Assembly: GCA_902562835.1 (NCBI GenBank)
Contig: CACEUX010000012.1
Location: 1 to 48,775, forward strand
Reading direction: 5' to 3'
DNA from: an uncultured Fidelibacterota bacterium
GTDB taxonomy: Bacteria; Fidelibacterota; Marinisomatia; Marinisomatales; UBA1611
DNA: 48,775 nt
A program made the position numbers and the translations under genes. Positions 1 to 48,775 of this stretch are shown here, piece by piece (the first letter of the stretch is position 1; the number at the start of each line of letters is the position of its first letter). Under the pieces are notes generated by a model. It saw nothing but the letters and a program-made list of their open reading frames with translations, was not told the DNA's origin and did not search any database.

Positions 1-383
1 TAACTTAGAGTTTTATGTGCGCCAGCGCTCACACCTTTAAAGGATATATAATTGTTTTCAATTTTTGTTAATTCAAAACTATGTGGCTTCTTATTAATCG
101 GTTTTAATGAATCATCAAAAAGTTGAAGTTGGAGTTCAAGAGTTCCATTTATTTCTTTTATAATTATTATCTCAACAAAATTGGTACCAGATTCATTTGA
201 TGAACGAACTAGAGCAACTATAGTACCAGCACGAGGTGGTAGCCAAGTCTCCTCTAATAAATTTTCTCCAATTGGACCCTCCCAATTACCAGTTAGCCAA
301 GAAAGACTTTCAATAGTTAATGGTTTGTCGTTTTCTCCCAAGACTAAACCAATGGATAGAAGTAATGATAAATATTTTCCCAT
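1..383 (-). CDS. Secreted DUF6265-like protein, 3' end outside the window
   Basis: The reading frame runs from ATG at 383 off the left edge, giving about 127 residues. It opens with a short hydrophobic signal (MGKYLSLLLSIGLVLG). The segment that follows (LSWLTGNWEG, then EETWLPPRAGTIVALVRS) resembles the DUF6265 family, whose function is unknown. The start codon lies only three bases after a TATATTTG promoter-like box and has no Shine-Dalgarno sequence, so the mRNA may be leaderless. The family call is from motif memory only. Confidence 0.7.
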   Translation of the reverse strand, partial: MGKYLSLLLSIGLVLGENDKPLTIESLSWLTGNWEGPIGENLLEETWLPPRAGTIVALVRSSNESGTNFVEIIIIKEINGTLELQLQLFDDSLKPINKKPHSFELTKIENNYISFKGVSAGAHKTLS

Positions 384-386
384 AAC

Positions 387-434
387 CAAATATACCCATC
401 ATACCACAAACAAAAAACCACACGAATGTGGGGA
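387..434 (-). repeat. Terminator-promoter punctuation element, copy 1
   Basis: On the minus strand this reads hairpin CCCCACATTCGTGTGG, a T6 tract, a TGTGGTATGATGGG spacer and TATATTTG. The hairpin would end the upstream lipoprotein gene (458-835). The box lies three bases before the ATG at 383. Confidence 0.75.
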
Positions 435-457
435 TTGAGGTTTATAAATAGGTAAAG

Positions 458-835
458 TTATTTTGAAAGATTGTATTGAATACATATACTATCAAGAGTA
501 GTAAATGTTAATGCATCACCATACAGATATAGACTAATTCCATCTCCTTCACCTGTTAGTATATATGGATTCGAACCACTCCAGCCAAAGTTATCTGTCG
601 CATTATTCTGATATTCAATTACTCCTGTCAAGTCTTCATCAAATGTCATAGAAAAGTTTCCAGCAGGTCCATACTCGCTAGTAGCATCTGTACATTCACC
701 AGTACAATTGGAGTCTGAATAAGTACAAACTGATTCTAATGTCCAAGTACCAATTATTGGGTCCTTTGATTCTGTTGATTCATTTTCACAACTCCAAAGA
801 AAAATTAATAATGCAGTCAATAAATAGTTTCTCAT
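458..835 (-). CDS. Small lipocalin-like lipoprotein
   Basis: 125 aa. The N-terminus has a lipoprotein signal (LLIFLWSC, lipid-modified Cys near residue 16) and then an acidic, Ser-rich linker. The segment DPIIGTWTLESVC begins a likely lipocalin-like beta-barrel of the small Bacteroidota type, which usually occurs in periplasmic or outer-membrane-anchored lipoproteins of unknown ligand. Four further cysteines may form disulfides. An AAGGAG ribosome binding site precedes ATG 835. It resembles the larger lipoprotein at 8062-8697 in layout (signal, linker, GTW or GNW motif). The function is unknown. Confidence 0.7.
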   Translation of the reverse strand: MRNYLLTALLIFLWSCENESTESKDPIIGTWTLESVCTYSDSNCTGECTDATSEYGPAGNFSMTFDEDLTGVIEYQNNATDNFGWSGSNPYILTGEGDGISLYLYGDALTFTTLDSICIQYNLSK

Positions 836-850
836 AATATTCTCCTTGCC

Positions 851-899
851 TAAATCTAAACATCATCCCACTAACAAAAAACCCCACGAATGTGGGGCT
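851..899 (-). repeat. Terminator-promoter punctuation element, copy 2
   Basis: The perfect hairpin CCCCACATTCGTGGGG is followed by T6, the conserved spacer and TAGATTTA. It sits directly between the stop of the RidA-like gene (900) and the start of the lipoprotein gene (835). An AAGGAG site follows the box, so this unit has a short leader. Confidence 0.8.
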
Positions 900-1346
900 C
901 TATTTAAGGTTAGCAATACACTCAATTTCAACCAGAATACCATCTCCTAATTCTGCACCACCAAAAGTTGTTCTTGCAGGTTTATGACTTTTAAAATATT
1001 TCACATATTCTTCACTCATTGGCCCCCAATCATTGCCATTTGCAAGAATGCAGGTACATTTGACAACATCATCCATAGTTGCATTATGCTTCTTTAAAAT
1101 ATTTTGGATGTTTATCATTGTTTGATTTACTTGGGGCCTGATTCCTCCTTCAACAATTTTGTTATAATCATCATCAACATTGGCAATCTGACCTGATATA
1201 TACAACATATCACCAACTTGTACAGATTCAGAATATGGTACTGTATCAAGCTTGTGGGGATGATATGTTGTCTTGTTTTCTTTAGAACTATCACATCGCC
1301 ATAAAACAAACCCAAGCAAAAGCACTAATGGTAAATATCTATCCAT
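900..1346 (-). CDS. RidA/YjgF-family protein with lipoprotein signal
   Basis: 148 aa from ATG 1346; an in-frame TTG lies two codons upstream. The body matches RidA (reactive enamine/imine deaminase): YSESVQVGDMLYISGQI, the catalytic-type arginine in PARTTFGG and the acidic EIECIA near the C-terminus. RidA proteins are normally cytosolic trimers that hydrolyse 2-aminoacrylate. Here an N-terminal segment (LPLVLLLGFVLWRC) looks like a lipoprotein signal and would place the enzyme outside the cytoplasm. The start is three bases after TAGATTTG with no ribosome binding site, so it may be leaderless. The family call is firm; export is inferred. Confidence 0.85.
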   Translation of the reverse strand: MDRYLPLVLLLGFVLWRCDSSKENKTTYHPHKLDTVPYSESVQVGDMLYISGQIANVDDDYNKIVEGGIRPQVNQTMINIQNILKKHNATMDDVVKCTCILANGNDWGPMSEEYVKYFKSHKPARTTFGGAELGDGILVEIECIANLK

Positions 1347-1349
1347 ACA

Positions 1350-1386
1350 CAAATCTACCCATCATCCCACTAACAAAAAACCTTGG
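1350..1386 (-). repeat. Terminator-promoter element, copy 3 (hairpin half lost)
   Basis: The promoter half (T6G, GTGGGATGATGG, TAGATTTG) is intact upstream of the RidA-like gene. The hairpin half is reduced to CCAAGG. No coding gene reads into this copy, because the next feature upstream has its own terminator at 1469-1496. Confidence 0.7.
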
Positions 1387-1404
1387 AAAAATGACCAGTG
1401 TATA

Positions 1405-1497
1405 CCCAGTGAATTCAGTCCAATTCAGCACTTTTTACCACTAAATAGACCAATCTTAGACTTAAAGCAAAAAACCCCACATAAGTAGGGTTTTTCG
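1405..1497 (-). repeat. Trailing repeat, copy 1, with terminator
   Basis: On the minus strand a terminator is followed by a conserved tail (AAGTCTAAGATTGGTCTATT, then GTGGTAAAAAGTGCTGAATT, then GGACTGAATTCACTGG). Related copies lie near 5235, 6671 and 10432. It carries no open frame. The function is unknown. Confidence 0.7.
1469..1496 (-). terminator. Intrinsic terminator after tRNA-Ser-like sequence
   Basis: Minus-strand hairpin CCCTAC-TTAT-GTGGGG (six pairs), flanked by A5 before and T6 after. It would terminate transcripts coming from the tRNA-like sequence at 1510-1583 and from the GH16 gene. Confidence 0.75.
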
Positions 1498-1509
1498 ACT
1501 GTAGAACTG

Positions 1510-1583
1510 CGGAGAGGGAGGGATTCGAACCCTCGAAGAGGCTATAAACCCCTTACTCACTTAGCAGGCTGAGTCCCCTCTAT
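1510..1583 (-). other. tRNA-Ser(GCU)-like sequence lacking the D-arm (TL1)
   Basis: The 3' 61 bases, from the anticodon loop CTGCTAA to the acceptor end CCTCTCCG, look like a class II tRNA-Ser. They include a six-pair variable arm (AAGGGG/CCTCTT) and a T-arm (GAGGG-TTCGAAT-CCCTC). The 5' part is not a normal tRNA: there is no D-arm, the 5' anticodon strand is wrong, and only five acceptor pairs (AGAGG/CCTCT) can form. The total is 74 nt instead of about 88-90. It may be an integration-site remnant or a reduced tRNA-like RNA. It is not called as a functional tRNA. Confidence 0.7.
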
Positions 1584-1620
1584 TAGTAATATTTGACCAG
1601 TGTATCTATAGTGGGAATTG
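1584..1620 (-). repeat. Conserved 5' flank of tRNA-Ser-like sequence TL1
   Basis: These 37 bases differ at about three positions from 11714-11750, upstream of TL2. Both contain ATACACTGGTC and both begin about ten bases after a stop codon. The duplicated unit therefore extends beyond the tRNA homology. ATACACTGGTC also occurs at 1393-1403, forming direct repeats about 200 bases apart around TL1. Confidence 0.6.
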
Positions 1621-1630
1621 AATCAATAAA

Positions 1631-3094
1631 CTATTTAAGAAGTATCATCTTCTTGGTCTGTCGGAAATCCCCTGCTTTAATACTGTAGAGATATAATCCT
1701 GCAGAAACTTGTAAACCTCTTTCATTCTGTCCATTCCAATCAATAGAATAGGTACCTGCAAATCTATAATCATTTAATATTTCTATCACCTTACCACCAT
1801 TAACATCAAATATATTGATACTTACATGTTCTCCATTTGAGATTGAATAAGATATGTTAGTTGATGGATTGAACGGATTAGGGTAGTTTTGATTTAGGGT
1901 AAAAGTATTAGATACAGTTTCTATTTGAATCGATAGTGTTGAGGCTTCGTATACCCTAACATAATCTATTTCCATTTCAGTTTCAGTAAAACTTGATTGA
2001 ATACTCTGCTCAATTGCAATATTTATCAGCAGGTATTGAGGAGAATCAAAGGGCCAAGTTTCAGAATTTTGAGTTTCAGGAGTATATGTATAGTGGACAT
2101 ATCCATTAACACTAAAAATCATTTGTTCTGAAGTCCACTCAAGCGAATAAATATTAAATTGGGTTGTCGCATTTGAAATATATTGGCCACCATGATTAAT
2201 TGTCCCTCCATAACTAGAAGGTGTATGTAATGCACTTTGAACATAATTTTGATTGGCTCCCCAATGTTCCATAATATCAATTTCTCCACAGGAAGGCCAT
2301 GATGTTGTCCCATAACCTTGGGTCTGCCAATATGCTCCTGGCTCATTTATATTTTGCCCTAGCATCCAAATAGCAGGCCAAGTTCCAATTCCTTCAGGTA
2401 GTTTTGCTCGCACCTCTACTTTACCATATGTAAGAGCATATTTTGAGTTTAGCCTTGCCGATGTGTATTCTTTAGTCTGTCCTTGGTCAGTATATGTTTC
2501 TTTTTTGGCAACTATTTTTAATGTACCATCACTGACATAAGAATTATCTACTCGATCTGTGTAATGTTGAATTTCATTATTATACCAACTATAACCATTT
2601 GGTAACTGTGTTTGGTGAAACCATTTTGAAGAATCTATCGCTCCATTACCATCGAACTCATCATTCCAAATGAGTGTATACTCAAGGGAGCCACTTTCAC
2701 AGATCTCATTACAACTTCCGAAACAAAAAGTTCCTTCTACTATGTCACTATCACCAACACTTACTAATCTGTCAAAATATTCACCAACAGCACAGCCACC
2801 ATCGATGAGACCATTATCACCTTCCCAACCTGGGCCATCCCAATAATCATAATATCCATTCCTGAATTTGTATGTGTAGTCTCCAGATTCAAGTTCAGTT
2901 GTCAATCCCCAAGTCCCATCCCCATTGTCAGTCATTTCAATACCACTGGGGCCATTTAAATTCGATCCTGAAACATATACTGCAGGATAGTTTCCCTGTC
3001 CTGCAACCACTGTCTCTTCTGACATATCAACAATAAAAGTAACTTGAGCAGCATTAGTAATAGTTATAAATGATAGAATACAAATAAATCGCAT
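1631..3094 (-). CDS. Secreted GH16 family beta-glucanase (laminarinase-like) with sorting tail
   Basis: 487 aa from ATG 3094, which has an AAAGGA site; an upstream in-frame extension lies inside the repeat element. The order is: signal peptide (MRFICILSFITITNA); a beta-sandwich module (VTFIVDMS ... DNGDGTW ... YTYKFRNG, residues ~18-135); the GH16 catalytic domain (~140-385) with GEIDIMEHWG, containing the E-x-D-x-x-E nucleophile/acid pair; and a C-terminal Por/T9SS-type sorting domain (NQNYPNPFNPST ... KKMILLK). GH16_3 enzymes cut beta-1,3-glucans such as laminarin. No secretion-system gene lies nearby. Substrate is inferred. Confidence 0.92.
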   Translation of the reverse strand: MRFICILSFITITNAAQVTFIVDMSEETVVAGQGNYPAVYVSGSNLNGPSGIEMTDNGDGTWGLTTELESGDYTYKFRNGYYDYWDGPGWEGDNGLIDGGCAVGEYFDRLVSVGDSDIVEGTFCFGSCNEICESGSLEYTLIWNDEFDGNGAIDSSKWFHQTQLPNGYSWYNNEIQHYTDRVDNSYVSDGTLKIVAKKETYTDQGQTKEYTSARLNSKYALTYGKVEVRAKLPEGIGTWPAIWMLGQNINEPGAYWQTQGYGTTSWPSCGEIDIMEHWGANQNYVQSALHTPSSYGGTINHGGQYISNATTQFNIYSLEWTSEQMIFSVNGYVHYTYTPETQNSETWPFDSPQYLLINIAIEQSIQSSFTETEMEIDYVRVYEASTLSIQIETVSNTFTLNQNYPNPFNPSTNISYSISNGEHVSINIFDVNGGKVIEILNDYRFAGTYSIDWNGQNERGLQVSAGLYLYSIKAGDFRQTKKMILLK

Positions 3095-3108
3095 AGAATA
3101 TCCTTTTC

Positions 3109-3155
3109 CAAATCTACCCATCATCGCACAAACAAAAAACCCCACGAATGTGGGT
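3109..3155 (-). repeat. Terminator-promoter punctuation element, copy 4
   Basis: The hairpin CCCACATTCGTGGGG, T6 tract and conserved spacer are followed by TAGATTTG, 15 bases upstream of the GH16 start. It follows the thioesterase gene, which ends at 3172. Confidence 0.8.
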
Positions 3156-3171
3156 ATGGATTAATTAGAGA

Positions 3172-3597
3172 TTAATTGTACTTAATTGGTTTTTCAATGA
3201 GATAAGAGGTATGCATCAAAGTAGTTGCTATTTGACCCTCTTCGTCAAAAAGTTCACCTCGAGTAGTTGCAATCTTTTTGCCTTTTTTTATTATTGATGC
3301 TCTGGCTTTAACCTTTCCCTTAATTAGAGGTCGATGATGCATAGTATGTAAATCTGTAGACGCTGGATATACTCTTCCTTTAGCTTCAATTATAATTAGT
3401 AAACTTGTTACATCATCAAGCATTGCTGTCATCATACCACCTTGAACTGAACCATCAGGATTTAAAGAAAAATCATTAAATTCGCCTTCAAGTTCAAGTT
3501 TTCCCTGGCTGTAACTAATGAGTTTGAAATTGAATAATTTTCCTGTTCCACCATTTTTCTTATGAAAAGAAATATATTTATCTAAACTGTATTTCAA
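3172..3597 (-). CDS. PaaI-type hotdog-fold thioesterase
   Basis: 141 aa, cytosolic, with no signal. The segment DGSVQGGMMTAMLDDVTSLL matches the 4HBT/PaaI active-site helix, where Asp is the catalytic-type residue. It is followed by TDLHTMHHRPLIKGKVKARA and a C-terminal strand, as in acyl-CoA thioesterases. The length fits the family. The only plausible start is TTG at 3597, preceded by GGAAGAGG. The substrate acyl-CoA cannot be told from sequence. It may share a transcript with the methyltransferase gene upstream, since no punctuation element separates them. Confidence 0.85.
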   Translation of the reverse strand: MKYSLDKYISFHKKNGGTGKLFNFKLISYSQGKLELEGEFNDFSLNPDGSVQGGMMTAMLDDVTSLLIIIEAKGRVYPASTDLHTMHHRPLIKGKVKARASIIKKGKKIATTRGELFDEEGQIATTLMHTSYLIEKPIKYN

Positions 3598-3659
3598 TTA
3601 ATACCTCTTCCTTAAATTTAAAAAATATCCGAGGTTGTATTTCAGAATTTTATGTACAA

Positions 3660-3685
3660 TAATTATTCGACCAGTATATCTTTAG
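3660..3685 (-). repeat. Isolated ATACACTGGTC-type repeat
   Basis: The minus strand reads AAAGATATACTGGTCGAATA shortly after the stop of the methyltransferase gene. It matches the AGATACACTGGTCAAA core found upstream of both tRNA-Ser-like copies, but no tRNA-like sequence follows. Confidence 0.45.
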
Positions 3686-3704
3686 ACAAAGTTATACTCT
3701 GTTT

Positions 3705-4160
3705 TCAGATCCACCTTCTTACATTTTCTTTATATTTCAAAAATTCATCTTTGAATAAGTTAATCAAAGCATTTTCTTCCGGTATAATTTGAAAGAAGTT
3801 TAAATATAAAATAAATAATGGAATTAAGAATAAACCTCCAATTGGGTTTAGTATAGTGCTAATTCCAGACAGCACTAATAATAAACCCAAATACATAGGA
3901 TTTCTTGAGAATTTATAAACCCCACTGACTATTAATTTTGTAGCATTAGAAGGTTTTAATGGAGTAATTGTAGTTTTATATTTTTTAAATGAAATAATTG
4001 CTGATAAAATAATGATTATGCCAAAAATTATAATGATAGAACCAAAAACATCTCCCCACCCAATTTCGATTTTGGGAAATATATTTTTTGTATAATTGAT
4101 TAAAAAACCAAAGGTTAATGCAACTAAAGGAGGGGGAAATTTAGTTTTTATGTTCATCAT
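3705..4160 (-). CDS. Integral membrane methyltransferase (isoprenylcysteine/phospholipid methyltransferase type)
   Basis: 151 aa with about four hydrophobic segments. The motif YKFSRNPMYLGLLLVLSG (residues ~82-99) is the signature of the ICMT/PEMT superfamily, in which R-N-P-x-Y helps bind S-adenosylmethionine. C-terminal IPEENALINLFKDEFLKYKE matches the conserved E-E ... F-x-x-Y-x-x-x-V region. Bacterial members methylate lipids or small molecules in the inner membrane; the substrate here is unknown. Two adjacent ATGs (4160, 4157) are possible starts. Confidence 0.85.
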   Translation of the reverse strand: MMNIKTKFPPPLVALTFGFLINYTKNIFPKIEIGWGDVFGSIIIIFGIIIILSAIISFKKYKTTITPLKPSNATKLIVSGVYKFSRNPMYLGLLLVLSGISTILNPIGGLFLIPLFILYLNFFQIIPEENALINLFKDEFLKYKENVRRWI

Positions 4161-4168
4161 CTTTAAAA

Positions 4169-4214
4169 TAATCTATCAATCATCCCACAAAAAAAAACCC
4201 CACGAATGTGGGGC
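4169..4214 (-). repeat. Terminator-promoter punctuation element, copy 5
   Basis: The perfect hairpin CCCCACATTCGTGGGG is followed by a T9 tract and TAGATTAT. It separates the barrel-protein gene (ends 4235) from the membrane methyltransferase gene (starts 4160). Confidence 0.75.
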
Positions 4215-4234
4215 TGGCATAAAATTTTTTATGC

Positions 4235-4624
4235 TTAATTTTCAGGTATTGGTTGTATGTCTCCAAAATTAATATTCAAACCCATTCTCATACTATTTGA
4301 ATTATCATCTGCCATAATAAATTCTAGATCTAGAGCAATATTATCAATTATATCATAAGTGGCACCTATTGTATACTCAGGGTTAACGCCATCGTGACCA
4401 AGTCCAATTTTTCCAAATCTCCAACCCGTATATATCCTATAGTCAATGCCATCAGTGTCAAATCCAGTAAACCTATTTTTGCCTAAATCAAATTGTAACC
4501 CAATGGCATCTGTAACTTGTATATCATTGTCAATTTGATCATATCTAATGGAAATAACTGGAGAAATATCTCTTGAAATAATAATTGTAGATAATAGCAA
4601 AATAATTACACTAATCTTTTTCAT
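4235..4624 (-). CDS. Small secreted beta-barrel-like protein A
   Basis: 129 aa with a signal peptide (MKKISVIILLLSTIIIS). The rest alternates polar and hydrophobic residues in short strands with glycine turns (IGLQFDLGKNRF, YRIYTGWRFGKIGLG, MRMGLNINFG), as in small outer-membrane beta-barrels. The strand order parallels the neighbouring gene product (4667-5059), so the two are probably paralogues. The 42-base gap contains no punctuation repeat, so they likely form one transcript. No named family was recognised. Confidence 0.65.
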   Translation of the reverse strand: MKKISVIILLLSTIIISRDISPVISIRYDQIDNDIQVTDAIGLQFDLGKNRFTGFDTDGIDYRIYTGWRFGKIGLGHDGVNPEYTIGATYDIIDNIALDLEFIMADDNSNSMRMGLNINFGDIQPIPEN

Positions 4625-4666
4625 ATGATAATATCCTTTTTATCAATTTTCTTTTTGATAACTATT

Positions 4667-5059
4667 TTAGAACCCCCATCTTAAATTAATTGATATGGAT
4701 GTCTCTTCATTATCTGCACTTTTCAAATAGTCAATAGATGTACCCAAAGTTGTATTAATTTTACCTGTTCCTTTCCACCAGTCGTAACCTAGGCCAGTGA
4801 GAGCAGAGGTGGTACCATCATTATCTTTAATACCCAACCTGAAAGTGATTCCGGCAGGTAGATTGCCTGCTTTGACCATCATCCCATAAATGGTGTCATA
4901 ACCAAAACTCATATTATCATTAATATCAAAATCAAGACCAAACCCATTACTTACCTCAACTGCATTTCCAGAGATATTCCCATATGCCATGGTCTTGTTA
5001 AATGTAATTGCAGAATATGAGTATGAAGTAAATAATAAGAATAGAATTAGTTTTTTCAT
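4667..5059 (-). CDS. Small secreted beta-barrel-like protein B
   Basis: 130 aa from ATG 5059, just after GGATC and followed by a clean signal peptide (MKKLILFLLFTSYSYSA). ATG 5089 would add ten residues ahead of the signal and is less likely. Repeating amphipathic strands (NGFGLDFDINDNMSFGYDT, TSISINLRWGF with a terminal Phe) suggest an outer-membrane barrel ending in an aromatic residue, a typical BAM recognition feature. The following gene product looks like a paralogue. The ligand or role is unknown. Confidence 0.65.
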   Translation of the reverse strand: MKKLILFLLFTSYSYSAITFNKTMAYGNISGNAVEVSNGFGLDFDINDNMSFGYDTIYGMMVKAGNLPAGITFRLGIKDNDGTTSALTGLGYDWWKGTGKINTTLGTSIDYLKSADNEETSISINLRWGF

Positions 5060-5467
5060 TGTTAGATCCTTTATTTTTGACATCTTCAACTTATAGTGAG
5101 TCTGATATAAAGAAATATAAAACTCATATTATCACTAAAAAATTGAGACATCACAATTTTCAATACTATAATCTATTAATTATTAACAGTAAGTATATGT
5201 GACATTTTAGTAAAAAACATAACCAGTTTCGGTTCAAGTGAATTAAATGCATTTCAGCACTTTTTACCAAAATACAGACCAATCTTTGTCTATAAGCAAA
5301 TTTTTAAATAATGTTTTTGATTCTAAAGGTTCATTTTTATCGAGTTCTCCCTTATTTTTATAGCCAAGCCAGTTTTTGTCCAGCTTCAACATTACAGTAC
5401 TTAATAGTACTTATGTATTTTGTATGTCATTGAGAAGATATTTAATTCTGATTATAATTATCTTATA
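5060..5467. other. Gene-free stretch with one trailing-repeat copy
   Basis: These 408 bases have no convincing reading frame on either strand. The only recognisable item is a diverged trailing repeat at about 5235-5301. The rest is AT-rich and featureless to my reading. Confidence 0.6.
5235..5301 (-). repeat. Trailing repeat, copy 2 (diverged, no hairpin)
   Basis: The minus strand keeps GATTGGTCTGTATTTTGGTA, then AAAAAGTGCTGAAATG and AATTCACTTG, matching the trailing block next to TL1. The terminator hairpin and the tRNA-like part are absent. Confidence 0.6.
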
Positions 5468-6055
5468 TTAATCGGCTTTTAGTTTCAACATTTTATCATA
5501 ACCAATCAGGGTATCTACACTATCATCATCATCATAGGTCCTCATTTCAGTTATATACCAATCGTTATTAATATTTATTAATCTATAAACACCTCTTCCG
5601 GATTGATAAATGTCTTCAGAGTTATTTATTCTATCAAATCTTATATATGCCATTACTGAATTATCCTCTATTAATATTCCTAATAATTCAATTTTAGATT
5701 CTTTATAGCTTTGCTTTTTCAACCTACTAAATAGAGATTTTGCCATTATTTTTGCAGGAATTCTTAATCTTATAAATGATGAAATTATATTCCCATTATA
5801 AAGTTTGATAATCTTACCATTATTGTTTTCACCTGTTAATTCTTTTCCATATTGATACAAATTTATTTTTCTGTTTGGTGCAAAATAACTAATGAATTTT
5901 TCAACATTTTGACTTGAAAAATCATTTGCGTAATCAATGGTTAATTTTTTTTCTAAAACTGTCCACAAATCAATTTCATTTTTTGATTTTGATTCTGAAT
6001 TTGATAATAAATTAGAAAAAAATAATAACAGAATAGATAATAAATATTTCTTCAT
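5468..6055 (-). CDS. Secreted protein of unknown function (possible NTF2-like fold)
   Basis: 195 aa with a signal peptide (MKKYLLSILLLFFSNLLS), so exported. The pattern of an N-terminal helix (LTIDYANDFSSQNVEKFISYF) followed by long beta strands, ending in WYITEMRTYDDDD, is reminiscent of NTF2/SnoaL-like domains. This is a weak resemblance and no catalytic motif is evident. An AAGGAG site precedes ATG 6055. It is a single-gene unit behind punctuation copy 6. Confidence 0.6.
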   Translation of the reverse strand: MKKYLLSILLLFFSNLLSNSESKSKNEIDLWTVLEKKLTIDYANDFSSQNVEKFISYFAPNRKINLYQYGKELTGENNNGKIIKLYNGNIISSFIRLRIPAKIMAKSLFSRLKKQSYKESKIELLGILIEDNSVMAYIRFDRINNSEDIYQSGRGVYRLININNDWYITEMRTYDDDDSVDTLIGYDKMLKLKAD

Positions 6056-6070
6056 AAAGTCTCCTTATCC

Positions 6071-6120
6071 TAAATCTAACCACCATCCAACAAACAAAAA
6101 ACCCCACCAATTTAGAGATT
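6071..6120 (-). repeat. Terminator-promoter element, copy 6 (hairpin decayed)
   Basis: The promoter half is kept (T6G, TTTGTTGGATGGTGG, TAGATTTA). The 5' arm of the hairpin has diverged (CTAAATTGGTGGGG), so no good stem forms. The upstream neighbour (6161) is divergent, so no transcript would need ending here. Confidence 0.7.
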
Positions 6121-6160
6121 GATGTTGTTCTATTTATATAAAGCAGTTTTTAATTTATAG

Positions 6161-6622
6161 ATGTATATGGATAAAAATTATTATTTAAAAAATATAGATA
6201 ACTTCATATCTAGAACTATGAATACATATGGTATTCTTTTTCTGCGATATTCAGTAGGAACCATATTTATATGGTTTGGACTATTGAAGCCTCTTGGTAT
6301 AAGCCCTGCACAAGATTTGGTCGCAAATACTGTATACTGGTTTGAAGATAAAATGAGTTTTGTAAAATTTCTTGGATGGTGGGAAGTAGTTATAGGTTTA
6401 ACAATGTGCTACAAACCATTAATTAGAGTTTCAATTTTCTTATTATTTGTCCAAATGCCAGGTACTTTTCTACCTTTAGTACTATTGCCAGAAGTCTGTT
6501 TTACCAATTTTCCATTTGGATTAACCTTAGAAGGACAATACATTTTGAAAAATCTTATAATAATTTCCTCTGCTCTTGTAATAGGAGGCACATTAAATGA
6601 TTATAAGATCTCGAAAAAATAG
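6161..6622 (+). CDS. DoxX/DUF417-like four-helix membrane protein
   Basis: 153 aa, plus strand. Four hydrophobic segments (LRYSVGTIFIWFGLLKPLG, WWEVVIGLTMCY, VSIFLLFVQMPGTFLPLVLL, LKNLIIISSALVIGG) with the R-x-S-x-G-x-I-F-x-W-F-G motif of the first helix match the DoxX-like/DUF417 group. These are inner-membrane proteins whose biochemical role is mostly undefined. ATG 6161 and 6167 are both possible starts. It is one of two plus-strand genes in the window and is convergent with the esterase gene. Confidence 0.75.
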   Translation: MYMDKNYYLKNIDNFISRTMNTYGILFLRYSVGTIFIWFGLLKPLGISPAQDLVANTVYWFEDKMSFVKFLGWWEVVIGLTMCYKPLIRVSIFLLFVQMPGTFLPLVLLPEVCFTNFPFGLTLEGQYILKNLIIISSALVIGGTLNDYKISKK

Positions 6623-6670
6623 TTTATTAAATAATTGGTTTTAATAAACTTTAACCTGCAGTGACAGAAT

Positions 6671-6750
6671 CAGTGAATTCAGTCCAATTCAGCCCTATTT
6701 ACCACTAAATGGACCAATATCACACTAAACCCCAGAAAAGTTGGGTTTTT
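6671..6750 (-). repeat. Trailing repeat, copy 3, with weak terminator
   Basis: The minus strand carries AAAAACCCAAC-TTTT-CTGGGGTTT, then TTGGTCCATTTAGTGGTAAA and GCTGAATTGGACTGAATTCA. It closely matches the block beside TL1. It lies downstream of the esterase gene. Confidence 0.65.
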
Positions 6751-6762
6751 CATTTGTAGAAC

Positions 6763-6790
6763 TGTGAACAGGAAGGGATTCAGGCACTTG
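6763..6790 (-). other. Decayed 3' end of a tRNA-Ser-like sequence (TL4)
   Basis: Only the acceptor/T-loop end is recognisable: CTGAATCCCTTCCTGTTCAC followed by AGTTCTACA. It aligns with TCGAATCCCTCCCTCTCCGC AGTTCTACA of TL1. No fold is possible. It sits immediately before trailing repeat copy 3, in the same order as at TL1. Confidence 0.5.
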
Positions 6791-6853
6791 TGCTCCCTTA
6801 TCTAGATATCTGATTAAAATGTACCCATTTCGTAAATAGAGAATGCCTAAATA

Positions 6854-7975
6854 TTAATTATTAAGGGCCATCCATTCATTAATCACATCTCTTGATAACT
6901 TTGGAAATTCGTGACCCATTTCTAATTCTTTCAATTGTATTTTTGCTCCTAAACTAAGAAACGTATTTGATATGTGTGTTGAATTAATCGGTTTTATTGT
7001 GGTATCGTATTGACCATTGATCACTAGTCCTTTTAAGGAAGTATACTTAGATCTATCTGTTGCAGTTTGGTAAACAACAGGTAGAAATGTGTTATGAGCG
7101 ATAAATCCATCTATTTTATCAGGATGTTCAAGGGCTATCTTACATGCCATGACTCCCCCTTGGCTATTACCACCAACGAATATCCCTCTAGGATTAATTT
7201 TTTCTTTTTCAATGATTTTATCAATACTAAATAATATTGCTTCACAGCTCTCATTAATTTGTTGCTCATTAAAAGTAGTATCACCAAGAAAAGGAATATG
7301 AAAATCAAACCAGGTCCATTCATTTGAGCCCAGTGATAATTCGTAAGGGGCCTGAAGAATTATTTTTATATAACTATCATCAAATTGATTTATCATGTGA
7401 GGCTCATAATACCATATATGGCCTGAATGACCGTGCATGAAAAACAATACGTCTTTTTTTTCAACATTATCTAATGGTTTCTTTATAATATAATTCAGAG
7501 GTCTTTTACCATCATGATAAAAGTTTTCATCTTGAACGGTTTTCTTTTCCCAATCAAAAGGTTCTTGGCGTATTGTACCATCTTCATACCATCTTTTTAT
7601 AGAAATAATGGTACCACCTATTGTTCTTCTTTCAAAATATTTTTGACCGTTTATGTTCCAATTGGATTCTATCTTAGTGTCACCAATGATTTCTGAACTT
7701 TCCAAAACAGTGCCATCTATCCCTAAGTAAGAAAACTGGATAGTTATACCATCTTTAAAGGTTGCTTTAATTTGTACTTCCCCTGAAGAATAATGCTTGA
7801 CTGCTTTTCCATTAAATGGAGTATCAGAAATCTTGACACCTTTCCCATGAAATAGAGAATTAGGTTTCAAATGATAAACCAATCCTCCTCTTTTAACAAG
7901 TTTTGAAGAATCCACAGGATTGGAATTGTTACAAGCAAAAACTAATAATAATATAATAGATAATAATTTTTTAAT
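6854..7975 (-). CDS. Lipoprotein alpha/beta-hydrolase (esterase/carboxylesterase type) with MORN-like N-terminus
   Basis: 373 aa if started at ATT 7975. The first ordinary start (GTG 7915) would discard a perfect lipoprotein signal (IKKLLSIILLLVFAC) that is in frame upstream, and GAGGG lies six bases before the ATT. Residues ~25-140 contain MORN/YwqK-like strands (FNGKAVKHYSSGEVQIKATF). The C-terminal half is an alpha/beta-hydrolase: FMHGHSGH for the oxyanion region, nucleophile elbow GGNSQGG, a late Asp (NGQYDTTIKP) and catalytic His (MGHEFP). It is probably a surface or periplasmic esterase of unknown substrate. Confidence 0.85.
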   Translation of the reverse strand: MKKLLSIILLLVFACNNSNPVDSSKLVKRGGLVYHLKPNSLFHGKGVKISDTPFNGKAVKHYSSGEVQIKATFKDGITIQFSYLGIDGTVLESSEIIGDTKIESNWNINGQKYFERRTIGGTIISIKRWYEDGTIRQEPFDWEKKTVQDENFYHDGKRPLNYIIKKPLDNVEKKDVLFFMHGHSGHIWYYEPHMINQFDDSYIKIILQAPYELSLGSNEWTWFDFHIPFLGDTTFNEQQINESCEAILFSIDKIIEKEKINPRGIFVGGNSQGGVMACKIALEHPDKIDGFIAHNTFLPVVYQTATDRSKYTSLKGLVINGQYDTTIKPINSTHISNTFLSLGAKIQLKELEMGHEFPKLSRDVINEWMALNN

Positions 7976-7991
7976 GATATTCCCTCTATTA

Positions 7992-8040
7992 CAATTTACC
8001 TATCATCCAAGAAAAAAAACCCCACGAATGTGGGGCTTGA
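7992..8040 (-). repeat. Terminator-promoter punctuation element, copy 7
   Basis: The perfect hairpin CCCCACATTCGTGGGG, a T8 tract, a diverged spacer and TAAATTG lie between the lipoprotein gene at 8062 and the ATT-started esterase gene. Confidence 0.75.
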
Positions 8041-8061
8041 AACGCAATAGTAATTTTGATT

Positions 8062-8697
8062 TTAATCTGCCCTGGTAAGATTCCACCTCTCACAATAAGA
8101 ATCATCGTCTACACCCATTAACATCTCAATTGTAGCGCTACTTTCGTCTAATTCCAGGCTACCAACTTGAGGCTCATTTGGCGAAACACAATCAGAGTCA
8201 GATATTGGGTTCTGTGCAGTACCATTTGGCACACAATATCCTGTACAATCATCAAAATAGACATCAATTTCATATCCTTCAGGACATGTTATGCAATCAT
8301 AATCACCCTGAGCATCTTCCTCAGAATCATAAAAACCACAGGTCGAACAAGGACCATAAGTATCGTTACCAGAAAAACAATTAGTGAAAGTCTGTAAGGA
8401 GTTATCTAATGACATACTTATTTCATTATTGGAAGAGTTTAAGGTATAGTTAAAATTTGCGTTATAACTATAACCCATATAATTCATTGAGGTTGTGATA
8501 GTGGTCTCAGTAAATATTAATGTTCCAGATAAAGATAAATCTGGAGAGCCATTACATCCAGAGCTACCTTCAAAAATCTCAAGATTGACATTCCAGTTAC
8601 CTACCAAATTAAAGTCTGGAGTATCATTTGAATCTTCTTTTTCTTCGCATCCGAAAAAAATTGTGATAGCTAAAAACATAAAAATTAAATTTTTCAT
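8062..8697 (-). CDS. Cys-rich lipocalin-like lipoprotein
   Basis: 211 aa from ATG 8697; an upstream ATG at 8727 would put a polar stretch ahead of the signal. Lipobox region LAITIFFGC, then an acidic linker. The segment FNLVGNWNVNLEIFEG opens a lipocalin-like domain similar in layout to the product of 458-835. Residues ~108-150 form a Cys-rich insert (CSTCGFYDSEEDAQGDYDC, then CPEGYEIDVYFDDCTGYC), probably disulfide-bonded or metal-binding. The function is unknown. Confidence 0.7.
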   Translation of the reverse strand: MKNLIFMFLAITIFFGCEEKEDSNDTPDFNLVGNWNVNLEIFEGSSGCNGSPDLSLSGTLIFTETTITTSMNYMGYSYNANFNYTLNSSNNEISMSLDNSLQTFTNCFSGNDTYGPCSTCGFYDSEEDAQGDYDCITCPEGYEIDVYFDDCTGYCVPNGTAQNPISDSDCVSPNEPQVGSLELDESSATIEMLMGVDDDSYCERWNLTRAD

Positions 8698-8932
8698 AAT
8701 TAATCCCTTTGAATAATTAAAAATCAAAATTAATGGTTTTTATTCAAATAAAAAAACTGACGCTAGGAAAAATTAAAGATTAACTTACTTTTGCTTATAC
8801 TCAAGTAAACTGATACTAGAATTATTTTTAACTAAAATAAATTAATAAATATGCTATTATTAACCCAGTTATCGCACTTAACGCACTAATGAGATCTTTT
8901 TAGTCTTTTGGAATAGTTTTTCCTTTTTATAA

Positions 8933-8982
8933 CCAAATCTACCCATCATCCAATTAACAAAAAAACCCACGAATGTGGGGCT
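8933..8982 (-). repeat. Terminator-promoter punctuation element, copy 8 (no gene downstream)
   Basis: The hairpin CCCCACATTCGTGGG, T7 tract, spacer and TAGATTTG are intact. The next ~230 bases on the minus strand hold only a 16-codon frame (TTG at about 8935) before the next gene at 8697. It may mark a lost gene or drive a long leader for the Cys-rich lipoprotein. Confidence 0.65.
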
Positions 8983-8988
8983 TCTAAC

Positions 8989-9150
8989 TTAGGATTTATA
9001 TATAATTTTCTTAAAGAAAGTGTAAATCGCTAGAACCATATCATTTCTTGCTACAAAGCGACTACCACAACTTGGGCAATTAGATAAAAAGGAAAAGTAT
9101 TCTTTTATTTTGGTTCTTTTCCATTTATGTGAACAAGAAATACAAATCAT
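8989..9150 (-). CDS. 53-aa zinc-ribbon protein
   Basis: A small frame with its own punctuation elements on both sides. The protein starts MICISCSHKWK and contains two CxxC knuckles, CISC (residues 3-6) and CPSC (25-28), spaced as in rubredoxin-like zinc ribbons. A basic, hydrophobic C-terminus follows (AIYTFFKKIIYKS). ATG 9150 comes three bases after TAGATTTA with no ribosome binding site. The cysteine pattern and the bounded cassette position argue that it is real. The role is unknown; it could bind nucleic acid or act as a metal-binding adaptor. Confidence 0.75.
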   Translation of the reverse strand: MICISCSHKWKRTKIKEYFSFLSNCPSCGSRFVARNDMVLAIYTFFKKIIYKS

Positions 9151-9152
9151 AT

Positions 9153-9203
9153 CTAAATCTACATATCATCCCACAAACAAAAAACCCCACGAATGTGGGG
9201 CTT
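9153..9203 (-). repeat. Terminator-promoter punctuation element, copy 9
   Basis: The perfect hairpin CCCCACATTCGTGGGG, T6, spacer and TAGATTTA. It ends the ion-channel gene (9224) and starts the zinc-ribbon gene (9150). Confidence 0.8.
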
Positions 9204-9223
9204 GAGTCTTCTTTAAATTCACT

Positions 9224-10354
9224 TTATTCAATTGATTCATAATGTTTGGCTATCTTATCTAATCTTTTTTCAATTTTATTTAATCTCATTTCAACATATA
9301 ATTTTAAATTATCAGTTGATTGGTTGCTATCATCACCTACCATAAGGGTAGTCAAAGTCGCTGTAAAGACACTAATTAATACCATACCAACGAAAACAAG
9401 TATTGTTGTCAAAACCATACCCCCAGTCGTCTGTGGATTATGTATATCTGCAAAACCTCCTGTTACTATTGCATTAAATGACCACCATAAACTTTCTTTG
9501 TAATTATCAATCCCTCCAACATTATTATTATGCTCTACATAAGTAATTATAAATGCGCCCATAACCAAAAGAATAAAACTATATACAAAAGTTCTTTTCA
9601 TTAATTTGACATCAAATAATTCAGATATGGTATGCATCCCTTTCCATATAAATGAAACAAGTTTGAAAATTTTAAAAATTCTCAAGAATCTTAAAATTCT
9701 TAATAGTCGAAATAACCTTATTGCCCTACCAGTTCTTGCGAGTTCATAACTTGGAATGGGGATTGAGGTTACAAAATCTAACCAATGGTTTCTGAGATAC
9801 CATTTTTTTGATCTAGCGAGGTAAAGTTCTATCCAAAAATTCAATTGGAAGAATAGGCAACATATTGCATCAATAAGGAAAATATTATACAGAATATTTT
9901 TACTTAAGTTTTCATTCATTGTTTCAAACGATAACAATCCAAGAACAATAAAGATTAAAAATGCAATAATGTAGTCTTTAATTTTTGAAAAACTTGCTAT
10001 GCCTGTAATTGTGTTTTGTTTTTGATTTAATTTTTTCCTTTGGATTATTTTCTCTAATCTTGAATCTTCTTCCTCATATCTATTGTAAAATCTTTGAATT
10101 TCTCTGACTTCTCGCTGCTTTGAGACAACTCTTCTTAATGGAGTCGTGAAATTTTTTGGTAATAATTTTGTCTCACCATAAAATTCTTTGTATACCTTAG
10201 CACCCTTTATAGAATGACTAATCTTTTCTATTTCATCAAATAAATTATTTTGTTTGGATTTAATCTCTGACTGCATAGCAAGTAATGTATCAATATCAAA
10301 ACTCTCAAGATTTATTTGTTTTAGTTCTTCTATTTTATTTTTTATGGATTTCAT
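9224..10354 (-). CDS. Voltage-gated-type ion channel with atypical selectivity filter
   Basis: 376 aa. Residues 1-110 are a charged, helical, probably coiled-coil cytoplasmic domain. An Ion_trans-type channel follows: S1 (YIIAFLIFIVLGLLSF), S2-S3, an arginine-rich S4 (GRAIRLFRLLRILRFLRIFK), S5, and a pore helix/filter WWSFNAIVTGGFADIHNP, then S6. Canonical K+ filters read TVGYGD; here the aligned residues are TGGFAD. The extreme C-terminus is a short coiled coil. It is an inner-membrane cation channel by fold, but ion selectivity should not be assumed. The upstream box TATATTTA at about 10393-10400 may be its promoter. Confidence 0.88.
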   Translation of the reverse strand: MKSIKNKIEELKQINLESFDIDTLLAMQSEIKSKQNNLFDEIEKISHSIKGAKVYKEFYGETKLLPKNFTTPLRRVVSKQREVREIQRFYNRYEEEDSRLEKIIQRKKLNQKQNTITGIASFSKIKDYIIAFLIFIVLGLLSFETMNENLSKNILYNIFLIDAICCLFFQLNFWIELYLARSKKWYLRNHWLDFVTSIPIPSYELARTGRAIRLFRLLRILRFLRIFKIFKLVSFIWKGMHTISELFDVKLMKRTFVYSFILLVMGAFIITYVEHNNNVGGIDNYKESLWWSFNAIVTGGFADIHNPQTTGGMVLTTILVFVGMVLISVFTATLTTLMVGDDSNQSTDNLKLYVEMRLNKIEKRLDKIAKHYESIE

Positions 10355-10431
10355 ATAAATATTTGTAACAACTTAATTTGATTCCTTTTGTAAATATAAC
10401 CTTATCACAATAAATAAAGCCAGTGACTGGT

Positions 10432-10516
10432 CCAGTGAATTCATTCCATTTCAGCCCTTTTTACTCCTAAATAGACCAATCTTAGACTTAAAGCAAAAAC
10501 CCCCTAATATGGGGCT
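10432..10516 (-). repeat. Trailing repeat, copy 4, with terminator
   Basis: The minus-strand hairpin GCCCCATATTAGGGGG and T5 are followed by GCTTTAAGTCTAAGATTGGT, CTATTTAGGAGTAAAAAGGG and TGAATTCACTGG. It lies between the repeat-protein gene (ends 10570) and the ion channel, without any tRNA-like sequence. Confidence 0.7.
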
Positions 10517-10569
10517 TGATGTATAAATTTTTTAACCAAATTAAAATCCTTCACTAGCAAAACTACCCG

Positions 10570-11415
10570 TCAACTGTCCACAGTCGCCCCATCCCCTGGC
10601 CAGGGTCCACTCGTCCCTCCCAAATCAATATCAGTAGATAAAAATGCAATGTAACCCAAGATTAAAATTAGAATACAGCAATTTATAATATATTTTGAAT
10701 TTTCTTTCATATTTCCCATTTTAATATATTTTCTAAGTTGTTCTTCGGGTTCTATTAAAATACCATTTTCAAAAACCTTTGTACCATCAGATAATTTCAG
10801 TTCTTGAATCTCACTGATATTTATTGACAGTTTTGCAGAAAACATGCGGGAACTATTTAAAGGAACTTTCGTTGGTCGTGAACTAACTAAAGAGACTGTT
10901 GATGGTAAGGTGCCAGGTGGTAAAAGAACTTTAAGTATTATTTTATCATTACCATATTTTACCAATGCACCAGTATATATGCTCTTATCTTTCAAGGTCA
11001 GAGTAGAATTTTTCATTGGTTTTTGAATCTCGGATTTTCTTTTTTTGTAACCATTTTCTTTCATATTTTTAATAAATAGTTCTTGAATGGTAGAATTACT
11101 TTTTTTTTTGGCTTTCTCAGCTTGAATTGTAGAAAAGTAGTTACCATCTCTTATACTTTTTATATGTTTTTCATTATTTGCTAAGATAACGCCATTCTCA
11201 ATCAAACTTCTACCATCAGATAATTTCAGTTCTTTAATATCCTTAATACTGATAGACATTTTTGCAGATGGTAAAGCTTTAAATATTATTTCATCATCAT
11301 CAAATTTTATCAATGTTCCAGTATAGACAGTCTTATCTTTCAAAACTAATTTATCAAAATCAGTCTGTGCCCATACAATGCCTGTAATCAAAAGTAAAAT
11401 AATATACCTGCGCAT
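10570..11415 (-). CDS. Secreted/membrane protein with duplicated beta-domain
   Basis: 281 aa from ATG 11415 (signal MRRYIILLLITGIVWA). A longer frame to 11562 exists but runs through punctuation copy 10, so that start is rejected. Two copies of a ~50-residue motif are visible: LVLKDKTVYTGTLIKFDDDE ... IKELKLSDGRSLIENG (residues ~23-75) and LTLKDKSIYTGALVKYGNDK ... IQELKLSDGTKVFENG. This is a clear internal duplication. A hydrophobic segment near the C-terminus (INCCILILILGYIAFL) may anchor it. No family was recognised. Confidence 0.75.
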   Translation of the reverse strand: MRRYIILLLITGIVWAQTDFDKLVLKDKTVYTGTLIKFDDDEIIFKALPSAKMSISIKDIKELKLSDGRSLIENGVILANNEKHIKSIRDGNYFSTIQAEKAKKKSNSTIQELFIKNMKENGYKKRKSEIQKPMKNSTLTLKDKSIYTGALVKYGNDKIILKVLLPPGTLPSTVSLVSSRPTKVPLNSSRMFSAKLSINISEIQELKLSDGTKVFENGILIEPEEQLRKYIKMGNMKENSKYIINCCILILILGYIAFLSTDIDLGGTSGPWPGDGATVDS

Positions 11416-11418
11416 TTC

Positions 11419-11467
11419 CAAATCTACCCAACATCCCATAAACAAAAAAACCCACGAATGTGGGGCT
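11419..11467 (-). repeat. Terminator-promoter punctuation element, copy 10
   Basis: The hairpin CCCCACATTCGTGGG, T7, spacer and TAGATTTG, then GAA and the ATG at 11415. The start is three bases from the box with no ribosome binding site. Confidence 0.8.
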
Positions 11468-11594
11468 AAATAGTCCACACAAAGGTCAGATTTCTTAATT
11501 CTGATGACCTTGCAAAAGTCTAATGGGAATTTGAAGTGGGACCCAAATGGGCCCCAATCCAAATTCCACCCATAATTTTGCTATATAAAACAAA

Positions 11595-11624
11595 GAAAAA
11601 AACCCCCTGATGACGGGGGTTTTC
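11595..11624 (-). terminator. Intrinsic terminator after tRNA-Ser-like TL2
   Basis: Minus-strand hairpin AAAACCCCCGTCATCAGGGG with T7 after it. It differs in sequence from the TL1 terminator, so the two tRNA-like units do not share one trailing region. Confidence 0.8.
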
Positions 11625-11639
11625 TCTTCGTGAAAGGTG

Positions 11640-11713
11640 CGGAGAGGGTGGGATTCGAACCCACGAACAGGCTATAAACCCGTTACTCCCATAGCAGGTT
11701 GAACCCCCTCTAT
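11640..11713 (-). other. tRNA-Ser(GCU)-like sequence lacking the D-arm (TL2)
   Basis: The same 74-nt length and architecture as TL1, with compensatory differences: variable arm AACGGG/CCTGTT (AAGGGG/CCTCTT in TL1) and T-stem GTGGG/CCCAC (GAGGG/CCCTC in TL1). The T-loop TTCGAAT and the acceptor end CCTCTCCG are identical. The D-arm is missing and the 5' anticodon strand does not pair well. The paired changes mean both copies descend from, or still are, folded RNAs. Confidence 0.7.
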
Positions 11714-11750
11714 TACTAATGTTTGACCAGTGTATCTGTAGTGGGAATTG
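11714..11750 (-). repeat. Conserved 5' flank of tRNA-Ser-like sequence TL2
   Basis: Nearly identical to 1584-1620 (about three differences in 37 bases), including CAATTCCCACTA and ATACACTGGTC. Confidence 0.6.
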
Positions 11751-11759
11751 TACATATTT

Positions 11760-12263
11760 CTAAAATATTTTTGCAGAATTTGAGTTTAAGCGATATTCAT
11801 AGAAATCACTTGCCGATAGAACGATACTAGATGTGTCAAGTTCTATTCCTTTTTCCAGTGCTAAATGATGCTTCCAGTTTTTTGCCTGTTTTTCAGACAA
11901 TTCTAATTTGGTGAATATTCCTTCTGCAATAATATTTTTACCTTTTGCTGATAATGGAAATACAATTTCACCATCAGTGACTTTGATTCGTATACTTGAA
12001 TCTGAATTATAATCTTTGACCTGTAGCCAACAGCCTCGCATTGGACAAACTTCAGTGATAATTCCATTTACTAAAAGCTTTTGCCCTAAACTTTCACTAG
12101 CTGACAATAACAAGTCATTGACATCATAGATAATTCCTTTACTAGGATGGCTACCATAATATCCAATTGAATCAACTTTATTTAATAAATCTTTTTCAGA
12201 TTGTTTTTTAAAACAGCCTAATTGAATGAATATTATAATTAATAAAATATTGTTGTAACTCAT
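11760..12263 (-). CDS. DUF4920-like lipoprotein
   Basis: 167 aa with lipobox region IIIFIQLGC. The core GQKLLVNGIITEVCPMRGCW resembles the DUF4920 family, an OB-fold-like periplasmic domain with a conserved C-x-x-x-G-C-W motif that may bind metal or form a disulfide. It is followed by IRIKVTDGEIVFPLSAKGK and IIAEGIFTK, as expected. ATG 12263 lies four bases after TAGATTTT and lacks a ribosome binding site. The function is unknown. Confidence 0.75.
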   Translation of the reverse strand: MSYNNILLIIIFIQLGCFKKQSEKDLLNKVDSIGYYGSHPSKGIIYDVNDLLLSASESLGQKLLVNGIITEVCPMRGCWLQVKDYNSDSSIRIKVTDGEIVFPLSAKGKNIIAEGIFTKLELSEKQAKNWKHHLALEKGIELDTSSIVLSASDFYEYRLNSNSAKIF

Positions 12264-12265
12264 AA

Positions 12266-12314
12266 CTAAAATCTACCCATCATCCCACAAACAAAAAACC
12301 CCACGAATGTGGGT
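12266..12314 (-). repeat. Terminator-promoter punctuation element, copy 11
   Basis: The hairpin CCCACATTCGTGGGG, T6, GTGGGATGATGGG and TAGATTTT. It ends the thioredoxin/12340 transcript and starts the DUF4920-like gene. Confidence 0.8.
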
Positions 12315-12339
12315 TCTTATATATTTAATCTCAGAAAAA

Positions 12340-12756
12340 TTATCTTAATTCTACAAAGTCATTATAATTACTCATAGACTCTTCAGTAACATAAGTACCT
12401 AATTTGTTCCATAAAGACATTAATCCATTTTCTTCCATGATCGTGTTAAACCAGTCAGATGTCCCTTGTTCGGGAATCATTGCATTTCTAACAATTTGTG
12501 AATCAAAAGTAATTATTAGCGCATAACTATCCACATCTATACCTCTGTCTGATTTAGTTATAAAATTTCTTGACCCTGGTACAACTCTATTAAAACTTGG
12601 ATTGTATTCTTCTAAAGCAAAATTCTCAAAGTCTTTGACATTTACATTATCTTTAAGTTCTAAAAACCTTACAGCCACTACTTCACCCTTACCTGAATAT
12701 GTTATCTGACCATAAGCAAATCCAATTAATAAAATAGTTGATATATATTTCCTCAT
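12340..12756 (-). CDS. Secreted protein of unknown function
   Basis: 138 aa with a signal peptide (MRKYISTILLIGFAYG). The mature part (VVAVRFLELKDNVNVKDFENF ... YALIITFDSQIVRNAM) has the strand-helix-strand rhythm of dimeric alpha/beta-barrel proteins, but no family signature is certain. Its AAGGAG site and ATG lie 30 bases after the thioredoxin-like stop without a punctuation element, so the two genes are probably co-transcribed. Confidence 0.6.
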   Translation of the reverse strand: MRKYISTILLIGFAYGQITYSGKGEVVAVRFLELKDNVNVKDFENFALEEYNPSFNRVVPGSRNFITKSDRGIDVDSYALIITFDSQIVRNAMIPEQGTSDWFNTIMEENGLMSLWNKLGTYVTEESMSNYNDFVELR

Positions 12757-12786
12757 AATAATCTCCTTATTAAAGTTTAATCTTAA

Positions 12787-13290
12787 TCATTCAATATTAT
12801 TTTCTAATAGAATATCAATTTGATTTTTCATTTCAGCCTCATCGCCAGCAATATAACCATTTCTTATCCACTTCACTTCGCCGCCTTTTGCAACAAGTAT
12901 TGCTGTTGGCATTTGCTTCTCAGAAAATCTGTTGAATAATGTATTATTTTGATCTATGGCAACATAAAATTGAAAATCATTCTGTTCCAAATAAGTTTTT
13001 ACTTTTTCAAGAAAACCTTTTCTTTCCATATTTATCATCAACACCTTAAATCCTTCTTTGGAATATTCCCGATGGTATTGATTATGAAATTCCATTATAC
13101 TTTTACAGGGCTCACACCAAGTAGCCCAAAAATCTACTACTAATGGCCCATCCTCTACTAATTTATGGAAGGATGTTATAGTCCCATCCATTAATTTAAT
13201 TTTCAAATCTGGTATTTTTTCCCCAATATCTATTTTCCCACCAAATGCGATAGTACTTAACAAGAGAAAAATCTTTGCATATTTATTCAT
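12787..13290 (-). CDS. Periplasmic TlpA/ResA-type thioredoxin
   Basis: 167 aa from ATG 13290 (GAGGAG site); the in-frame start at 13308 lies too close to the promoter box. A signal peptide (MNKYAKIFLLLSTIAFG) precedes a thioredoxin fold with active site FWATWCEPCKS (C-x-x-C near residue 62) and cis-Pro KQMPTAILV. The family reduces disulfides outside the cytoplasm, for example in cytochrome c maturation. No cytochrome genes are nearby, so its client is unknown. Confidence 0.9.
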   Translation of the reverse strand: MNKYAKIFLLLSTIAFGGKIDIGEKIPDLKIKLMDGTITSFHKLVEDGPLVVDFWATWCEPCKSIMEFHNQYHREYSKEGFKVLMINMERKGFLEKVKTYLEQNDFQFYVAIDQNNTLFNRFSEKQMPTAILVAKGGEVKWIRNGYIAGDEAEMKNQIDILLENNIE

Positions 13291-13305
13291 AATTAACTCC
13301 TCACC

Positions 13306-13353
13306 CAAATCTACCCATCATCCCACAAACAAAAAACCACACGAATGTGAGGC
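13306..13353 (-). repeat. Terminator-promoter punctuation element, copy 12
   Basis: The hairpin CTCACATTCGTGTGG is weaker than in other copies. T6, GTGGGATGATGGG and TAGATTTG follow. A GAGGAG ribosome binding site comes after the box, so this unit is not leaderless. Confidence 0.75.
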
Positions 13354-13394
13354 ACCATTTAAAAAGTGATTTTAATGATTTTCTTTTGATGATT

Positions 13395-13619
13395 CTAGTC
13401 GTTAAATAATCCTCCCTGTTTATTTAAATAGTAAAACAACCAAATAACTATTATGATCGGTAGAATATTATCCTCTAGAATGAATAACCCTGTGAAATTA
13501 AAAACTGAAAGTATTGCACCAAGTTTTATTAGTGCATTCTGATTTTTCTTAAAAAGTTTAAGCATTACAGACATAAGTAAATATACAAAACCTAGCTCTG
13601 TAATTATTTGTGCATACAT
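13395..13619 (-). CDS. Small two- or three-helix membrane protein
   Basis: 74 aa from ATG 13619, with GGGGG just upstream. A start at 13649 would translate the remains of the tRNA-like terminator (KKPTYMGGG) and is unlikely. Hydrophobic segments LGFVYLLMSVMLKLF, LGAILSVFNFTGLFIL and LPIIIVIWLFYYL suggest an inner-membrane protein. No family was recognised. Confidence 0.5.
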   Translation of the reverse strand: MYAQIITELGFVYLLMSVMLKLFKKNQNALIKLGAILSVFNFTGLFILEDNILPIIIVIWLFYYLNKQGGLFND

Positions 13620-13660
13620 ACCCCCGCCCATATAAGTAGGTTTTTTCAACTGTACAAATG

Positions 13661-13725
13661 CGGAGAGGTGGAGTATAAAAACCTTCCAAGAGTATATAAT
13701 ACCCTTACTCAGCTGGCATGGGCAA
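13661..13725 (-). other. Diverged tRNA-Ser-like remnant (TL3) at the folD boundary
   Basis: The minus strand keeps GAGTAAGGG, a variable-arm-like pair (AAGGGT/ACTCTT) and the acceptor end CCTCTCCGCA followed by TTTGTACAGT, as in TL1. The T-arm is destroyed. It lies 18 bases beyond the folD stop, at the junction of conserved operon and island. Confidence 0.55.
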
Positions 13726-13742
13726 AATAAACGAGGGATTAA

Positions 13743-14618
13743 CTATAATTTTTCTGCTGCTTCTACAGTATTTTCAACTAACATAGCTATTGTCATAGGT
13801 CCAACACCTCCTGGAACGGGTGTGGCAGCAGATGCCTTTTTTTCTATTGATGACCAGTCTACATCACCCACAAGTTCATAACCTTTATCATTATCAGCGT
13901 CTATACGATTGATTCCCACATCTATAACAATTGCACCTTCCTTGATCATGCTATGATCTAAAAATCCAGTCACTCCCAGGGCTACGATAACTACATCAGC
14001 AGACCTTGTATGATTCTCGATATCGGGCGTTCGAGAATGACAGAGTGTTGTAGTAGCATTTGCTCCATCCATTTTCATACTGGTCAATATAGATATTGGC
14101 CTGCCAACTATGTTGCTCCTACCCACCACCACTACATGTTTTCCATTAAGTCCAATTTCATAATGTCCAAGTATCTTCATGATACCTTTAGGGGTACACG
14201 GTATGAATCTTGGCCTTCCAATAGCTAATAAACCAGCATTCTCTGGATGAAAACCATCAACATCCTTTTTAGGGTCAATGACATTGATCACTTTATCACT
14301 TTCTATATGTTTTGGTAGAGGAAGTTGAACAAGGATGCCATGATAAGAGGGATTATTATTTAACTCAGTAATAAGATGCAGAAGCTCATCCTGGCTAATA
14401 TCGCTGGAGAGTCTATATGTTTTCGTGAAAAGATCGAGTTTCTTGAAGGTTCTGGTCTTGGATAGCACATATACTTTTGAAGCAGGATTTTCACCAACCA
14501 GGATTACAGCAAGGCCAGGTATTATATTTTTTTCTTTAAGCGTCTGAATCCGATCAGAAAGCCCCTGATAGACCACACTACTAACTTTTTTCCCGGAAAG
14601 GACTAACAGATCAGACAT
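13743..14618 (-). CDS. folD: Bifunctional methylenetetrahydrofolate dehydrogenase/cyclohydrolase
   Basis: 291 aa, full length. FolD converts 5,10-methylene-THF to 10-formyl-THF in the cytosol, using NADP+. Visible signatures: YVLSKTRTFKK with the catalytic-type Lys region, GILVQLPLPKHI, the DGFHPENAG folate site, the nucleotide-binding loop VVVVGRSNIVGRP and the C-terminal TPVPGGVGPMT. It is the last gene of the thrS-to-folD run, 18 bases after zapA. Confidence 0.97.
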   Translation of the reverse strand: MSDLLVLSGKKVSSVVYQGLSDRIQTLKEKNIIPGLAVILVGENPASKVYVLSKTRTFKKLDLFTKTYRLSSDISQDELLHLITELNNNPSYHGILVQLPLPKHIESDKVINVIDPKKDVDGFHPENAGLLAIGRPRFIPCTPKGIMKILGHYEIGLNGKHVVVVGRSNIVGRPISILTSMKMDGANATTTLCHSRTPDIENHTRSADVVIVALGVTGFLDHSMIKEGAIVIDVGINRIDADNDKGYELVGDVDWSSIEKKASAATPVPGGVGPMTIAMLVENTVEAAEKL

Positions 14619-14636
14619 TTGAGATGAAATATTCTC

Positions 14637-14927
14637 TTAGAGTGAATCGTCTATGAGTTCGATCAACGAAGAGATCTTTTGCTCAGCCTCAGAGCTACCA
14701 GATTCATCACTTTGTCTCGCCGTGAAGTATTCATCAGTAATGTTCATCCCGGCAAGAATAGCAATTCTGGTGGAGGACTGGGTGGTCGAGAAACCAGACT
14801 GGACCTCTCTCATTTTTCCATCGAGATATTCAGCTATTTTCTTGATATAGTCTGGATCTGCTGGTGCTTTGACAGAGTATTCTTGTCCAAAAATAGATAT
14901 CTGGACCTGGTTGCTTTCTTCCGCCAT
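14637..14927 (-). CDS. zapA: Cell division protein ZapA
   Basis: 96 aa. VQISIFGQEYSVKAPADPDY is the typical N-terminal ZapA strand pair, followed by the IKKIAEYLDGKM helix and a C-terminal coiled coil. ZapA bundles FtsZ filaments at mid-cell. It starts one base after the stop of the small coiled-coil gene, which suggests translational coupling. Confidence 0.9.
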   Translation of the reverse strand: MAEESNQVQISIFGQEYSVKAPADPDYIKKIAEYLDGKMREVQSGFSTTQSSTRIAILAGMNITDEYFTARQSDESGSSEAEQKISSLIELIDDSL

Positions 14928-14928
14928 A

Positions 14929-15114
14929 TTATGCTTTCTCCAATTGGTCTAATAGATTCATGAGATTTTTTACTTTTTCCTCGATCTGAGAAAGTTTTTG
15001 AGATTCCTGAACTGCTTTTTCTGACTGAGCATTCTTTTCACGCTCACGCTCTAGCGATGAAACCAACTCTCTGACCTTCAACTCGAGTTCATTTAGTAAT
15101 GATACATCTTTCAT
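14929..15114 (-). CDS. Small coiled-coil protein, possible ZapB-like partner
   Basis: 61 aa, almost entirely heptad-patterned: LNELELKVRELVSSLERERE, then LSQIEEKVKNLMNLLDQLEKA. No globular domain is present. Its ATG overlaps the pheT stop by four bases and its stop abuts zapA. ZapB of gammaproteobacteria is a similar-sized coiled coil that binds ZapA. The position next to zapA suggests a comparable division role, but sequence homology is not claimed. Confidence 0.7.
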   Translation of the reverse strand: MKDVSLLNELELKVRELVSSLEREREKNAQSEKAVQESQKLSQIEEKVKNLMNLLDQLEKA

Positions 15115-17486
15115 GTTCTTAATTTAGCAAGAAAGTTCTTTTCAGCAACATGGATAATTTCATCAATAACGGGATTTACATCTTTATCTTCAAGTGTTTT
15201 TGAAGAGTCTTGGAATGAGATAGAAAAGGTGACGCTTTTCATTCCTTTTCCAATAGCATCCTCATCTAAAAATATATCTACCGGCTTAACATTAGTAACT
15301 AATTTTTTACCTTTTCTTGTAAAGAGTTCCAATAGAACTCCCACCTCCTGTTCTATAGGCATAACAAGATTGAGGTCACGAGTAATCTTTGGGTACGGGT
15401 TGATCGTTTTGAATTTTCTTTTCTTATTGATCATTTGTTTAAGAGGTTCTAGGTCTACTTCAAATCCAAAGACAGTATCTAGGTCAAGGTCCATAGAGTC
15501 TATCCATATCTTTGATATTCTGCCCATTACACCTACTTTTTGCCTGTTAATCTCGACAACCCTTGAATGATCAAAAGCTGCGCTATCTCCTTTAATTAGA
15601 TCTAATCTCATGCCTAGCTTTTGAACGAATAACGAATTCAAATACCCTTTAAGAGTGAAAAGATCTTCTTCTGAGCTAGGAGAATGAACAGAATGATTTC
15701 TATAGTTACCGTAAACCACTCCTGATATATATTTTTTCTCAAAGATATTCTCAAATCCTTTATCCTTCTGTATGTGTACGTGTCCCAGCTCAAACAAGCG
15801 CAGGTCTTGTATACTATGCTTAAAATTATGATCAGCTGCTTTTAATAAACCTGGAAGAAGCGAGGTGCGTAAATAACCCATCTCAACGTTAAGTGGATTC
15901 ATCATCTCTACAGGTGAATATCCGGTAAGAGTAGCCTCATTCTCATTTTGAAGTGAATTGGCATAGATTTGATGAAATCCACACCCTGCAAGGGTTTTTC
16001 TTATATCGTCAAGATATTTTTCAGGATCTGGATGTGTATACCTGAAGGAACCATATAACGACTCATCTGCTGGGATCTCATCAAATCCATAGATACGTGC
16101 AACTTCTTCTATAAGGTCTATCTCACGAGAAATATCAGGTCTGTATGTAGGAATCTCACATTCCCAGCCTTCTTCCTTCTTTTCTGAATGGATACCTAGA
16201 CCTTTAAAAATTGTATCAACAGCCGCATCCTCTATACTGATTCCTAACACTAGATCTAATTCTTTACGTTTTAGATTAACCTTTTCTTTTTTTATCGGAG
16301 ATGGATATATATCGATCATTTCAGAACAGAGCTCACCATTTGCGATATCTTCTAAAAGGCCTATTACCCTCCAGAATGCTGTTTCACAGCCATTAGGATC
16401 TGCACCCCGCTCATATCGTTTTGAAGCATCTGTAGACATGGAAAGACTTTTTGCACTTTTTCTAATAGTGACCATGTCAAAATAAGCACTCTCTACTAGG
16501 ACTTTAGTAGTATGATCAGACACGGCAGTATTTGCACCACCCATTACACCTGCCAATGCCAAAGGTTCACTACCATCTGTTATTAGTAGGTGTCTTTTGT
16601 CTAGTTTATGTTTTTGGTCATCTAGTGTGGTCAGCGTCTCACCTTTTTCTGCTCTTCTTATATATATAGACTTGTTTTTCAGTGAATCATGATCAAAAAT
16701 ATGAGTGGGGTGGCCCATTTCCATTAATACATAATTAGATATATCTACAATATTATTTATACTTCGCTGTCCAACCGCTTTAAGCCTCTCAACCAACCAG
16801 TCTGGACTTGGTCCAACCTTCACATTTTTTACAATACCTCCAATATATCTAGGACAGTCTTGATGGTCTTCCATAGATATATTTATGGATTCATTACCTT
16901 TTTCCGAGATTGGTTCAGCGGATATCTGTTTAAAATATCTTTTGGTCTTACATGCGATATCCCTGGCCACACCTTGATGCGAAAATGCATCTGGGCGGTT
17001 AGGAGTTATATCTAGCTCTACTGAGGTGTATTTGTATCCATATGAAGAAACAAAGTCATCTCCAGGCTCAAGATTATCTGGTAGCACCATTATACCTTCA
17101 TGTTCATCTGATAAATTCAACTCACGTTCTGAGCATATCATTCCTGATGATTCCACGCCACGTATATTGGCCTTTTTTATCTTTAATTTTCCTGGGAGTA
17201 TAGAACCGACTGTAGCGAATGCTATTGTTTGTCCTGCATCAACATTTGGGGCACCGCAAACGACCTGATGAACCTGTTTTCCATCATTGACCGTGCATAA
17301 TTTTAATTTGTCCGCGTTTGGATGCTTTTCAGCTGTTTCAACCTTTCCAATAATGACACCAGGAATTTCTGTTGGAACGGATGTAGCTTCTGCTTCCAAC
17401 CCTATGCCTGAAAGCAAATCTGACAATTGATCAGGAGATTCATCGATGTCAACAAACTCTTTTAACCAGTCTAAGGATATGATCAT
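15111..17486 (-). CDS. pheT: Phenylalanyl-tRNA synthetase beta subunit
   Basis: 791 aa, normal length for the bacterial form. Domains in order: N-terminal PheT and tRNA-binding OB domain (KVETAEKHPNADKLKLCTV, residues ~48-66), B3/4 (YIRRAEKGETLTTLDDQKH, LALAGVMGG), B5 (~400-470), the catalytic-like core (IDLIEEVARIYGFDEIP) and a C-terminal FDX-ACB anticodon-binding domain (NPYPKITRDLNLVM). It forms the alpha2-beta2 enzyme with PheS and carries editing activity. Its ATG overlaps the pheS stop by four bases. Confidence 0.97.
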   Translation of the reverse strand: MIISLDWLKEFVDIDESPDQLSDLLSGIGLEAEATSVPTEIPGVIIGKVETAEKHPNADKLKLCTVNDGKQVHQVVCGAPNVDAGQTIAFATVGSILPGKLKIKKANIRGVESSGMICSERELNLSDEHEGIMVLPDNLEPGDDFVSSYGYKYTSVELDITPNRPDAFSHQGVARDIACKTKRYFKQISAEPISEKGNESINISMEDHQDCPRYIGGIVKNVKVGPSPDWLVERLKAVGQRSINNIVDISNYVLMEMGHPTHIFDHDSLKNKSIYIRRAEKGETLTTLDDQKHKLDKRHLLITDGSEPLALAGVMGGANTAVSDHTTKVLVESAYFDMVTIRKSAKSLSMSTDASKRYERGADPNGCETAFWRVIGLLEDIANGELCSEMIDIYPSPIKKEKVNLKRKELDLVLGISIEDAAVDTIFKGLGIHSEKKEEGWECEIPTYRPDISREIDLIEEVARIYGFDEIPADESLYGSFRYTHPDPEKYLDDIRKTLAGCGFHQIYANSLQNENEATLTGYSPVEMMNPLNVEMGYLRTSLLPGLLKAADHNFKHSIQDLRLFELGHVHIQKDKGFENIFEKKYISGVVYGNYRNHSVHSPSSEEDLFTLKGYLNSLFVQKLGMRLDLIKGDSAAFDHSRVVEINRQKVGVMGRISKIWIDSMDLDLDTVFGFEVDLEPLKQMINKKRKFKTINPYPKITRDLNLVMPIEQEVGVLLELFTRKGKKLVTNVKPVDIFLDEDAIGKGMKSVTFSISFQDSSKTLEDKDVNPVIDEIIHVAEKNFLAKLRT

Positions 17487-18478
17487 ACAAACTGTTCCAA
17501 AAATCTCACATCACCACTATAGAAGTGTCTTATATCATTTATTTTATATTTGAGCATGGCTATTCTCTCTACTCCCATACCAAATGCATATCCATGAAAT
17601 CGACTTGGGTCATATCCTACGTTCTCAAGGACAGCTGGGTCAACCATACCACAACCTAGTATTTCCATCCATTGTTTTCTCTCTTCATCCCATATATCTA
17701 CTTCAGCACTTGGCTCTGTAAATGGGAAATAGGATGGTCGAAATCTCATGTTCTTCTTTGGACCAAACATTTGTTTTACAAAAAATTCTAAGCAACCTTT
17801 CAGTTCGCCAAAGGATGCTCTCTCATTGATATAGATACCTTCTACTTGATGAAAGAGACAGTAGCTTTTATAACCAATTGCTTCGTTCCGATATACCCTA
17901 CCAGGAACAATATATCTTAAAGGTGGATCTTGTTCTTCCATAAGGTGTACCTGCACGTTTGATGTATGGGTCCTTAAAACAGTCTCAGGGTCGATAAAAA
18001 ATGTATCTTGCATATCTCTAGCCGGGTGATGTTCCGGAATATTCAATGCTGTGAAATTATGATAATCGTCGTCTACCTCAGGTCCGTAGGCAACATGGAA
18101 ACCTATCGACTGGTAAATTTCCTTTATCTCCGATAGAGTTTGCTCTAGGATATGAATGGAGCCAAGGCGTTGCTGCTTACTGGGAAGAGATAAGTCAATG
18201 GAATCGTCTTGCGCCTTTTGCTTAGAGGAGTTTACCTCTGCTACTTTATTTTCAAATAAAGTGGTCAGATCAGTTTTTAATTCATTGAGTGAGTTTCCTA
18301 AAGCGGGACGATCTTCATTTGAAGCTTTTCCCATTAAGGAGAATAGTGATGCAACCTTACCTTTTCTGCCTAGATATGTAGAACGAAAATTCTCTATCTG
18401 ATTTAGATCTTCACCAACATCCTCGAGCTCGGCCAGGAACTCATTCCTGACCGTCTCGATTAGTTTTAATGCTGACAT
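17483..18478 (-). CDS. pheS: Phenylalanyl-tRNA synthetase alpha subunit
   Basis: 331 aa. An N-terminal coiled coil (residues 1-85) binds tRNA. The class II catalytic core shows motif 2 (RVYRNEAIGYKSYCLFHQVEG) and motif 3 (GFGMGVERIAMLKY in the form YAFGMGVERIAML), with FRPSYFPFTEPSAEVD. It attaches Phe to tRNA-Phe together with PheT. It follows rplT by five bases in the classic infC-rpmI-rplT-pheST order. Confidence 0.97.
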   Translation of the reverse strand: MSALKLIETVRNEFLAELEDVGEDLNQIENFRSTYLGRKGKVASLFSLMGKASNEDRPALGNSLNELKTDLTTLFENKVAEVNSSKQKAQDDSIDLSLPSKQQRLGSIHILEQTLSEIKEIYQSIGFHVAYGPEVDDDYHNFTALNIPEHHPARDMQDTFFIDPETVLRTHTSNVQVHLMEEQDPPLRYIVPGRVYRNEAIGYKSYCLFHQVEGIYINERASFGELKGCLEFFVKQMFGPKKNMRFRPSYFPFTEPSAEVDIWDEERKQWMEILGCGMVDPAVLENVGYDPSRFHGYAFGMGVERIAMLKYKINDIRHFYSGDVRFLEQFV

Positions 18479-18483
18479 TTGTA

Positions 18484-18828
18484 CTATTTAACTGATAATG
18501 TCAGCGAGGTAAAGGCTTGCGGATCATTGACCGCCATATCGGCAAGAATCTTACGATCCAAGTCAATACCATTTGTCTTAAGACCGTTTATAAAAGCTGA
18601 ATACGTGGTACCGTTGAGCCGACATGCTGCATTGATACGAGTGATCCATAGTCTGCGAAACTGTCGTTTACGCTGACGTCTGTCACGATAGGCATAAAGC
18701 CCCGCCTTTGTCACTGCATCTTTTGCAGATTTATATGTGCGGCTCCGGGCACCATAATAGCCTTTGGCCTGCTTGACGATCTTCCGATGACGACGATGTC
18801 GTGGTACGGAACTATTTGCTCTTGGCAT
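18484..18828 (-). CDS. rplT: 50S ribosomal protein L20
   Basis: 114 aa, highly basic. [20 protein letters not shown] and [20 protein letters not shown] are hallmark L20 stretches. L20 is an early 23S rRNA assembly protein and in many bacteria represses its own infC-rpmI-rplT mRNA. No leader structure was sought in detail here. Confidence 0.97.
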
Positions 18829-18846
18829 GTTATCGCCTCCGTTATT

Positions 18847-19041
18847 TTAGATACCCAACATTGCTTTCACGAGTTTACGATCAGCACTTGCGAGAATACC
18901 TGGTTGTCGCATTTTGCGTTTCGCTTTATTCGATCTGCGTATGAGCATATGTCTATGGTTTGCTTTGTTTCGTTTTATTCTGCCGGAGCCCGTTACTTTA
19001 AAACGTTTGGCGGCTCCGCGCCTTGTTTTCATTTTAGGCAT
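18847..19041 (-). CDS. rpmI: 50S ribosomal protein L35
   Basis: 64 aa. MPKMKTRRGAAKRFKVTGSG is the canonical L35 N-terminus, followed by basic residues (HMLIRRSNKAKRKMR). It lies between infC and rplT as in most bacteria. Confidence 0.97.
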   Translation of the reverse strand: MPKMKTRRGAAKRFKVTGSGRIKRNKANHRHMLIRRSNKAKRKMRQPGILASADRKLVKAMLGI

Positions 19042-19050
19042 CCTGCACTC

Positions 19051-19563
19051 CTATTTTGCGTTAAGGATTATTGACATGCGACGCCCTTCCAAAGGAATAT
19101 CCTTTTCGACCTCTGCCACATCAGACAATTCTTCAAGTACTCTTTCCATAACTGCTTTCCCTAAATCAATCCTGGCCATTTCACGGCCGCGGAACATGAG
19201 AGTTACTTTTAATTTTGCTCCATCAAGTAAAAATTTTCTTCCTTGATTTAACTTGGTCATGAGATCGTGATTATCGATTCTAGGTCTTAACCGAATCTCC
19301 TTGACCTTTATAACATGTTGTTTCTTCTTGTTTTGTTGTTGTTTCTTTTTTTCTTCGTATTTTAGTTTTCCGAGATTTAAGATCTTACAAACTGGCGGCT
19401 TACCATTTGGCGCAATCTCCATGAGATCAAGACCTGCTTCTCTAGCTTTATCTAATGCAACTTCGATGGCAACAATGCCTAACTGCTCGCCACTTTCCGA
19501 AATTAACCGTACTTCATCAGAAGTAATATCCTCATTCAGCCGTTGCTTCTGTTTTTTTCCTAT
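19051..19563 (-). CDS. infC: Translation initiation factor IF-3 with ATA start
   Basis: 170 aa when started at ATA 19563; ATG 19422 would cut off the N-terminal domain. In-frame N-terminal residues LNEDITSDEVRLISESGEQ and VALDKAREAGLDLMEIAPN match the IF-3 N-domain, and KEIRLRPRIDNHDLMTKLNQ matches the C-domain. A TAA lies two codons upstream of ATA, and AGGAG sits eight bases before it, so ATA is the best start. IF-3 genes often use rare start codons (ATT in E. coli), which lets IF-3 repress its own translation. The frame overlaps the thrS end by 32 bases. Confidence 0.93.
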   Translation of the reverse strand: MGKKQKQRLNEDITSDEVRLISESGEQLGIVAIEVALDKAREAGLDLMEIAPNGKPPVCKILNLGKLKYEEKKKQQQNKKKQHVIKVKEIRLRPRIDNHDLMTKLNQGRKFLLDGAKLKVTLMFRGREMARIDLGKAVMERVLEELSDVAEVEKDIPLEGRRMSIILNAK

Positions 19564-21502
19564 GAGTTAGTCTCCTATATTTTATATCATCTAATAGTTG
19601 GTCTCTGAGATCTTTTAAAGGTATAATACCCATATCTCCCTCAAAACGCTTTCTGACTGAAACGAAGTTTTTATCCGCCTCTTTTTCGCCAACTATAAGC
19701 ATGACATTGATCTTTTCAAGTTCAGCCTGCCTGATCTTTGATCCTATTTTATCAGCGCGGTCGTTTAATTTAACTCGTATTCCTGATTCTTTTAATACTT
19801 TAACAACTCTATTTCCATAATCTAAAAATTTATCTGATAAGGGAAGGACTGCTACTTGAACAGGTGCAAGCCAAAGTGGGAAATTACCCCCAAAATGCTC
19901 TATAAGGAATCCAATAAATCTTTCATGTGTCCCTAAGGGTGCCCTATGAATACATAGCGGAGTATTGTCAGAACCCTTTTCATCAATATAGCTAAGATCA
20001 AATTTGGCAGGTATTGCAAAATCTACTTGATTAGTTGCCAGCGTGAATTCTTTGCCAATAGCACTCCAAACTTGAACATCAATTTTTGGACCATAGAATG
20101 CAGCTTCACCTGGAACCTCTTCAAAATCTAGACCACCCTCTATGAGAGCTTCTCTAACCCACTCTTCTGTTTCGGTCCATAATTCAGGTTCATTTACATA
20201 TTTTTTCCCTAGCTGATTCTTATCATGGAGACTCAAACGCATAGAGTACTTTTCAATACCAAATATATCAAAATATTGAAGATACATATTACAGACTGCT
20301 AAAAACTCTTCTTTAAACTGTTCTTTAGTACAGTATATGTGGGCATCATTCATTTGAAGACTTCGAACCCTCATTAAACCGAATAATTGACCTGATTTTT
20401 CATATCGATAGCAAGTGCCATACTCTGCTAATCGTAGCGGTAGATCTCTATAGCTACGCGGGTATGACGAATATATCTTGTGATGATGTGGGCAGTTCAT
20501 CGGCTTCACAAAATATTTAAAACCATCAACATCCATAGCTGGATACATTGAATCCTTGTAGTGTTCTAGATGTCCAGATCGTTCATACAATGTTCCTTTT
20601 GTGAGATGGGGAGTTCTAACCTGCTCGTAACCAGCTAACCTTTCTGATTCTTTGGCTAGTTTTTCTAATTCCTCTATCATTATGGCACCATTTGGTAACC
20701 ATAAGGGAAGGCCTGGCCCTACCTCATCATCAAAAGCAAAAAGCTTTAACTCTTTACCAAGTTTTCTATGGTCTCTTTTTTTGGCTTCTTTTAGATTATG
20801 CAAATGAGTCTTTAATGCACCTTTAGTAGAGAAGACAGTACCATAGATCCGTTGGAGCATTTTATTATTTTCATTTCCTCGCCAATAAGCACCAGAGGTA
20901 GATAAAAGCTTAAAGTGTTTGATCTTAGATGTATTTGAAACATGCGGACCTCTACAGAGATCTGTGAATTCAGATTGTTTATAAGTAGTGATCACATCAT
21001 CAGGGTTTATTTGATCAATAATTTCGACCTTATAATCCTCTCCCATATCATTGAAAAGTGCCTTTGCATCGCCTGCAGATATCTCATGTCTATGTATCTC
21101 TTGACTAGCCTTTGCTAGTTCTCGCATCTTGCTTTCTATTTTAGATAAAACGTCATCTGAGAAAGAGACGTCCACATCAAAATCATAGTAGAATCCATTT
21201 TCAATGGTGGGACCAATGGTCACTTTTGCGTTAGGGTACAACTCCTTTACTGCCTGCGCCATTAAATGAGCAGTAGAATGTAATAGAGTATCATGCCCCT
21301 CAGGTGTATCCCCAGTAAATAGTTCAACACTACAATCCCTTATAATAGGAGCATTTAGATCTTTTAATTCACCATCAATTTTAGCAACTACAACTGCTCG
21401 AGCTAAACCTGGGCCAATAAGGTCTGCAATATGCTGAGAAGTAGAACCAAGCGGAACGCTTTTGGTCGAATTATCTGGTAGTGTTATTATTATTTCTGCC
21501 AT
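19532..21502 (-). CDS. thrS: Threonyl-tRNA synthetase
   Basis: 656 aa, full length. TGS domain (residues 1-60), then the editing domain with HSTAHLMAQAVKELYP and FTDLCRGPHVSNTSKI (zinc-type His/Cys motifs), the class II core with PMNCPHHHKIY, motif 2 (GTCYRYEKSGQLFGLMRVRS) and motif 3 (APLGTHERFIGFLIEHFGG), and the anticodon-binding domain. It charges tRNA-Thr and heads the run of translation genes. Its last codons contain the infC ribosome binding site and start. Confidence 0.97.
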   Translation of the reverse strand: MAEIIITLPDNSTKSVPLGSTSQHIADLIGPGLARAVVVAKIDGELKDLNAPIIRDCSVELFTGDTPEGHDTLLHSTAHLMAQAVKELYPNAKVTIGPTIENGFYYDFDVDVSFSDDVLSKIESKMRELAKASQEIHRHEISAGDAKALFNDMGEDYKVEIIDQINPDDVITTYKQSEFTDLCRGPHVSNTSKIKHFKLLSTSGAYWRGNENNKMLQRIYGTVFSTKGALKTHLHNLKEAKKRDHRKLGKELKLFAFDDEVGPGLPLWLPNGAIMIEELEKLAKESERLAGYEQVRTPHLTKGTLYERSGHLEHYKDSMYPAMDVDGFKYFVKPMNCPHHHKIYSSYPRSYRDLPLRLAEYGTCYRYEKSGQLFGLMRVRSLQMNDAHIYCTKEQFKEEFLAVCNMYLQYFDIFGIEKYSMRLSLHDKNQLGKKYVNEPELWTETEEWVREALIEGGLDFEEVPGEAAFYGPKIDVQVWSAIGKEFTLATNQVDFAIPAKFDLSYIDEKGSDNTPLCIHRAPLGTHERFIGFLIEHFGGNFPLWLAPVQVAVLPLSDKFLDYGNRVVKVLKESGIRVKLNDRADKIGSKIRQAELEKINVMLIVGEKEADKNFVSVRKRFEGDMGIIPLKDLRDQLLDDIKYRRLTHRKKTEATAE

Positions 21503-21511
21503 AATTAAATG

Positions 21512-21585
21512 TGGGCGATGACGGAGTCGAACCGCCGACCTCTACGATGTCAACGTAGCGCTCTAACCAACTGAGCTAATCGCCC
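21512..21585 (-). tRNA. tRNA-Val(GAC)
   Basis: 74 nt cloverleaf on the minus strand. Acceptor GGGCGAT/ATCGCCC, D-arm with AGCTCAGTTGGTTAGAGC, anticodon stem CTACG/CGTAG around loop TTGACAT (anticodon GAC), T-loop GGTTCGACTCC, discriminator A. CCA is not encoded. It lies between the S41 protease gene and thrS. Confidence 0.95.
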
Positions 21586-21649
21586 ATAATACGATATAGG
21601 AAAATTACATAGATATTGAAATGTTATTAAATGGATATTTTAAAACAGT

Positions 21650-23290
21650 CTATTGAGGTAAAAATATACTTTCATATGCAACGGGATCGTGCAATATACT
21701 TAATGCCTTTAATACGTCCAGGTCCTCTCTTGAAGATATCCTGGTACGCCCTTCTACTCCTTCGTAATAATCAGCAAATTCTACTAAGATCCAGTGACGT
21801 AGTTTTTTTTCTTCTTTTTCAAATTGCGCAATCGCAATCTGCTCAAAATATGAATCCAGGATATCGAGAGCGCCCTGTATCTGAATACTTGTTGAATCAA
21901 GTTCAAATAACATATCTTTCATACTCATGTAATTCTTTTCTCCATTCATGAAAATATTCAGATCATTGCTGTATAGATATTCTTCATATTTTGTTAGAAT
22001 ACTAGTATCGCTTTCAACTTCATCAAATGTTGAATAATGCATCTTATTTTTCTGCACAAAATTAAAGAATAAACCTTGCCTCCAGCTCGCAGCAAGTATG
22101 GGAGGTATTTTATCTAGTTCAACCTCGTGATCTGGAGTAATACCTCCAGCTCCAGAAACCTCTCTACCACCTTTAGTATAGAAAATGGTATCTTGTGCTG
22201 ATGTGTCAGCTAGTATCTCTTCAGGCAAATATCCAGGTTTCTGGATAAGCCTACCACTGGGTATAAAATATTTAGCTGTTGTGATTTTTATGGAACGTTC
22301 TCTATCAAGGTTAAAAACAGTTTGAACTAATCCTTTACCAAAAGTTGACCGACCTATGACTACGCCTCTATCAAGGTCTTGCAGGGTTCCTGCTATAATT
22401 TCACTTGCTGAAGCACTCCCCTGGTTTACCAAAACTGTAATATTGATTTCATCTGGTACAAGAGGATCTTGTTTGCTATAGTATTTTCTATCAGACTTAC
22501 CAGTCTTGCCCTCAGTAAAAACGAGCAACTGCCCTTTTTCGGTAAATAGATCTAATATATTGACTGCTGAGTTTAAGAGCCCCCCAGGGTTATCTCGAAG
22601 ATCCAAGATCAAACCTGACATATCTTGCGCGATCAGGTTCTCCAATGCATTTCTCATCTCTCTATCAGAATTACGAGAAAACCTCGTTAATTTGATATAC
22701 CCGGTATGCTCATCAAGCATCCCTGAGTATGATATATCTTTAACGGGAATACTCTCTCTTGTCAAAAGAAATTCAATCAGATCTTCCTCTCCAAATCGTC
22801 TGATGCTTAGTTTGACCTCTGTTCCTTTTTTACCTCTGATCAGTTTTGCTGCATCATCAATTGAATAGTTTGCGGTTTCCAAATCATCTATTTTTACTAT
22901 TTTATCGCCTATTATTATTCCTGCCCTTTTTGCTGGAGAATTAGCAATTGGACTGATAACAGTTAGTTCTTTTTCCCTAAGCCCTATCTGAATACCAACT
23001 CCTCCATATTTCCCTTTTGTAAGCATTTCTATGCCATCTTTTTCTTCATTTTCCATGTAAACGGTATATGGGTCAAGATCCAACAACATGTTATTAATGC
23101 TCATTTTGGTAAATGCATTTATATCTATCTGATCAACATAGTTTGTAATTATTTGACGATAAACGTCATTGATCAAGGACTGATTTTTACGTACCTGCTT
23201 ATATACATCATTAGTTCCAGTATTGGCAAATAGTGCACAAATGATCACAGTTTGCAGAACAAAGAATATCTTACTTCTACTTTTTAGCAT
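21650..23290 (-). CDS. S41 family C-terminal processing protease
   Basis: 546 aa with an N-terminal export signal or anchor (IFFVLQTVIICALFANT). A PDZ domain (YGGVGIQIGLREKELTVISP, GDKIVKIDD, residues ~95-170) is followed by the S41 protease core with catalytic Ser in NQGSASASEIIAG and Lys in GRSTFGKGLVQTV. Relatives (CtpA/Prc) trim or degrade periplasmic proteins from their C-termini. A C-terminal extension of about 150 residues after GAGGITPD is helical. It overlaps the tmk end by 14 bases. Confidence 0.93.
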   Translation of the reverse strand: MLKSRSKIFFVLQTVIICALFANTGTNDVYKQVRKNQSLINDVYRQIITNYVDQIDINAFTKMSINNMLLDLDPYTVYMENEEKDGIEMLTKGKYGGVGIQIGLREKELTVISPIANSPAKRAGIIIGDKIVKIDDLETANYSIDDAAKLIRGKKGTEVKLSIRRFGEEDLIEFLLTRESIPVKDISYSGMLDEHTGYIKLTRFSRNSDREMRNALENLIAQDMSGLILDLRDNPGGLLNSAVNILDLFTEKGQLLVFTEGKTGKSDRKYYSKQDPLVPDEINITVLVNQGSASASEIIAGTLQDLDRGVVIGRSTFGKGLVQTVFNLDRERSIKITTAKYFIPSGRLIQKPGYLPEEILADTSAQDTIFYTKGGREVSGAGGITPDHEVELDKIPPILAASWRQGLFFNFVQKNKMHYSTFDEVESDTSILTKYEEYLYSNDLNIFMNGEKNYMSMKDMLFELDSTSIQIQGALDILDSYFEQIAIAQFEKEEKKLRHWILVEFADYYEGVEGRTRISSREDLDVLKALSILHDPVAYESIFLPQ

Positions 23291-23924
23291 TAATACAATT
23301 TATAGTTTTTTCCCATATTGTACTATGGATTACTTCAATGGATTCACGCCCGTCAATCTTAAGAAAACGTTCAGGAAAACGATCGGCAAGTTGCAGGTAT
23401 AGCTTTCTAACCTCTTCTTGAAATTCTGCACCCGCATTTTCTATTCTATCTGGATTATTAATATTTGCTCTATTTTGTGCGTCAATAGAAGAAATGTCAA
23501 TCAAAATTGTTATGTCTGGATCTAACTCATAAGTAGCAAAATTATTTAACTCCAATAGATAATCAATGTCAATGCCTCTACCACCTCCCTGGTAGGCTAA
23601 GGTTGAATCTTTAAAACGATCTGCTATGACACAAACACCCATGTCTAATGCAGGTTTTATCTTTTCTTTTGTCAACTGTGCACGGCTTGCTGTCATAAGC
23701 AATGCTTCCGCTCTAGAGGACATATTTTCTTCGCGATTTTTTAGCAAGACGCTTCTTATTTCTTCTGATACTTGCGTACCTCCAGGTTCTCTCACAAATG
23801 AGCAATCTATGCCTTCTTTATTTAATTTTTCTAAGAGCATTTTAACCTGTGTACTTTTGCCACAACCATCAATTCCTTCAAATGAAATGAAAGTTCCCCT
23901 TTTAGAAGTAGACATTTTCATCAT
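23277..23924 (-). CDS. tmk: Thymidylate kinase
   Basis: 215 aa from ATG 23924, with GGGA just upstream; ATG 23921 or 23915 is also possible. P-loop FEGIDGCGKSTQ, DR-x motif FVREPGGTQVSEEIR, ADRFKDSTLAYQGGGRG lid-side motif. It phosphorylates dTMP to dTDP in the cytosol. The start lies inside the end of rsmI, which implies translational coupling. Confidence 0.95.
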   Translation of the reverse strand: MMKMSTSKRGTFISFEGIDGCGKSTQVKMLLEKLNKEGIDCSFVREPGGTQVSEEIRSVLLKNREENMSSRAEALLMTASRAQLTKEKIKPALDMGVCVIADRFKDSTLAYQGGGRGIDIDYLLELNNFATYELDPDITILIDISSIDAQNRANINNPDRIENAGAEFQEEVRKLYLQLADRFPERFLKIDGRESIEVIHSTIWEKTINCINAKK

Positions 23925-24597
23925 TTTTCCCAACTAAGATCACACATTCACCTCTAGCTTTCCTTTTATCAAAATACGTAAACAATTCAGAAAGAGTTCC
24001 TCTTTTTATTTCTTCATGCAATTTCGTTAATTCTCTAGCAACGACAGCTGGCCTATCTCCTAGGGTCTCTTTCAATTGCTTTAAGGTTCTTAATAAACGG
24101 CTAGGTGACTCATAGTAAATTAGTGTTGCTTCTTCATTCTCAACTGATAGCATCCTCTTTTTTCTTCCTTTTTTTGGAGGTAAAAAACCTTCAAAAATAA
24201 ATCTATCTGTTGGTAAGCCTGATGAAGTTAGACCTGCAAGAAATGCACTGGGTCCAGGTAATGACTCTACAGTGATAGAAAGAGTTATTGCCTCTCTAAC
24301 TAGACGATAAGCGGGATCGGATATACCTGGCGTACCTGCGTCAGTTATAACAGCTAGGTCATTACCCCCTTTTAAGTGATCCATAAGTTTAGGGATCCTT
24401 GAAAATTCATTGTGTTCAAAATAACTTATAAGGGGTGTGGTGATATTGAAATGGGATAATAGAACTTTTGAATGCCTTGTGTCTTCAGCAGCGACCAGTG
24501 GAACACTCTCAAGTATTTCTACTGCTCTAAACGTAATATCCTTCAAGTTACCGATCGGGGTCGAGACTAGGTAAAGCTTACCGTTTTTATGTTCCAC
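23902..24597 (-). CDS. rsmI: 16S rRNA (cytidine-2'-O)-methyltransferase RsmI
   Basis: 231 aa from GTG 24597. The frame is open further upstream, but that part is the antisense-like overlap with the aminotransferase end. KLYLVSTPIGNLKDITFRAV, AAEDTRHSKVLL, VITDAGTPGISDPAYRLVR and SLPGPSAFLAGLTSSGLP are classic RsmI/tetrapyrrole-methylase motifs. RsmI methylates C1402 of 16S rRNA. The 3' domain of longer homologues is absent, which is common. Confidence 0.93.
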   Translation of the reverse strand: MEHKNGKLYLVSTPIGNLKDITFRAVEILESVPLVAAEDTRHSKVLLSHFNITTPLISYFEHNEFSRIPKLMDHLKGGNDLAVITDAGTPGISDPAYRLVREAITLSITVESLPGPSAFLAGLTSSGLPTDRFIFEGFLPPKKGRKKRMLSVENEEATLIYYESPSRLLRTLKQLKETLGDRPAVVARELTKLHEEIKRGTLSELFTYFDKRKARGECVILVGKNDENVYF

Positions 24598-24599
24598 AA

Positions 24600-25952
24600 T
24601 TATAGCTGAGACAGAGCATTTCCTATCATGGATATACCAATATCTATATCGCCTCTTTTTATGTTTAAATGGGGTCGGAAGCGAATAGACCTGTGCCCAC
24701 AACCAAGAATGAGCACACCAAGTTCTTCCATAGCAGTTATAAGCTTATCTCTTTGTTCTGGTGTTGGAAGGTCAAAAGCGCAGAAAAGACCTTTTCCTCT
24801 TGAATTGCTCATTAGGCCGCTATATTTATCCTGCAGGTCTGATAAACAGCTCAAGAGATAATCACCATTAGAAGATGCAGCACCCACTAGGTCTTCTTTC
24901 TCTATTAATTCTAGGTATATTGTAAATCTTACCATATCTACTAAATTACCACCAAATGTAGAATTGATCCTGCTTGATTCCTTAAATACATGATCATCAA
25001 CCTCGTTCAACCTATTACCTGCAAATATTCCACAGCATTGTGTTTTTTTACCAAAGCTAATTATATCCGGTTCAATTGCTTTACAATGTATCTGACAATC
25101 GTTATCACATTTTGGCATACAAAAATGTTGATGAGCCCACATTTCACCCGTGATGCCAACACCGGTCTGTACTTCATCGTAGACCAATAGAAAATCATTT
25201 TCCAAAGATAAGGTTTTTAGTGCTTTAAAATACACAGAGCGAAAATGGTTGTCTCCACCCTCACCTTGAATAGGCTCTAAGATCAAACAGGCTACATCAT
25301 CAGGGTTTTTATGAAGAATGGTTTTTAATTCCTCAATAGATCTTTTTTCCAACTCTATTACCGCATTTGTATTTTCTTCATTCATTGGAAAAACCATGGC
25401 AGGATTGGTAATTCTTGGCCAGTCAAACTTAGGAAAGTATTGAACCTTTCTTGGGTCTGGGGAATCAGTGAGCGACATCGTATATCCAGAACGACCGTGA
25501 AAACAATCCTTTAAATGGACAACTAGATTCTTAGGAATTTTCTTTCCTTCGCTTAGGTTTTTTCTCGCTTTCCAATCAAAGGCTGCTTTCAGAGCATTCT
25601 CAACAGCAAGAGAGCCACCTTCAATATAAAAAGCATAGGGCATATAATCGGGTTGTGATATTCTCCCTACAGTATCTACAAATGATGCCATTTCAGGCGA
25701 ATAGATATCCGAATTTGCAGGCTTATTTATGGATACATCTGTTAAGCGTTCTACATTTTCCAGTACATAGGGATGGTTATAGCCTACAGACATCGATGCA
25801 TACATTGAAAAAAGATCAAGATATTCTTTACCGCTACTACCATCAACTAACCAGGAACCATGACTTTTTTTTAGATCAATGACCTGATTCATTCCATCGG
25901 CAAGCATGTGCTGACTGATGGTATTTCTTGTTTGGCTAAAATCTATCTTCAT
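24600..25952 (-). CDS. lat: L-lysine 6-aminotransferase
   Basis: 450 aa, class III PLP aminotransferase. LFSMYASMSVGYNHPYVLEN is characteristic of lysine epsilon-aminotransferase. Other landmarks are FYIEGGSLAVENALKAAFDW, KDCFHGRSGYTMSLT, LVYDEVQTGVGITG (PLP Asp) and the PLP lysine in ISFGKKTQCCG. It moves the lysine epsilon-amino group to 2-oxoglutarate, giving 2-aminoadipate semialdehyde. It follows the ALDH7 gene by two bases, which oxidises that product. Confidence 0.9.
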   Translation of the reverse strand: MKIDFSQTRNTISQHMLADGMNQVIDLKKSHGSWLVDGSSGKEYLDLFSMYASMSVGYNHPYVLENVERLTDVSINKPANSDIYSPEMASFVDTVGRISQPDYMPYAFYIEGGSLAVENALKAAFDWKARKNLSEGKKIPKNLVVHLKDCFHGRSGYTMSLTDSPDPRKVQYFPKFDWPRITNPAMVFPMNEENTNAVIELEKRSIEELKTILHKNPDDVACLILEPIQGEGGDNHFRSVYFKALKTLSLENDFLLVYDEVQTGVGITGEMWAHQHFCMPKCDNDCQIHCKAIEPDIISFGKKTQCCGIFAGNRLNEVDDHVFKESSRINSTFGGNLVDMVRFTIYLELIEKEDLVGAASSNGDYLLSCLSDLQDKYSGLMSNSRGKGLFCAFDLPTPEQRDKLITAMEELGVLILGCGHRSIRFRPHLNIKRGDIDIGISMIGNALSQL

Positions 25953-25954
25953 AA

Positions 25955-27475
25955 TTAATCTATATTGAACTCGATCCCCTGAGCAAGTGGTAACTCCTTA
26001 CTCCAATTGATCGTATTTGTCTGTCTTCTCATATATTGCTTCCAACTATCTGAACCAGATTCTCTTCCACCACCCGTTTCTTTTTCCCCTCCAAAAGCGC
26101 CTCCTATCTCAGCGCCTGAGGTTCCTATGTTTATGTTTGCTATGCCACAATCAGAACCAACTGAGGATAAAAATTGTTCAGCGTGTCTAATATTTAGCGT
26201 AAACATAGAAGATGAAAGCCCTTGAGGCACGTTATTATGCATTTCTATGGCTTGATCTAAGTTATCATAAGAAATAAGGTACAAGATAGGCGCAAATGTC
26301 TCTTCCTGAACGATAGCCCATTCATTTTCAGCCTTAATAATGGTCGGAGTAACATAATTACCTTTTCCATCTATTGTGCTTCCACCATATAAGACATCAC
26401 CTCCAGATGACACTGCTTTTTCTATCGCTTTAGAGTAGTCTTCTACCGCTGAATTATTGACAAGTGGGCCCATAAGTGTATTTTGGTCTAAGGGGTCTCC
26501 AATATTCACTTGTTTGTAGGCGCTTACCAGTCGGTCCTTTAATTCATCGTACCTATCCTTGTGTACGATCACACGCCTGGTGCTGGTGCACCTTTGCCCT
26601 GCTGTACCCACTGCACCAAATACAACAGCAGGTACTACCATTTCCATATCGGCTGTCTCATCAACAATAATGCAATTATTACCGCCTAACTCTAGGATGG
26701 TCTTACCAAATCGTTCTGAAACAACCTTGCTAACATGTCTCCCCATTTTTGTTGAACCGGTAAATGAAATGAGAGGAACATTATGGTCATTGATCATTGC
26801 CTCACCAATAGTAGATCCGCTTCCTATCGCCAAACTAAAGATATTCGGAACATCATTGGCGGCAACAACCTCATTGCAAATATTCTGGACAGCCACTGCA
26901 CAAAGTGGAGTTGATGAAGATGGCTTCCATATGGTTGTATTACCGCATATAGCCGCTATAAATGCATTCCAACTCCATACGGCAACAGGAAAATTAAATG
27001 CACTAATCACACCCGTTATACCAATTGGATGCCATTGCTCATACATCCGATGATCCTGTCTCTCAGAGTGCATTGTCTTTCCGTATAACATTCGAGACTG
27101 ACCAACTGCAAAATCAGCAATATCTATCATCTCCTGAACTTCACCATCGCCTTCTTGTTTGATCTTTCCCATCTCGAGAGCTACAAGACTTCCTAACGCA
27201 TCTTTATTGTCTCTCAAGGCATCACCTAATTGCCTGACGAGCTGCCCTCTTTCTGGCGCCGGAACAGTCCGCCAATGATCATATGCTTCAATTGATTTTT
27301 TAACTATTCTGTTATAATCATCTTTATTGCATTGATATACGGACCCTATTAATTCATCTGTGCTGGGATTGTAAGAATCTATTTTCCCAGCATCTTTTGT
27401 TGTGCTCCAATCCCCTGGCCCTAAACTGGCTCCAAAGTTTTCTTTATTCACACCTAATTTTTTTAAAAAATCCAT
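25955..27475 (-). CDS. ALDH7-type 2-aminoadipate semialdehyde dehydrogenase
   Basis: 506 aa. The sequence is clearly ALDH7-like: [52 protein letters not shown] (general base Glu) and [12 protein letters not shown] (catalytic Cys), ending with [16 protein letters not shown]. The family oxidises 2-aminoadipate semialdehyde (in equilibrium with piperideine-6-carboxylate) using NAD+. Packing between lysine and ornithine aminotransferase genes with two-base gaps supports this substrate. Confidence 0.92.
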
Positions 27476-27477
27476 AA

Positions 27478-28809
27478 TTACAAACCTTTTATCACAGAAT
27501 GGATCGAATCACATAGACGATCGACCTGCTCGTTGTTTATTGTTAATGCTGGGGCAAGGCGAACTGTGGAATGATGAGTTTCTTTTGCATAGACCCCATG
27601 ATTTAATAATTCTACCGATACCGTGTGACCATCAAGGTGCTTTTCATCATGCATCTCAAATGCAGTAAGCAATCCTTTACCTCTTACCTCTTTTATCTTA
27701 TCTGGAAAATCATCTTTGATCTGATTCAAATTCCCCATAAGATAGCCACCCTGTTTTCTTGCATTTTCAGCTAGCTTTTCTTCTGCTAAAACTTTGATAG
27801 CGTACGTTCCCACAACAGATGCTAGGGGATATCCACCAAATGTAGAGCCTTCACTTCCTGGCGTTAGGACATTGATAACGTCCTTTCTTCCAGCGACAAA
27901 TGAAACGGGCAAGATACCCCCACCCGCGGCTTTTCCACAGCCCATGATATCAGGCTTAACACCAAATATTTGATGGGCAAAATTTGCACCCGTCCTACCG
28001 AAACCTGTTTGCACCTCATCCATGGCCAATAAAATATTATGTTTTTTACATAGCTTTGATACTTTGGTAAAATAATCCTCATCAGGAACAATGACCCCGG
28101 CTTCGCCTTGGATCGGCTCTACCATAAAAGCTGCTATTCTGTCTCCCTTTTCCTTAAACAAAGATTCTAGTGCATCAGCATCGTTATAAGGTACCAACTC
28201 TATCCCAGGTACAAATGGACCAAAACCGTCTCTGGAATCTGCATCGTCAGACATGGAGACAGCTGCAACAGATCTTCCATGAAAATTTCCTGTGGCCCCT
28301 ACAATAATACAATTGTCATCCTTGATGCCTTTCACATGATAACCCCAGCGCCTGCATATTTTAAATGTAAGCTCCCAAGATTCTACTCCAGCTACTTTCG
28401 GCACAACCTTATCCATCTCTGTTATACTGGTTGAGGCGAGTAGAAATGCACTCATATACTTGTGGCGTATGGAACGGGGTACGGTTGGTAATTTTTCTTC
28501 CTCTAAGTGCTTAACAACTGCATCGACAATGGTCTGATTTAATTGCCCTTGGTTTACGGCTGAATAACAACACAAACCATCAATAAGCTCGGTCTCTATG
28601 TATTTGCTTACATCATCAGGGTCGGGTTTTCTAGCCATAAGAGTTGAGGAATCTTTAACCATAGACACTACAACATTCTCTAAGGGGGCATAGTTCTGCC
28701 CACCCATGTCTTTTTCTATTTTTTCGTGTTCGTCTGGAGTGAGGTCACCGATTCTAATGCCATTTACGGAAAGGTCGTCCCCATAGCCGCTGATACTAAT
28801 AGAGCTCAT
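27478..28809 (-). CDS. Ornithine aminotransferase-like class III transaminase
   Basis: 443 aa. [87 protein letters not shown] and PLP lysine in [14 protein letters not shown] match ornithine-oxo-acid aminotransferase (RocD/OAT). Unusual: the segment that reads MNTGxEAxET in relatives is [10 protein letters not shown] here, and the first 50 residues are longer than usual. The amine donor could be ornithine or lysine. It is the first gene of a three-gene operon. Confidence 0.85.
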
Positions 28810-28903
28810 ATATTTTTCTTTGTTTTATTATGGAAAAAGGCCCGAAAACTTAACGATGAAACTCATCTAATTTTATGACAATAAATGTATTATTTATGTG
28901 ATA

Positions 28904-30262
28904 TTATCTAGGTAGTGGCTCATCAAGGTCTGCGACAACGAAAGACATGATCGTCATGGCAGCAACGCATTTATTAAATTCCTCAAAATCAACTTTATCG
29001 AATGTATCTGCAGGCGTATGGTGATACCAAAAGTATTTTGAATTATTGACCTTTAATGACATAACAGGTACGCCTTCATCATTCAAAATTCCAATATCAG
29101 GAGCACGACCACCGTCAGTTAAGTTATTTGCTTTTATTGTGATCATTAACTCATGTATTTCCTCGGCGATCTTTTTGGCTTCCTGACTTCCCGTGAATCC
29201 AAATCCTTCAGGCGCAAAAACTCCTGCATCTGATTCAATAGCCAATACATGCTTGTTTAATTCATCCATGTGCATGTCCCGATATGCCTTATTTCCTCTA
29301 CCCCCATTCTCTTCATTTGTCCACAGAACGCATCTGATGGTTCTCTTTGGCTTTAAACCCAGTCTATTTAGCAGTCGAAGTGCTTCCCAAGCAGCTACAC
29401 ATCCACCTGCGTCATCATGAGCACCATGCCCTACATCCCAAGAATCTATATGAGCACCGACAACCACTATTTCATCTGGATAGGTACTACCCACTATCTC
29501 ACCTAGGACATTCTTGCTCCAACGATCGCCGGCCATTCTTCCATCCATTTTCATTTTCAATGTCACTTTTTGACCTCGATCATGCATTCTCCCCAACATC
29601 ATCGCATCTTCCATGGTCAAGGCAGCATGTGGTATCTTTTTATAATTATTATCGTAAGCCATCACCCCTGTATGAGGGGTATCCATTGACCAATCTCCGA
29701 TAGAACGTACTAGACTTGCCACAGCTCCATGCTTAGCAGCTTTGCTTGCTCCTGAATATCGATATCGCACGGTTTCGCCATAAGTAACGAACGGAGCATT
29801 AAATAGTACGATCTTCCCTTTTACTTCATCAGACCTTCGCTCTAAATCTTCAAAATCATTCACAACCATTAGCTCGGCCACTATACCGGCTTTAGGCGTA
29901 GCCACGCTGCCACCCAGCCCTAACATCGTTAAACCTCTTTTATAGGGTTTTAAAATAGAAATAGACTCATCCCCGCGTATCCATGTTGGCACCTTCACCC
30001 GCTCGCCTTTTACATTCTCTATCCCATCTTTTCTCATTTCTTTCATGATCCAACTGATAGCGTCCTCTAAGTTTGTTGAACCACTTAGCCTTGGCCCAAA
30101 AGAATCACATATATAGGCTAGGCGCTCATAGGCTGTGCTATCTGAAAGAGCTTCAGATATTATCCTTAAGCAAGTATCCATATATTTTTCTTTAATCTCT
30201 TCTGCATGTATGAATGCAGGAAATAAAATGAGGAATAGACTTGTTTTTAGTATTGATTTCAT
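28904..30262 (-). CDS. Secreted M28 metallopeptidase (carboxypeptidase Q-like)
   Basis: 452 aa with a signal peptide (ILKTSLFLILFPAFIHA). A PA-like insert (residues ~115-245) is followed by the M28 di-zinc site: GAHIDSWDVGHGAHDDAGG (His and bridging Asp), LWTNEENGGRGNKAY (catalytic Glu plus ligand), ESDAGVFAPEG (Asp) and the last His in YHHTPADTFDKV. It resembles plasma glutamate carboxypeptidase-type exopeptidases, which release amino acids from peptides outside the cell. It follows the DUF1028 gene by four bases. Confidence 0.92.
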   Translation of the reverse strand: MKSILKTSLFLILFPAFIHAEEIKEKYMDTCLRIISEALSDSTAYERLAYICDSFGPRLSGSTNLEDAISWIMKEMRKDGIENVKGERVKVPTWIRGDESISILKPYKRGLTMLGLGGSVATPKAGIVAELMVVNDFEDLERRSDEVKGKIVLFNAPFVTYGETVRYRYSGASKAAKHGAVASLVRSIGDWSMDTPHTGVMAYDNNYKKIPHAALTMEDAMMLGRMHDRGQKVTLKMKMDGRMAGDRWSKNVLGEIVGSTYPDEIVVVGAHIDSWDVGHGAHDDAGGCVAAWEALRLLNRLGLKPKRTIRCVLWTNEENGGRGNKAYRDMHMDELNKHVLAIESDAGVFAPEGFGFTGSQEAKKIAEEIHELMITIKANNLTDGGRAPDIGILNDEGVPVMSLKVNNSKYFWYHHTPADTFDKVDFEEFNKCVAAMTIMSFVVADLDEPLPR

Positions 30263-30266
30263 AATA

Positions 30267-31160
30267 CTAAGCTCCTACAATTCCAATGATCTCGTACAAT
30301 AATAGGAAAAGGTCTGTGATATCTATAGATCCATTAAAATTCAAATCAGATGCTTCAAACGCATGGTCCATGATCGGTTGATAGTTGCCTATGTGATCAC
30401 AAAGAGATAGAATATCCATAATATCGACATCTCTGTTGAAATCTATATCTCCAAGAATATAGTGTTCTATTTTCCAATTCCAATATAAAACATGCAATGA
30501 ATCAAGAGGATTTAATGTCAATGGTGCATTATCCACATTGATATCCATAAATAAAGAATCTTCAGAATTATCGGGGTTTGAGACTCGAATAAACGCAGAA
30601 ATTGAAGGGGTACCGTATGGAGTGCATCTTGTATCAGCACCCACTACGTTAGCCGCCATTAATGAGGCCATTAACTTTTCTTCAAATGTACCGTATTGTG
30701 TTAGAAACGCTTCTTCCATATTATCAAGAATTGATTGACCTAATAAGATATTTCCTTGGATCGCATAGGTGTCTCCGATCTTATGCCCCTTGAAATCAGA
30801 ACAATTCTCACCTGTAAAAGCCGCGCTCCTGCCACCTTCTATAAGATCTACTATACCATACTGTCTTATAGTTGGATCATTCTGGGCATCATTCTCAACT
30901 AGCCAATCAATAATCTCTTGCGGTGAGTATCCTTGTTCCATTAAGGATGAAGCGCTGTCCTGATTAATAGCATTCCAATAGGATTGTGTATGAATTGCGC
31001 CAAGGCCTGGATGAATATCGCTTATAATGATCGATCCCTGTATGCATGAAGCTCCCGCGCTTCCAACCTGACCAGTCATAGGATCAATCGCGACAATAGA
31101 GAAAGTATCATCCGAATATAAACACTGTATCAGAAATAAAAATATGATGGCTCTATTCAT
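30267..31160 (-). CDS. DUF1028 protein with C-terminal dockerin-like module
   Basis: 297 aa with a signal peptide (MNRAIIFLFLIQCLYS). TFSIVAIDPMTGQVGSAGAS, ALGAIHTQSYWN-type strand (GLGAIHTQSYWN) and AAFTGENCSDFKGH place residues ~18-220 in DUF1028, an Ntn-hydrolase-like family of unknown activity. Residues ~235-295 hold two calcium-loop repeats (DIDFNRDVDIMDILSLCDHI and DLNFNGSIDITDLFLLLYEI), a dockerin-like tail common in secreted proteins of this lineage. It is probably co-transcribed with the M28 peptidase. Confidence 0.88.
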   Translation of the reverse strand: MNRAIIFLFLIQCLYSDDTFSIVAIDPMTGQVGSAGASCIQGSIIISDIHPGLGAIHTQSYWNAINQDSASSLMEQGYSPQEIIDWLVENDAQNDPTIRQYGIVDLIEGGRSAAFTGENCSDFKGHKIGDTYAIQGNILLGQSILDNMEEAFLTQYGTFEEKLMASLMAANVVGADTRCTPYGTPSISAFIRVSNPDNSEDSLFMDINVDNAPLTLNPLDSLHVLYWNWKIEHYILGDIDFNRDVDIMDILSLCDHIGNYQPIMDHAFEASDLNFNGSIDITDLFLLLYEIIGIVGA

Positions 31161-31186
31161 TAAATCAGTTTTATAACCTTTTATGT

Positions 31187-32005
31187 TTAATAAATTGTAA
31201 ATGGCTCAGATACATACTCATCTTCTTGATTATACCCAATGACAACAATGGTGTAACAGTTTGATGGATAGATTTCAGCTGATTCTGCCGGTAAAGTAAA
31301 ATTCCGTTGACCACTTGAATCAAATACTAACCATGAACCAAAATTATACACAACATTTTCATTTAATCGAAGAATTACGCCACCTTGTTGCCCCACACTG
31401 TATGTATCGGAGTAAAGTGTTACAGTATACGTATCTTCAAAATTATACAGGTCTTGGGTTGGCTCAATAAGAGTAAATGTAGTTCCAGTTGTTTCGTGGA
31501 CTATATTACAATCGTAAGAAGGTGGATCTTCAAGAACATCAGAATCATTATTAGTGATCGTAAATAGTCCATCACTGAAATCATCAATTTGTGGGTCATC
31601 AACTAATAATAGTCTTAATCGGTAATAACTTTCACTTACCAGATCAGATGGTAGAGTCCATGAAAATGTGCCAATATTATCAATCTGTGAAGCTATGAGT
31701 CTTAGGTAATCTGAGTTTTTATACAGTTGAATTGTTACTTTTTGATTAAAAGGTATATCACTCAGCCACTGAATTTCTTCCGTATCTCCAGTAGTCCAAG
31801 ATTCAGCTCCATTTGGTTTAATAATTGTAATGAAATATTCAATATTTGAAGTATCGTGGTCACCAGTGTCATTATCACCATTATCTTCATCTAGCTTTTT
31901 ATTTTCGCTAGGGCGTAACCATCCTCTTTCTAAGCCAAAGATAGGATCTCTTTCACAAGAAAATAGAAGTAGAAGTAGAATTAGTAAAAAATAATTTCTC
32001 ATCAT
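31187..32005 (-). CDS. Kre9/KNH-domain lipoprotein
   Basis: 272 aa with lipoprotein signal (FLLILLLLLFSC). After an Asp-rich linker, FITIIKPNGAESWTTGDTEE, IQWLSDIPFNQKVTIQLYKN and IGTFSWTLPSDL form a Kre9/KNH-type beta-sandwich (residues ~55-150). This is a domain common in secreted FCB proteins and probably involved in surface binding. The C-terminal ~100 residues are another beta-rich region with no clear family. The start overlaps the CsgG-like stop by four bases. Confidence 0.8.
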   Translation of the reverse strand: MMRNYFLLILLLLLFSCERDPIFGLERGWLRPSENKKLDEDNGDNDTGDHDTSNIEYFITIIKPNGAESWTTGDTEEIQWLSDIPFNQKVTIQLYKNSDYLRLIASQIDNIGTFSWTLPSDLVSESYYRLRLLLVDDPQIDDFSDGLFTITNNDSDVLEDPPSYDCNIVHETTGTTFTLIEPTQDLYNFEDTYTVTLYSDTYSVGQQGGVILRLNENVVYNFGSWLVFDSSGQRNFTLPAESAEIYPSNCYTIVVIGYNQEDEYVSEPFTIY

Positions 32006-32550
32006 TGGGATACTGGTAAAAGGCCTAACACTATAAGATAAATAGAATAGACCATAGTGACCTTAAATATTTGTTTCGTGAAATTTATATTTCTGATCTT
32101 AGGTGGTTTTTTATCCATCAGACGATAGGCACATTCTTGCATACCATATTTAAGTAAGTTCCCGATATTATAATCGGAATCATAACTAATTGCTTTTTTT
32201 ATTTCACCTGATTCGGCGTCTACCATTCGAGCAGATATAGTGTATATGTTACCAACCTTGCCAATACTACCAATTATGATACTGCTTGCTCCTAAAATCT
32301 TACCAACTTCCAATAAACAATCATCAACACAGCCACTTAATTGAAATTTCTGTTCTTTAAGAATCTCATCAATTTTACCTCTCTCAACAATTATGAAATC
32401 ACTTATTCCTACTAGCTCAGTTCGTAACCTATCTGTTAAAGTACGAACTTCATAAGTAGATACTCCATTATTAGAAAAGTCAAAAACAGCAATAGTGGTC
32501 TGCGCTGAGTTCAACCCAATAAATAGGAATAATGATAAATATCTACACAT
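32002..32550 (-). CDS. CsgG/LpoB-like secreted protein
   Basis: 182 aa with a signal peptide (MCRYLSLFLFIGLNSAQ). TIAVFDFSNNGVSTYEVRTL, then TDRLRTELVGISDFIIVERG and the K-I-D-E-I-L-K-E-Q motif, with GKILGASSIIIGSIGKVG, match the CsgG/LpoB-like fold found in periplasmic and outer-membrane-associated proteins. The C-terminus is a hydrophobic helix (IFKVTMVYSIYLIVLGLL). It is the first gene behind punctuation copy 13; ATG comes three bases after TAGATTAT. It is likely co-transcribed with the Kre9-like lipoprotein. Confidence 0.82.
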   Translation of the reverse strand: MCRYLSLFLFIGLNSAQTTIAVFDFSNNGVSTYEVRTLTDRLRTELVGISDFIIVERGKIDEILKEQKFQLSGCVDDCLLEVGKILGASSIIIGSIGKVGNIYTISARMVDAESGEIKKAISYDSDYNIGNLLKYGMQECAYRLMDKKPPKIRNINFTKQIFKVTMVYSIYLIVLGLLPVSQ

Positions 32551-32554
32551 ATCA

Positions 32555-32592
32555 TAATCTACCCATCATCATGGAAACAAAAAACCAACTTG
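32555..32592 (-). repeat. Terminator-promoter element, copy 13 (hairpin lost, 19 kb from the island)
   Basis: The promoter half (GTTTTTTGTTT, ATGATGGG, TAGATTAT) is retained before the CsgG-like gene. The hairpin is replaced by CAATTCAAGTTGG. The upstream neighbour is divergent, so no terminator is needed here. Confidence 0.7.
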
Positions 32593-32713
32593 AATTGAAA
32601 TATTATACTGTGAACTTTGTTTTTGAAAATCAAAGAAAACGTATATTAAAATAATTATATTGATTATAATTATTCCAATGATTAGTCTTATTTCAATTAT
32701 TTGGGGAAAAATC

Positions 32714-33952
32714 ATGAAAATAAAAATCTTATTTACCTATTCATTCATTCCTCTAACATTCCTACTCTCCTCTTTATCATCCCAAATTCTGGACCCCCAG
32801 GATATTGCATACAATGAACTCAGAGATATGGTTGAGACTGCTTCCAGAGCTAACAAGAAGGTCTGGCTGGAGGATTTTACAGGTATTAACTGAACATTCT
32901 GCCCGAATGCGAGTTTCGCAATTGATAGCCTGATCCAAGATTTTCCCGACATTCTTAATACCGTTGAATGGCACTCCCCAAATTATACGCCTGATTCTAT
33001 AGATTTCTGTTATGTAGCATGTGGTGAAGTAAGTGGTGATATGAATGACTGTACCACTGAAGGATATATCTATTCACAAAGGGGTAATATGTATGATGTT
33101 GGAGGTATCCCTCATATGCAGTGGAACGGAATATTTGATGTGGTTGGTGCTGGAGTACCATGGACTGCTCGATATGAAGAATATTATCCTATGGTAGTAG
33201 ATTACTATTCACAAGAAACTCCTCTTGAAATAGAGATAACAGGACAATATTTATCCGGAGACCCTGAAGTGTCCTATGAAATAGAATTAATATGGACCGA
33301 CGAAAGCAGAAATGATAGACCCCCCACCAATAATGCATTAGAAGTCATTGTCGCTGAAGATAGTATCTTATCCTGGTGGAATTCTGCGGGAGTATGGCAT
33401 TACACTAGAAACGTCAGTCGTAATTTTCTAACCTTTCATGAAGAAAATAAAAATATGATCACAATTGGCCCTGGTGAGACACAGACATTCAGTGGATCAT
33501 TTCAGGTTGCAGATAACTGGGTAGGTGATAACTTAAAAATCATTGCTATCGTTCAAGATCTCGATTCATATGAGGTCTATCAGTCCGAGATTGCAAGTGT
33601 AGTTAGGGATCTTGACCAGGATGTGGATGATGATGGTATTCCTAACACTCAGGATAATTGCCCATCAATATCCAATGCTTCCCAGGAAGATGAAGATGGC
33701 GATGGGATTGGAGATGTCTGTGATTACTGTAATGAGATAGCCTATGCATTAGGAAATGTGAATGGTGATGCTTCCGGCGATGATTACACACCTATAATTA
33801 ATGTGGCTGATATACTAGCATTATCTGATCTTATTGAGGGTGCTGGACTCCCCTATTATGAATGCCAATCAATCGACATGCTTGAAGACGGAACGATCAA
33901 CAGTTTTGATATGATCGTGCTAGTAGATTTGGTAATGAGCGGCGGTAATTAG
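32714..33952 (+). CDS. Candidate selenoprotein: secreted Omp28/thioredoxin-like protein with TSP3 and dockerin modules
   Basis: 412 aa if TGA 32891-32893 is read as selenocysteine (residue 60). Signal peptide (IKILFTYSFIPLTFLLSSLS), then WLEDFTGIN-U-TFCPNA, matching the E-x-(F/Y)-T-G-x-x-C-x-x-C-P redox site of Omp28-like thioredoxin folds with U in place of the first Cys. A cis-Pro loop (GGIPHMQWNG) follows. Residues ~307-340 are thrombospondin type 3-like (DQDVDDDGIPNTQDNCP), then a dockerin-like tail. The frame continues 353 codons past the TGA without another stop. Hairpin TGCGA-GTT-TCGCA lies 14 bases after the TGA. The alternative is a nonsense mutation of a Cys codon. Confidence 0.8.
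32904..32924 (+). promoter_or_regulatory. Putative bacterial SECIS hairpin
   Basis: Upper stem TGCGA (32908-32912) with TCGCA (32916-32920) and loop GTT. Below an A-A mismatch, three further pairs (A906-T922, G905-T923, C904-G924) extend it. The loop begins with G and starts 19 bases after the TGA. Both features fit bacterial SECIS rules as I recall them (G in the first two loop positions, roughly 16-37 bases from UGA). Confidence 0.6.
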
Positions 33953-34021
33953 TCTATTTATCACATTTTTGATAAATAAAAAACTCCACATAATTGTGAT
34001 TATTCATTGAATGATGGGCGA

Positions 34022-34909
34022 TCACTGCTCAATTGGGTAATTAAATGTTAATGGTGCGTTCAGCTGATGATAAGTTGGATCATCCATTAACTCTTTGATC
34101 TCGCCACTTAATAATTCTTCTAACTGATCAGATGATGTTGGGAAACCTATACCAAGCCATCCAGGTTGCATTCCAGCACGCAGAATAAGCACTTGATGGT
34201 AAAATTCAACCACATCGCAATTTGGATGAGAACAATCACCACTATACTGTGCTGAGGCATTTGGACACTCATTCTCAGGATGCTGCCACCAATCACATTG
34301 TGCACTCATAGTCTCTTGCGCAATAATCGAGGACCAATTTTCGACTCCAAACTCATTCGGATATCTTGGACCGTAACCAAACTGTGTTAAAAAATGTGTG
34401 ATCTCTTCAACCATAACAGCAATTGAATGTTCACTAGGCTCTGGAGAACTTGAATTCATCCACCAGCTAGGTATTATAATATCATAACCTAGTTCATTAA
34501 TAAGGGTTGGTAATTGTTCAGACTCCCATTGTTCATAATCAGTAGGCATTGCCAGCCATCCAACTTCCCAATTAGAAACAAAAGAAAATAATGAACTATC
34601 ATCTATAGCACCATCAATGTCTTGATCAAGTAATTCTGCTAATATTCTACCAGACATTTCTAAATATGATACCGGCATATTTCGATCAGCACTGAGTAAT
34701 ACACCAAATGGCATCATACATTGTGTCATTCCTACTTCCATCAGTGCACTTTTCGCTTCAGGAGAGATGTTGATACTATCACTGCCACATGAATAAACCT
34801 TTAAAGGAGGTATCTTTGATATATCTAAAATTTCTTTGCTGGTATCATGTGTGGAGCAGCAAAAAAGAATACATACGAATCCTAAGAAAAGTTTCTTCTT
34901 ATTTATCAT
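34022..34909 (-). CDS. Lipoprotein of unknown function
   Basis: 295 aa with lipoprotein signal (LFLGFVCILFCC). No known family was recognised. Residues ~150-230 contain AVMVEEITHFLTQFG and GVENWSSIIAQETMSAQCDW. The EE-x-x-H element and later Glu could belong to a gluzincin-like metal site, but the full HExxH is absent. Several cysteines (CDWWQHPENEC, CSHPNCD) may form disulfides. It is convergent with the selenoprotein candidate. Confidence 0.65.
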   Translation of the reverse strand: MINKKKLFLGFVCILFCCSTHDTSKEILDISKIPPLKVYSCGSDSINISPEAKSALMEVGMTQCMMPFGVLLSADRNMPVSYLEMSGRILAELLDQDIDGAIDDSSLFSFVSNWEVGWLAMPTDYEQWESEQLPTLINELGYDIIIPSWWMNSSSPEPSEHSIAVMVEEITHFLTQFGYGPRYPNEFGVENWSSIIAQETMSAQCDWWQHPENECPNASAQYSGDCSHPNCDVVEFYHQVLILRAGMQPGWLGIGFPTSSDQLEELLSGEIKELMDDPTYHQLNAPLTFNYPIEQ

Positions 34910-34936
34910 TTTTAATTTTAAAAATTAAATGATAAT

Positions 34937-35824
34937 TCAATCATACTGTTTTAAAAGTTCTTTCTCTATATAATCAATTATCTTTTCAGCAACGTCTACA
35001 TTTGAACAGGATTCGATTCCTTGCAAACCTGGTGAAGAATTCACTTCTAATATAAGCGGGCCTCTATCAGAACGCATAAGATCTACTCCTGCTACAGAAA
35101 GTCCAAGAATTGTACAAGACCTAACTGCTATTTCTACTTCCTCTCCTGTCAAATTTATTCTCTCTGCAGTCCCCCCTCTATGTACATTCGAACGAAACTC
35201 ACCTTCAGGAGCTGTCCTTTTCATTGCTGCCACTACCTTATCTCCTACAACAAATGCTCTTATATCACTTCCACTAGATTCCTTAATGAATTCTTGAACC
35301 ATAATATCAGCATCAAGCTGCCTGAAAGCACTCATGACTGATTCTGCAGCTTTTTTAGTTTCAGCTAGCACAATGCCTTGTCCCTGAGTACCTTGTAATA
35401 ATTTCATTATCAGTGGTATACTGCCAACTGATTCAATAACGCCCTCAATATCCTTAGTATGACTTGCAAAGCCCGTAATAGGCATATTGATACCCGCTTC
35501 GGCAAGTATTTGTAATGATCTTAGTTTATCTCTTGAATTAGCGATGGAATTTGATGAATTGATACAAAAGCTCTGCATCATTTCAAATTGTTTTACAACC
35601 GCGGTACCATAAAAGGTATTTGAAGCACCTATACGAGGTATAACTGCATCAGCCTTCCCTAAAGATTCTCCTCCATAGAAAATAGCCGGTTTTCGAGATG
35701 TTATATTCATATAACAACGCATATAATCTATGACCCTTATACTGTGTCCTCTTTTATGTCCAGCCTCGGCGAGCCTGCTTGTGGAGTAAAGATTTTTATT
35801 TCTAGAAAGAATGAAAATATTCAT
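34937..35824 (-). CDS. rimK: RimK-family ATP-grasp glutamate ligase
   Basis: 295 aa. [20 protein letters not shown], the [19 protein letters not shown] hinge, [37 protein letters not shown] and [17 protein letters not shown] are RimK signatures, including the metal-binding E-V-N. RimK adds glutamates to the C-terminus of ribosomal protein S6 in E. coli; related enzymes modify other acceptors. Its ATG overlaps the stop of the zinc-protease gene by four bases, so the two are translated together. Confidence 0.92.
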
Positions 35825-36282
35825 TTATTTCCTTTTGAATTAACACCGGTCATATATGATTTGTGAGAATGAATAATATGCTTTTTCTTTAGGCTCGATC
35901 TTCCAATCAACATTGGATAGGTCATTCTTGCCCTCTTTGCTAAAGTAAGTTCAGTCATCCACGTGTTATTACCTAATTTGATTTTCATTTGAATTACTGG
36001 TCTCGTGGTAGTTTTACCAAACGAATTAGTTATCCTTTTATGGCTAAGGAGTTTTGTATCAATTTGTAGGTATTCATCTGCTTGATAGATACGAAACTTT
36101 ACCCTGCCCTCGCCCTCTTTGACATATTCTTTAATATGAGTTGCATGAATAGCAGAGCTTCTTGCTCCCGAATCAATTTTTGCTTTTAACCCAAAATTCT
36201 TATGACTCGGTAAATAGACCCATTCTCTCCATCCAATAGGTATGTAGTTATTTTTTGGTTTTTTTAATGATTTGCTGGCCAC
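35821..36282 (-). CDS. RimK-associated retropepsin-like zinc protease (RimB type)
   Basis: 153 aa. [11 protein letters not shown], then [20 protein letters not shown] carries the D-S-G-A motif of retropepsin-like proteases, and [12 protein letters not shown]-like strands ([20 protein letters not shown]) with [12 protein letters not shown] complete the PF05618-type domain. In Pseudomonas the RimB member cooperates with RimK to control S6 glutamylation. Four-base overlap with rimK supports the same job here. RimA was not seen in the window. Confidence 0.88.
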
Positions 36283-36327
36283 AAGATTGTTAGCAAGAAA
36301 GCAATCTTTAATTAGTGGTCAGAAAGG

Positions 36328-36876
36328 TTATCCACCCTCTTGCATCTCTGAATCAACTATTCTTTCAAGAGGTGGCAGATTAATGATCTCCATGCTAAAG
36401 TAATCTGCAATTGTTGAAATAATATTACTGATACTTATAAGTCCAACAGGATGCACAGAATCATTAACAATAGGTACGTGCCGAAAACCACCGATATGCA
36501 TTTTATTTAGAGCATAAGCTAGTGGATCTTCAGGTGACAGGACCTCAGGGTTTTCGGTCATAAATTCGTCGACAGTAACTAGATCAAGGTCAAATCCCTT
36601 ACCGGTAACTTTAAGAAGGATATCTCTTTCAGTAAGGATTCCTGAGAGAGCTTCATTCTTAATAATTAAAAGACAGTTTTGTTTTTCTTGCTGCAGAAGA
36701 TTCAATGCGTTCTTCATATTCGTTCCAAGCTCTACGACCAATGGTTGCTCAAGGCCCAGCGAAGATATTGGATCTTGAATCTTCACTGCTTTGCTCATTT
36801 CTATCTCTTCATCATCAGCCTCGAGGCCTTCATACCACTCTTCATCTTCTGACATTGAATGAAAATCATAATTCAT
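36328..36876 (-). CDS. Tandem CBS-domain protein
   Basis: 182 aa. An acidic N-terminus is followed by two CBS modules: LVVELGTNMKNALNLLQQEK ... LSGILTERDILLKV (residues ~45-100) and VDEFMTENPEVLSPEDPLAY ... GGFRHVPIVNDSVHPVGLIS (~108-165). CBS pairs bind adenosyl nucleotides and usually regulate a partner. The partner is not evident, but the gene lies 45 bases upstream of the rimK pair, so a regulatory link is possible. Confidence 0.88.
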   Translation of the reverse strand: MNYDFHSMSEDEEWYEGLEADDEEIEMSKAVKIQDPISSLGLEQPLVVELGTNMKNALNLLQQEKQNCLLIIKNEALSGILTERDILLKVTGKGFDLDLVTVDEFMTENPEVLSPEDPLAYALNKMHIGGFRHVPIVNDSVHPVGLISISNIISTIADYFSMEIINLPPLERIVDSEMQEGG

Positions 36877-36967
36877 TAACGCAAATATAGTAAGATGATA
36901 AGTTCAAAAACAACTATCTAAATGAAATTCAGCAATAACAATTATAATCAAATAGCCTCTTGAATCG

Positions 36968-37582
36968 TCATAAGACCACTTTAATCAACAAAAAGCCACC
37001 AAAAAGGAGAACAGTAAAGAGAATTGCCAGAAGATTAAAATATCTATCAATAAATCCATTTATTGGCTTTCCATATCTTTTGATTAATAAAGCCACCAAG
37101 ATGAACCTTGCACTCCGACTTACCAATCCAGCTATAATAAACATTGCAAATTGTATATTAAATGCTCCGGCGCTAATTGTGAAAAGCTTGAAAGGTATCG
37201 GAGTAAACCCGGCTGTAAAAATTATCATAAAGTTATACTGATCATATAAGGATTTAATGTTTGAAAACGCATCGGTTGTAAAACCAGGAATGTATTGGAA
37301 AAAGAAATTTGCAAAGGACGAAAATTCATTGGGCGCTGCCCACCAAATCCATGAGCCGATAGCATATCCAATAGCTGCACCTAATATCGAAAATATGCTA
37401 CATAATATTGCAAAATAAAGAGCTTTATTTCTTTTACTAAGACAGAGGGGAATCAAAAGTACATCTGGTGGAATGGGAAAGAATGAAGCTTCTGCTAATG
37501 AGATACCACATAATGCTCTTACACCTGCAGGTTTTTCAGCCCAGGACAGTACCCAATCATATAACTTCCTTATAAAATTCAT
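36968..37582 (-). CDS. VTT/YqaA-type membrane protein
   Basis: 204 aa with about five hydrophobic helices. GISLAEASFFPIPPDVLLIP and LGAAIGYAIGSWIWWAAPNE, then FTAGFTPIPFKLFTISAGAF, carry the paired proline-containing re-entrant motifs of the SNARE-associated/DedA/VTT superfamily. Members act in inner-membrane lipid or ion homeostasis; the YqaA branch is poorly defined. The start is four bases from the stop of the glycosidase gene. Confidence 0.88.
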   Translation of the reverse strand: MNFIRKLYDWVLSWAEKPAGVRALCGISLAEASFFPIPPDVLLIPLCLSKRNKALYFAILCSIFSILGAAIGYAIGSWIWWAAPNEFSSFANFFFQYIPGFTTDAFSNIKSLYDQYNFMIIFTAGFTPIPFKLFTISAGAFNIQFAMFIIAGLVSRSARFILVALLIKRYGKPINGFIDRYFNLLAILFTVLLFGGFLLIKVVL

Positions 37583-37586
37583 AGCA

Positions 37587-38558
37587 TTAATTATTATAAA
37601 ATATTCCTATAGCAGACATTACTTCACGTTGGCTTGTTCTTCCTGCGGGTCTGTTCAAAAGACGACTATCTGCTACCATTGCACTGGATCCACCACCATC
37701 CAAGTTCAATGCTTCGTGGCAATTAAATTGCATCATCATGACAGCCAATTCCTCGAGGTAAACACCTCGGCTATCAGCCTGCCTTCCATCTACCACCATT
37801 ATGATTAATTCATTATCTTTTGTATAGCCAATTGAAGATCTTGGTTGAATGCCAGCCACTGGAGTATTAAAAAAAACTTCATCTTCAACTGTAACATTTA
37901 TTTTACCATCATGAATCAAAACAGGACCAGCGTGGATTGCATCGCGAACATTCCAATATTTCGAAGATTTAAACGGAATAGTGGGATTCGGGAAGCCTGG
38001 TCTATTTGTTACAGGCCTATCCCATTCAAATATAGAATCATTCTTAGTGGAACACCAACCTATATCAATTAGGCCATCGTATTTTATACCCAGAGCTCCT
38101 CTGGTTATAAAATATCTTTCGGAATCTCTGTAAACAGAATGACTGGCTGGTTCTTCTAAAAATCCTTTGGTTTTTAATAATCCAACATGTTGAGCTGGGT
38201 TTTTATCGGCATTAAAATATCCACCGTTCATTACTATTCTAGCTCCTGTTGATTCTAAAAACTGCATTGGTGAATCTTTTCTATCTTTATCATTAGATGA
38301 CAAAACCCTTACTGATAAATTATCTTGATTAAGATCAACTTTTGCTGCCCATGCTTTTAATGGAATCTGTTTATTTTGTCCTTGATAGACTATTATACCC
38401 TCAGGCAAATCAATATCAAACTCAGTCCAATCCATGGGGATAGTTTTTTCAATATCAATATTATGACAATTGAAACAACATATAAATACAGGTATTAGAA
38501 ATCTTAATAAATTAATTATAATTCGAAATATTCTTAATTTGAAATTCTTTTGAGCCAA
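37587..38558 (-). CDS. Exported phosphodiester glycosidase (NAGPA-like) family protein
   Basis: 323 aa with an N-terminal hydrophobic segment (IIINLLRFLIPVFICCFNC), so exported and possibly lipidated. ARIVMNGGYFNADKNPAQHV, HAGPVLIHDGKI, QPRSSIGYTKDNELIIMVVD and ALNLDGGGSSAMV are the signatures of the NAGPA domain, which cleaves N-acetylglucosamine-1-phosphodiester bonds in animals and occurs in bacterial exopolysaccharide contexts. The 5' end overlaps the DUF2914 gene by 47 bases. Confidence 0.9.
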   Translation of the reverse strand: MAQKNFKLRIFRIIINLLRFLIPVFICCFNCHNIDIEKTIPMDWTEFDIDLPEGIIVYQGQNKQIPLKAWAAKVDLNQDNLSVRVLSSNDKDRKDSPMQFLESTGARIVMNGGYFNADKNPAQHVGLLKTKGFLEEPASHSVYRDSERYFITRGALGIKYDGLIDIGWCSTKNDSIFEWDRPVTNRPGFPNPTIPFKSSKYWNVRDAIHAGPVLIHDGKINVTVEDEVFFNTPVAGIQPRSSIGYTKDNELIIMVVDGRQADSRGVYLEELAVMMMQFNCHEALNLDGGGSSAMVADSRLLNRPAGRTSQREVMSAIGIFYNN

Positions 38559-39231
38559 TTATTGTTCCATGATTATCATGAACATCCACTCTCCATTTTC
38601 CAATTTGATGTGGAAGTATGGTCTTTTTTGTCCATGAGCGATAGATATTTGACTTTTTTACATTATAACGTACTTGAGTCATGATCTGGTTTTCAAAGTA
38701 CCAGATATGTTTTACTTCTTTTTTTGGGCCAGTGTTTTGTATTCTTGTGTAACAATAAAGAGAATCTACTGAGTTTGTAAAAACGACATCTGATCCCACA
38801 GGTGTACGTTTATATATTCTCTTGCATATTTTAATATCTTTAAGCGCCAATGTTGGAGAGGATTTATCATTATTATCTTTTGGTAAAACTTTAATCTTTT
38901 TAATTGATTGTGTTTCTTTTTTTACTTCTTTTGTTTTTTTTTCTTGAAAATTATCACTTTCAAAGGTTATTGGTTTCGGTTTGATAGTTGCTAATTCTTT
39001 GGGATAAGGTTCTGTTTCTTTTTTCGGCTCAACAATGACTTCCTCTTGGGAAAAGTTAATTATACTAGCATTTACATCTTTCCTGTCAGCTTTAGATGAT
39101 CTGTTATTAAAAATAAATATGACATATATGACGAGCAGAGGAAAAGATGCCTTAGGTACTTTAAGCCAGAATGAAGCTAAAACTAAAATCATCAGTGTTA
39201 AAGTAATAAAAATGAAAGCGTAACTAAACAT
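38512..39231 (-). CDS. DUF2914-like membrane-anchored protein
   Basis: 239 aa. Two N-terminal hydrophobic segments (FIFITLTLMILVLASFWL and FPLLVIYVIFIF) are followed by a long Lys/Glu-rich linker (residues ~50-130). The C-terminal ~95 residues (GSDVVFTNSVDSLYCYTRIQ ... HIWYFENQIMTQVRYNV ... IGKWRVDVHDNHGTIIGSKE) match DUF2914, a beta-rich extracytoplasmic domain of unknown function. It overlaps the downstream glycosidase gene, so both may act in the envelope. Confidence 0.8.
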   Translation of the reverse strand: MFSYAFIFITLTLMILVLASFWLKVPKASFPLLVIYVIFIFNNRSSKADRKDVNASIINFSQEEVIVEPKKETEPYPKELATIKPKPITFESDNFQEKKTKEVKKETQSIKKIKVLPKDNNDKSSPTLALKDIKICKRIYKRTPVGSDVVFTNSVDSLYCYTRIQNTGPKKEVKHIWYFENQIMTQVRYNVKKSNIYRSWTKKTILPHQIGKWRVDVHDNHGTIIGSKEFQIKNISNYN

Positions 39232-39296
39232 AATATACTATTTAACCAATTTACTTATTTTAACGCTGAGAATTATTTTTAACCATTGTAATTTTG

Positions 39297-39370
39297 TCGG
39301 AGCGACAGGATTTGAACCTGCGACCCCGTGCACCCCATGCACGTGCGCTACCGGGCTGCGCCACGCTCCG
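39297..39370 (-). tRNA. tRNA-Pro(GGG)
   Basis: 74 nt cloverleaf on the minus strand. Acceptor CGGAGCG/CGCTCCG (the C1-G72 start typical of tRNA-Pro), D-arm GCGCAGCCCGGTAGCGC, anticodon stem CGTGC/GCACG around loop ATGGGGT (anticodon GGG), T-arm CAGGTTCAAATCCTG, discriminator A. CCA is not encoded. Confidence 0.95.
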
Positions 39371-39375
39371 AATAC

Positions 39376-39735
39376 TTATTTTGAAATGATGGATAAAATA
39401 GTTTCCAAATTATCACGAATCTTTTTAACTATTATTTTTTGCTTTTCATTAGCCGTTTCTGCATCAGATAATTTACTTTTGTTTTTGCCACCCTTCAAAA
39501 CAGAACGAGCCCCGTCTATTGTATACTTTTCATTATATAGGAGATTTTTTACATGCATAATCACATCAATATCCTTCTGGCGATAAGTACGATTACCTGC
39601 ACGGTTTTTAGGAGGTTTTAATTGGGAAAATTCTGTCTCCCAATACCTCAAAACATAGGCTTTTAGGCCAGTAAGCTCGCTTACTTCTCCAATCGAATAG
39701 TATAGTTTCTTAACCTTTGGACTGAGTTTAGACAT
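39376..39735 (-). CDS. MerR-family transcriptional regulator
   Basis: 119 aa. YYSIGEVSELTGLKAYVLRY, then WETEFSQLKPPKNRAGNRTY and RQKDIDVIMHVKNLL form the MerR-type winged helix, followed by a short dimerisation helix. No effector domain or metal-binding cysteines are present, so this is the small MlrA/HspR-like class. Target unknown. It lies five bases upstream of tRNA-Pro. Confidence 0.92.
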   Translation of the reverse strand: MSKLSPKVKKLYYSIGEVSELTGLKAYVLRYWETEFSQLKPPKNRAGNRTYRQKDIDVIMHVKNLLYNEKYTIDGARSVLKGGKNKSKLSDAETANEKQKIIVKKIRDNLETILSIISK

Positions 39736-39806
39736 TAAGTATGTTAGTTAAAGTGTTACTTTAATATAATTAAAGCTTTATTACAGAACAATATAAATAT
39801 AGATAA

Positions 39807-41096
39807 CTATCTTTTATTATAGGCTGAGAAAAGTTTAGATAGAATTTTTGGTGCTAAGATCATCTTATCTGGTGGCTCTACAATCGCTACCCTTAATTGC
39901 GTGCTGCCTATCTCTGGGTCAGAATAAAATCCATTCATTGGTGCAAGTAATAATGTATAACTCTTATCATCAATCTCTACTTTACCATATTTAGCACAGT
40001 AATTCATAAAAGCAGATGCGTCAAAATCTTTATTACATATTTTTCTAAAATCAATTATACAATACAATGCAGCAGCAGGATTAGAAACAATGAGGCCGGG
40101 TATTTGTTTCTGAAATTGATTTTTTAAATCTAATAAAATCTTTTTATAGTAATTACGCTGGGATTCATACCATAATTGAATTTTTTCATGAGATTCATGA
40201 GCTAATGCACCAAAGATTTTCTGTCCAATAGCATTGGCACATAAATTGGCTGTATACTCAGAAATTGCTTTCAAATGGAACTCCTCATTATCTGTAAGAA
40301 TAGCACCTATTCTTAATCCACAAGCATTCCAAACCTTTGAAGATGACTCAATACTAATTCTACAACCATTTATTCCTGGAACGCTATTTTCATTTATGTT
40401 CCAAATACTGGACTGTTCACCTTCATTATAAAAGAGCGGTCTATATGCTTCATCACTGACAAGCCATATACCATATTCTATACAAATTTTAGCTAATTCA
40501 ATTAATGTTTGTTGTGTTAAAAATTGACCAGTAGGATTATCGTAGGGAATAACTAAGAGAGCATTAGGTTTATATTTTTTGATTTTTAGCTCAATCTCCA
40601 TCATATTTAAAGATGCAAAAGAGCCATCATCATTAATTACTCTTGGCACAGTAACAACATCAATTGCTAGCCTTTTAGCAAACTCCAAGTAATTAGTATA
40701 AGCAGGGTCTAGAAGCATAATCGGATTGCTAGATCCTGGCCCACAAACTCCTAGCATCATTAATTCCATTGCAGATGAACCACCATCCGTAATATTAGAA
40801 AATATATTAGAGGTGTTAATTCCTTCGGCCTGTAATATATTTAAAAATGCATCTCTTGTTTCTTTGTTGCCTATAGTTGAAGTATACTTAACTACACCAT
40901 CTGAAAAAATAGTCTGACCAATTTCTTTGAGCCTGTTTTGCATAGCTGGATGCATTGGTAAAGATATATTACCAATCGCTAGATTAAGAACATTTACAAT
41001 GTTTTTATCTTTCCTTTTTGAAAATTCTATTTGAGCCTGCCTAATAACAGAAGGAACGCGCTTTTTGAAATGCTTTGATAATTTAGGAGTCTTCAT
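39807..41096 (-). CDS. Class I/II pyridoxal-phosphate aminotransferase
   Basis: 429 aa. ITDGGSSAMELMMLGVCGPG, VIPYDNPTGQFLTQQTL (N-P-T-G motif), LVSDEAYRPLFYNEGE (PLP Asp and Tyr), the Schiff-base lysine in SIESSSKVWNACGLRIGAIL, and C-terminal STQLRVAIVEPP with the carboxylate-binding Arg. The fold-type I aspartate-aminotransferase superfamily is clear. The amino donor is not. It is monocistronic by position, with the pnp operon terminator on its upstream side. Confidence 0.9.
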   Translation of the reverse strand: MKTPKLSKHFKKRVPSVIRQAQIEFSKRKDKNIVNVLNLAIGNISLPMHPAMQNRLKEIGQTIFSDGVVKYTSTIGNKETRDAFLNILQAEGINTSNIFSNITDGGSSAMELMMLGVCGPGSSNPIMLLDPAYTNYLEFAKRLAIDVVTVPRVINDDGSFASLNMMEIELKIKKYKPNALLVIPYDNPTGQFLTQQTLIELAKICIEYGIWLVSDEAYRPLFYNEGEQSSIWNINENSVPGINGCRISIESSSKVWNACGLRIGAILTDNEEFHLKAISEYTANLCANAIGQKIFGALAHESHEKIQLWYESQRNYYKKILLDLKNQFQKQIPGLIVSNPAAALYCIIDFRKICNKDFDASAFMNYCAKYGKVEIDDKSYTLLLAPMNGFYSDPEIGSTQLRVAIVEPPDKMILAPKILSKLFSAYNKR

Positions 41097-41120
41097 TTTG
41101 TATAATTTAAAAGGTTATTA

Positions 41121-41167
41121 TGATAAAAAAACGGCGAAAATACATATAAAAGTATATTCACCGTTTT
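41121..41167 (-). terminator. Strong intrinsic terminator of the nusA-pnp operon
   Basis: Minus strand AAAACGGTGAATATAC pairs with GTATTTTCGCCGTTTT over about 14 positions (one T-T mismatch, one G-T), ending in T7. It lies 24 bases after the pnp stop. Confidence 0.88.
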
Positions 41168-41190
41168 ACATTTGGGGGAGATGGTTGAGT

Positions 41191-43344
41191 CTAAAAACGT
41201 CTTTTCTTAAATGGCTTACCTCCACGTCTATTATCATTTCGAGGTTTTCTAGGCCTTTCAACATAACCCTCAGGTTTTTCTATTAGAGCCTTGCGACTAA
41301 AGTCTAACCTCCCTTGGTCATCTATCTTAATAAGTTTTACACGAACTGAATCACCAGATTTTAAAACATCTTCAACTTTCTCTACTCTATGCCACTCTAA
41401 TTCAGAAATATGCACCATACCTTCTCTGCCTGGTGCAAACTCTACAAACGCACCAAACGACATAAGTCTAGTAACTTTTCCATCGAATTCCATTCCAACT
41501 TCAGGTTCAAATGTAATAGCTTTTACCAATTCAAGAGCTTCATTACACTTTTCTGTATTCATACCTGCAATCGTAACAAGTCCGTCATCATCAACATTAA
41601 CTTCACACTCTGTATCTTCAATGATCTTTTTAATGTTTTTGCCCCCAGGCCCAATAAGGGCTCCAATTTTTTCTGGGTTAATTGAAACAGACATTATTCT
41701 TGGTGCATAAGGAGAGATATCATTAGGCTTTGGCATTACTTCATTCATTTTGTTAAGAATATGAATTCTGCCTTCTTTTGCTTGTTGAAGCGCTTTTTCC
41801 ATTAAATCAAATGATAGTCCTTCAATCTTAAGATCAAGCTGAATAGCTGTGATTCCATCGTTTGTACCAGCAATTTTAAAATCCATATCACCAAGATGAT
41901 CTTCCATCCCTAGGATATCACTTAATATTGCGTGGCGCTCACCATCAGTAATTAGGCCCATCGCAATTCCTGCTACAGGGCCTTTAAGTGGTGCACCGGC
42001 GCTCATTAGAGCAAGACTACCACCACAGACGGATGCCATTGAGGATGATCCATTTGACTCCATTATTTCCGATACAATTCTCATAGTATATGGAAAATCA
42101 TCATAATCTGGCAAAACTGGTTTTATTGCCCTCTGAGCCAAATTTCCATGGCCGATTTCTCGCCTGCTTGTGAACCCAATTCTGCCAACTTCACCCACAC
42201 AGTATGGGGGGAAATTATAATGCATATAATAAGATTTCTTAAAATCCTCATCCATACTATCAATAATCATCTCGTCTCTTTTTGACCCTAGAGTTGTAAC
42301 AACCAAAGCTTGTGTCTCACCTCTAGTAAAAAGGGCAGATCCATGGGTTCTATTTAAGATATCTGGCTCTACGGTGATTTCTCTTATGTCAGTTGTCGAC
42401 CGTCCATCGCTTCTAACGCCTGTTGAGAGAACCTGTTCACGAAAGGCATTTTTAAATTTATCATCAATTAGAGACTTTATATTCTTTTCCTGTTCAGGGA
42501 AATCAGCTTCCATTGATTCAAGAACTTCTACAATCATATCTTCCTTAGCATTAGCACGGTCCTTTTTATCAGGAATATTTACTATTTCCTCAACCTTTGA
42601 ACCAATTTCTTCGTTCACCTGTTTGATTAATTCTTCATCTGGCTTAGGAATAGTAACCTCATCTTTTTGGACATCACAAGAAGCTAAGAGATCATCTTGC
42701 AATTCAATTATCTCTTTTATGACTTTATGTGCGGCTTTTAGCGCATCAAGCATTTCAGCTTCAGAAACACAATCTGCCTCCCCTTCTACCATAACTACAG
42801 TATCTCTGTTACCAGATACTACCATCTCCATATCTGATTCTTCCATTTCTGTACGCGTGGGATTCATTATAAGATCTTTTCCAATACGACCAACACGCAC
42901 TGTTGCAATAGGTCCATTCCATGGAATCGATGATAGCATCAATGCTGCAGAAGCACCTACTCCTGCTAAAACATCGGCCATGTTTTCACCATCACTTTGT
43001 AAAACTGTGATCATGACCTGGGTTTCATTTTTAAAACCTTTTGGAAATAATGGTCTGATAGGTCTATCAGTCACTCTACTTGTTAGTACTTCATGTTCTG
43101 CGGGTCTGGCTTCGCGCTTAAAAAATCCTCCAGGTATTTTTCCACCTGCATAATGTTTTTCCCTGTACTCAACTTGCAATGGGAAAAAATCTATATCTTC
43201 TCTAGGTTCTTTTGCTGCGTTTACAGTAGCCAGGACTGTTGTTTCTCCTAATGAAACTAAGACTGAACCATTACTTTGACGAGCCATTCTACCCGTTTCT
43301 AATCGCATCTTTTTTCCAGCGATTTCTTTTTCTTTACTTTGCAT
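41191..43344 (-). CDS. pnp: Polyribonucleotide nucleotidyltransferase
   Basis: 717 aa, full length. Two RNase PH domains (residues ~10-140, ~310-520; GDTTVLATVNAAKEPRED-like SLGETTVLATVNAA, FKKSYYMHYNFPPYCVGEVG), KH domain (IGALIGPGGKNIKKIIEDTE) and S1 domain (VGMEFDGKVTRLMSFGAFVE). PNPase degrades RNA 3' to 5' with phosphate. It ends with an Arg/Lys-rich tail (RKPRNDNRRGGKPFKKRRF). It follows rpsO by 40 bases, the usual order. Confidence 0.97.
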   Translation of the reverse strand: MQSKEKEIAGKKMRLETGRMARQSNGSVLVSLGETTVLATVNAAKEPREDIDFFPLQVEYREKHYAGGKIPGGFFKREARPAEHEVLTSRVTDRPIRPLFPKGFKNETQVMITVLQSDGENMADVLAGVGASAALMLSSIPWNGPIATVRVGRIGKDLIMNPTRTEMEESDMEMVVSGNRDTVVMVEGEADCVSEAEMLDALKAAHKVIKEIIELQDDLLASCDVQKDEVTIPKPDEELIKQVNEEIGSKVEEIVNIPDKKDRANAKEDMIVEVLESMEADFPEQEKNIKSLIDDKFKNAFREQVLSTGVRSDGRSTTDIREITVEPDILNRTHGSALFTRGETQALVVTTLGSKRDEMIIDSMDEDFKKSYYMHYNFPPYCVGEVGRIGFTSRREIGHGNLAQRAIKPVLPDYDDFPYTMRIVSEIMESNGSSSMASVCGGSLALMSAGAPLKGPVAGIAMGLITDGERHAILSDILGMEDHLGDMDFKIAGTNDGITAIQLDLKIEGLSFDLMEKALQQAKEGRIHILNKMNEVMPKPNDISPYAPRIMSVSINPEKIGALIGPGGKNIKKIIEDTECEVNVDDDGLVTIAGMNTEKCNEALELVKAITFEPEVGMEFDGKVTRLMSFGAFVEFAPGREGMVHISELEWHRVEKVEDVLKSGDSVRVKLIKIDDQGRLDFSRKALIEKPEGYVERPRKPRNDNRRGGKPFKKRRF

Positions 43345-43384
43345 TTTCTTTATTCTTCTTCTTCTTTTCTATGAATTGCCTTGA

Positions 43385-43654
43385 TTAACCTCTGATGGAC
43401 AATTCTTTGATTAATTTCAAGTAGGACTCAGCATTTGAGCGTACTAGGTACTTCAACATCTTTTTCCTTTTGGAAACTAATTGTACCAGCCCTCGTCTCG
43501 TATGATGATCTTTCTTGTGTTCTTTTACATGTTCTGTCAATTCTCTGATCCGATGAGTAAGGATTGCAACCTGCACCTCAGGTGATCCCGTGTCTTTCGA
43601 GTCCTTTCCAAATTGATCAATAAATTTTTGCTTTTCTTCTTTACTGATAGGCAT
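43385..43654 (-). CDS. rpsO: 30S ribosomal protein S15
   Basis: 89 aa. FGKDSKDTGSPEVQVAILTH and HHTRRGLVQLVSKRKKMLKY are universal S15 motifs. It binds the central domain of 16S rRNA. It lies between ribF and pnp. Confidence 0.97.
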   Translation of the reverse strand: MPISKEEKQKFIDQFGKDSKDTGSPEVQVAILTHRIRELTEHVKEHKKDHHTRRGLVQLVSKRKKMLKYLVRSNAESYLKLIKELSIRG

Positions 43655-43665
43655 AATTCTCTCTC

Positions 43666-44604
43666 CTATTCATACTTGCCTTGCATATCAAGGCATCTTT
43701 GCTTATCGTTTTCTAATTGTTTAATTAATTTGTCTGTAGAAGGAAATTTTTTCTCGTCTCGTATCCTTTCTAAAAACTCTACTGTTATCTCTTTCCCGTA
43801 CAGACTATCTAACTTATTATGGAAGAAGTGAATTTCCATAGTTAGTTCATGTTCGTTAAAGGTAGGTCTCACCCCAAAGTTACACATTCCAAATGCCTGA
43901 AGTCCAATAATCCTTCCACGAATGAAATAAACACCAGGTTTTGGCATAAGTTGATTTTTTTCTAAGGGAACTACATTTGCAGTAGGAAAGTTTAAATCTT
44001 TCCCTCTTCCAGCTCCTTTTACTACCTTTGCCTTAAATCCAAATACTGCGCCTAACTCAAAATTTGCTCGTCGAACAAACCCATCATTGATCAACTGTCT
44101 AATTCTAGTACTGGAGATATGGTGACCATCATCAGAAACTGGCTTTATAATTTCTAACCCAATGTTTTTTATTTTACAGAACCGACTTAAAAATTCAGGG
44201 CTGCCTTCTCTAGCCTTTCCAAAATGATGATTATAGCCAACAATTAGATATTCAGGTTTAAAATATGGTATAAGTCCAATCTCAAGAAAATCTTTTGCCG
44301 TGGTTAGTGAAAAAGTTTTAGTAAAATTAATTATATATACCAAACTAATTCCCAAGGTGTGAATAATATCCAATTTTTGATCCAAGCTCATTATAAGAGA
44401 CAACTTATCTGAGCCTGGGTCTAAAATATGCCTTGGGTGGGGATCAAAAGTAACTAATACTGATTGAACATTTCTGGCATTTGCATGGTTGACCACAGCA
44501 GAAATTATATCATGATGACCGCGATGAATACCATCATAGGAGCCTATGGTAAGAACTGATGACTTTAATGGTATGAAACTCTTTAGTTCCCTAATGATTT
44601 CCAT
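43666..44604 (-). CDS. ribF: Bifunctional riboflavin kinase/FAD synthetase
   Basis: 312 aa. The N-terminal nucleotidyltransferase domain has TIGSYDGIHRGHHDIIS and the FDPHPRHIL and YNHHFGK motifs. The C-terminal flavokinase domain has AKVVKGAGRGKDLNFPTANV and YFIRGR ... FGVRPTF, ending with ERIRDEKKF. It makes FMN then FAD. The ATG overlaps the truB end by 22 bases. Confidence 0.96.
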   Translation of the reverse strand: MEIIRELKSFIPLKSSVLTIGSYDGIHRGHHDIISAVVNHANARNVQSVLVTFDPHPRHILDPGSDKLSLIMSLDQKLDIIHTLGISLVYIINFTKTFSLTTAKDFLEIGLIPYFKPEYLIVGYNHHFGKAREGSPEFLSRFCKIKNIGLEIIKPVSDDGHHISSTRIRQLINDGFVRRANFELGAVFGFKAKVVKGAGRGKDLNFPTANVVPLEKNQLMPKPGVYFIRGRIIGLQAFGMCNFGVRPTFNEHELTMEIHFFHNKLDSLYGKEITVEFLERIRDEKKFPSTDKLIKQLENDKQRCLDMQGKYE

Positions 44605-45236
44605 TCTCTTTCTAAAGTCTCCATTCTGATTGAATCATTTATCGAAAAAGACCCAACACTTGTCCTTTTAAGTGATATAAGTGATCCAACAGTATTTAGT
44701 TTTTCTGCAATATCTTTACCCAAGACCCTTATATAGGTCCCTTTTGAACACTTAACAGAAAAAGAAATAATGTTATTTTTAAAATCCATTAGTTTTATAA
44801 AATCGATGCATATTTTTATAGGTTCTCTTTTAATTTCTACATTTTGCCTGGCAAGGGTATATAATTTCTGTCCATTAACTTTTTTTGCTGAAAACATAGG
44901 AGGTATCTGAATAGAATTGCCTAAAAATGATTCTAGAACATTATTGATTTTTTTCTCATCAAGCAGTGGAACATTTTTCTTTTCAACAACGAAACCTTCT
45001 GGGTCAAGTGTATTAGTTAGCTCTCCAAGTTTGAGTTCAGCATCATAAATCTTACTCTCATGTGTGATATCTGTTAGTTTTTTTGTATCCTTTCCAGTAC
45101 CTATTATTAGCACTCCTTCTGCAAAAGGATCTAAAGTTCCCCCGTGTCCAACCTTTTTTTCTTTCATAATCCTGCGGATATTTTTTACCATATAGAATGA
45201 AGTACATCCTGTGGGCTTGTAAACATTAAGTATCAT
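44583..45236 (-). CDS. truB: tRNA pseudouridine-55 synthase
   Basis: 217 aa from ATG 45236; a GTG three codons earlier is possible. LNVYKPTGCTSFYMVKNIRR, GGTLDPFAEGVLIIGTGKDT (catalytic Asp), PPMFSAKKVNGQKLYTLAR and SCSKGTYIRVLGKDIAEKL-type (KCSKGTYIRVLGKDIAEKL) are TruB motifs. It is shorter than the E. coli enzyme because the C-terminal PUA-like part is missing, as in many bacteria. It overlaps the rbfA stop. Confidence 0.95.
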   Translation of the reverse strand: MILNVYKPTGCTSFYMVKNIRRIMKEKKVGHGGTLDPFAEGVLIIGTGKDTKKLTDITHESKIYDAELKLGELTNTLDPEGFVVEKKNVPLLDEKKINNVLESFLGNSIQIPPMFSAKKVNGQKLYTLARQNVEIKREPIKICIDFIKLMDFKNNIISFSVKCSKGTYIRVLGKDIAEKLNTVGSLISLKRTSVGSFSINDSIRMETLEREWKSLGN

Positions 45237-45600
45237 GCTTTTCACTTTTAAGATTTGATTTTTTTATGAGGCGTTCTATTTTTTCTCCATATTCCAAGGA
45301 ATTATCTAAATAGAAACGAAGATCTGGAATGCTTCTAAGCTGAAGTTGCGGACCCATGAATTTCTTAAAGGCTTTACGTTTTTTATTAAACTCCAAAATT
45401 AATTCTTTTTCAGAAATTTTTGGATTGAGAACAGAAAAAAATACATTTGCAGTTTTCAAATCAGGAGACACATCTACTTTCACAAAGGTCACAAATCCTA
45501 AAAAACTTAAATCTATATTTTTTGAAAGAATGTCACTTAAAATGTCAAGTATTTGCTTGTTGACACGCTCTACCCGACTATAAGGCTTTTTAGATTTCAA
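45226..45600 (-). CDS. rbfA: Ribosome-binding factor A
   Basis: 124 aa. RVERVNKQILDILSDILSKN, FVTFVKVDVSPDLKTANVFF and LRSIPDLRFYLDNSLEYGEK are typical of the RbfA KH-like fold. It matures the 16S 5' end in the cold. It overlaps the infB stop by four bases. Confidence 0.95.
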   Translation of the reverse strand: MKSKKPYSRVERVNKQILDILSDILSKNIDLSFLGFVTFVKVDVSPDLKTANVFFSVLNPKISEKELILEFNKKRKAFKKFMGPQLQLRSIPDLRFYLDNSLEYGEKIERLIKKSNLKSEKHDT

Positions 45601-48071
45601 CTTAGTTCTAGTTTACGCTTAACCTCACGAATTTCGTAAACCTCTATTATATCACCTTCAATAAATTTCTTGACACCATCAATTCCAATACCACATTCTA
45701 ACCCTTCCTTAACTTCCCTTGAATCATCTTTGTGCCGTTTAAGGGAATTTATCAAGCCTTCATGGAATAGCTCGCCATCCCGTATAAGTCTGGCTTTACC
45801 ATTTCGAATGATTAGTCCTTCTACAACTTTACAACCAGCTATAAAGCCTATTTTTGGTATTTTAAACTGTGTTAAGACCTCTGCTTTACCTAGACTACTC
45901 TCTACTTTATCAGGCTCCAACATTCCTTCTAATGCTTTTGTCAATTCTTCAACAGCTTGATATATTACATTATAGGTTCTTATATCGACTCCTGCTTGAT
46001 TTGCCTGTAAACGAGCATTAGAACTTACCTGAACATGAAATCCTATTATTACGGCCTTAGATGCTTGTGCAAGTAAAACATCCGATTCTGTTACCATACC
46101 AACATTCTTATGAATTACTTTTATACCAACTTCTTCAGTTCTAATTTTTTCAAGAGACTCAGCAAGCGCTTCTACAGATCCATCAACATCACCTTTAATA
46201 ATAAGCGGCAAGGTCTTCATAGATCCCTCACGAATTAGAGATGACATTTGATCTAGTGAAAATGCCATTTTCTTTTGTTCAATTTCTCTTCTAATTCTTT
46301 GTCTCTCACCAGATATTCGCTTTATCTCTTTTTCATTTTCTACAACCGCAAAAACGTCTCCAGCCTGAGGAACATTCTCAAAGCCTTGAATTTGGATAGC
46401 ATCGGACGGATCAGCATTTTTCAATCGTTTACCATGTTCATTAGTAATAGCACGAACCTTCCCTGGAAAATCACCACAAATAAATGGGTCTCCAACATTC
46501 AATGTACCTTTTTGTACTAATACAGTACCAACCGGCCCTAAACCTTTATCAAGGCGGGAGTCCACAACAGTACCCCTAGCACTACATTCTTTATTAGTTT
46601 TAAGCTCTAAAACATCAGTCTCTAAAAGGAGGCTCTCCATTAACTTATCAATACCAGCACCTGTCATTGCGCTAATTTCAACATCTTGAATTTTTCCACC
46701 CCAAGATTCAACTAGGACTTCTTGTTCGGAAAGGGAGCGCCTTACTTTTTCTGCATCGGCACCAGGTTTATCCATTTTGTTAATGGCCACTACCATCGGA
46801 ACACCAGCTGCTTTTGTATGGTTAATCGCTTCAATAGTTTGAGGCATTACTGCATCATCGGCTGCAACTACTAAAATGACAATATCTGTAACCTGTGCCC
46901 CTCGGGCTCTCATAGCTGTAAAAGCTTCGTGACCAGGTGTATCTAAAAAAGTAATCTCTCTAGAGTTATAATCAACTTTATATGCACCTATGTGTTGAGT
47001 AATTCCACCAGATTCACCTTCTGCTACTTTTGTTTCTTTTATATAGTCTAATAAACTTGTTTTACCGTGATCTACATGGCCCATCACAGTAACAATAGGG
47101 GCTCTTGGAGTTGCATTAGCAATATCTTCTTCACTGGTGTCATCAAGATCAAAGAGGTCTTCTCCTACATCTGTTATCTTTTCAGGAATAAACTGAAAGT
47201 GGTCGGCCAGAAGCTCTATCATATCCCAGTCCATACGCTGATTTTTTGTAACCAACATCCCTAACTCTATGCATATTTGAATGATATCACTAGGTGTGAC
47301 TTCAAATATTTTAGCCAATTCTTCAACGTTTGAAAATTCTACTACCTGAATAGTTTGACGATCTGCTGAATCTAATACTGCTTGCTCTTCTTTAGCTTTT
47401 GTCTTCTTGTAAACCTTCTTTTTGGATTTAGTATCCATTTTAGCCAAAATACCTTTGACTTTTGTTTTTACAGACTGCTGAGCACTTTCTTGTATCTTTT
47501 TTTGCTTTGCGGAAGGCTGCTTATTAGACCCTACACCAATTTTTGTCTGGATGTCAGATAAATTGATAGATCTTAATTTTTTTGATGATTTAAATTTTTT
47601 CTTTAATTCTTTAGCTTTTGTATTTGGTTTTATCTTGGATTCTCTTTTGATCTTACTTTTATTCTTCTTCTCTTTATACTCCTTTTCCCGCTGTGCTACT
47701 TCATCATTTTTTTCAAGAGATTCTTTTACAAGTTTTATTTTCTTCTCTTTTTCCTCATCTGCTTTTCTTTCAATTTCTTTTTGCTCGAGTCTTCTCTGCT
47801 CATTTAATGATAAAAGTTTTAGTTTTTTCGTTGATTGCTGCTGTTCTTTCAATCTTGTATCATGAATCTCACGCCTGACCCTTTCTTTACGAAATCGATC
47901 TACTTGCTCTTTATCTTTGGCAAACTCATCCATTATCATCTTTCTAATATTCTCTTCTACTGGAGACATGTGACTAGAAACCTGGACTTTTTTAGACTTA
48001 AGGAAGGAAACTATATCCGTATGAGATATATTTAATTCTTTTGCAATTTGAAATATTCTTATTTTAGCCAT
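45597..48071 (-). CDS. infB: Translation initiation factor IF-2
   Basis: 824 aa. An N-terminal IF2_N motif (KIRIFQIAKELNISHTDIVS), then a Lys/Glu-rich linker (residues ~60-235), a second IF2_N-like domain, and the GTPase core: VTVMGHVDHGKTSLLDYIKE (G1), FLDTPGHEAFTAMRARGA (G3), VAINKMDKPGAD (G4). Domains II-IV end near GVKKFIEGDIIEVYE. It brings initiator tRNA to the 30S subunit. It is 55 bases downstream of nusA. Confidence 0.97.
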   Translation of the reverse strand: MAKIRIFQIAKELNISHTDIVSFLKSKKVQVSSHMSPVEENIRKMIMDEFAKDKEQVDRFRKERVRREIHDTRLKEQQQSTKKLKLLSLNEQRRLEQKEIERKADEEKEKKIKLVKESLEKNDEVAQREKEYKEKKNKSKIKRESKIKPNTKAKELKKKFKSSKKLRSINLSDIQTKIGVGSNKQPSAKQKKIQESAQQSVKTKVKGILAKMDTKSKKKVYKKTKAKEEQAVLDSADRQTIQVVEFSNVEELAKIFEVTPSDIIQICIELGMLVTKNQRMDWDMIELLADHFQFIPEKITDVGEDLFDLDDTSEEDIANATPRAPIVTVMGHVDHGKTSLLDYIKETKVAEGESGGITQHIGAYKVDYNSREITFLDTPGHEAFTAMRARGAQVTDIVILVVAADDAVMPQTIEAINHTKAAGVPMVVAINKMDKPGADAEKVRRSLSEQEVLVESWGGKIQDVEISAMTGAGIDKLMESLLLETDVLELKTNKECSARGTVVDSRLDKGLGPVGTVLVQKGTLNVGDPFICGDFPGKVRAITNEHGKRLKNADPSDAIQIQGFENVPQAGDVFAVVENEKEIKRISGERQRIRREIEQKKMAFSLDQMSSLIREGSMKTLPLIIKGDVDGSVEALAESLEKIRTEEVGIKVIHKNVGMVTESDVLLAQASKAVIIGFHVQVSSNARLQANQAGVDIRTYNVIYQAVEELTKALEGMLEPDKVESSLGKAEVLTQFKIPKIGFIAGCKVVEGLIIRNGKARLIRDGELFHEGLINSLKRHKDDSREVKEGLECGIGIDGVKKFIEGDIIEVYEIREVKRKLELS

Positions 48072-48126
48072 TTTTGAGAATCACTTTTCTAGATATTTAT
48101 TATTTGTATCATAAAGCAATGGTTTA

Positions 48127-48775
48127 TTATTCTTCTTCTTGAACATCATTAATGGTTGAATCATTTTCAGTTTGCAAATCTAAGATTTCTTCTTCTTCCT
48201 CAGATTCAATTTCTCGTTCGATAAAAAGCTGAACACCCTCATATGCATCATCAAGCAATAATTCATCAACTCCTTCTATTGATAAAAGGTCATCCATATC
48301 AGCATCAAGTAAGTCTGATACCTTTTCAATTCCTGAAGAAAAAAGTAACTCAGCGATGGTTCCATTCACACTATCTATATCTTTTAATGGTGTTTTTTGA
48401 TCTAGTTGAATTCGTTCATATTGGTTAACTCCATAGCCATCGATCTTATAATCTGTTATTTTCGATGCAAGATTGATATTCATCCCATTTCTACCTATAG
48501 CCGCATCAAGACTTTCATCCTCAAATAGAGCAACGCAATACTTCTTATCATCATCAATATATAATTGCACAGGTTTAGCAGGTGACAATGCTCTACTAAG
48601 TAATATTTCAGCTTGTTCACTATGATTTACAATATCAATTTTCTCATTATTTAGCTCTCTTACGATAGCTTGTATTCTGCTACCTCTCATTCCCACACAA
48701 GCTCCTACGGGATCAATCCTTCGGTCATTTGATTTAACAATTATTTTTGCTCGTTCACCGGGGTGTCGTGCAATT
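48127..48775 (-). CDS. nusA: Transcription termination/antitermination factor NusA, 5' end outside the window
   Basis: About 216 C-terminal residues are visible. The frame enters at the right edge with IARHPGERAKIIVKSNDRRI and DPVGACVGMRGSRIQAIVRE (KH1), then VALFEDESLDAAIGRNGMNI (KH2). The tail has one helix-hairpin-helix-like stretch (LLFSSGIEKVSDLLDADMDD) and an acidic end. It is the first gene of the nusA-infB operon as far as seen; the N-terminal and S1 domains lie beyond 48775. Confidence 0.95.
   Translation of the reverse strand, partial: IARHPGERAKIIVKSNDRRIDPVGACVGMRGSRIQAIVRELNNEKIDIVNHSEQAEILLSRALSPAKPVQLYIDDDKKYCVALFEDESLDAAIGRNGMNINLASKITDYKIDGYGVNQYERIQLDQKTPLKDIDSVNGTIAELLFSSGIEKVSDLLDADMDDLLSIEGVDELLLDDAYEGVQLFIEREIESEEEEEILDLQTENDSTINDVQEEE

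Follow-up and report, generated by a model that had tools for sequence, protein, structure and literature searches.

Precise single-gene capture is classically exemplified by integrons, in which promoterless cassettes are driven by a common Pc, and group IIC introns enter behind terminator hairpins. In Acinetobacter plasmids, as reported (PMC6449649, PMC13141974), discrete gene modules of C/D types, bounded by the short pdif sites (28-bp palindromic XerC/D sites) and devoid of a recombinase of their own, are shuffled between replicons. Tycheposons, or additive flexible genomic islands, are large units set by tRNA ends that lie behind tRNA genes, with repeated tRNA 3' ends and, in some copies, a tyrosine recombinase (PMC10872708).

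The locus described here lies in a window of 48,775 nucleotides (the whole stretch of DNA analysed), which is one contig of a MAG from Neomarinimicrobiota (SAR406). Like integrons and CALINs, its arrays consist of one-orientation single-gene units with unrelated cargo, a short recombination-like border site and whole-unit exchange between genomes; unlike them, they lack attC boxes and a linked IntI, their site is a predicted terminator plus promoter, their units would be self-expressing and they stand behind tRNA genes rather than attI. The likeness to pdif modules covers discrete modules, a short bounding site, shuffling and the lack of a module-borne recombinase, but the element has no palindromic arms, keeps one orientation and is chromosomal; where pdif sites alternate in orientation, 131 of 134 neighbouring element pairs lie on the same strand, which bears out the single orientation given in the initial annotation; the unrelated single genes that it described are likewise supported. 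As in tycheposons (PMC10872708), the arrays sit behind tRNA genes, tRNA 3' ends are repeated and some of the arrays have a tyrosine recombinase; the exchanged unit, by contrast, is a single gene with a T-tract joint, nested inside such an island. Like group IIC introns, the arrays favour the T-tracts of intrinsic terminators, but their units are protein genes with predicted promoters, and neither intron RNA nor reverse transcriptase was seen in the units read. The reading favoured here, with a probability of roughly 0.58, is that Neomarinimicrobiota possess an integron-like cassette system whose units are joined at TTTTTTGTTT, with the element as their joint.

Element copies and cassette genes in the window

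Thirteen element copies, all on the minus strand, are present in the window (Table 1), twelve of them within 387-13352 and one at 32554-32587, as initially annotated (twelve in 13 kb and one near 32.56 kb). With up to three mismatches, the hairpin CCCCACATTCGTGGGG occurs 11 times in the window, where shuffles give a mean of 0.11; because one of these matches (1475-1490) is the terminator of a tRNA block, ten of the 13 copies carry the hairpin. The plan thought to be common to all copies holds for those ten, while copies 1350-1383 and 32554-32587 have no hairpin and copy 6071-6115 has only half of one; the left and right halves of the element are separable modules, the hairpin being absent from some copies. 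A gene start had also been placed shortly after every copy: most distances are 4-5 nt or about 15-16 nt, with no obvious gene after copy 8934-8980. Two plus-strand matches from a loose scan were judged not to be element copies. Across the whole genome the pattern GATGATGGGTAGATTTG, again with up to three mismatches, has 44 matches versus 2 for the reversed pattern. At the site matching the solitary copy 13, genome G001 has an element variant followed by a different gene. An Rfam search of the window returned two tRNAs and nothing else.

Table 1. Coordinates of element copies, cassette genes and tRNA-like blocks in the window
Feature	Position	Strand	Remarks
Cassette gene, DUF6265	1..383	-	truncated by contig end; same cassette in G001
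Element copy 1	387..433	-	hairpin 418-433, T6GTTT, promoter half
Cassette gene, DUF5004 lipoprotein	458..835	-	
Element copy 2	851..897	-	
Cassette gene, RidA-like	900..1352	-	
Element copy 3	1350..1383	-	right half only; tRNA-Ser-half block on its left
tRNA-Ser(GCT)-type 3' half block	1508..1620	-	att-like remnant; tRNA half read by eye
Cassette gene, GH16	1631..3094	-	type IX sorting tail
Element copy 4	3109..3155	-	
Cassette gene, PEMT/ICMT-type methyltransferase	3705..4160	-	
Element copy 5	4169..4213	-	
Element copy 6	6071..6115	-	single hairpin arm recognisable
Cassette gene, alpha/beta hydrolase	6854..7975	-	lipoprotein-like
Element copy 7	7993..8035	-	
Element copy 8	8934..8980	-	no obvious gene after copy
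Cassette gene, 53 aa	8989..9150	-	zinc-ribbon-like
Element copy 9	9154..9200	-	heads 53-aa cassette common to another genus
Cassette gene, repeated domain	10570..11413	-	secreted-like N terminus
Element copy 10	11419..11465	-	
Second tRNA-Ser 3' half block	11638..11750	-	89% identical to block 1508..1620
Cassette gene, DUF4920	11760..12263	-	
Element copy 11	12268..12314	-	
Cassette gene, redoxin/thioredoxin-like	12787..13308	-	PF08534, PF00578
Element copy 12	13306..13352	-	array's first copy, behind folD
Degenerate tRNA-Ser-like remnant	13675..13735	-	array/core (folD) border; by eye
Element copy 13	32554..32587	-	solitary, without hairpin

Terminator and promoter signatures

The -7 box of the element fits TAnnTTTG; 16 nt separate it from the end of the T-tract's first TTTG, which lies near the position of the Bacteroidota -33 element, as had been noted at the outset. 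The sequence has the marks of a Bacteroidota-type sigma-A promoter (TAnnTTTG at -7, TTTG near -33) as well as those of an intrinsic terminator, in which a G+C-rich hairpin is followed by a T-run. In 134 of 305 element copies an ATG follows the TAnnTTT box at exactly 4 nt, compared with a box 3-5 nt before the ATG in 1 of 107 core ORFs; this suggests that the mRNAs of the units may be leaderless, and the placement of the box argues that every unit would have its own promoter. Stems of at least 5 bp occur in 158 of 255 elements versus 13% in shuffles, and they covary: pair (-9,-2) is A-T in 122, C-G in 19 and G-C in 18 cases (z 9.4). The stem-to-box distance, being blurred by G-T pairs, was left unused. 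The stem covariation and the ATG placement fit the initially annotated fusion of a terminator to a promoter, both activities being predicted from sequence. The hairpin with TTTTTTGTTT also serves as an ordinary terminator type in the same genomes, so that its recurrence is partly unremarkable; its occurrence before other sequences was downgraded as proof of a bare joint, many such cases being ordinary tRNA or gene terminators.

Distribution of the arrays

Of 199 Neomarinimicrobiota genomes, at least 60 contain the element, nearly all of them within one order; covariance-model copy counts per genome are lower bounds, about 30 candidates at most having been scored in each. Genes for tRNA-Leu, Ala, Glu, Pro, Lys and Arg lie upstream of the arrays, which start behind them, and a tRNA-Lys half is located in L031. 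As in tRNA-integrated islands, a tRNA gene marks the start and tRNA 3' ends are repeated. Viral contigs contain no exact element match, so no phage vehicle is indicated.

Ancestry switches within the joint

Among element pairs with homologous flanks, 36 share only the downstream gene (head), 19 only the upstream gene (tail) and 2 both, the independent pairs behind the comparison being few (22 and 13). Of rare variants, tail pairs share 49-62% across the hairpin and the flank beside it; from the start of the T-tract rightwards they share only 2 of 94, which is the chance level. Head pairs show near-chance sharing in the left part and 36-71% from column 13 rightwards. As judged from these variants, the switch point is confined to TTTTTTGTTT, its placement being limited to about 10 nt because columns 3-12 vary too little. 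The element is therefore not the single dispersed repeat that it was first taken for, but a composite of two halves, each with its own inheritance, that abut within TTTTTTGTTT. Moreover, the head is joined at the same T-tract to differing left neighbours that are alike in little else, including tRNA blocks, CACTGGTCATTTT blocks and tRNA terminators such as that of tRNA-Ala in G021; head-like sequence also directly follows the tRNA-Ala terminator in G002, G000 and G024, though G001 lacks it there. Neither an excised circle nor an empty site was seen at single-base resolution.

Exchange of whole cassettes between genomes

Single cassettes recur at 87-96% identity in other genera or species amid unrelated neighbours. 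Whole element-bounded cassettes are common to L041 and L091 of G012 (92.8%), L039 and L113 of G015 (95%), window positions 8957-9205 and G012 (87.6%), and window positions 1-430 and G001 (95.8%). The gain or loss of units exactly at element borders, which the initial annotation had proposed to look for between strains, is found in the comparison of G000 with G001. Three other breaks between these genomes (L036/L100, L038/L099 and L045/L098) lie off elements and are ordinary indels. As these cassettes show, related bacteria have exchanged units between species and genera, exactly at the seam.

Proposed mechanism and alternatives

In the mechanism proposed here, the mobile unit would be a full transcription unit that comprises a TTTGTTTGTGGGATGATGGGTAGATTTG promoter head, often with a leaderless start, one gene, and a hairpin terminator with TTTTTTGTTT; units would be joined end to end via this common string, which would double as T-tract for the terminator upstream and -33 region for the promoter downstream. 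With a terminator carried by every unit, a further unit could always enter where the previous one ends, and one-orientation rows would accumulate behind tRNA-gene terminators and tRNA-half blocks, the latter probably being leftovers of tRNA-targeting integrative elements. Joining would be carried out by a site-specific recombinase, possibly a tyrosine recombinase that tRNA-targeting elements provide in trans, or a host Xer protein. A narrower version, at somewhat less than even odds, is a gene-capture route with no relation to integrons: a dedicated recombinase would act in trans to join transcription units at intrinsic-terminator T-tracts, and one 10-nt string would be terminator end, promoter -33 and recombination core. 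Since captured genes would arrive insulated and self-expressed, neither their place in the row nor how far they lie from a shared promoter would matter, a different answer to the expression problem from that of integrons. The system looks like a second solution to single-gene capture, found in a marine phylum that is abundant but uncultured, and would represent a new cassette machine if a recombinase were found; units of the SAR406 flexible genome can be catalogued, classified by their head and tail, and tracked in metagenomes, and the overlap of terminator, promoter and joint offers a ready compact part for expression arrays.

Site-specific joining at T6GTTT is favoured over its chief rival, RecA-dependent homologous or homeologous recombination, by which near-identical 50-nt terminator-promoter repeats would reshuffle units after DNA uptake, the repeat being conserved because it functions as terminator and promoter. 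This rival, unlikely though serious, agrees with the high similarity and direct repetition of the elements, with T6GTTT as their most conserved stretch and hence the easiest place for strand exchange, and with the very few tyrosine recombinases of element-rich genomes such as G021 and G012; however, it predicts crossovers also in the 20-nt conserved right half, where tail pairs share only 2 of 94 rare variants, and heads are joined to left neighbours with little in common beyond the T-tract. It is less probable still that only regulation is at work: a strong shared promoter, to which a specialised regulator might bind, and a widely used kind of terminator would flank ordinary horizontally acquired genes, and arrays would exist because insulated expression is selected for in genomic islands, no special joining being involved. 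The fit of the right half to TAnnTTTG, the occurrence of same-type terminators elsewhere and the conserved ATGAT and TAGATTT, which may point to protein binding, agree with such an account, but it predicts neither a fixed zero-spacer fusion across the order nor an exact ancestry switch in the T-tract.

The element is short, repeated, intergenic and hairpin-bearing, as would be a small dispersed repeat of MITE or REP type that inserts whole between genes; yet its halves differ in history and travel with different genes, the gene pairs flanking it are not conserved, and the Y1 transposase (Y1_Tnp) has no match in G000, G001, G006, G009, G010, G012, G021 and G022, so that this origin is very improbable. 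One Y1 match is found in element-rich G031, and Y1 transposase was rejected as resident agent for the element-rich genomes without matches. An equally faint prospect is a divergent integron or CALIN with degenerate attC sites, which would share the cassette logic and for which true IntI (above the TIGR02249 cut-off) is present in 6 of 41 relatives. Against it, GTTRRRY occurs at the joint in 8 of 305 copies (16 in shuffles) and together with RYYYAAC in 0 of 305, which upholds the earlier description of integron-like logic without attC; the stretches examined around the IntI loci of the six relatives hold no element copy, the genome under study has two Xer-like tyrosine recombinases, both below the IntI cut-off, as its only candidates, and every unit has a promoter-like head.

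Xer-like inverted arms (11 bp around a 6-bp core) were not found at the joint, the best case matching 6 of 11. A serine recombinase was rejected as resident agent, since the Resolvase domain has no match in element-rich G000, G001, G006, G009, G010, G012, G021, G022 and G031. The arrays of G012 and G009 carry a tyrosine recombinase of the tRNA-gene-entering kind, 370 aa long in G012 at L089:8205-9317, and remnants occur in G001 and G012:C33 but not in the window; the initial description of the array as lacking an integrase thus holds for the window but not for its sister arrays. Neither this nor any other recombinase is linked to the joint: of 41 genomes, 11 carry the array-borne integrase family, G000, G021, G022 and G031 being among those without it, and it appears to target the tRNA anticodon loop rather than T6GTTT.

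A joint between two separable halves

The initial annotation described a dispersed element fusing a terminator to a promoter; its presence, orientation and distribution are confirmed by computation, but it is not a single repeat, since its halves are separable and meet in TTTTTTGTTT. Among 305 copies compared, a downstream gene shared by two copies seldom comes with related DNA upstream, and vice versa: 36 pairs agree only in the downstream gene (head pairs), 19 only in the upstream gene (tail pairs) and 2 in both. In tail pairs, rare variants left of the T-tract are in common at 62% and 49% (chance, 21% and 15%), and from the T-tract rightwards practically none are shared (2/94); in head pairs, sharing of rare variants is close to chance on the left and 36–71% on the right. 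The switch of ancestry lies in TTTTTTGTTT (columns 3–12), and a gapless identity analysis gives the same picture.

The consensus reads AAGCCCCACATTCGTGGGG-TTTTTTGTTT-GTGGGATGATGGGTAGATTT-GGATATG. Its left half is a predicted intrinsic terminator: 158 of 255 copies (13% in shuffles) have a stem of at least 5 bp immediately 5' of the T-tract, and the inner pairs covary (A-T, C-G and G-C at −9/−2; z 9.4). The hairpin of an alternative family is CCCCGC-AGTA-GCGGGG. One element contains a tandem duplication, TTTTTTGTTTGTGGGAAAATGGG, possibly a product of joining or slippage.

The sequence of the right half agrees with a sigma-A promoter of Bacteroidota, as first proposed from its TAnnTTTG box (reported at −12 to −5, with TTTG near −33). 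In 134/305 copies an ATG lies exactly 4 nt 3' of TAGATTT, so that the transcript start would coincide with it; transcripts would start and stop at the element, and such mRNAs would be leaderless, a class that is rare in Bacteroidota (3.7–5.5%). Among core ORFs, used as control, the box is 3–5 nt 5' of the ATG in 1/107. A second common class starts at an ATG ~15–28 nt away and has an AAGGAG-type site, read directly. Conservation of ATGAT, and of GA in TAGATTT, exceeds what a promoter requires. A second type of head, MTAGACATTTAGGACTRSTG, directly follows the hairpin and TTTTTTGTTT at several sites, and is perhaps a different promoter class joined at the same point.

Distribution and cargo

The thirteen copies initially annotated in the window were all recovered; a hairpin, claimed for each, is found in 10, with half of one in 1 and none in 2. 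The hairpin pattern has 11 matches in the window (0.11 expected), one within a tRNA block, and the promoter-half pattern has 44 in the source MAG (1.83 Mb, 77.7% complete; the window is its contig C12) against 2 for the reversed pattern.

When 84,980 species genomes were scanned for exact matches to the pattern, 66 stretches came up, almost all carrying the label Candidatus Neomarinimicrobiota/Marinimicrobia; the viral contigs scanned gave none. Of 41 relatives, 31 carry the pattern. Counting with a covariance model, as the initial annotation had suggested, was applied to 199 genomes from the phylum and detects the element in at least 60, of which 55 belong to the same order; G000, G012, G006 and G022 have at least ~30 copies each. 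Contig ends often fall within arrays (e.g. C2, C9 and C10 of genome G031), as expected for long repetitive rows. Two contigs binned outside the phylum, in MAGs labelled Candidatus Scalindua rubra (L209) and Bdellovibrionales (L204), also carry elements, by either transfer or misbinning.

The proposed single orientation holds for 131/134 pairs of neighbouring copies (median spacing, 1.06 kb). An ORF that starts with ATG and encodes 40 aa or more begins within 60 nt downstream of 169/236 copies (27% of random positions), and on the opposite side of only 15. The cargo is unrelated, as noted initially (redoxin, DUF4920, RidA, GH16 with a type IX tail, thioesterase, PEMT, hydrolase, ion channel); by a crude score, secreted-like N termini occur in 68/109 leaderless cassette genes and 29/107 core ORFs.

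Exchange of cassettes

Comparison between genomes shows exchange of cassettes. L041:841–1356 matches G012 L091 at 92.8%, bounded exactly element to element; L039:6172–6750 matches G015 L113 at 95%, from TTTTTTG of one element to past the hairpin and TTTTTTGTTT of the next; and window 8957–9205 matches G012 L087 at 87.6%. At the folD locus, both the flank (91%) and the cassette of the first kilobase (95.8%) are kept in G001, which has only ~1 kb where the window has ~13 kb. Gain or loss at element borders, a check proposed at the outset, is seen behind tRNA-Leu, where the difference between G000 and G001 consists of whole units, with homology picking up again at GGGGTTTTTTGTTTATGG; at the solitary 32.6-kb site both species have the element, followed by different genes.

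A stretch of ~270 nt coding for the type IX sorting tail recurs 3' in otherwise different cassette genes (L031, L036, L088, L089 and others), so cassettes may also recombine at that domain.

How units are joined

Units were most likely joined site-specifically at T6GTTT, presumably by an enzyme, and the tail of each would be the entry point for the next. The main rival, RecA-mediated exchange between repeats, is disfavoured by the sharpness of the ancestry switch and by joints to partners with little in common beyond the T-tract. As to the enzyme of site-specific joining, attC boxes are absent from the joint, as first stated, and so are Xer arms. The accompanying claim of no integrase stands for IntI, absent from the source genome, but arrays of G012 and G009 do contain a tyrosine recombinase. 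Genuine integron integrases exist in Neomarinimicrobiota (G031:C7:29920, G022:C79, G003:C156, G025:C76, G039 and G026, the last with several), and no element copies lie in the stretches analysed around IntI loci in other genomes. Element-rich genomes yielded no resolvase, and most of them no Y1 transposase either; only Xer-like proteins and the array-borne integrases, patchy in occurrence, remain as candidates. IntI-like tyrosine recombinases of G008:C20, G009:C74, G025:C21, G034:C145 and G035:C37 match TIGR02249 on both sides of positions ~178–238 but not over that region. A literature search of partial coverage found no paper on such a system.

Genomic setting

Genes for tRNA-Leu, -Ala, -Glu, -Pro, -Lys and -Arg precede arrays. 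A head is joined directly to the terminator T-tract of tRNA-Ala in G021; G002, G000 and G024 have head-like sequence directly 3' of that tRNA's terminator, and G001 lacks it. Left neighbours of some copies are blocks that contain the 3' half of a tRNA, from the anticodon loop onwards. G012:C33 and the end of G001:C10 carry remnants of tyrosine recombinases. These tRNA genes, tRNA halves and array-borne recombinases suggest that the rows are nested within integrative islands that target tRNA genes.

Members of a second repeat family consist of a 3' half resembling that of tRNA-Ser(GCT), which has a terminator of its own, followed by a GATTGGTCTATTTAGTGGTAAAAAGTGCTGAATTGGACTGAATTCACTGG block; the motif TACACTGGTCA lies on both flanks. 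In L031, an intact tRNA-Lys, a one-gene unit and a tRNA-Lys 3' half beginning in the anticodon loop follow one another, a minimal tRNA-targeted unit without integrase; blocks downstream contain tandem repeats, e.g. GGGACACA.

Coordinates of elements and associated features in the window and in other stretches (L) and genomes (G)
Feature	Stretch	Position	Detail
Element copies	window	387–13352	12 copies, minus strand
Element copy	window	32554–32587	1 copy
MTAGACATTTAGGACTRSTG heads	L195	2602, 5988	
MTAGACATTTAGGACTRSTG head	L165	4820	
MTAGACATTTAGGACTRSTG head	L148	2577	
MTAGACATTTAGGACTRSTG head	L199	1488	
MTAGACATTTAGGACTRSTG head	L201	2731	
Tandem duplication in element	L185	~1720–1790	TTTTTTGTTTGTGGGAAAATGGG
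tRNA 3' half blocks	window	1508–1620, 11638–11750	
tRNA 3' half block	L031		
tRNA-Ser(GCT)-like repeats	window	1406–1620, 11638–11750, 10432–10509, 6670–6747, 5235–5312	
tRNA-Lys unit	L031	9540–10620	
Tyrosine recombinase inside array	G012 L089	8205–9317	PF13102 + PF00589
Tyrosine recombinase inside array	G009 L109	2–772
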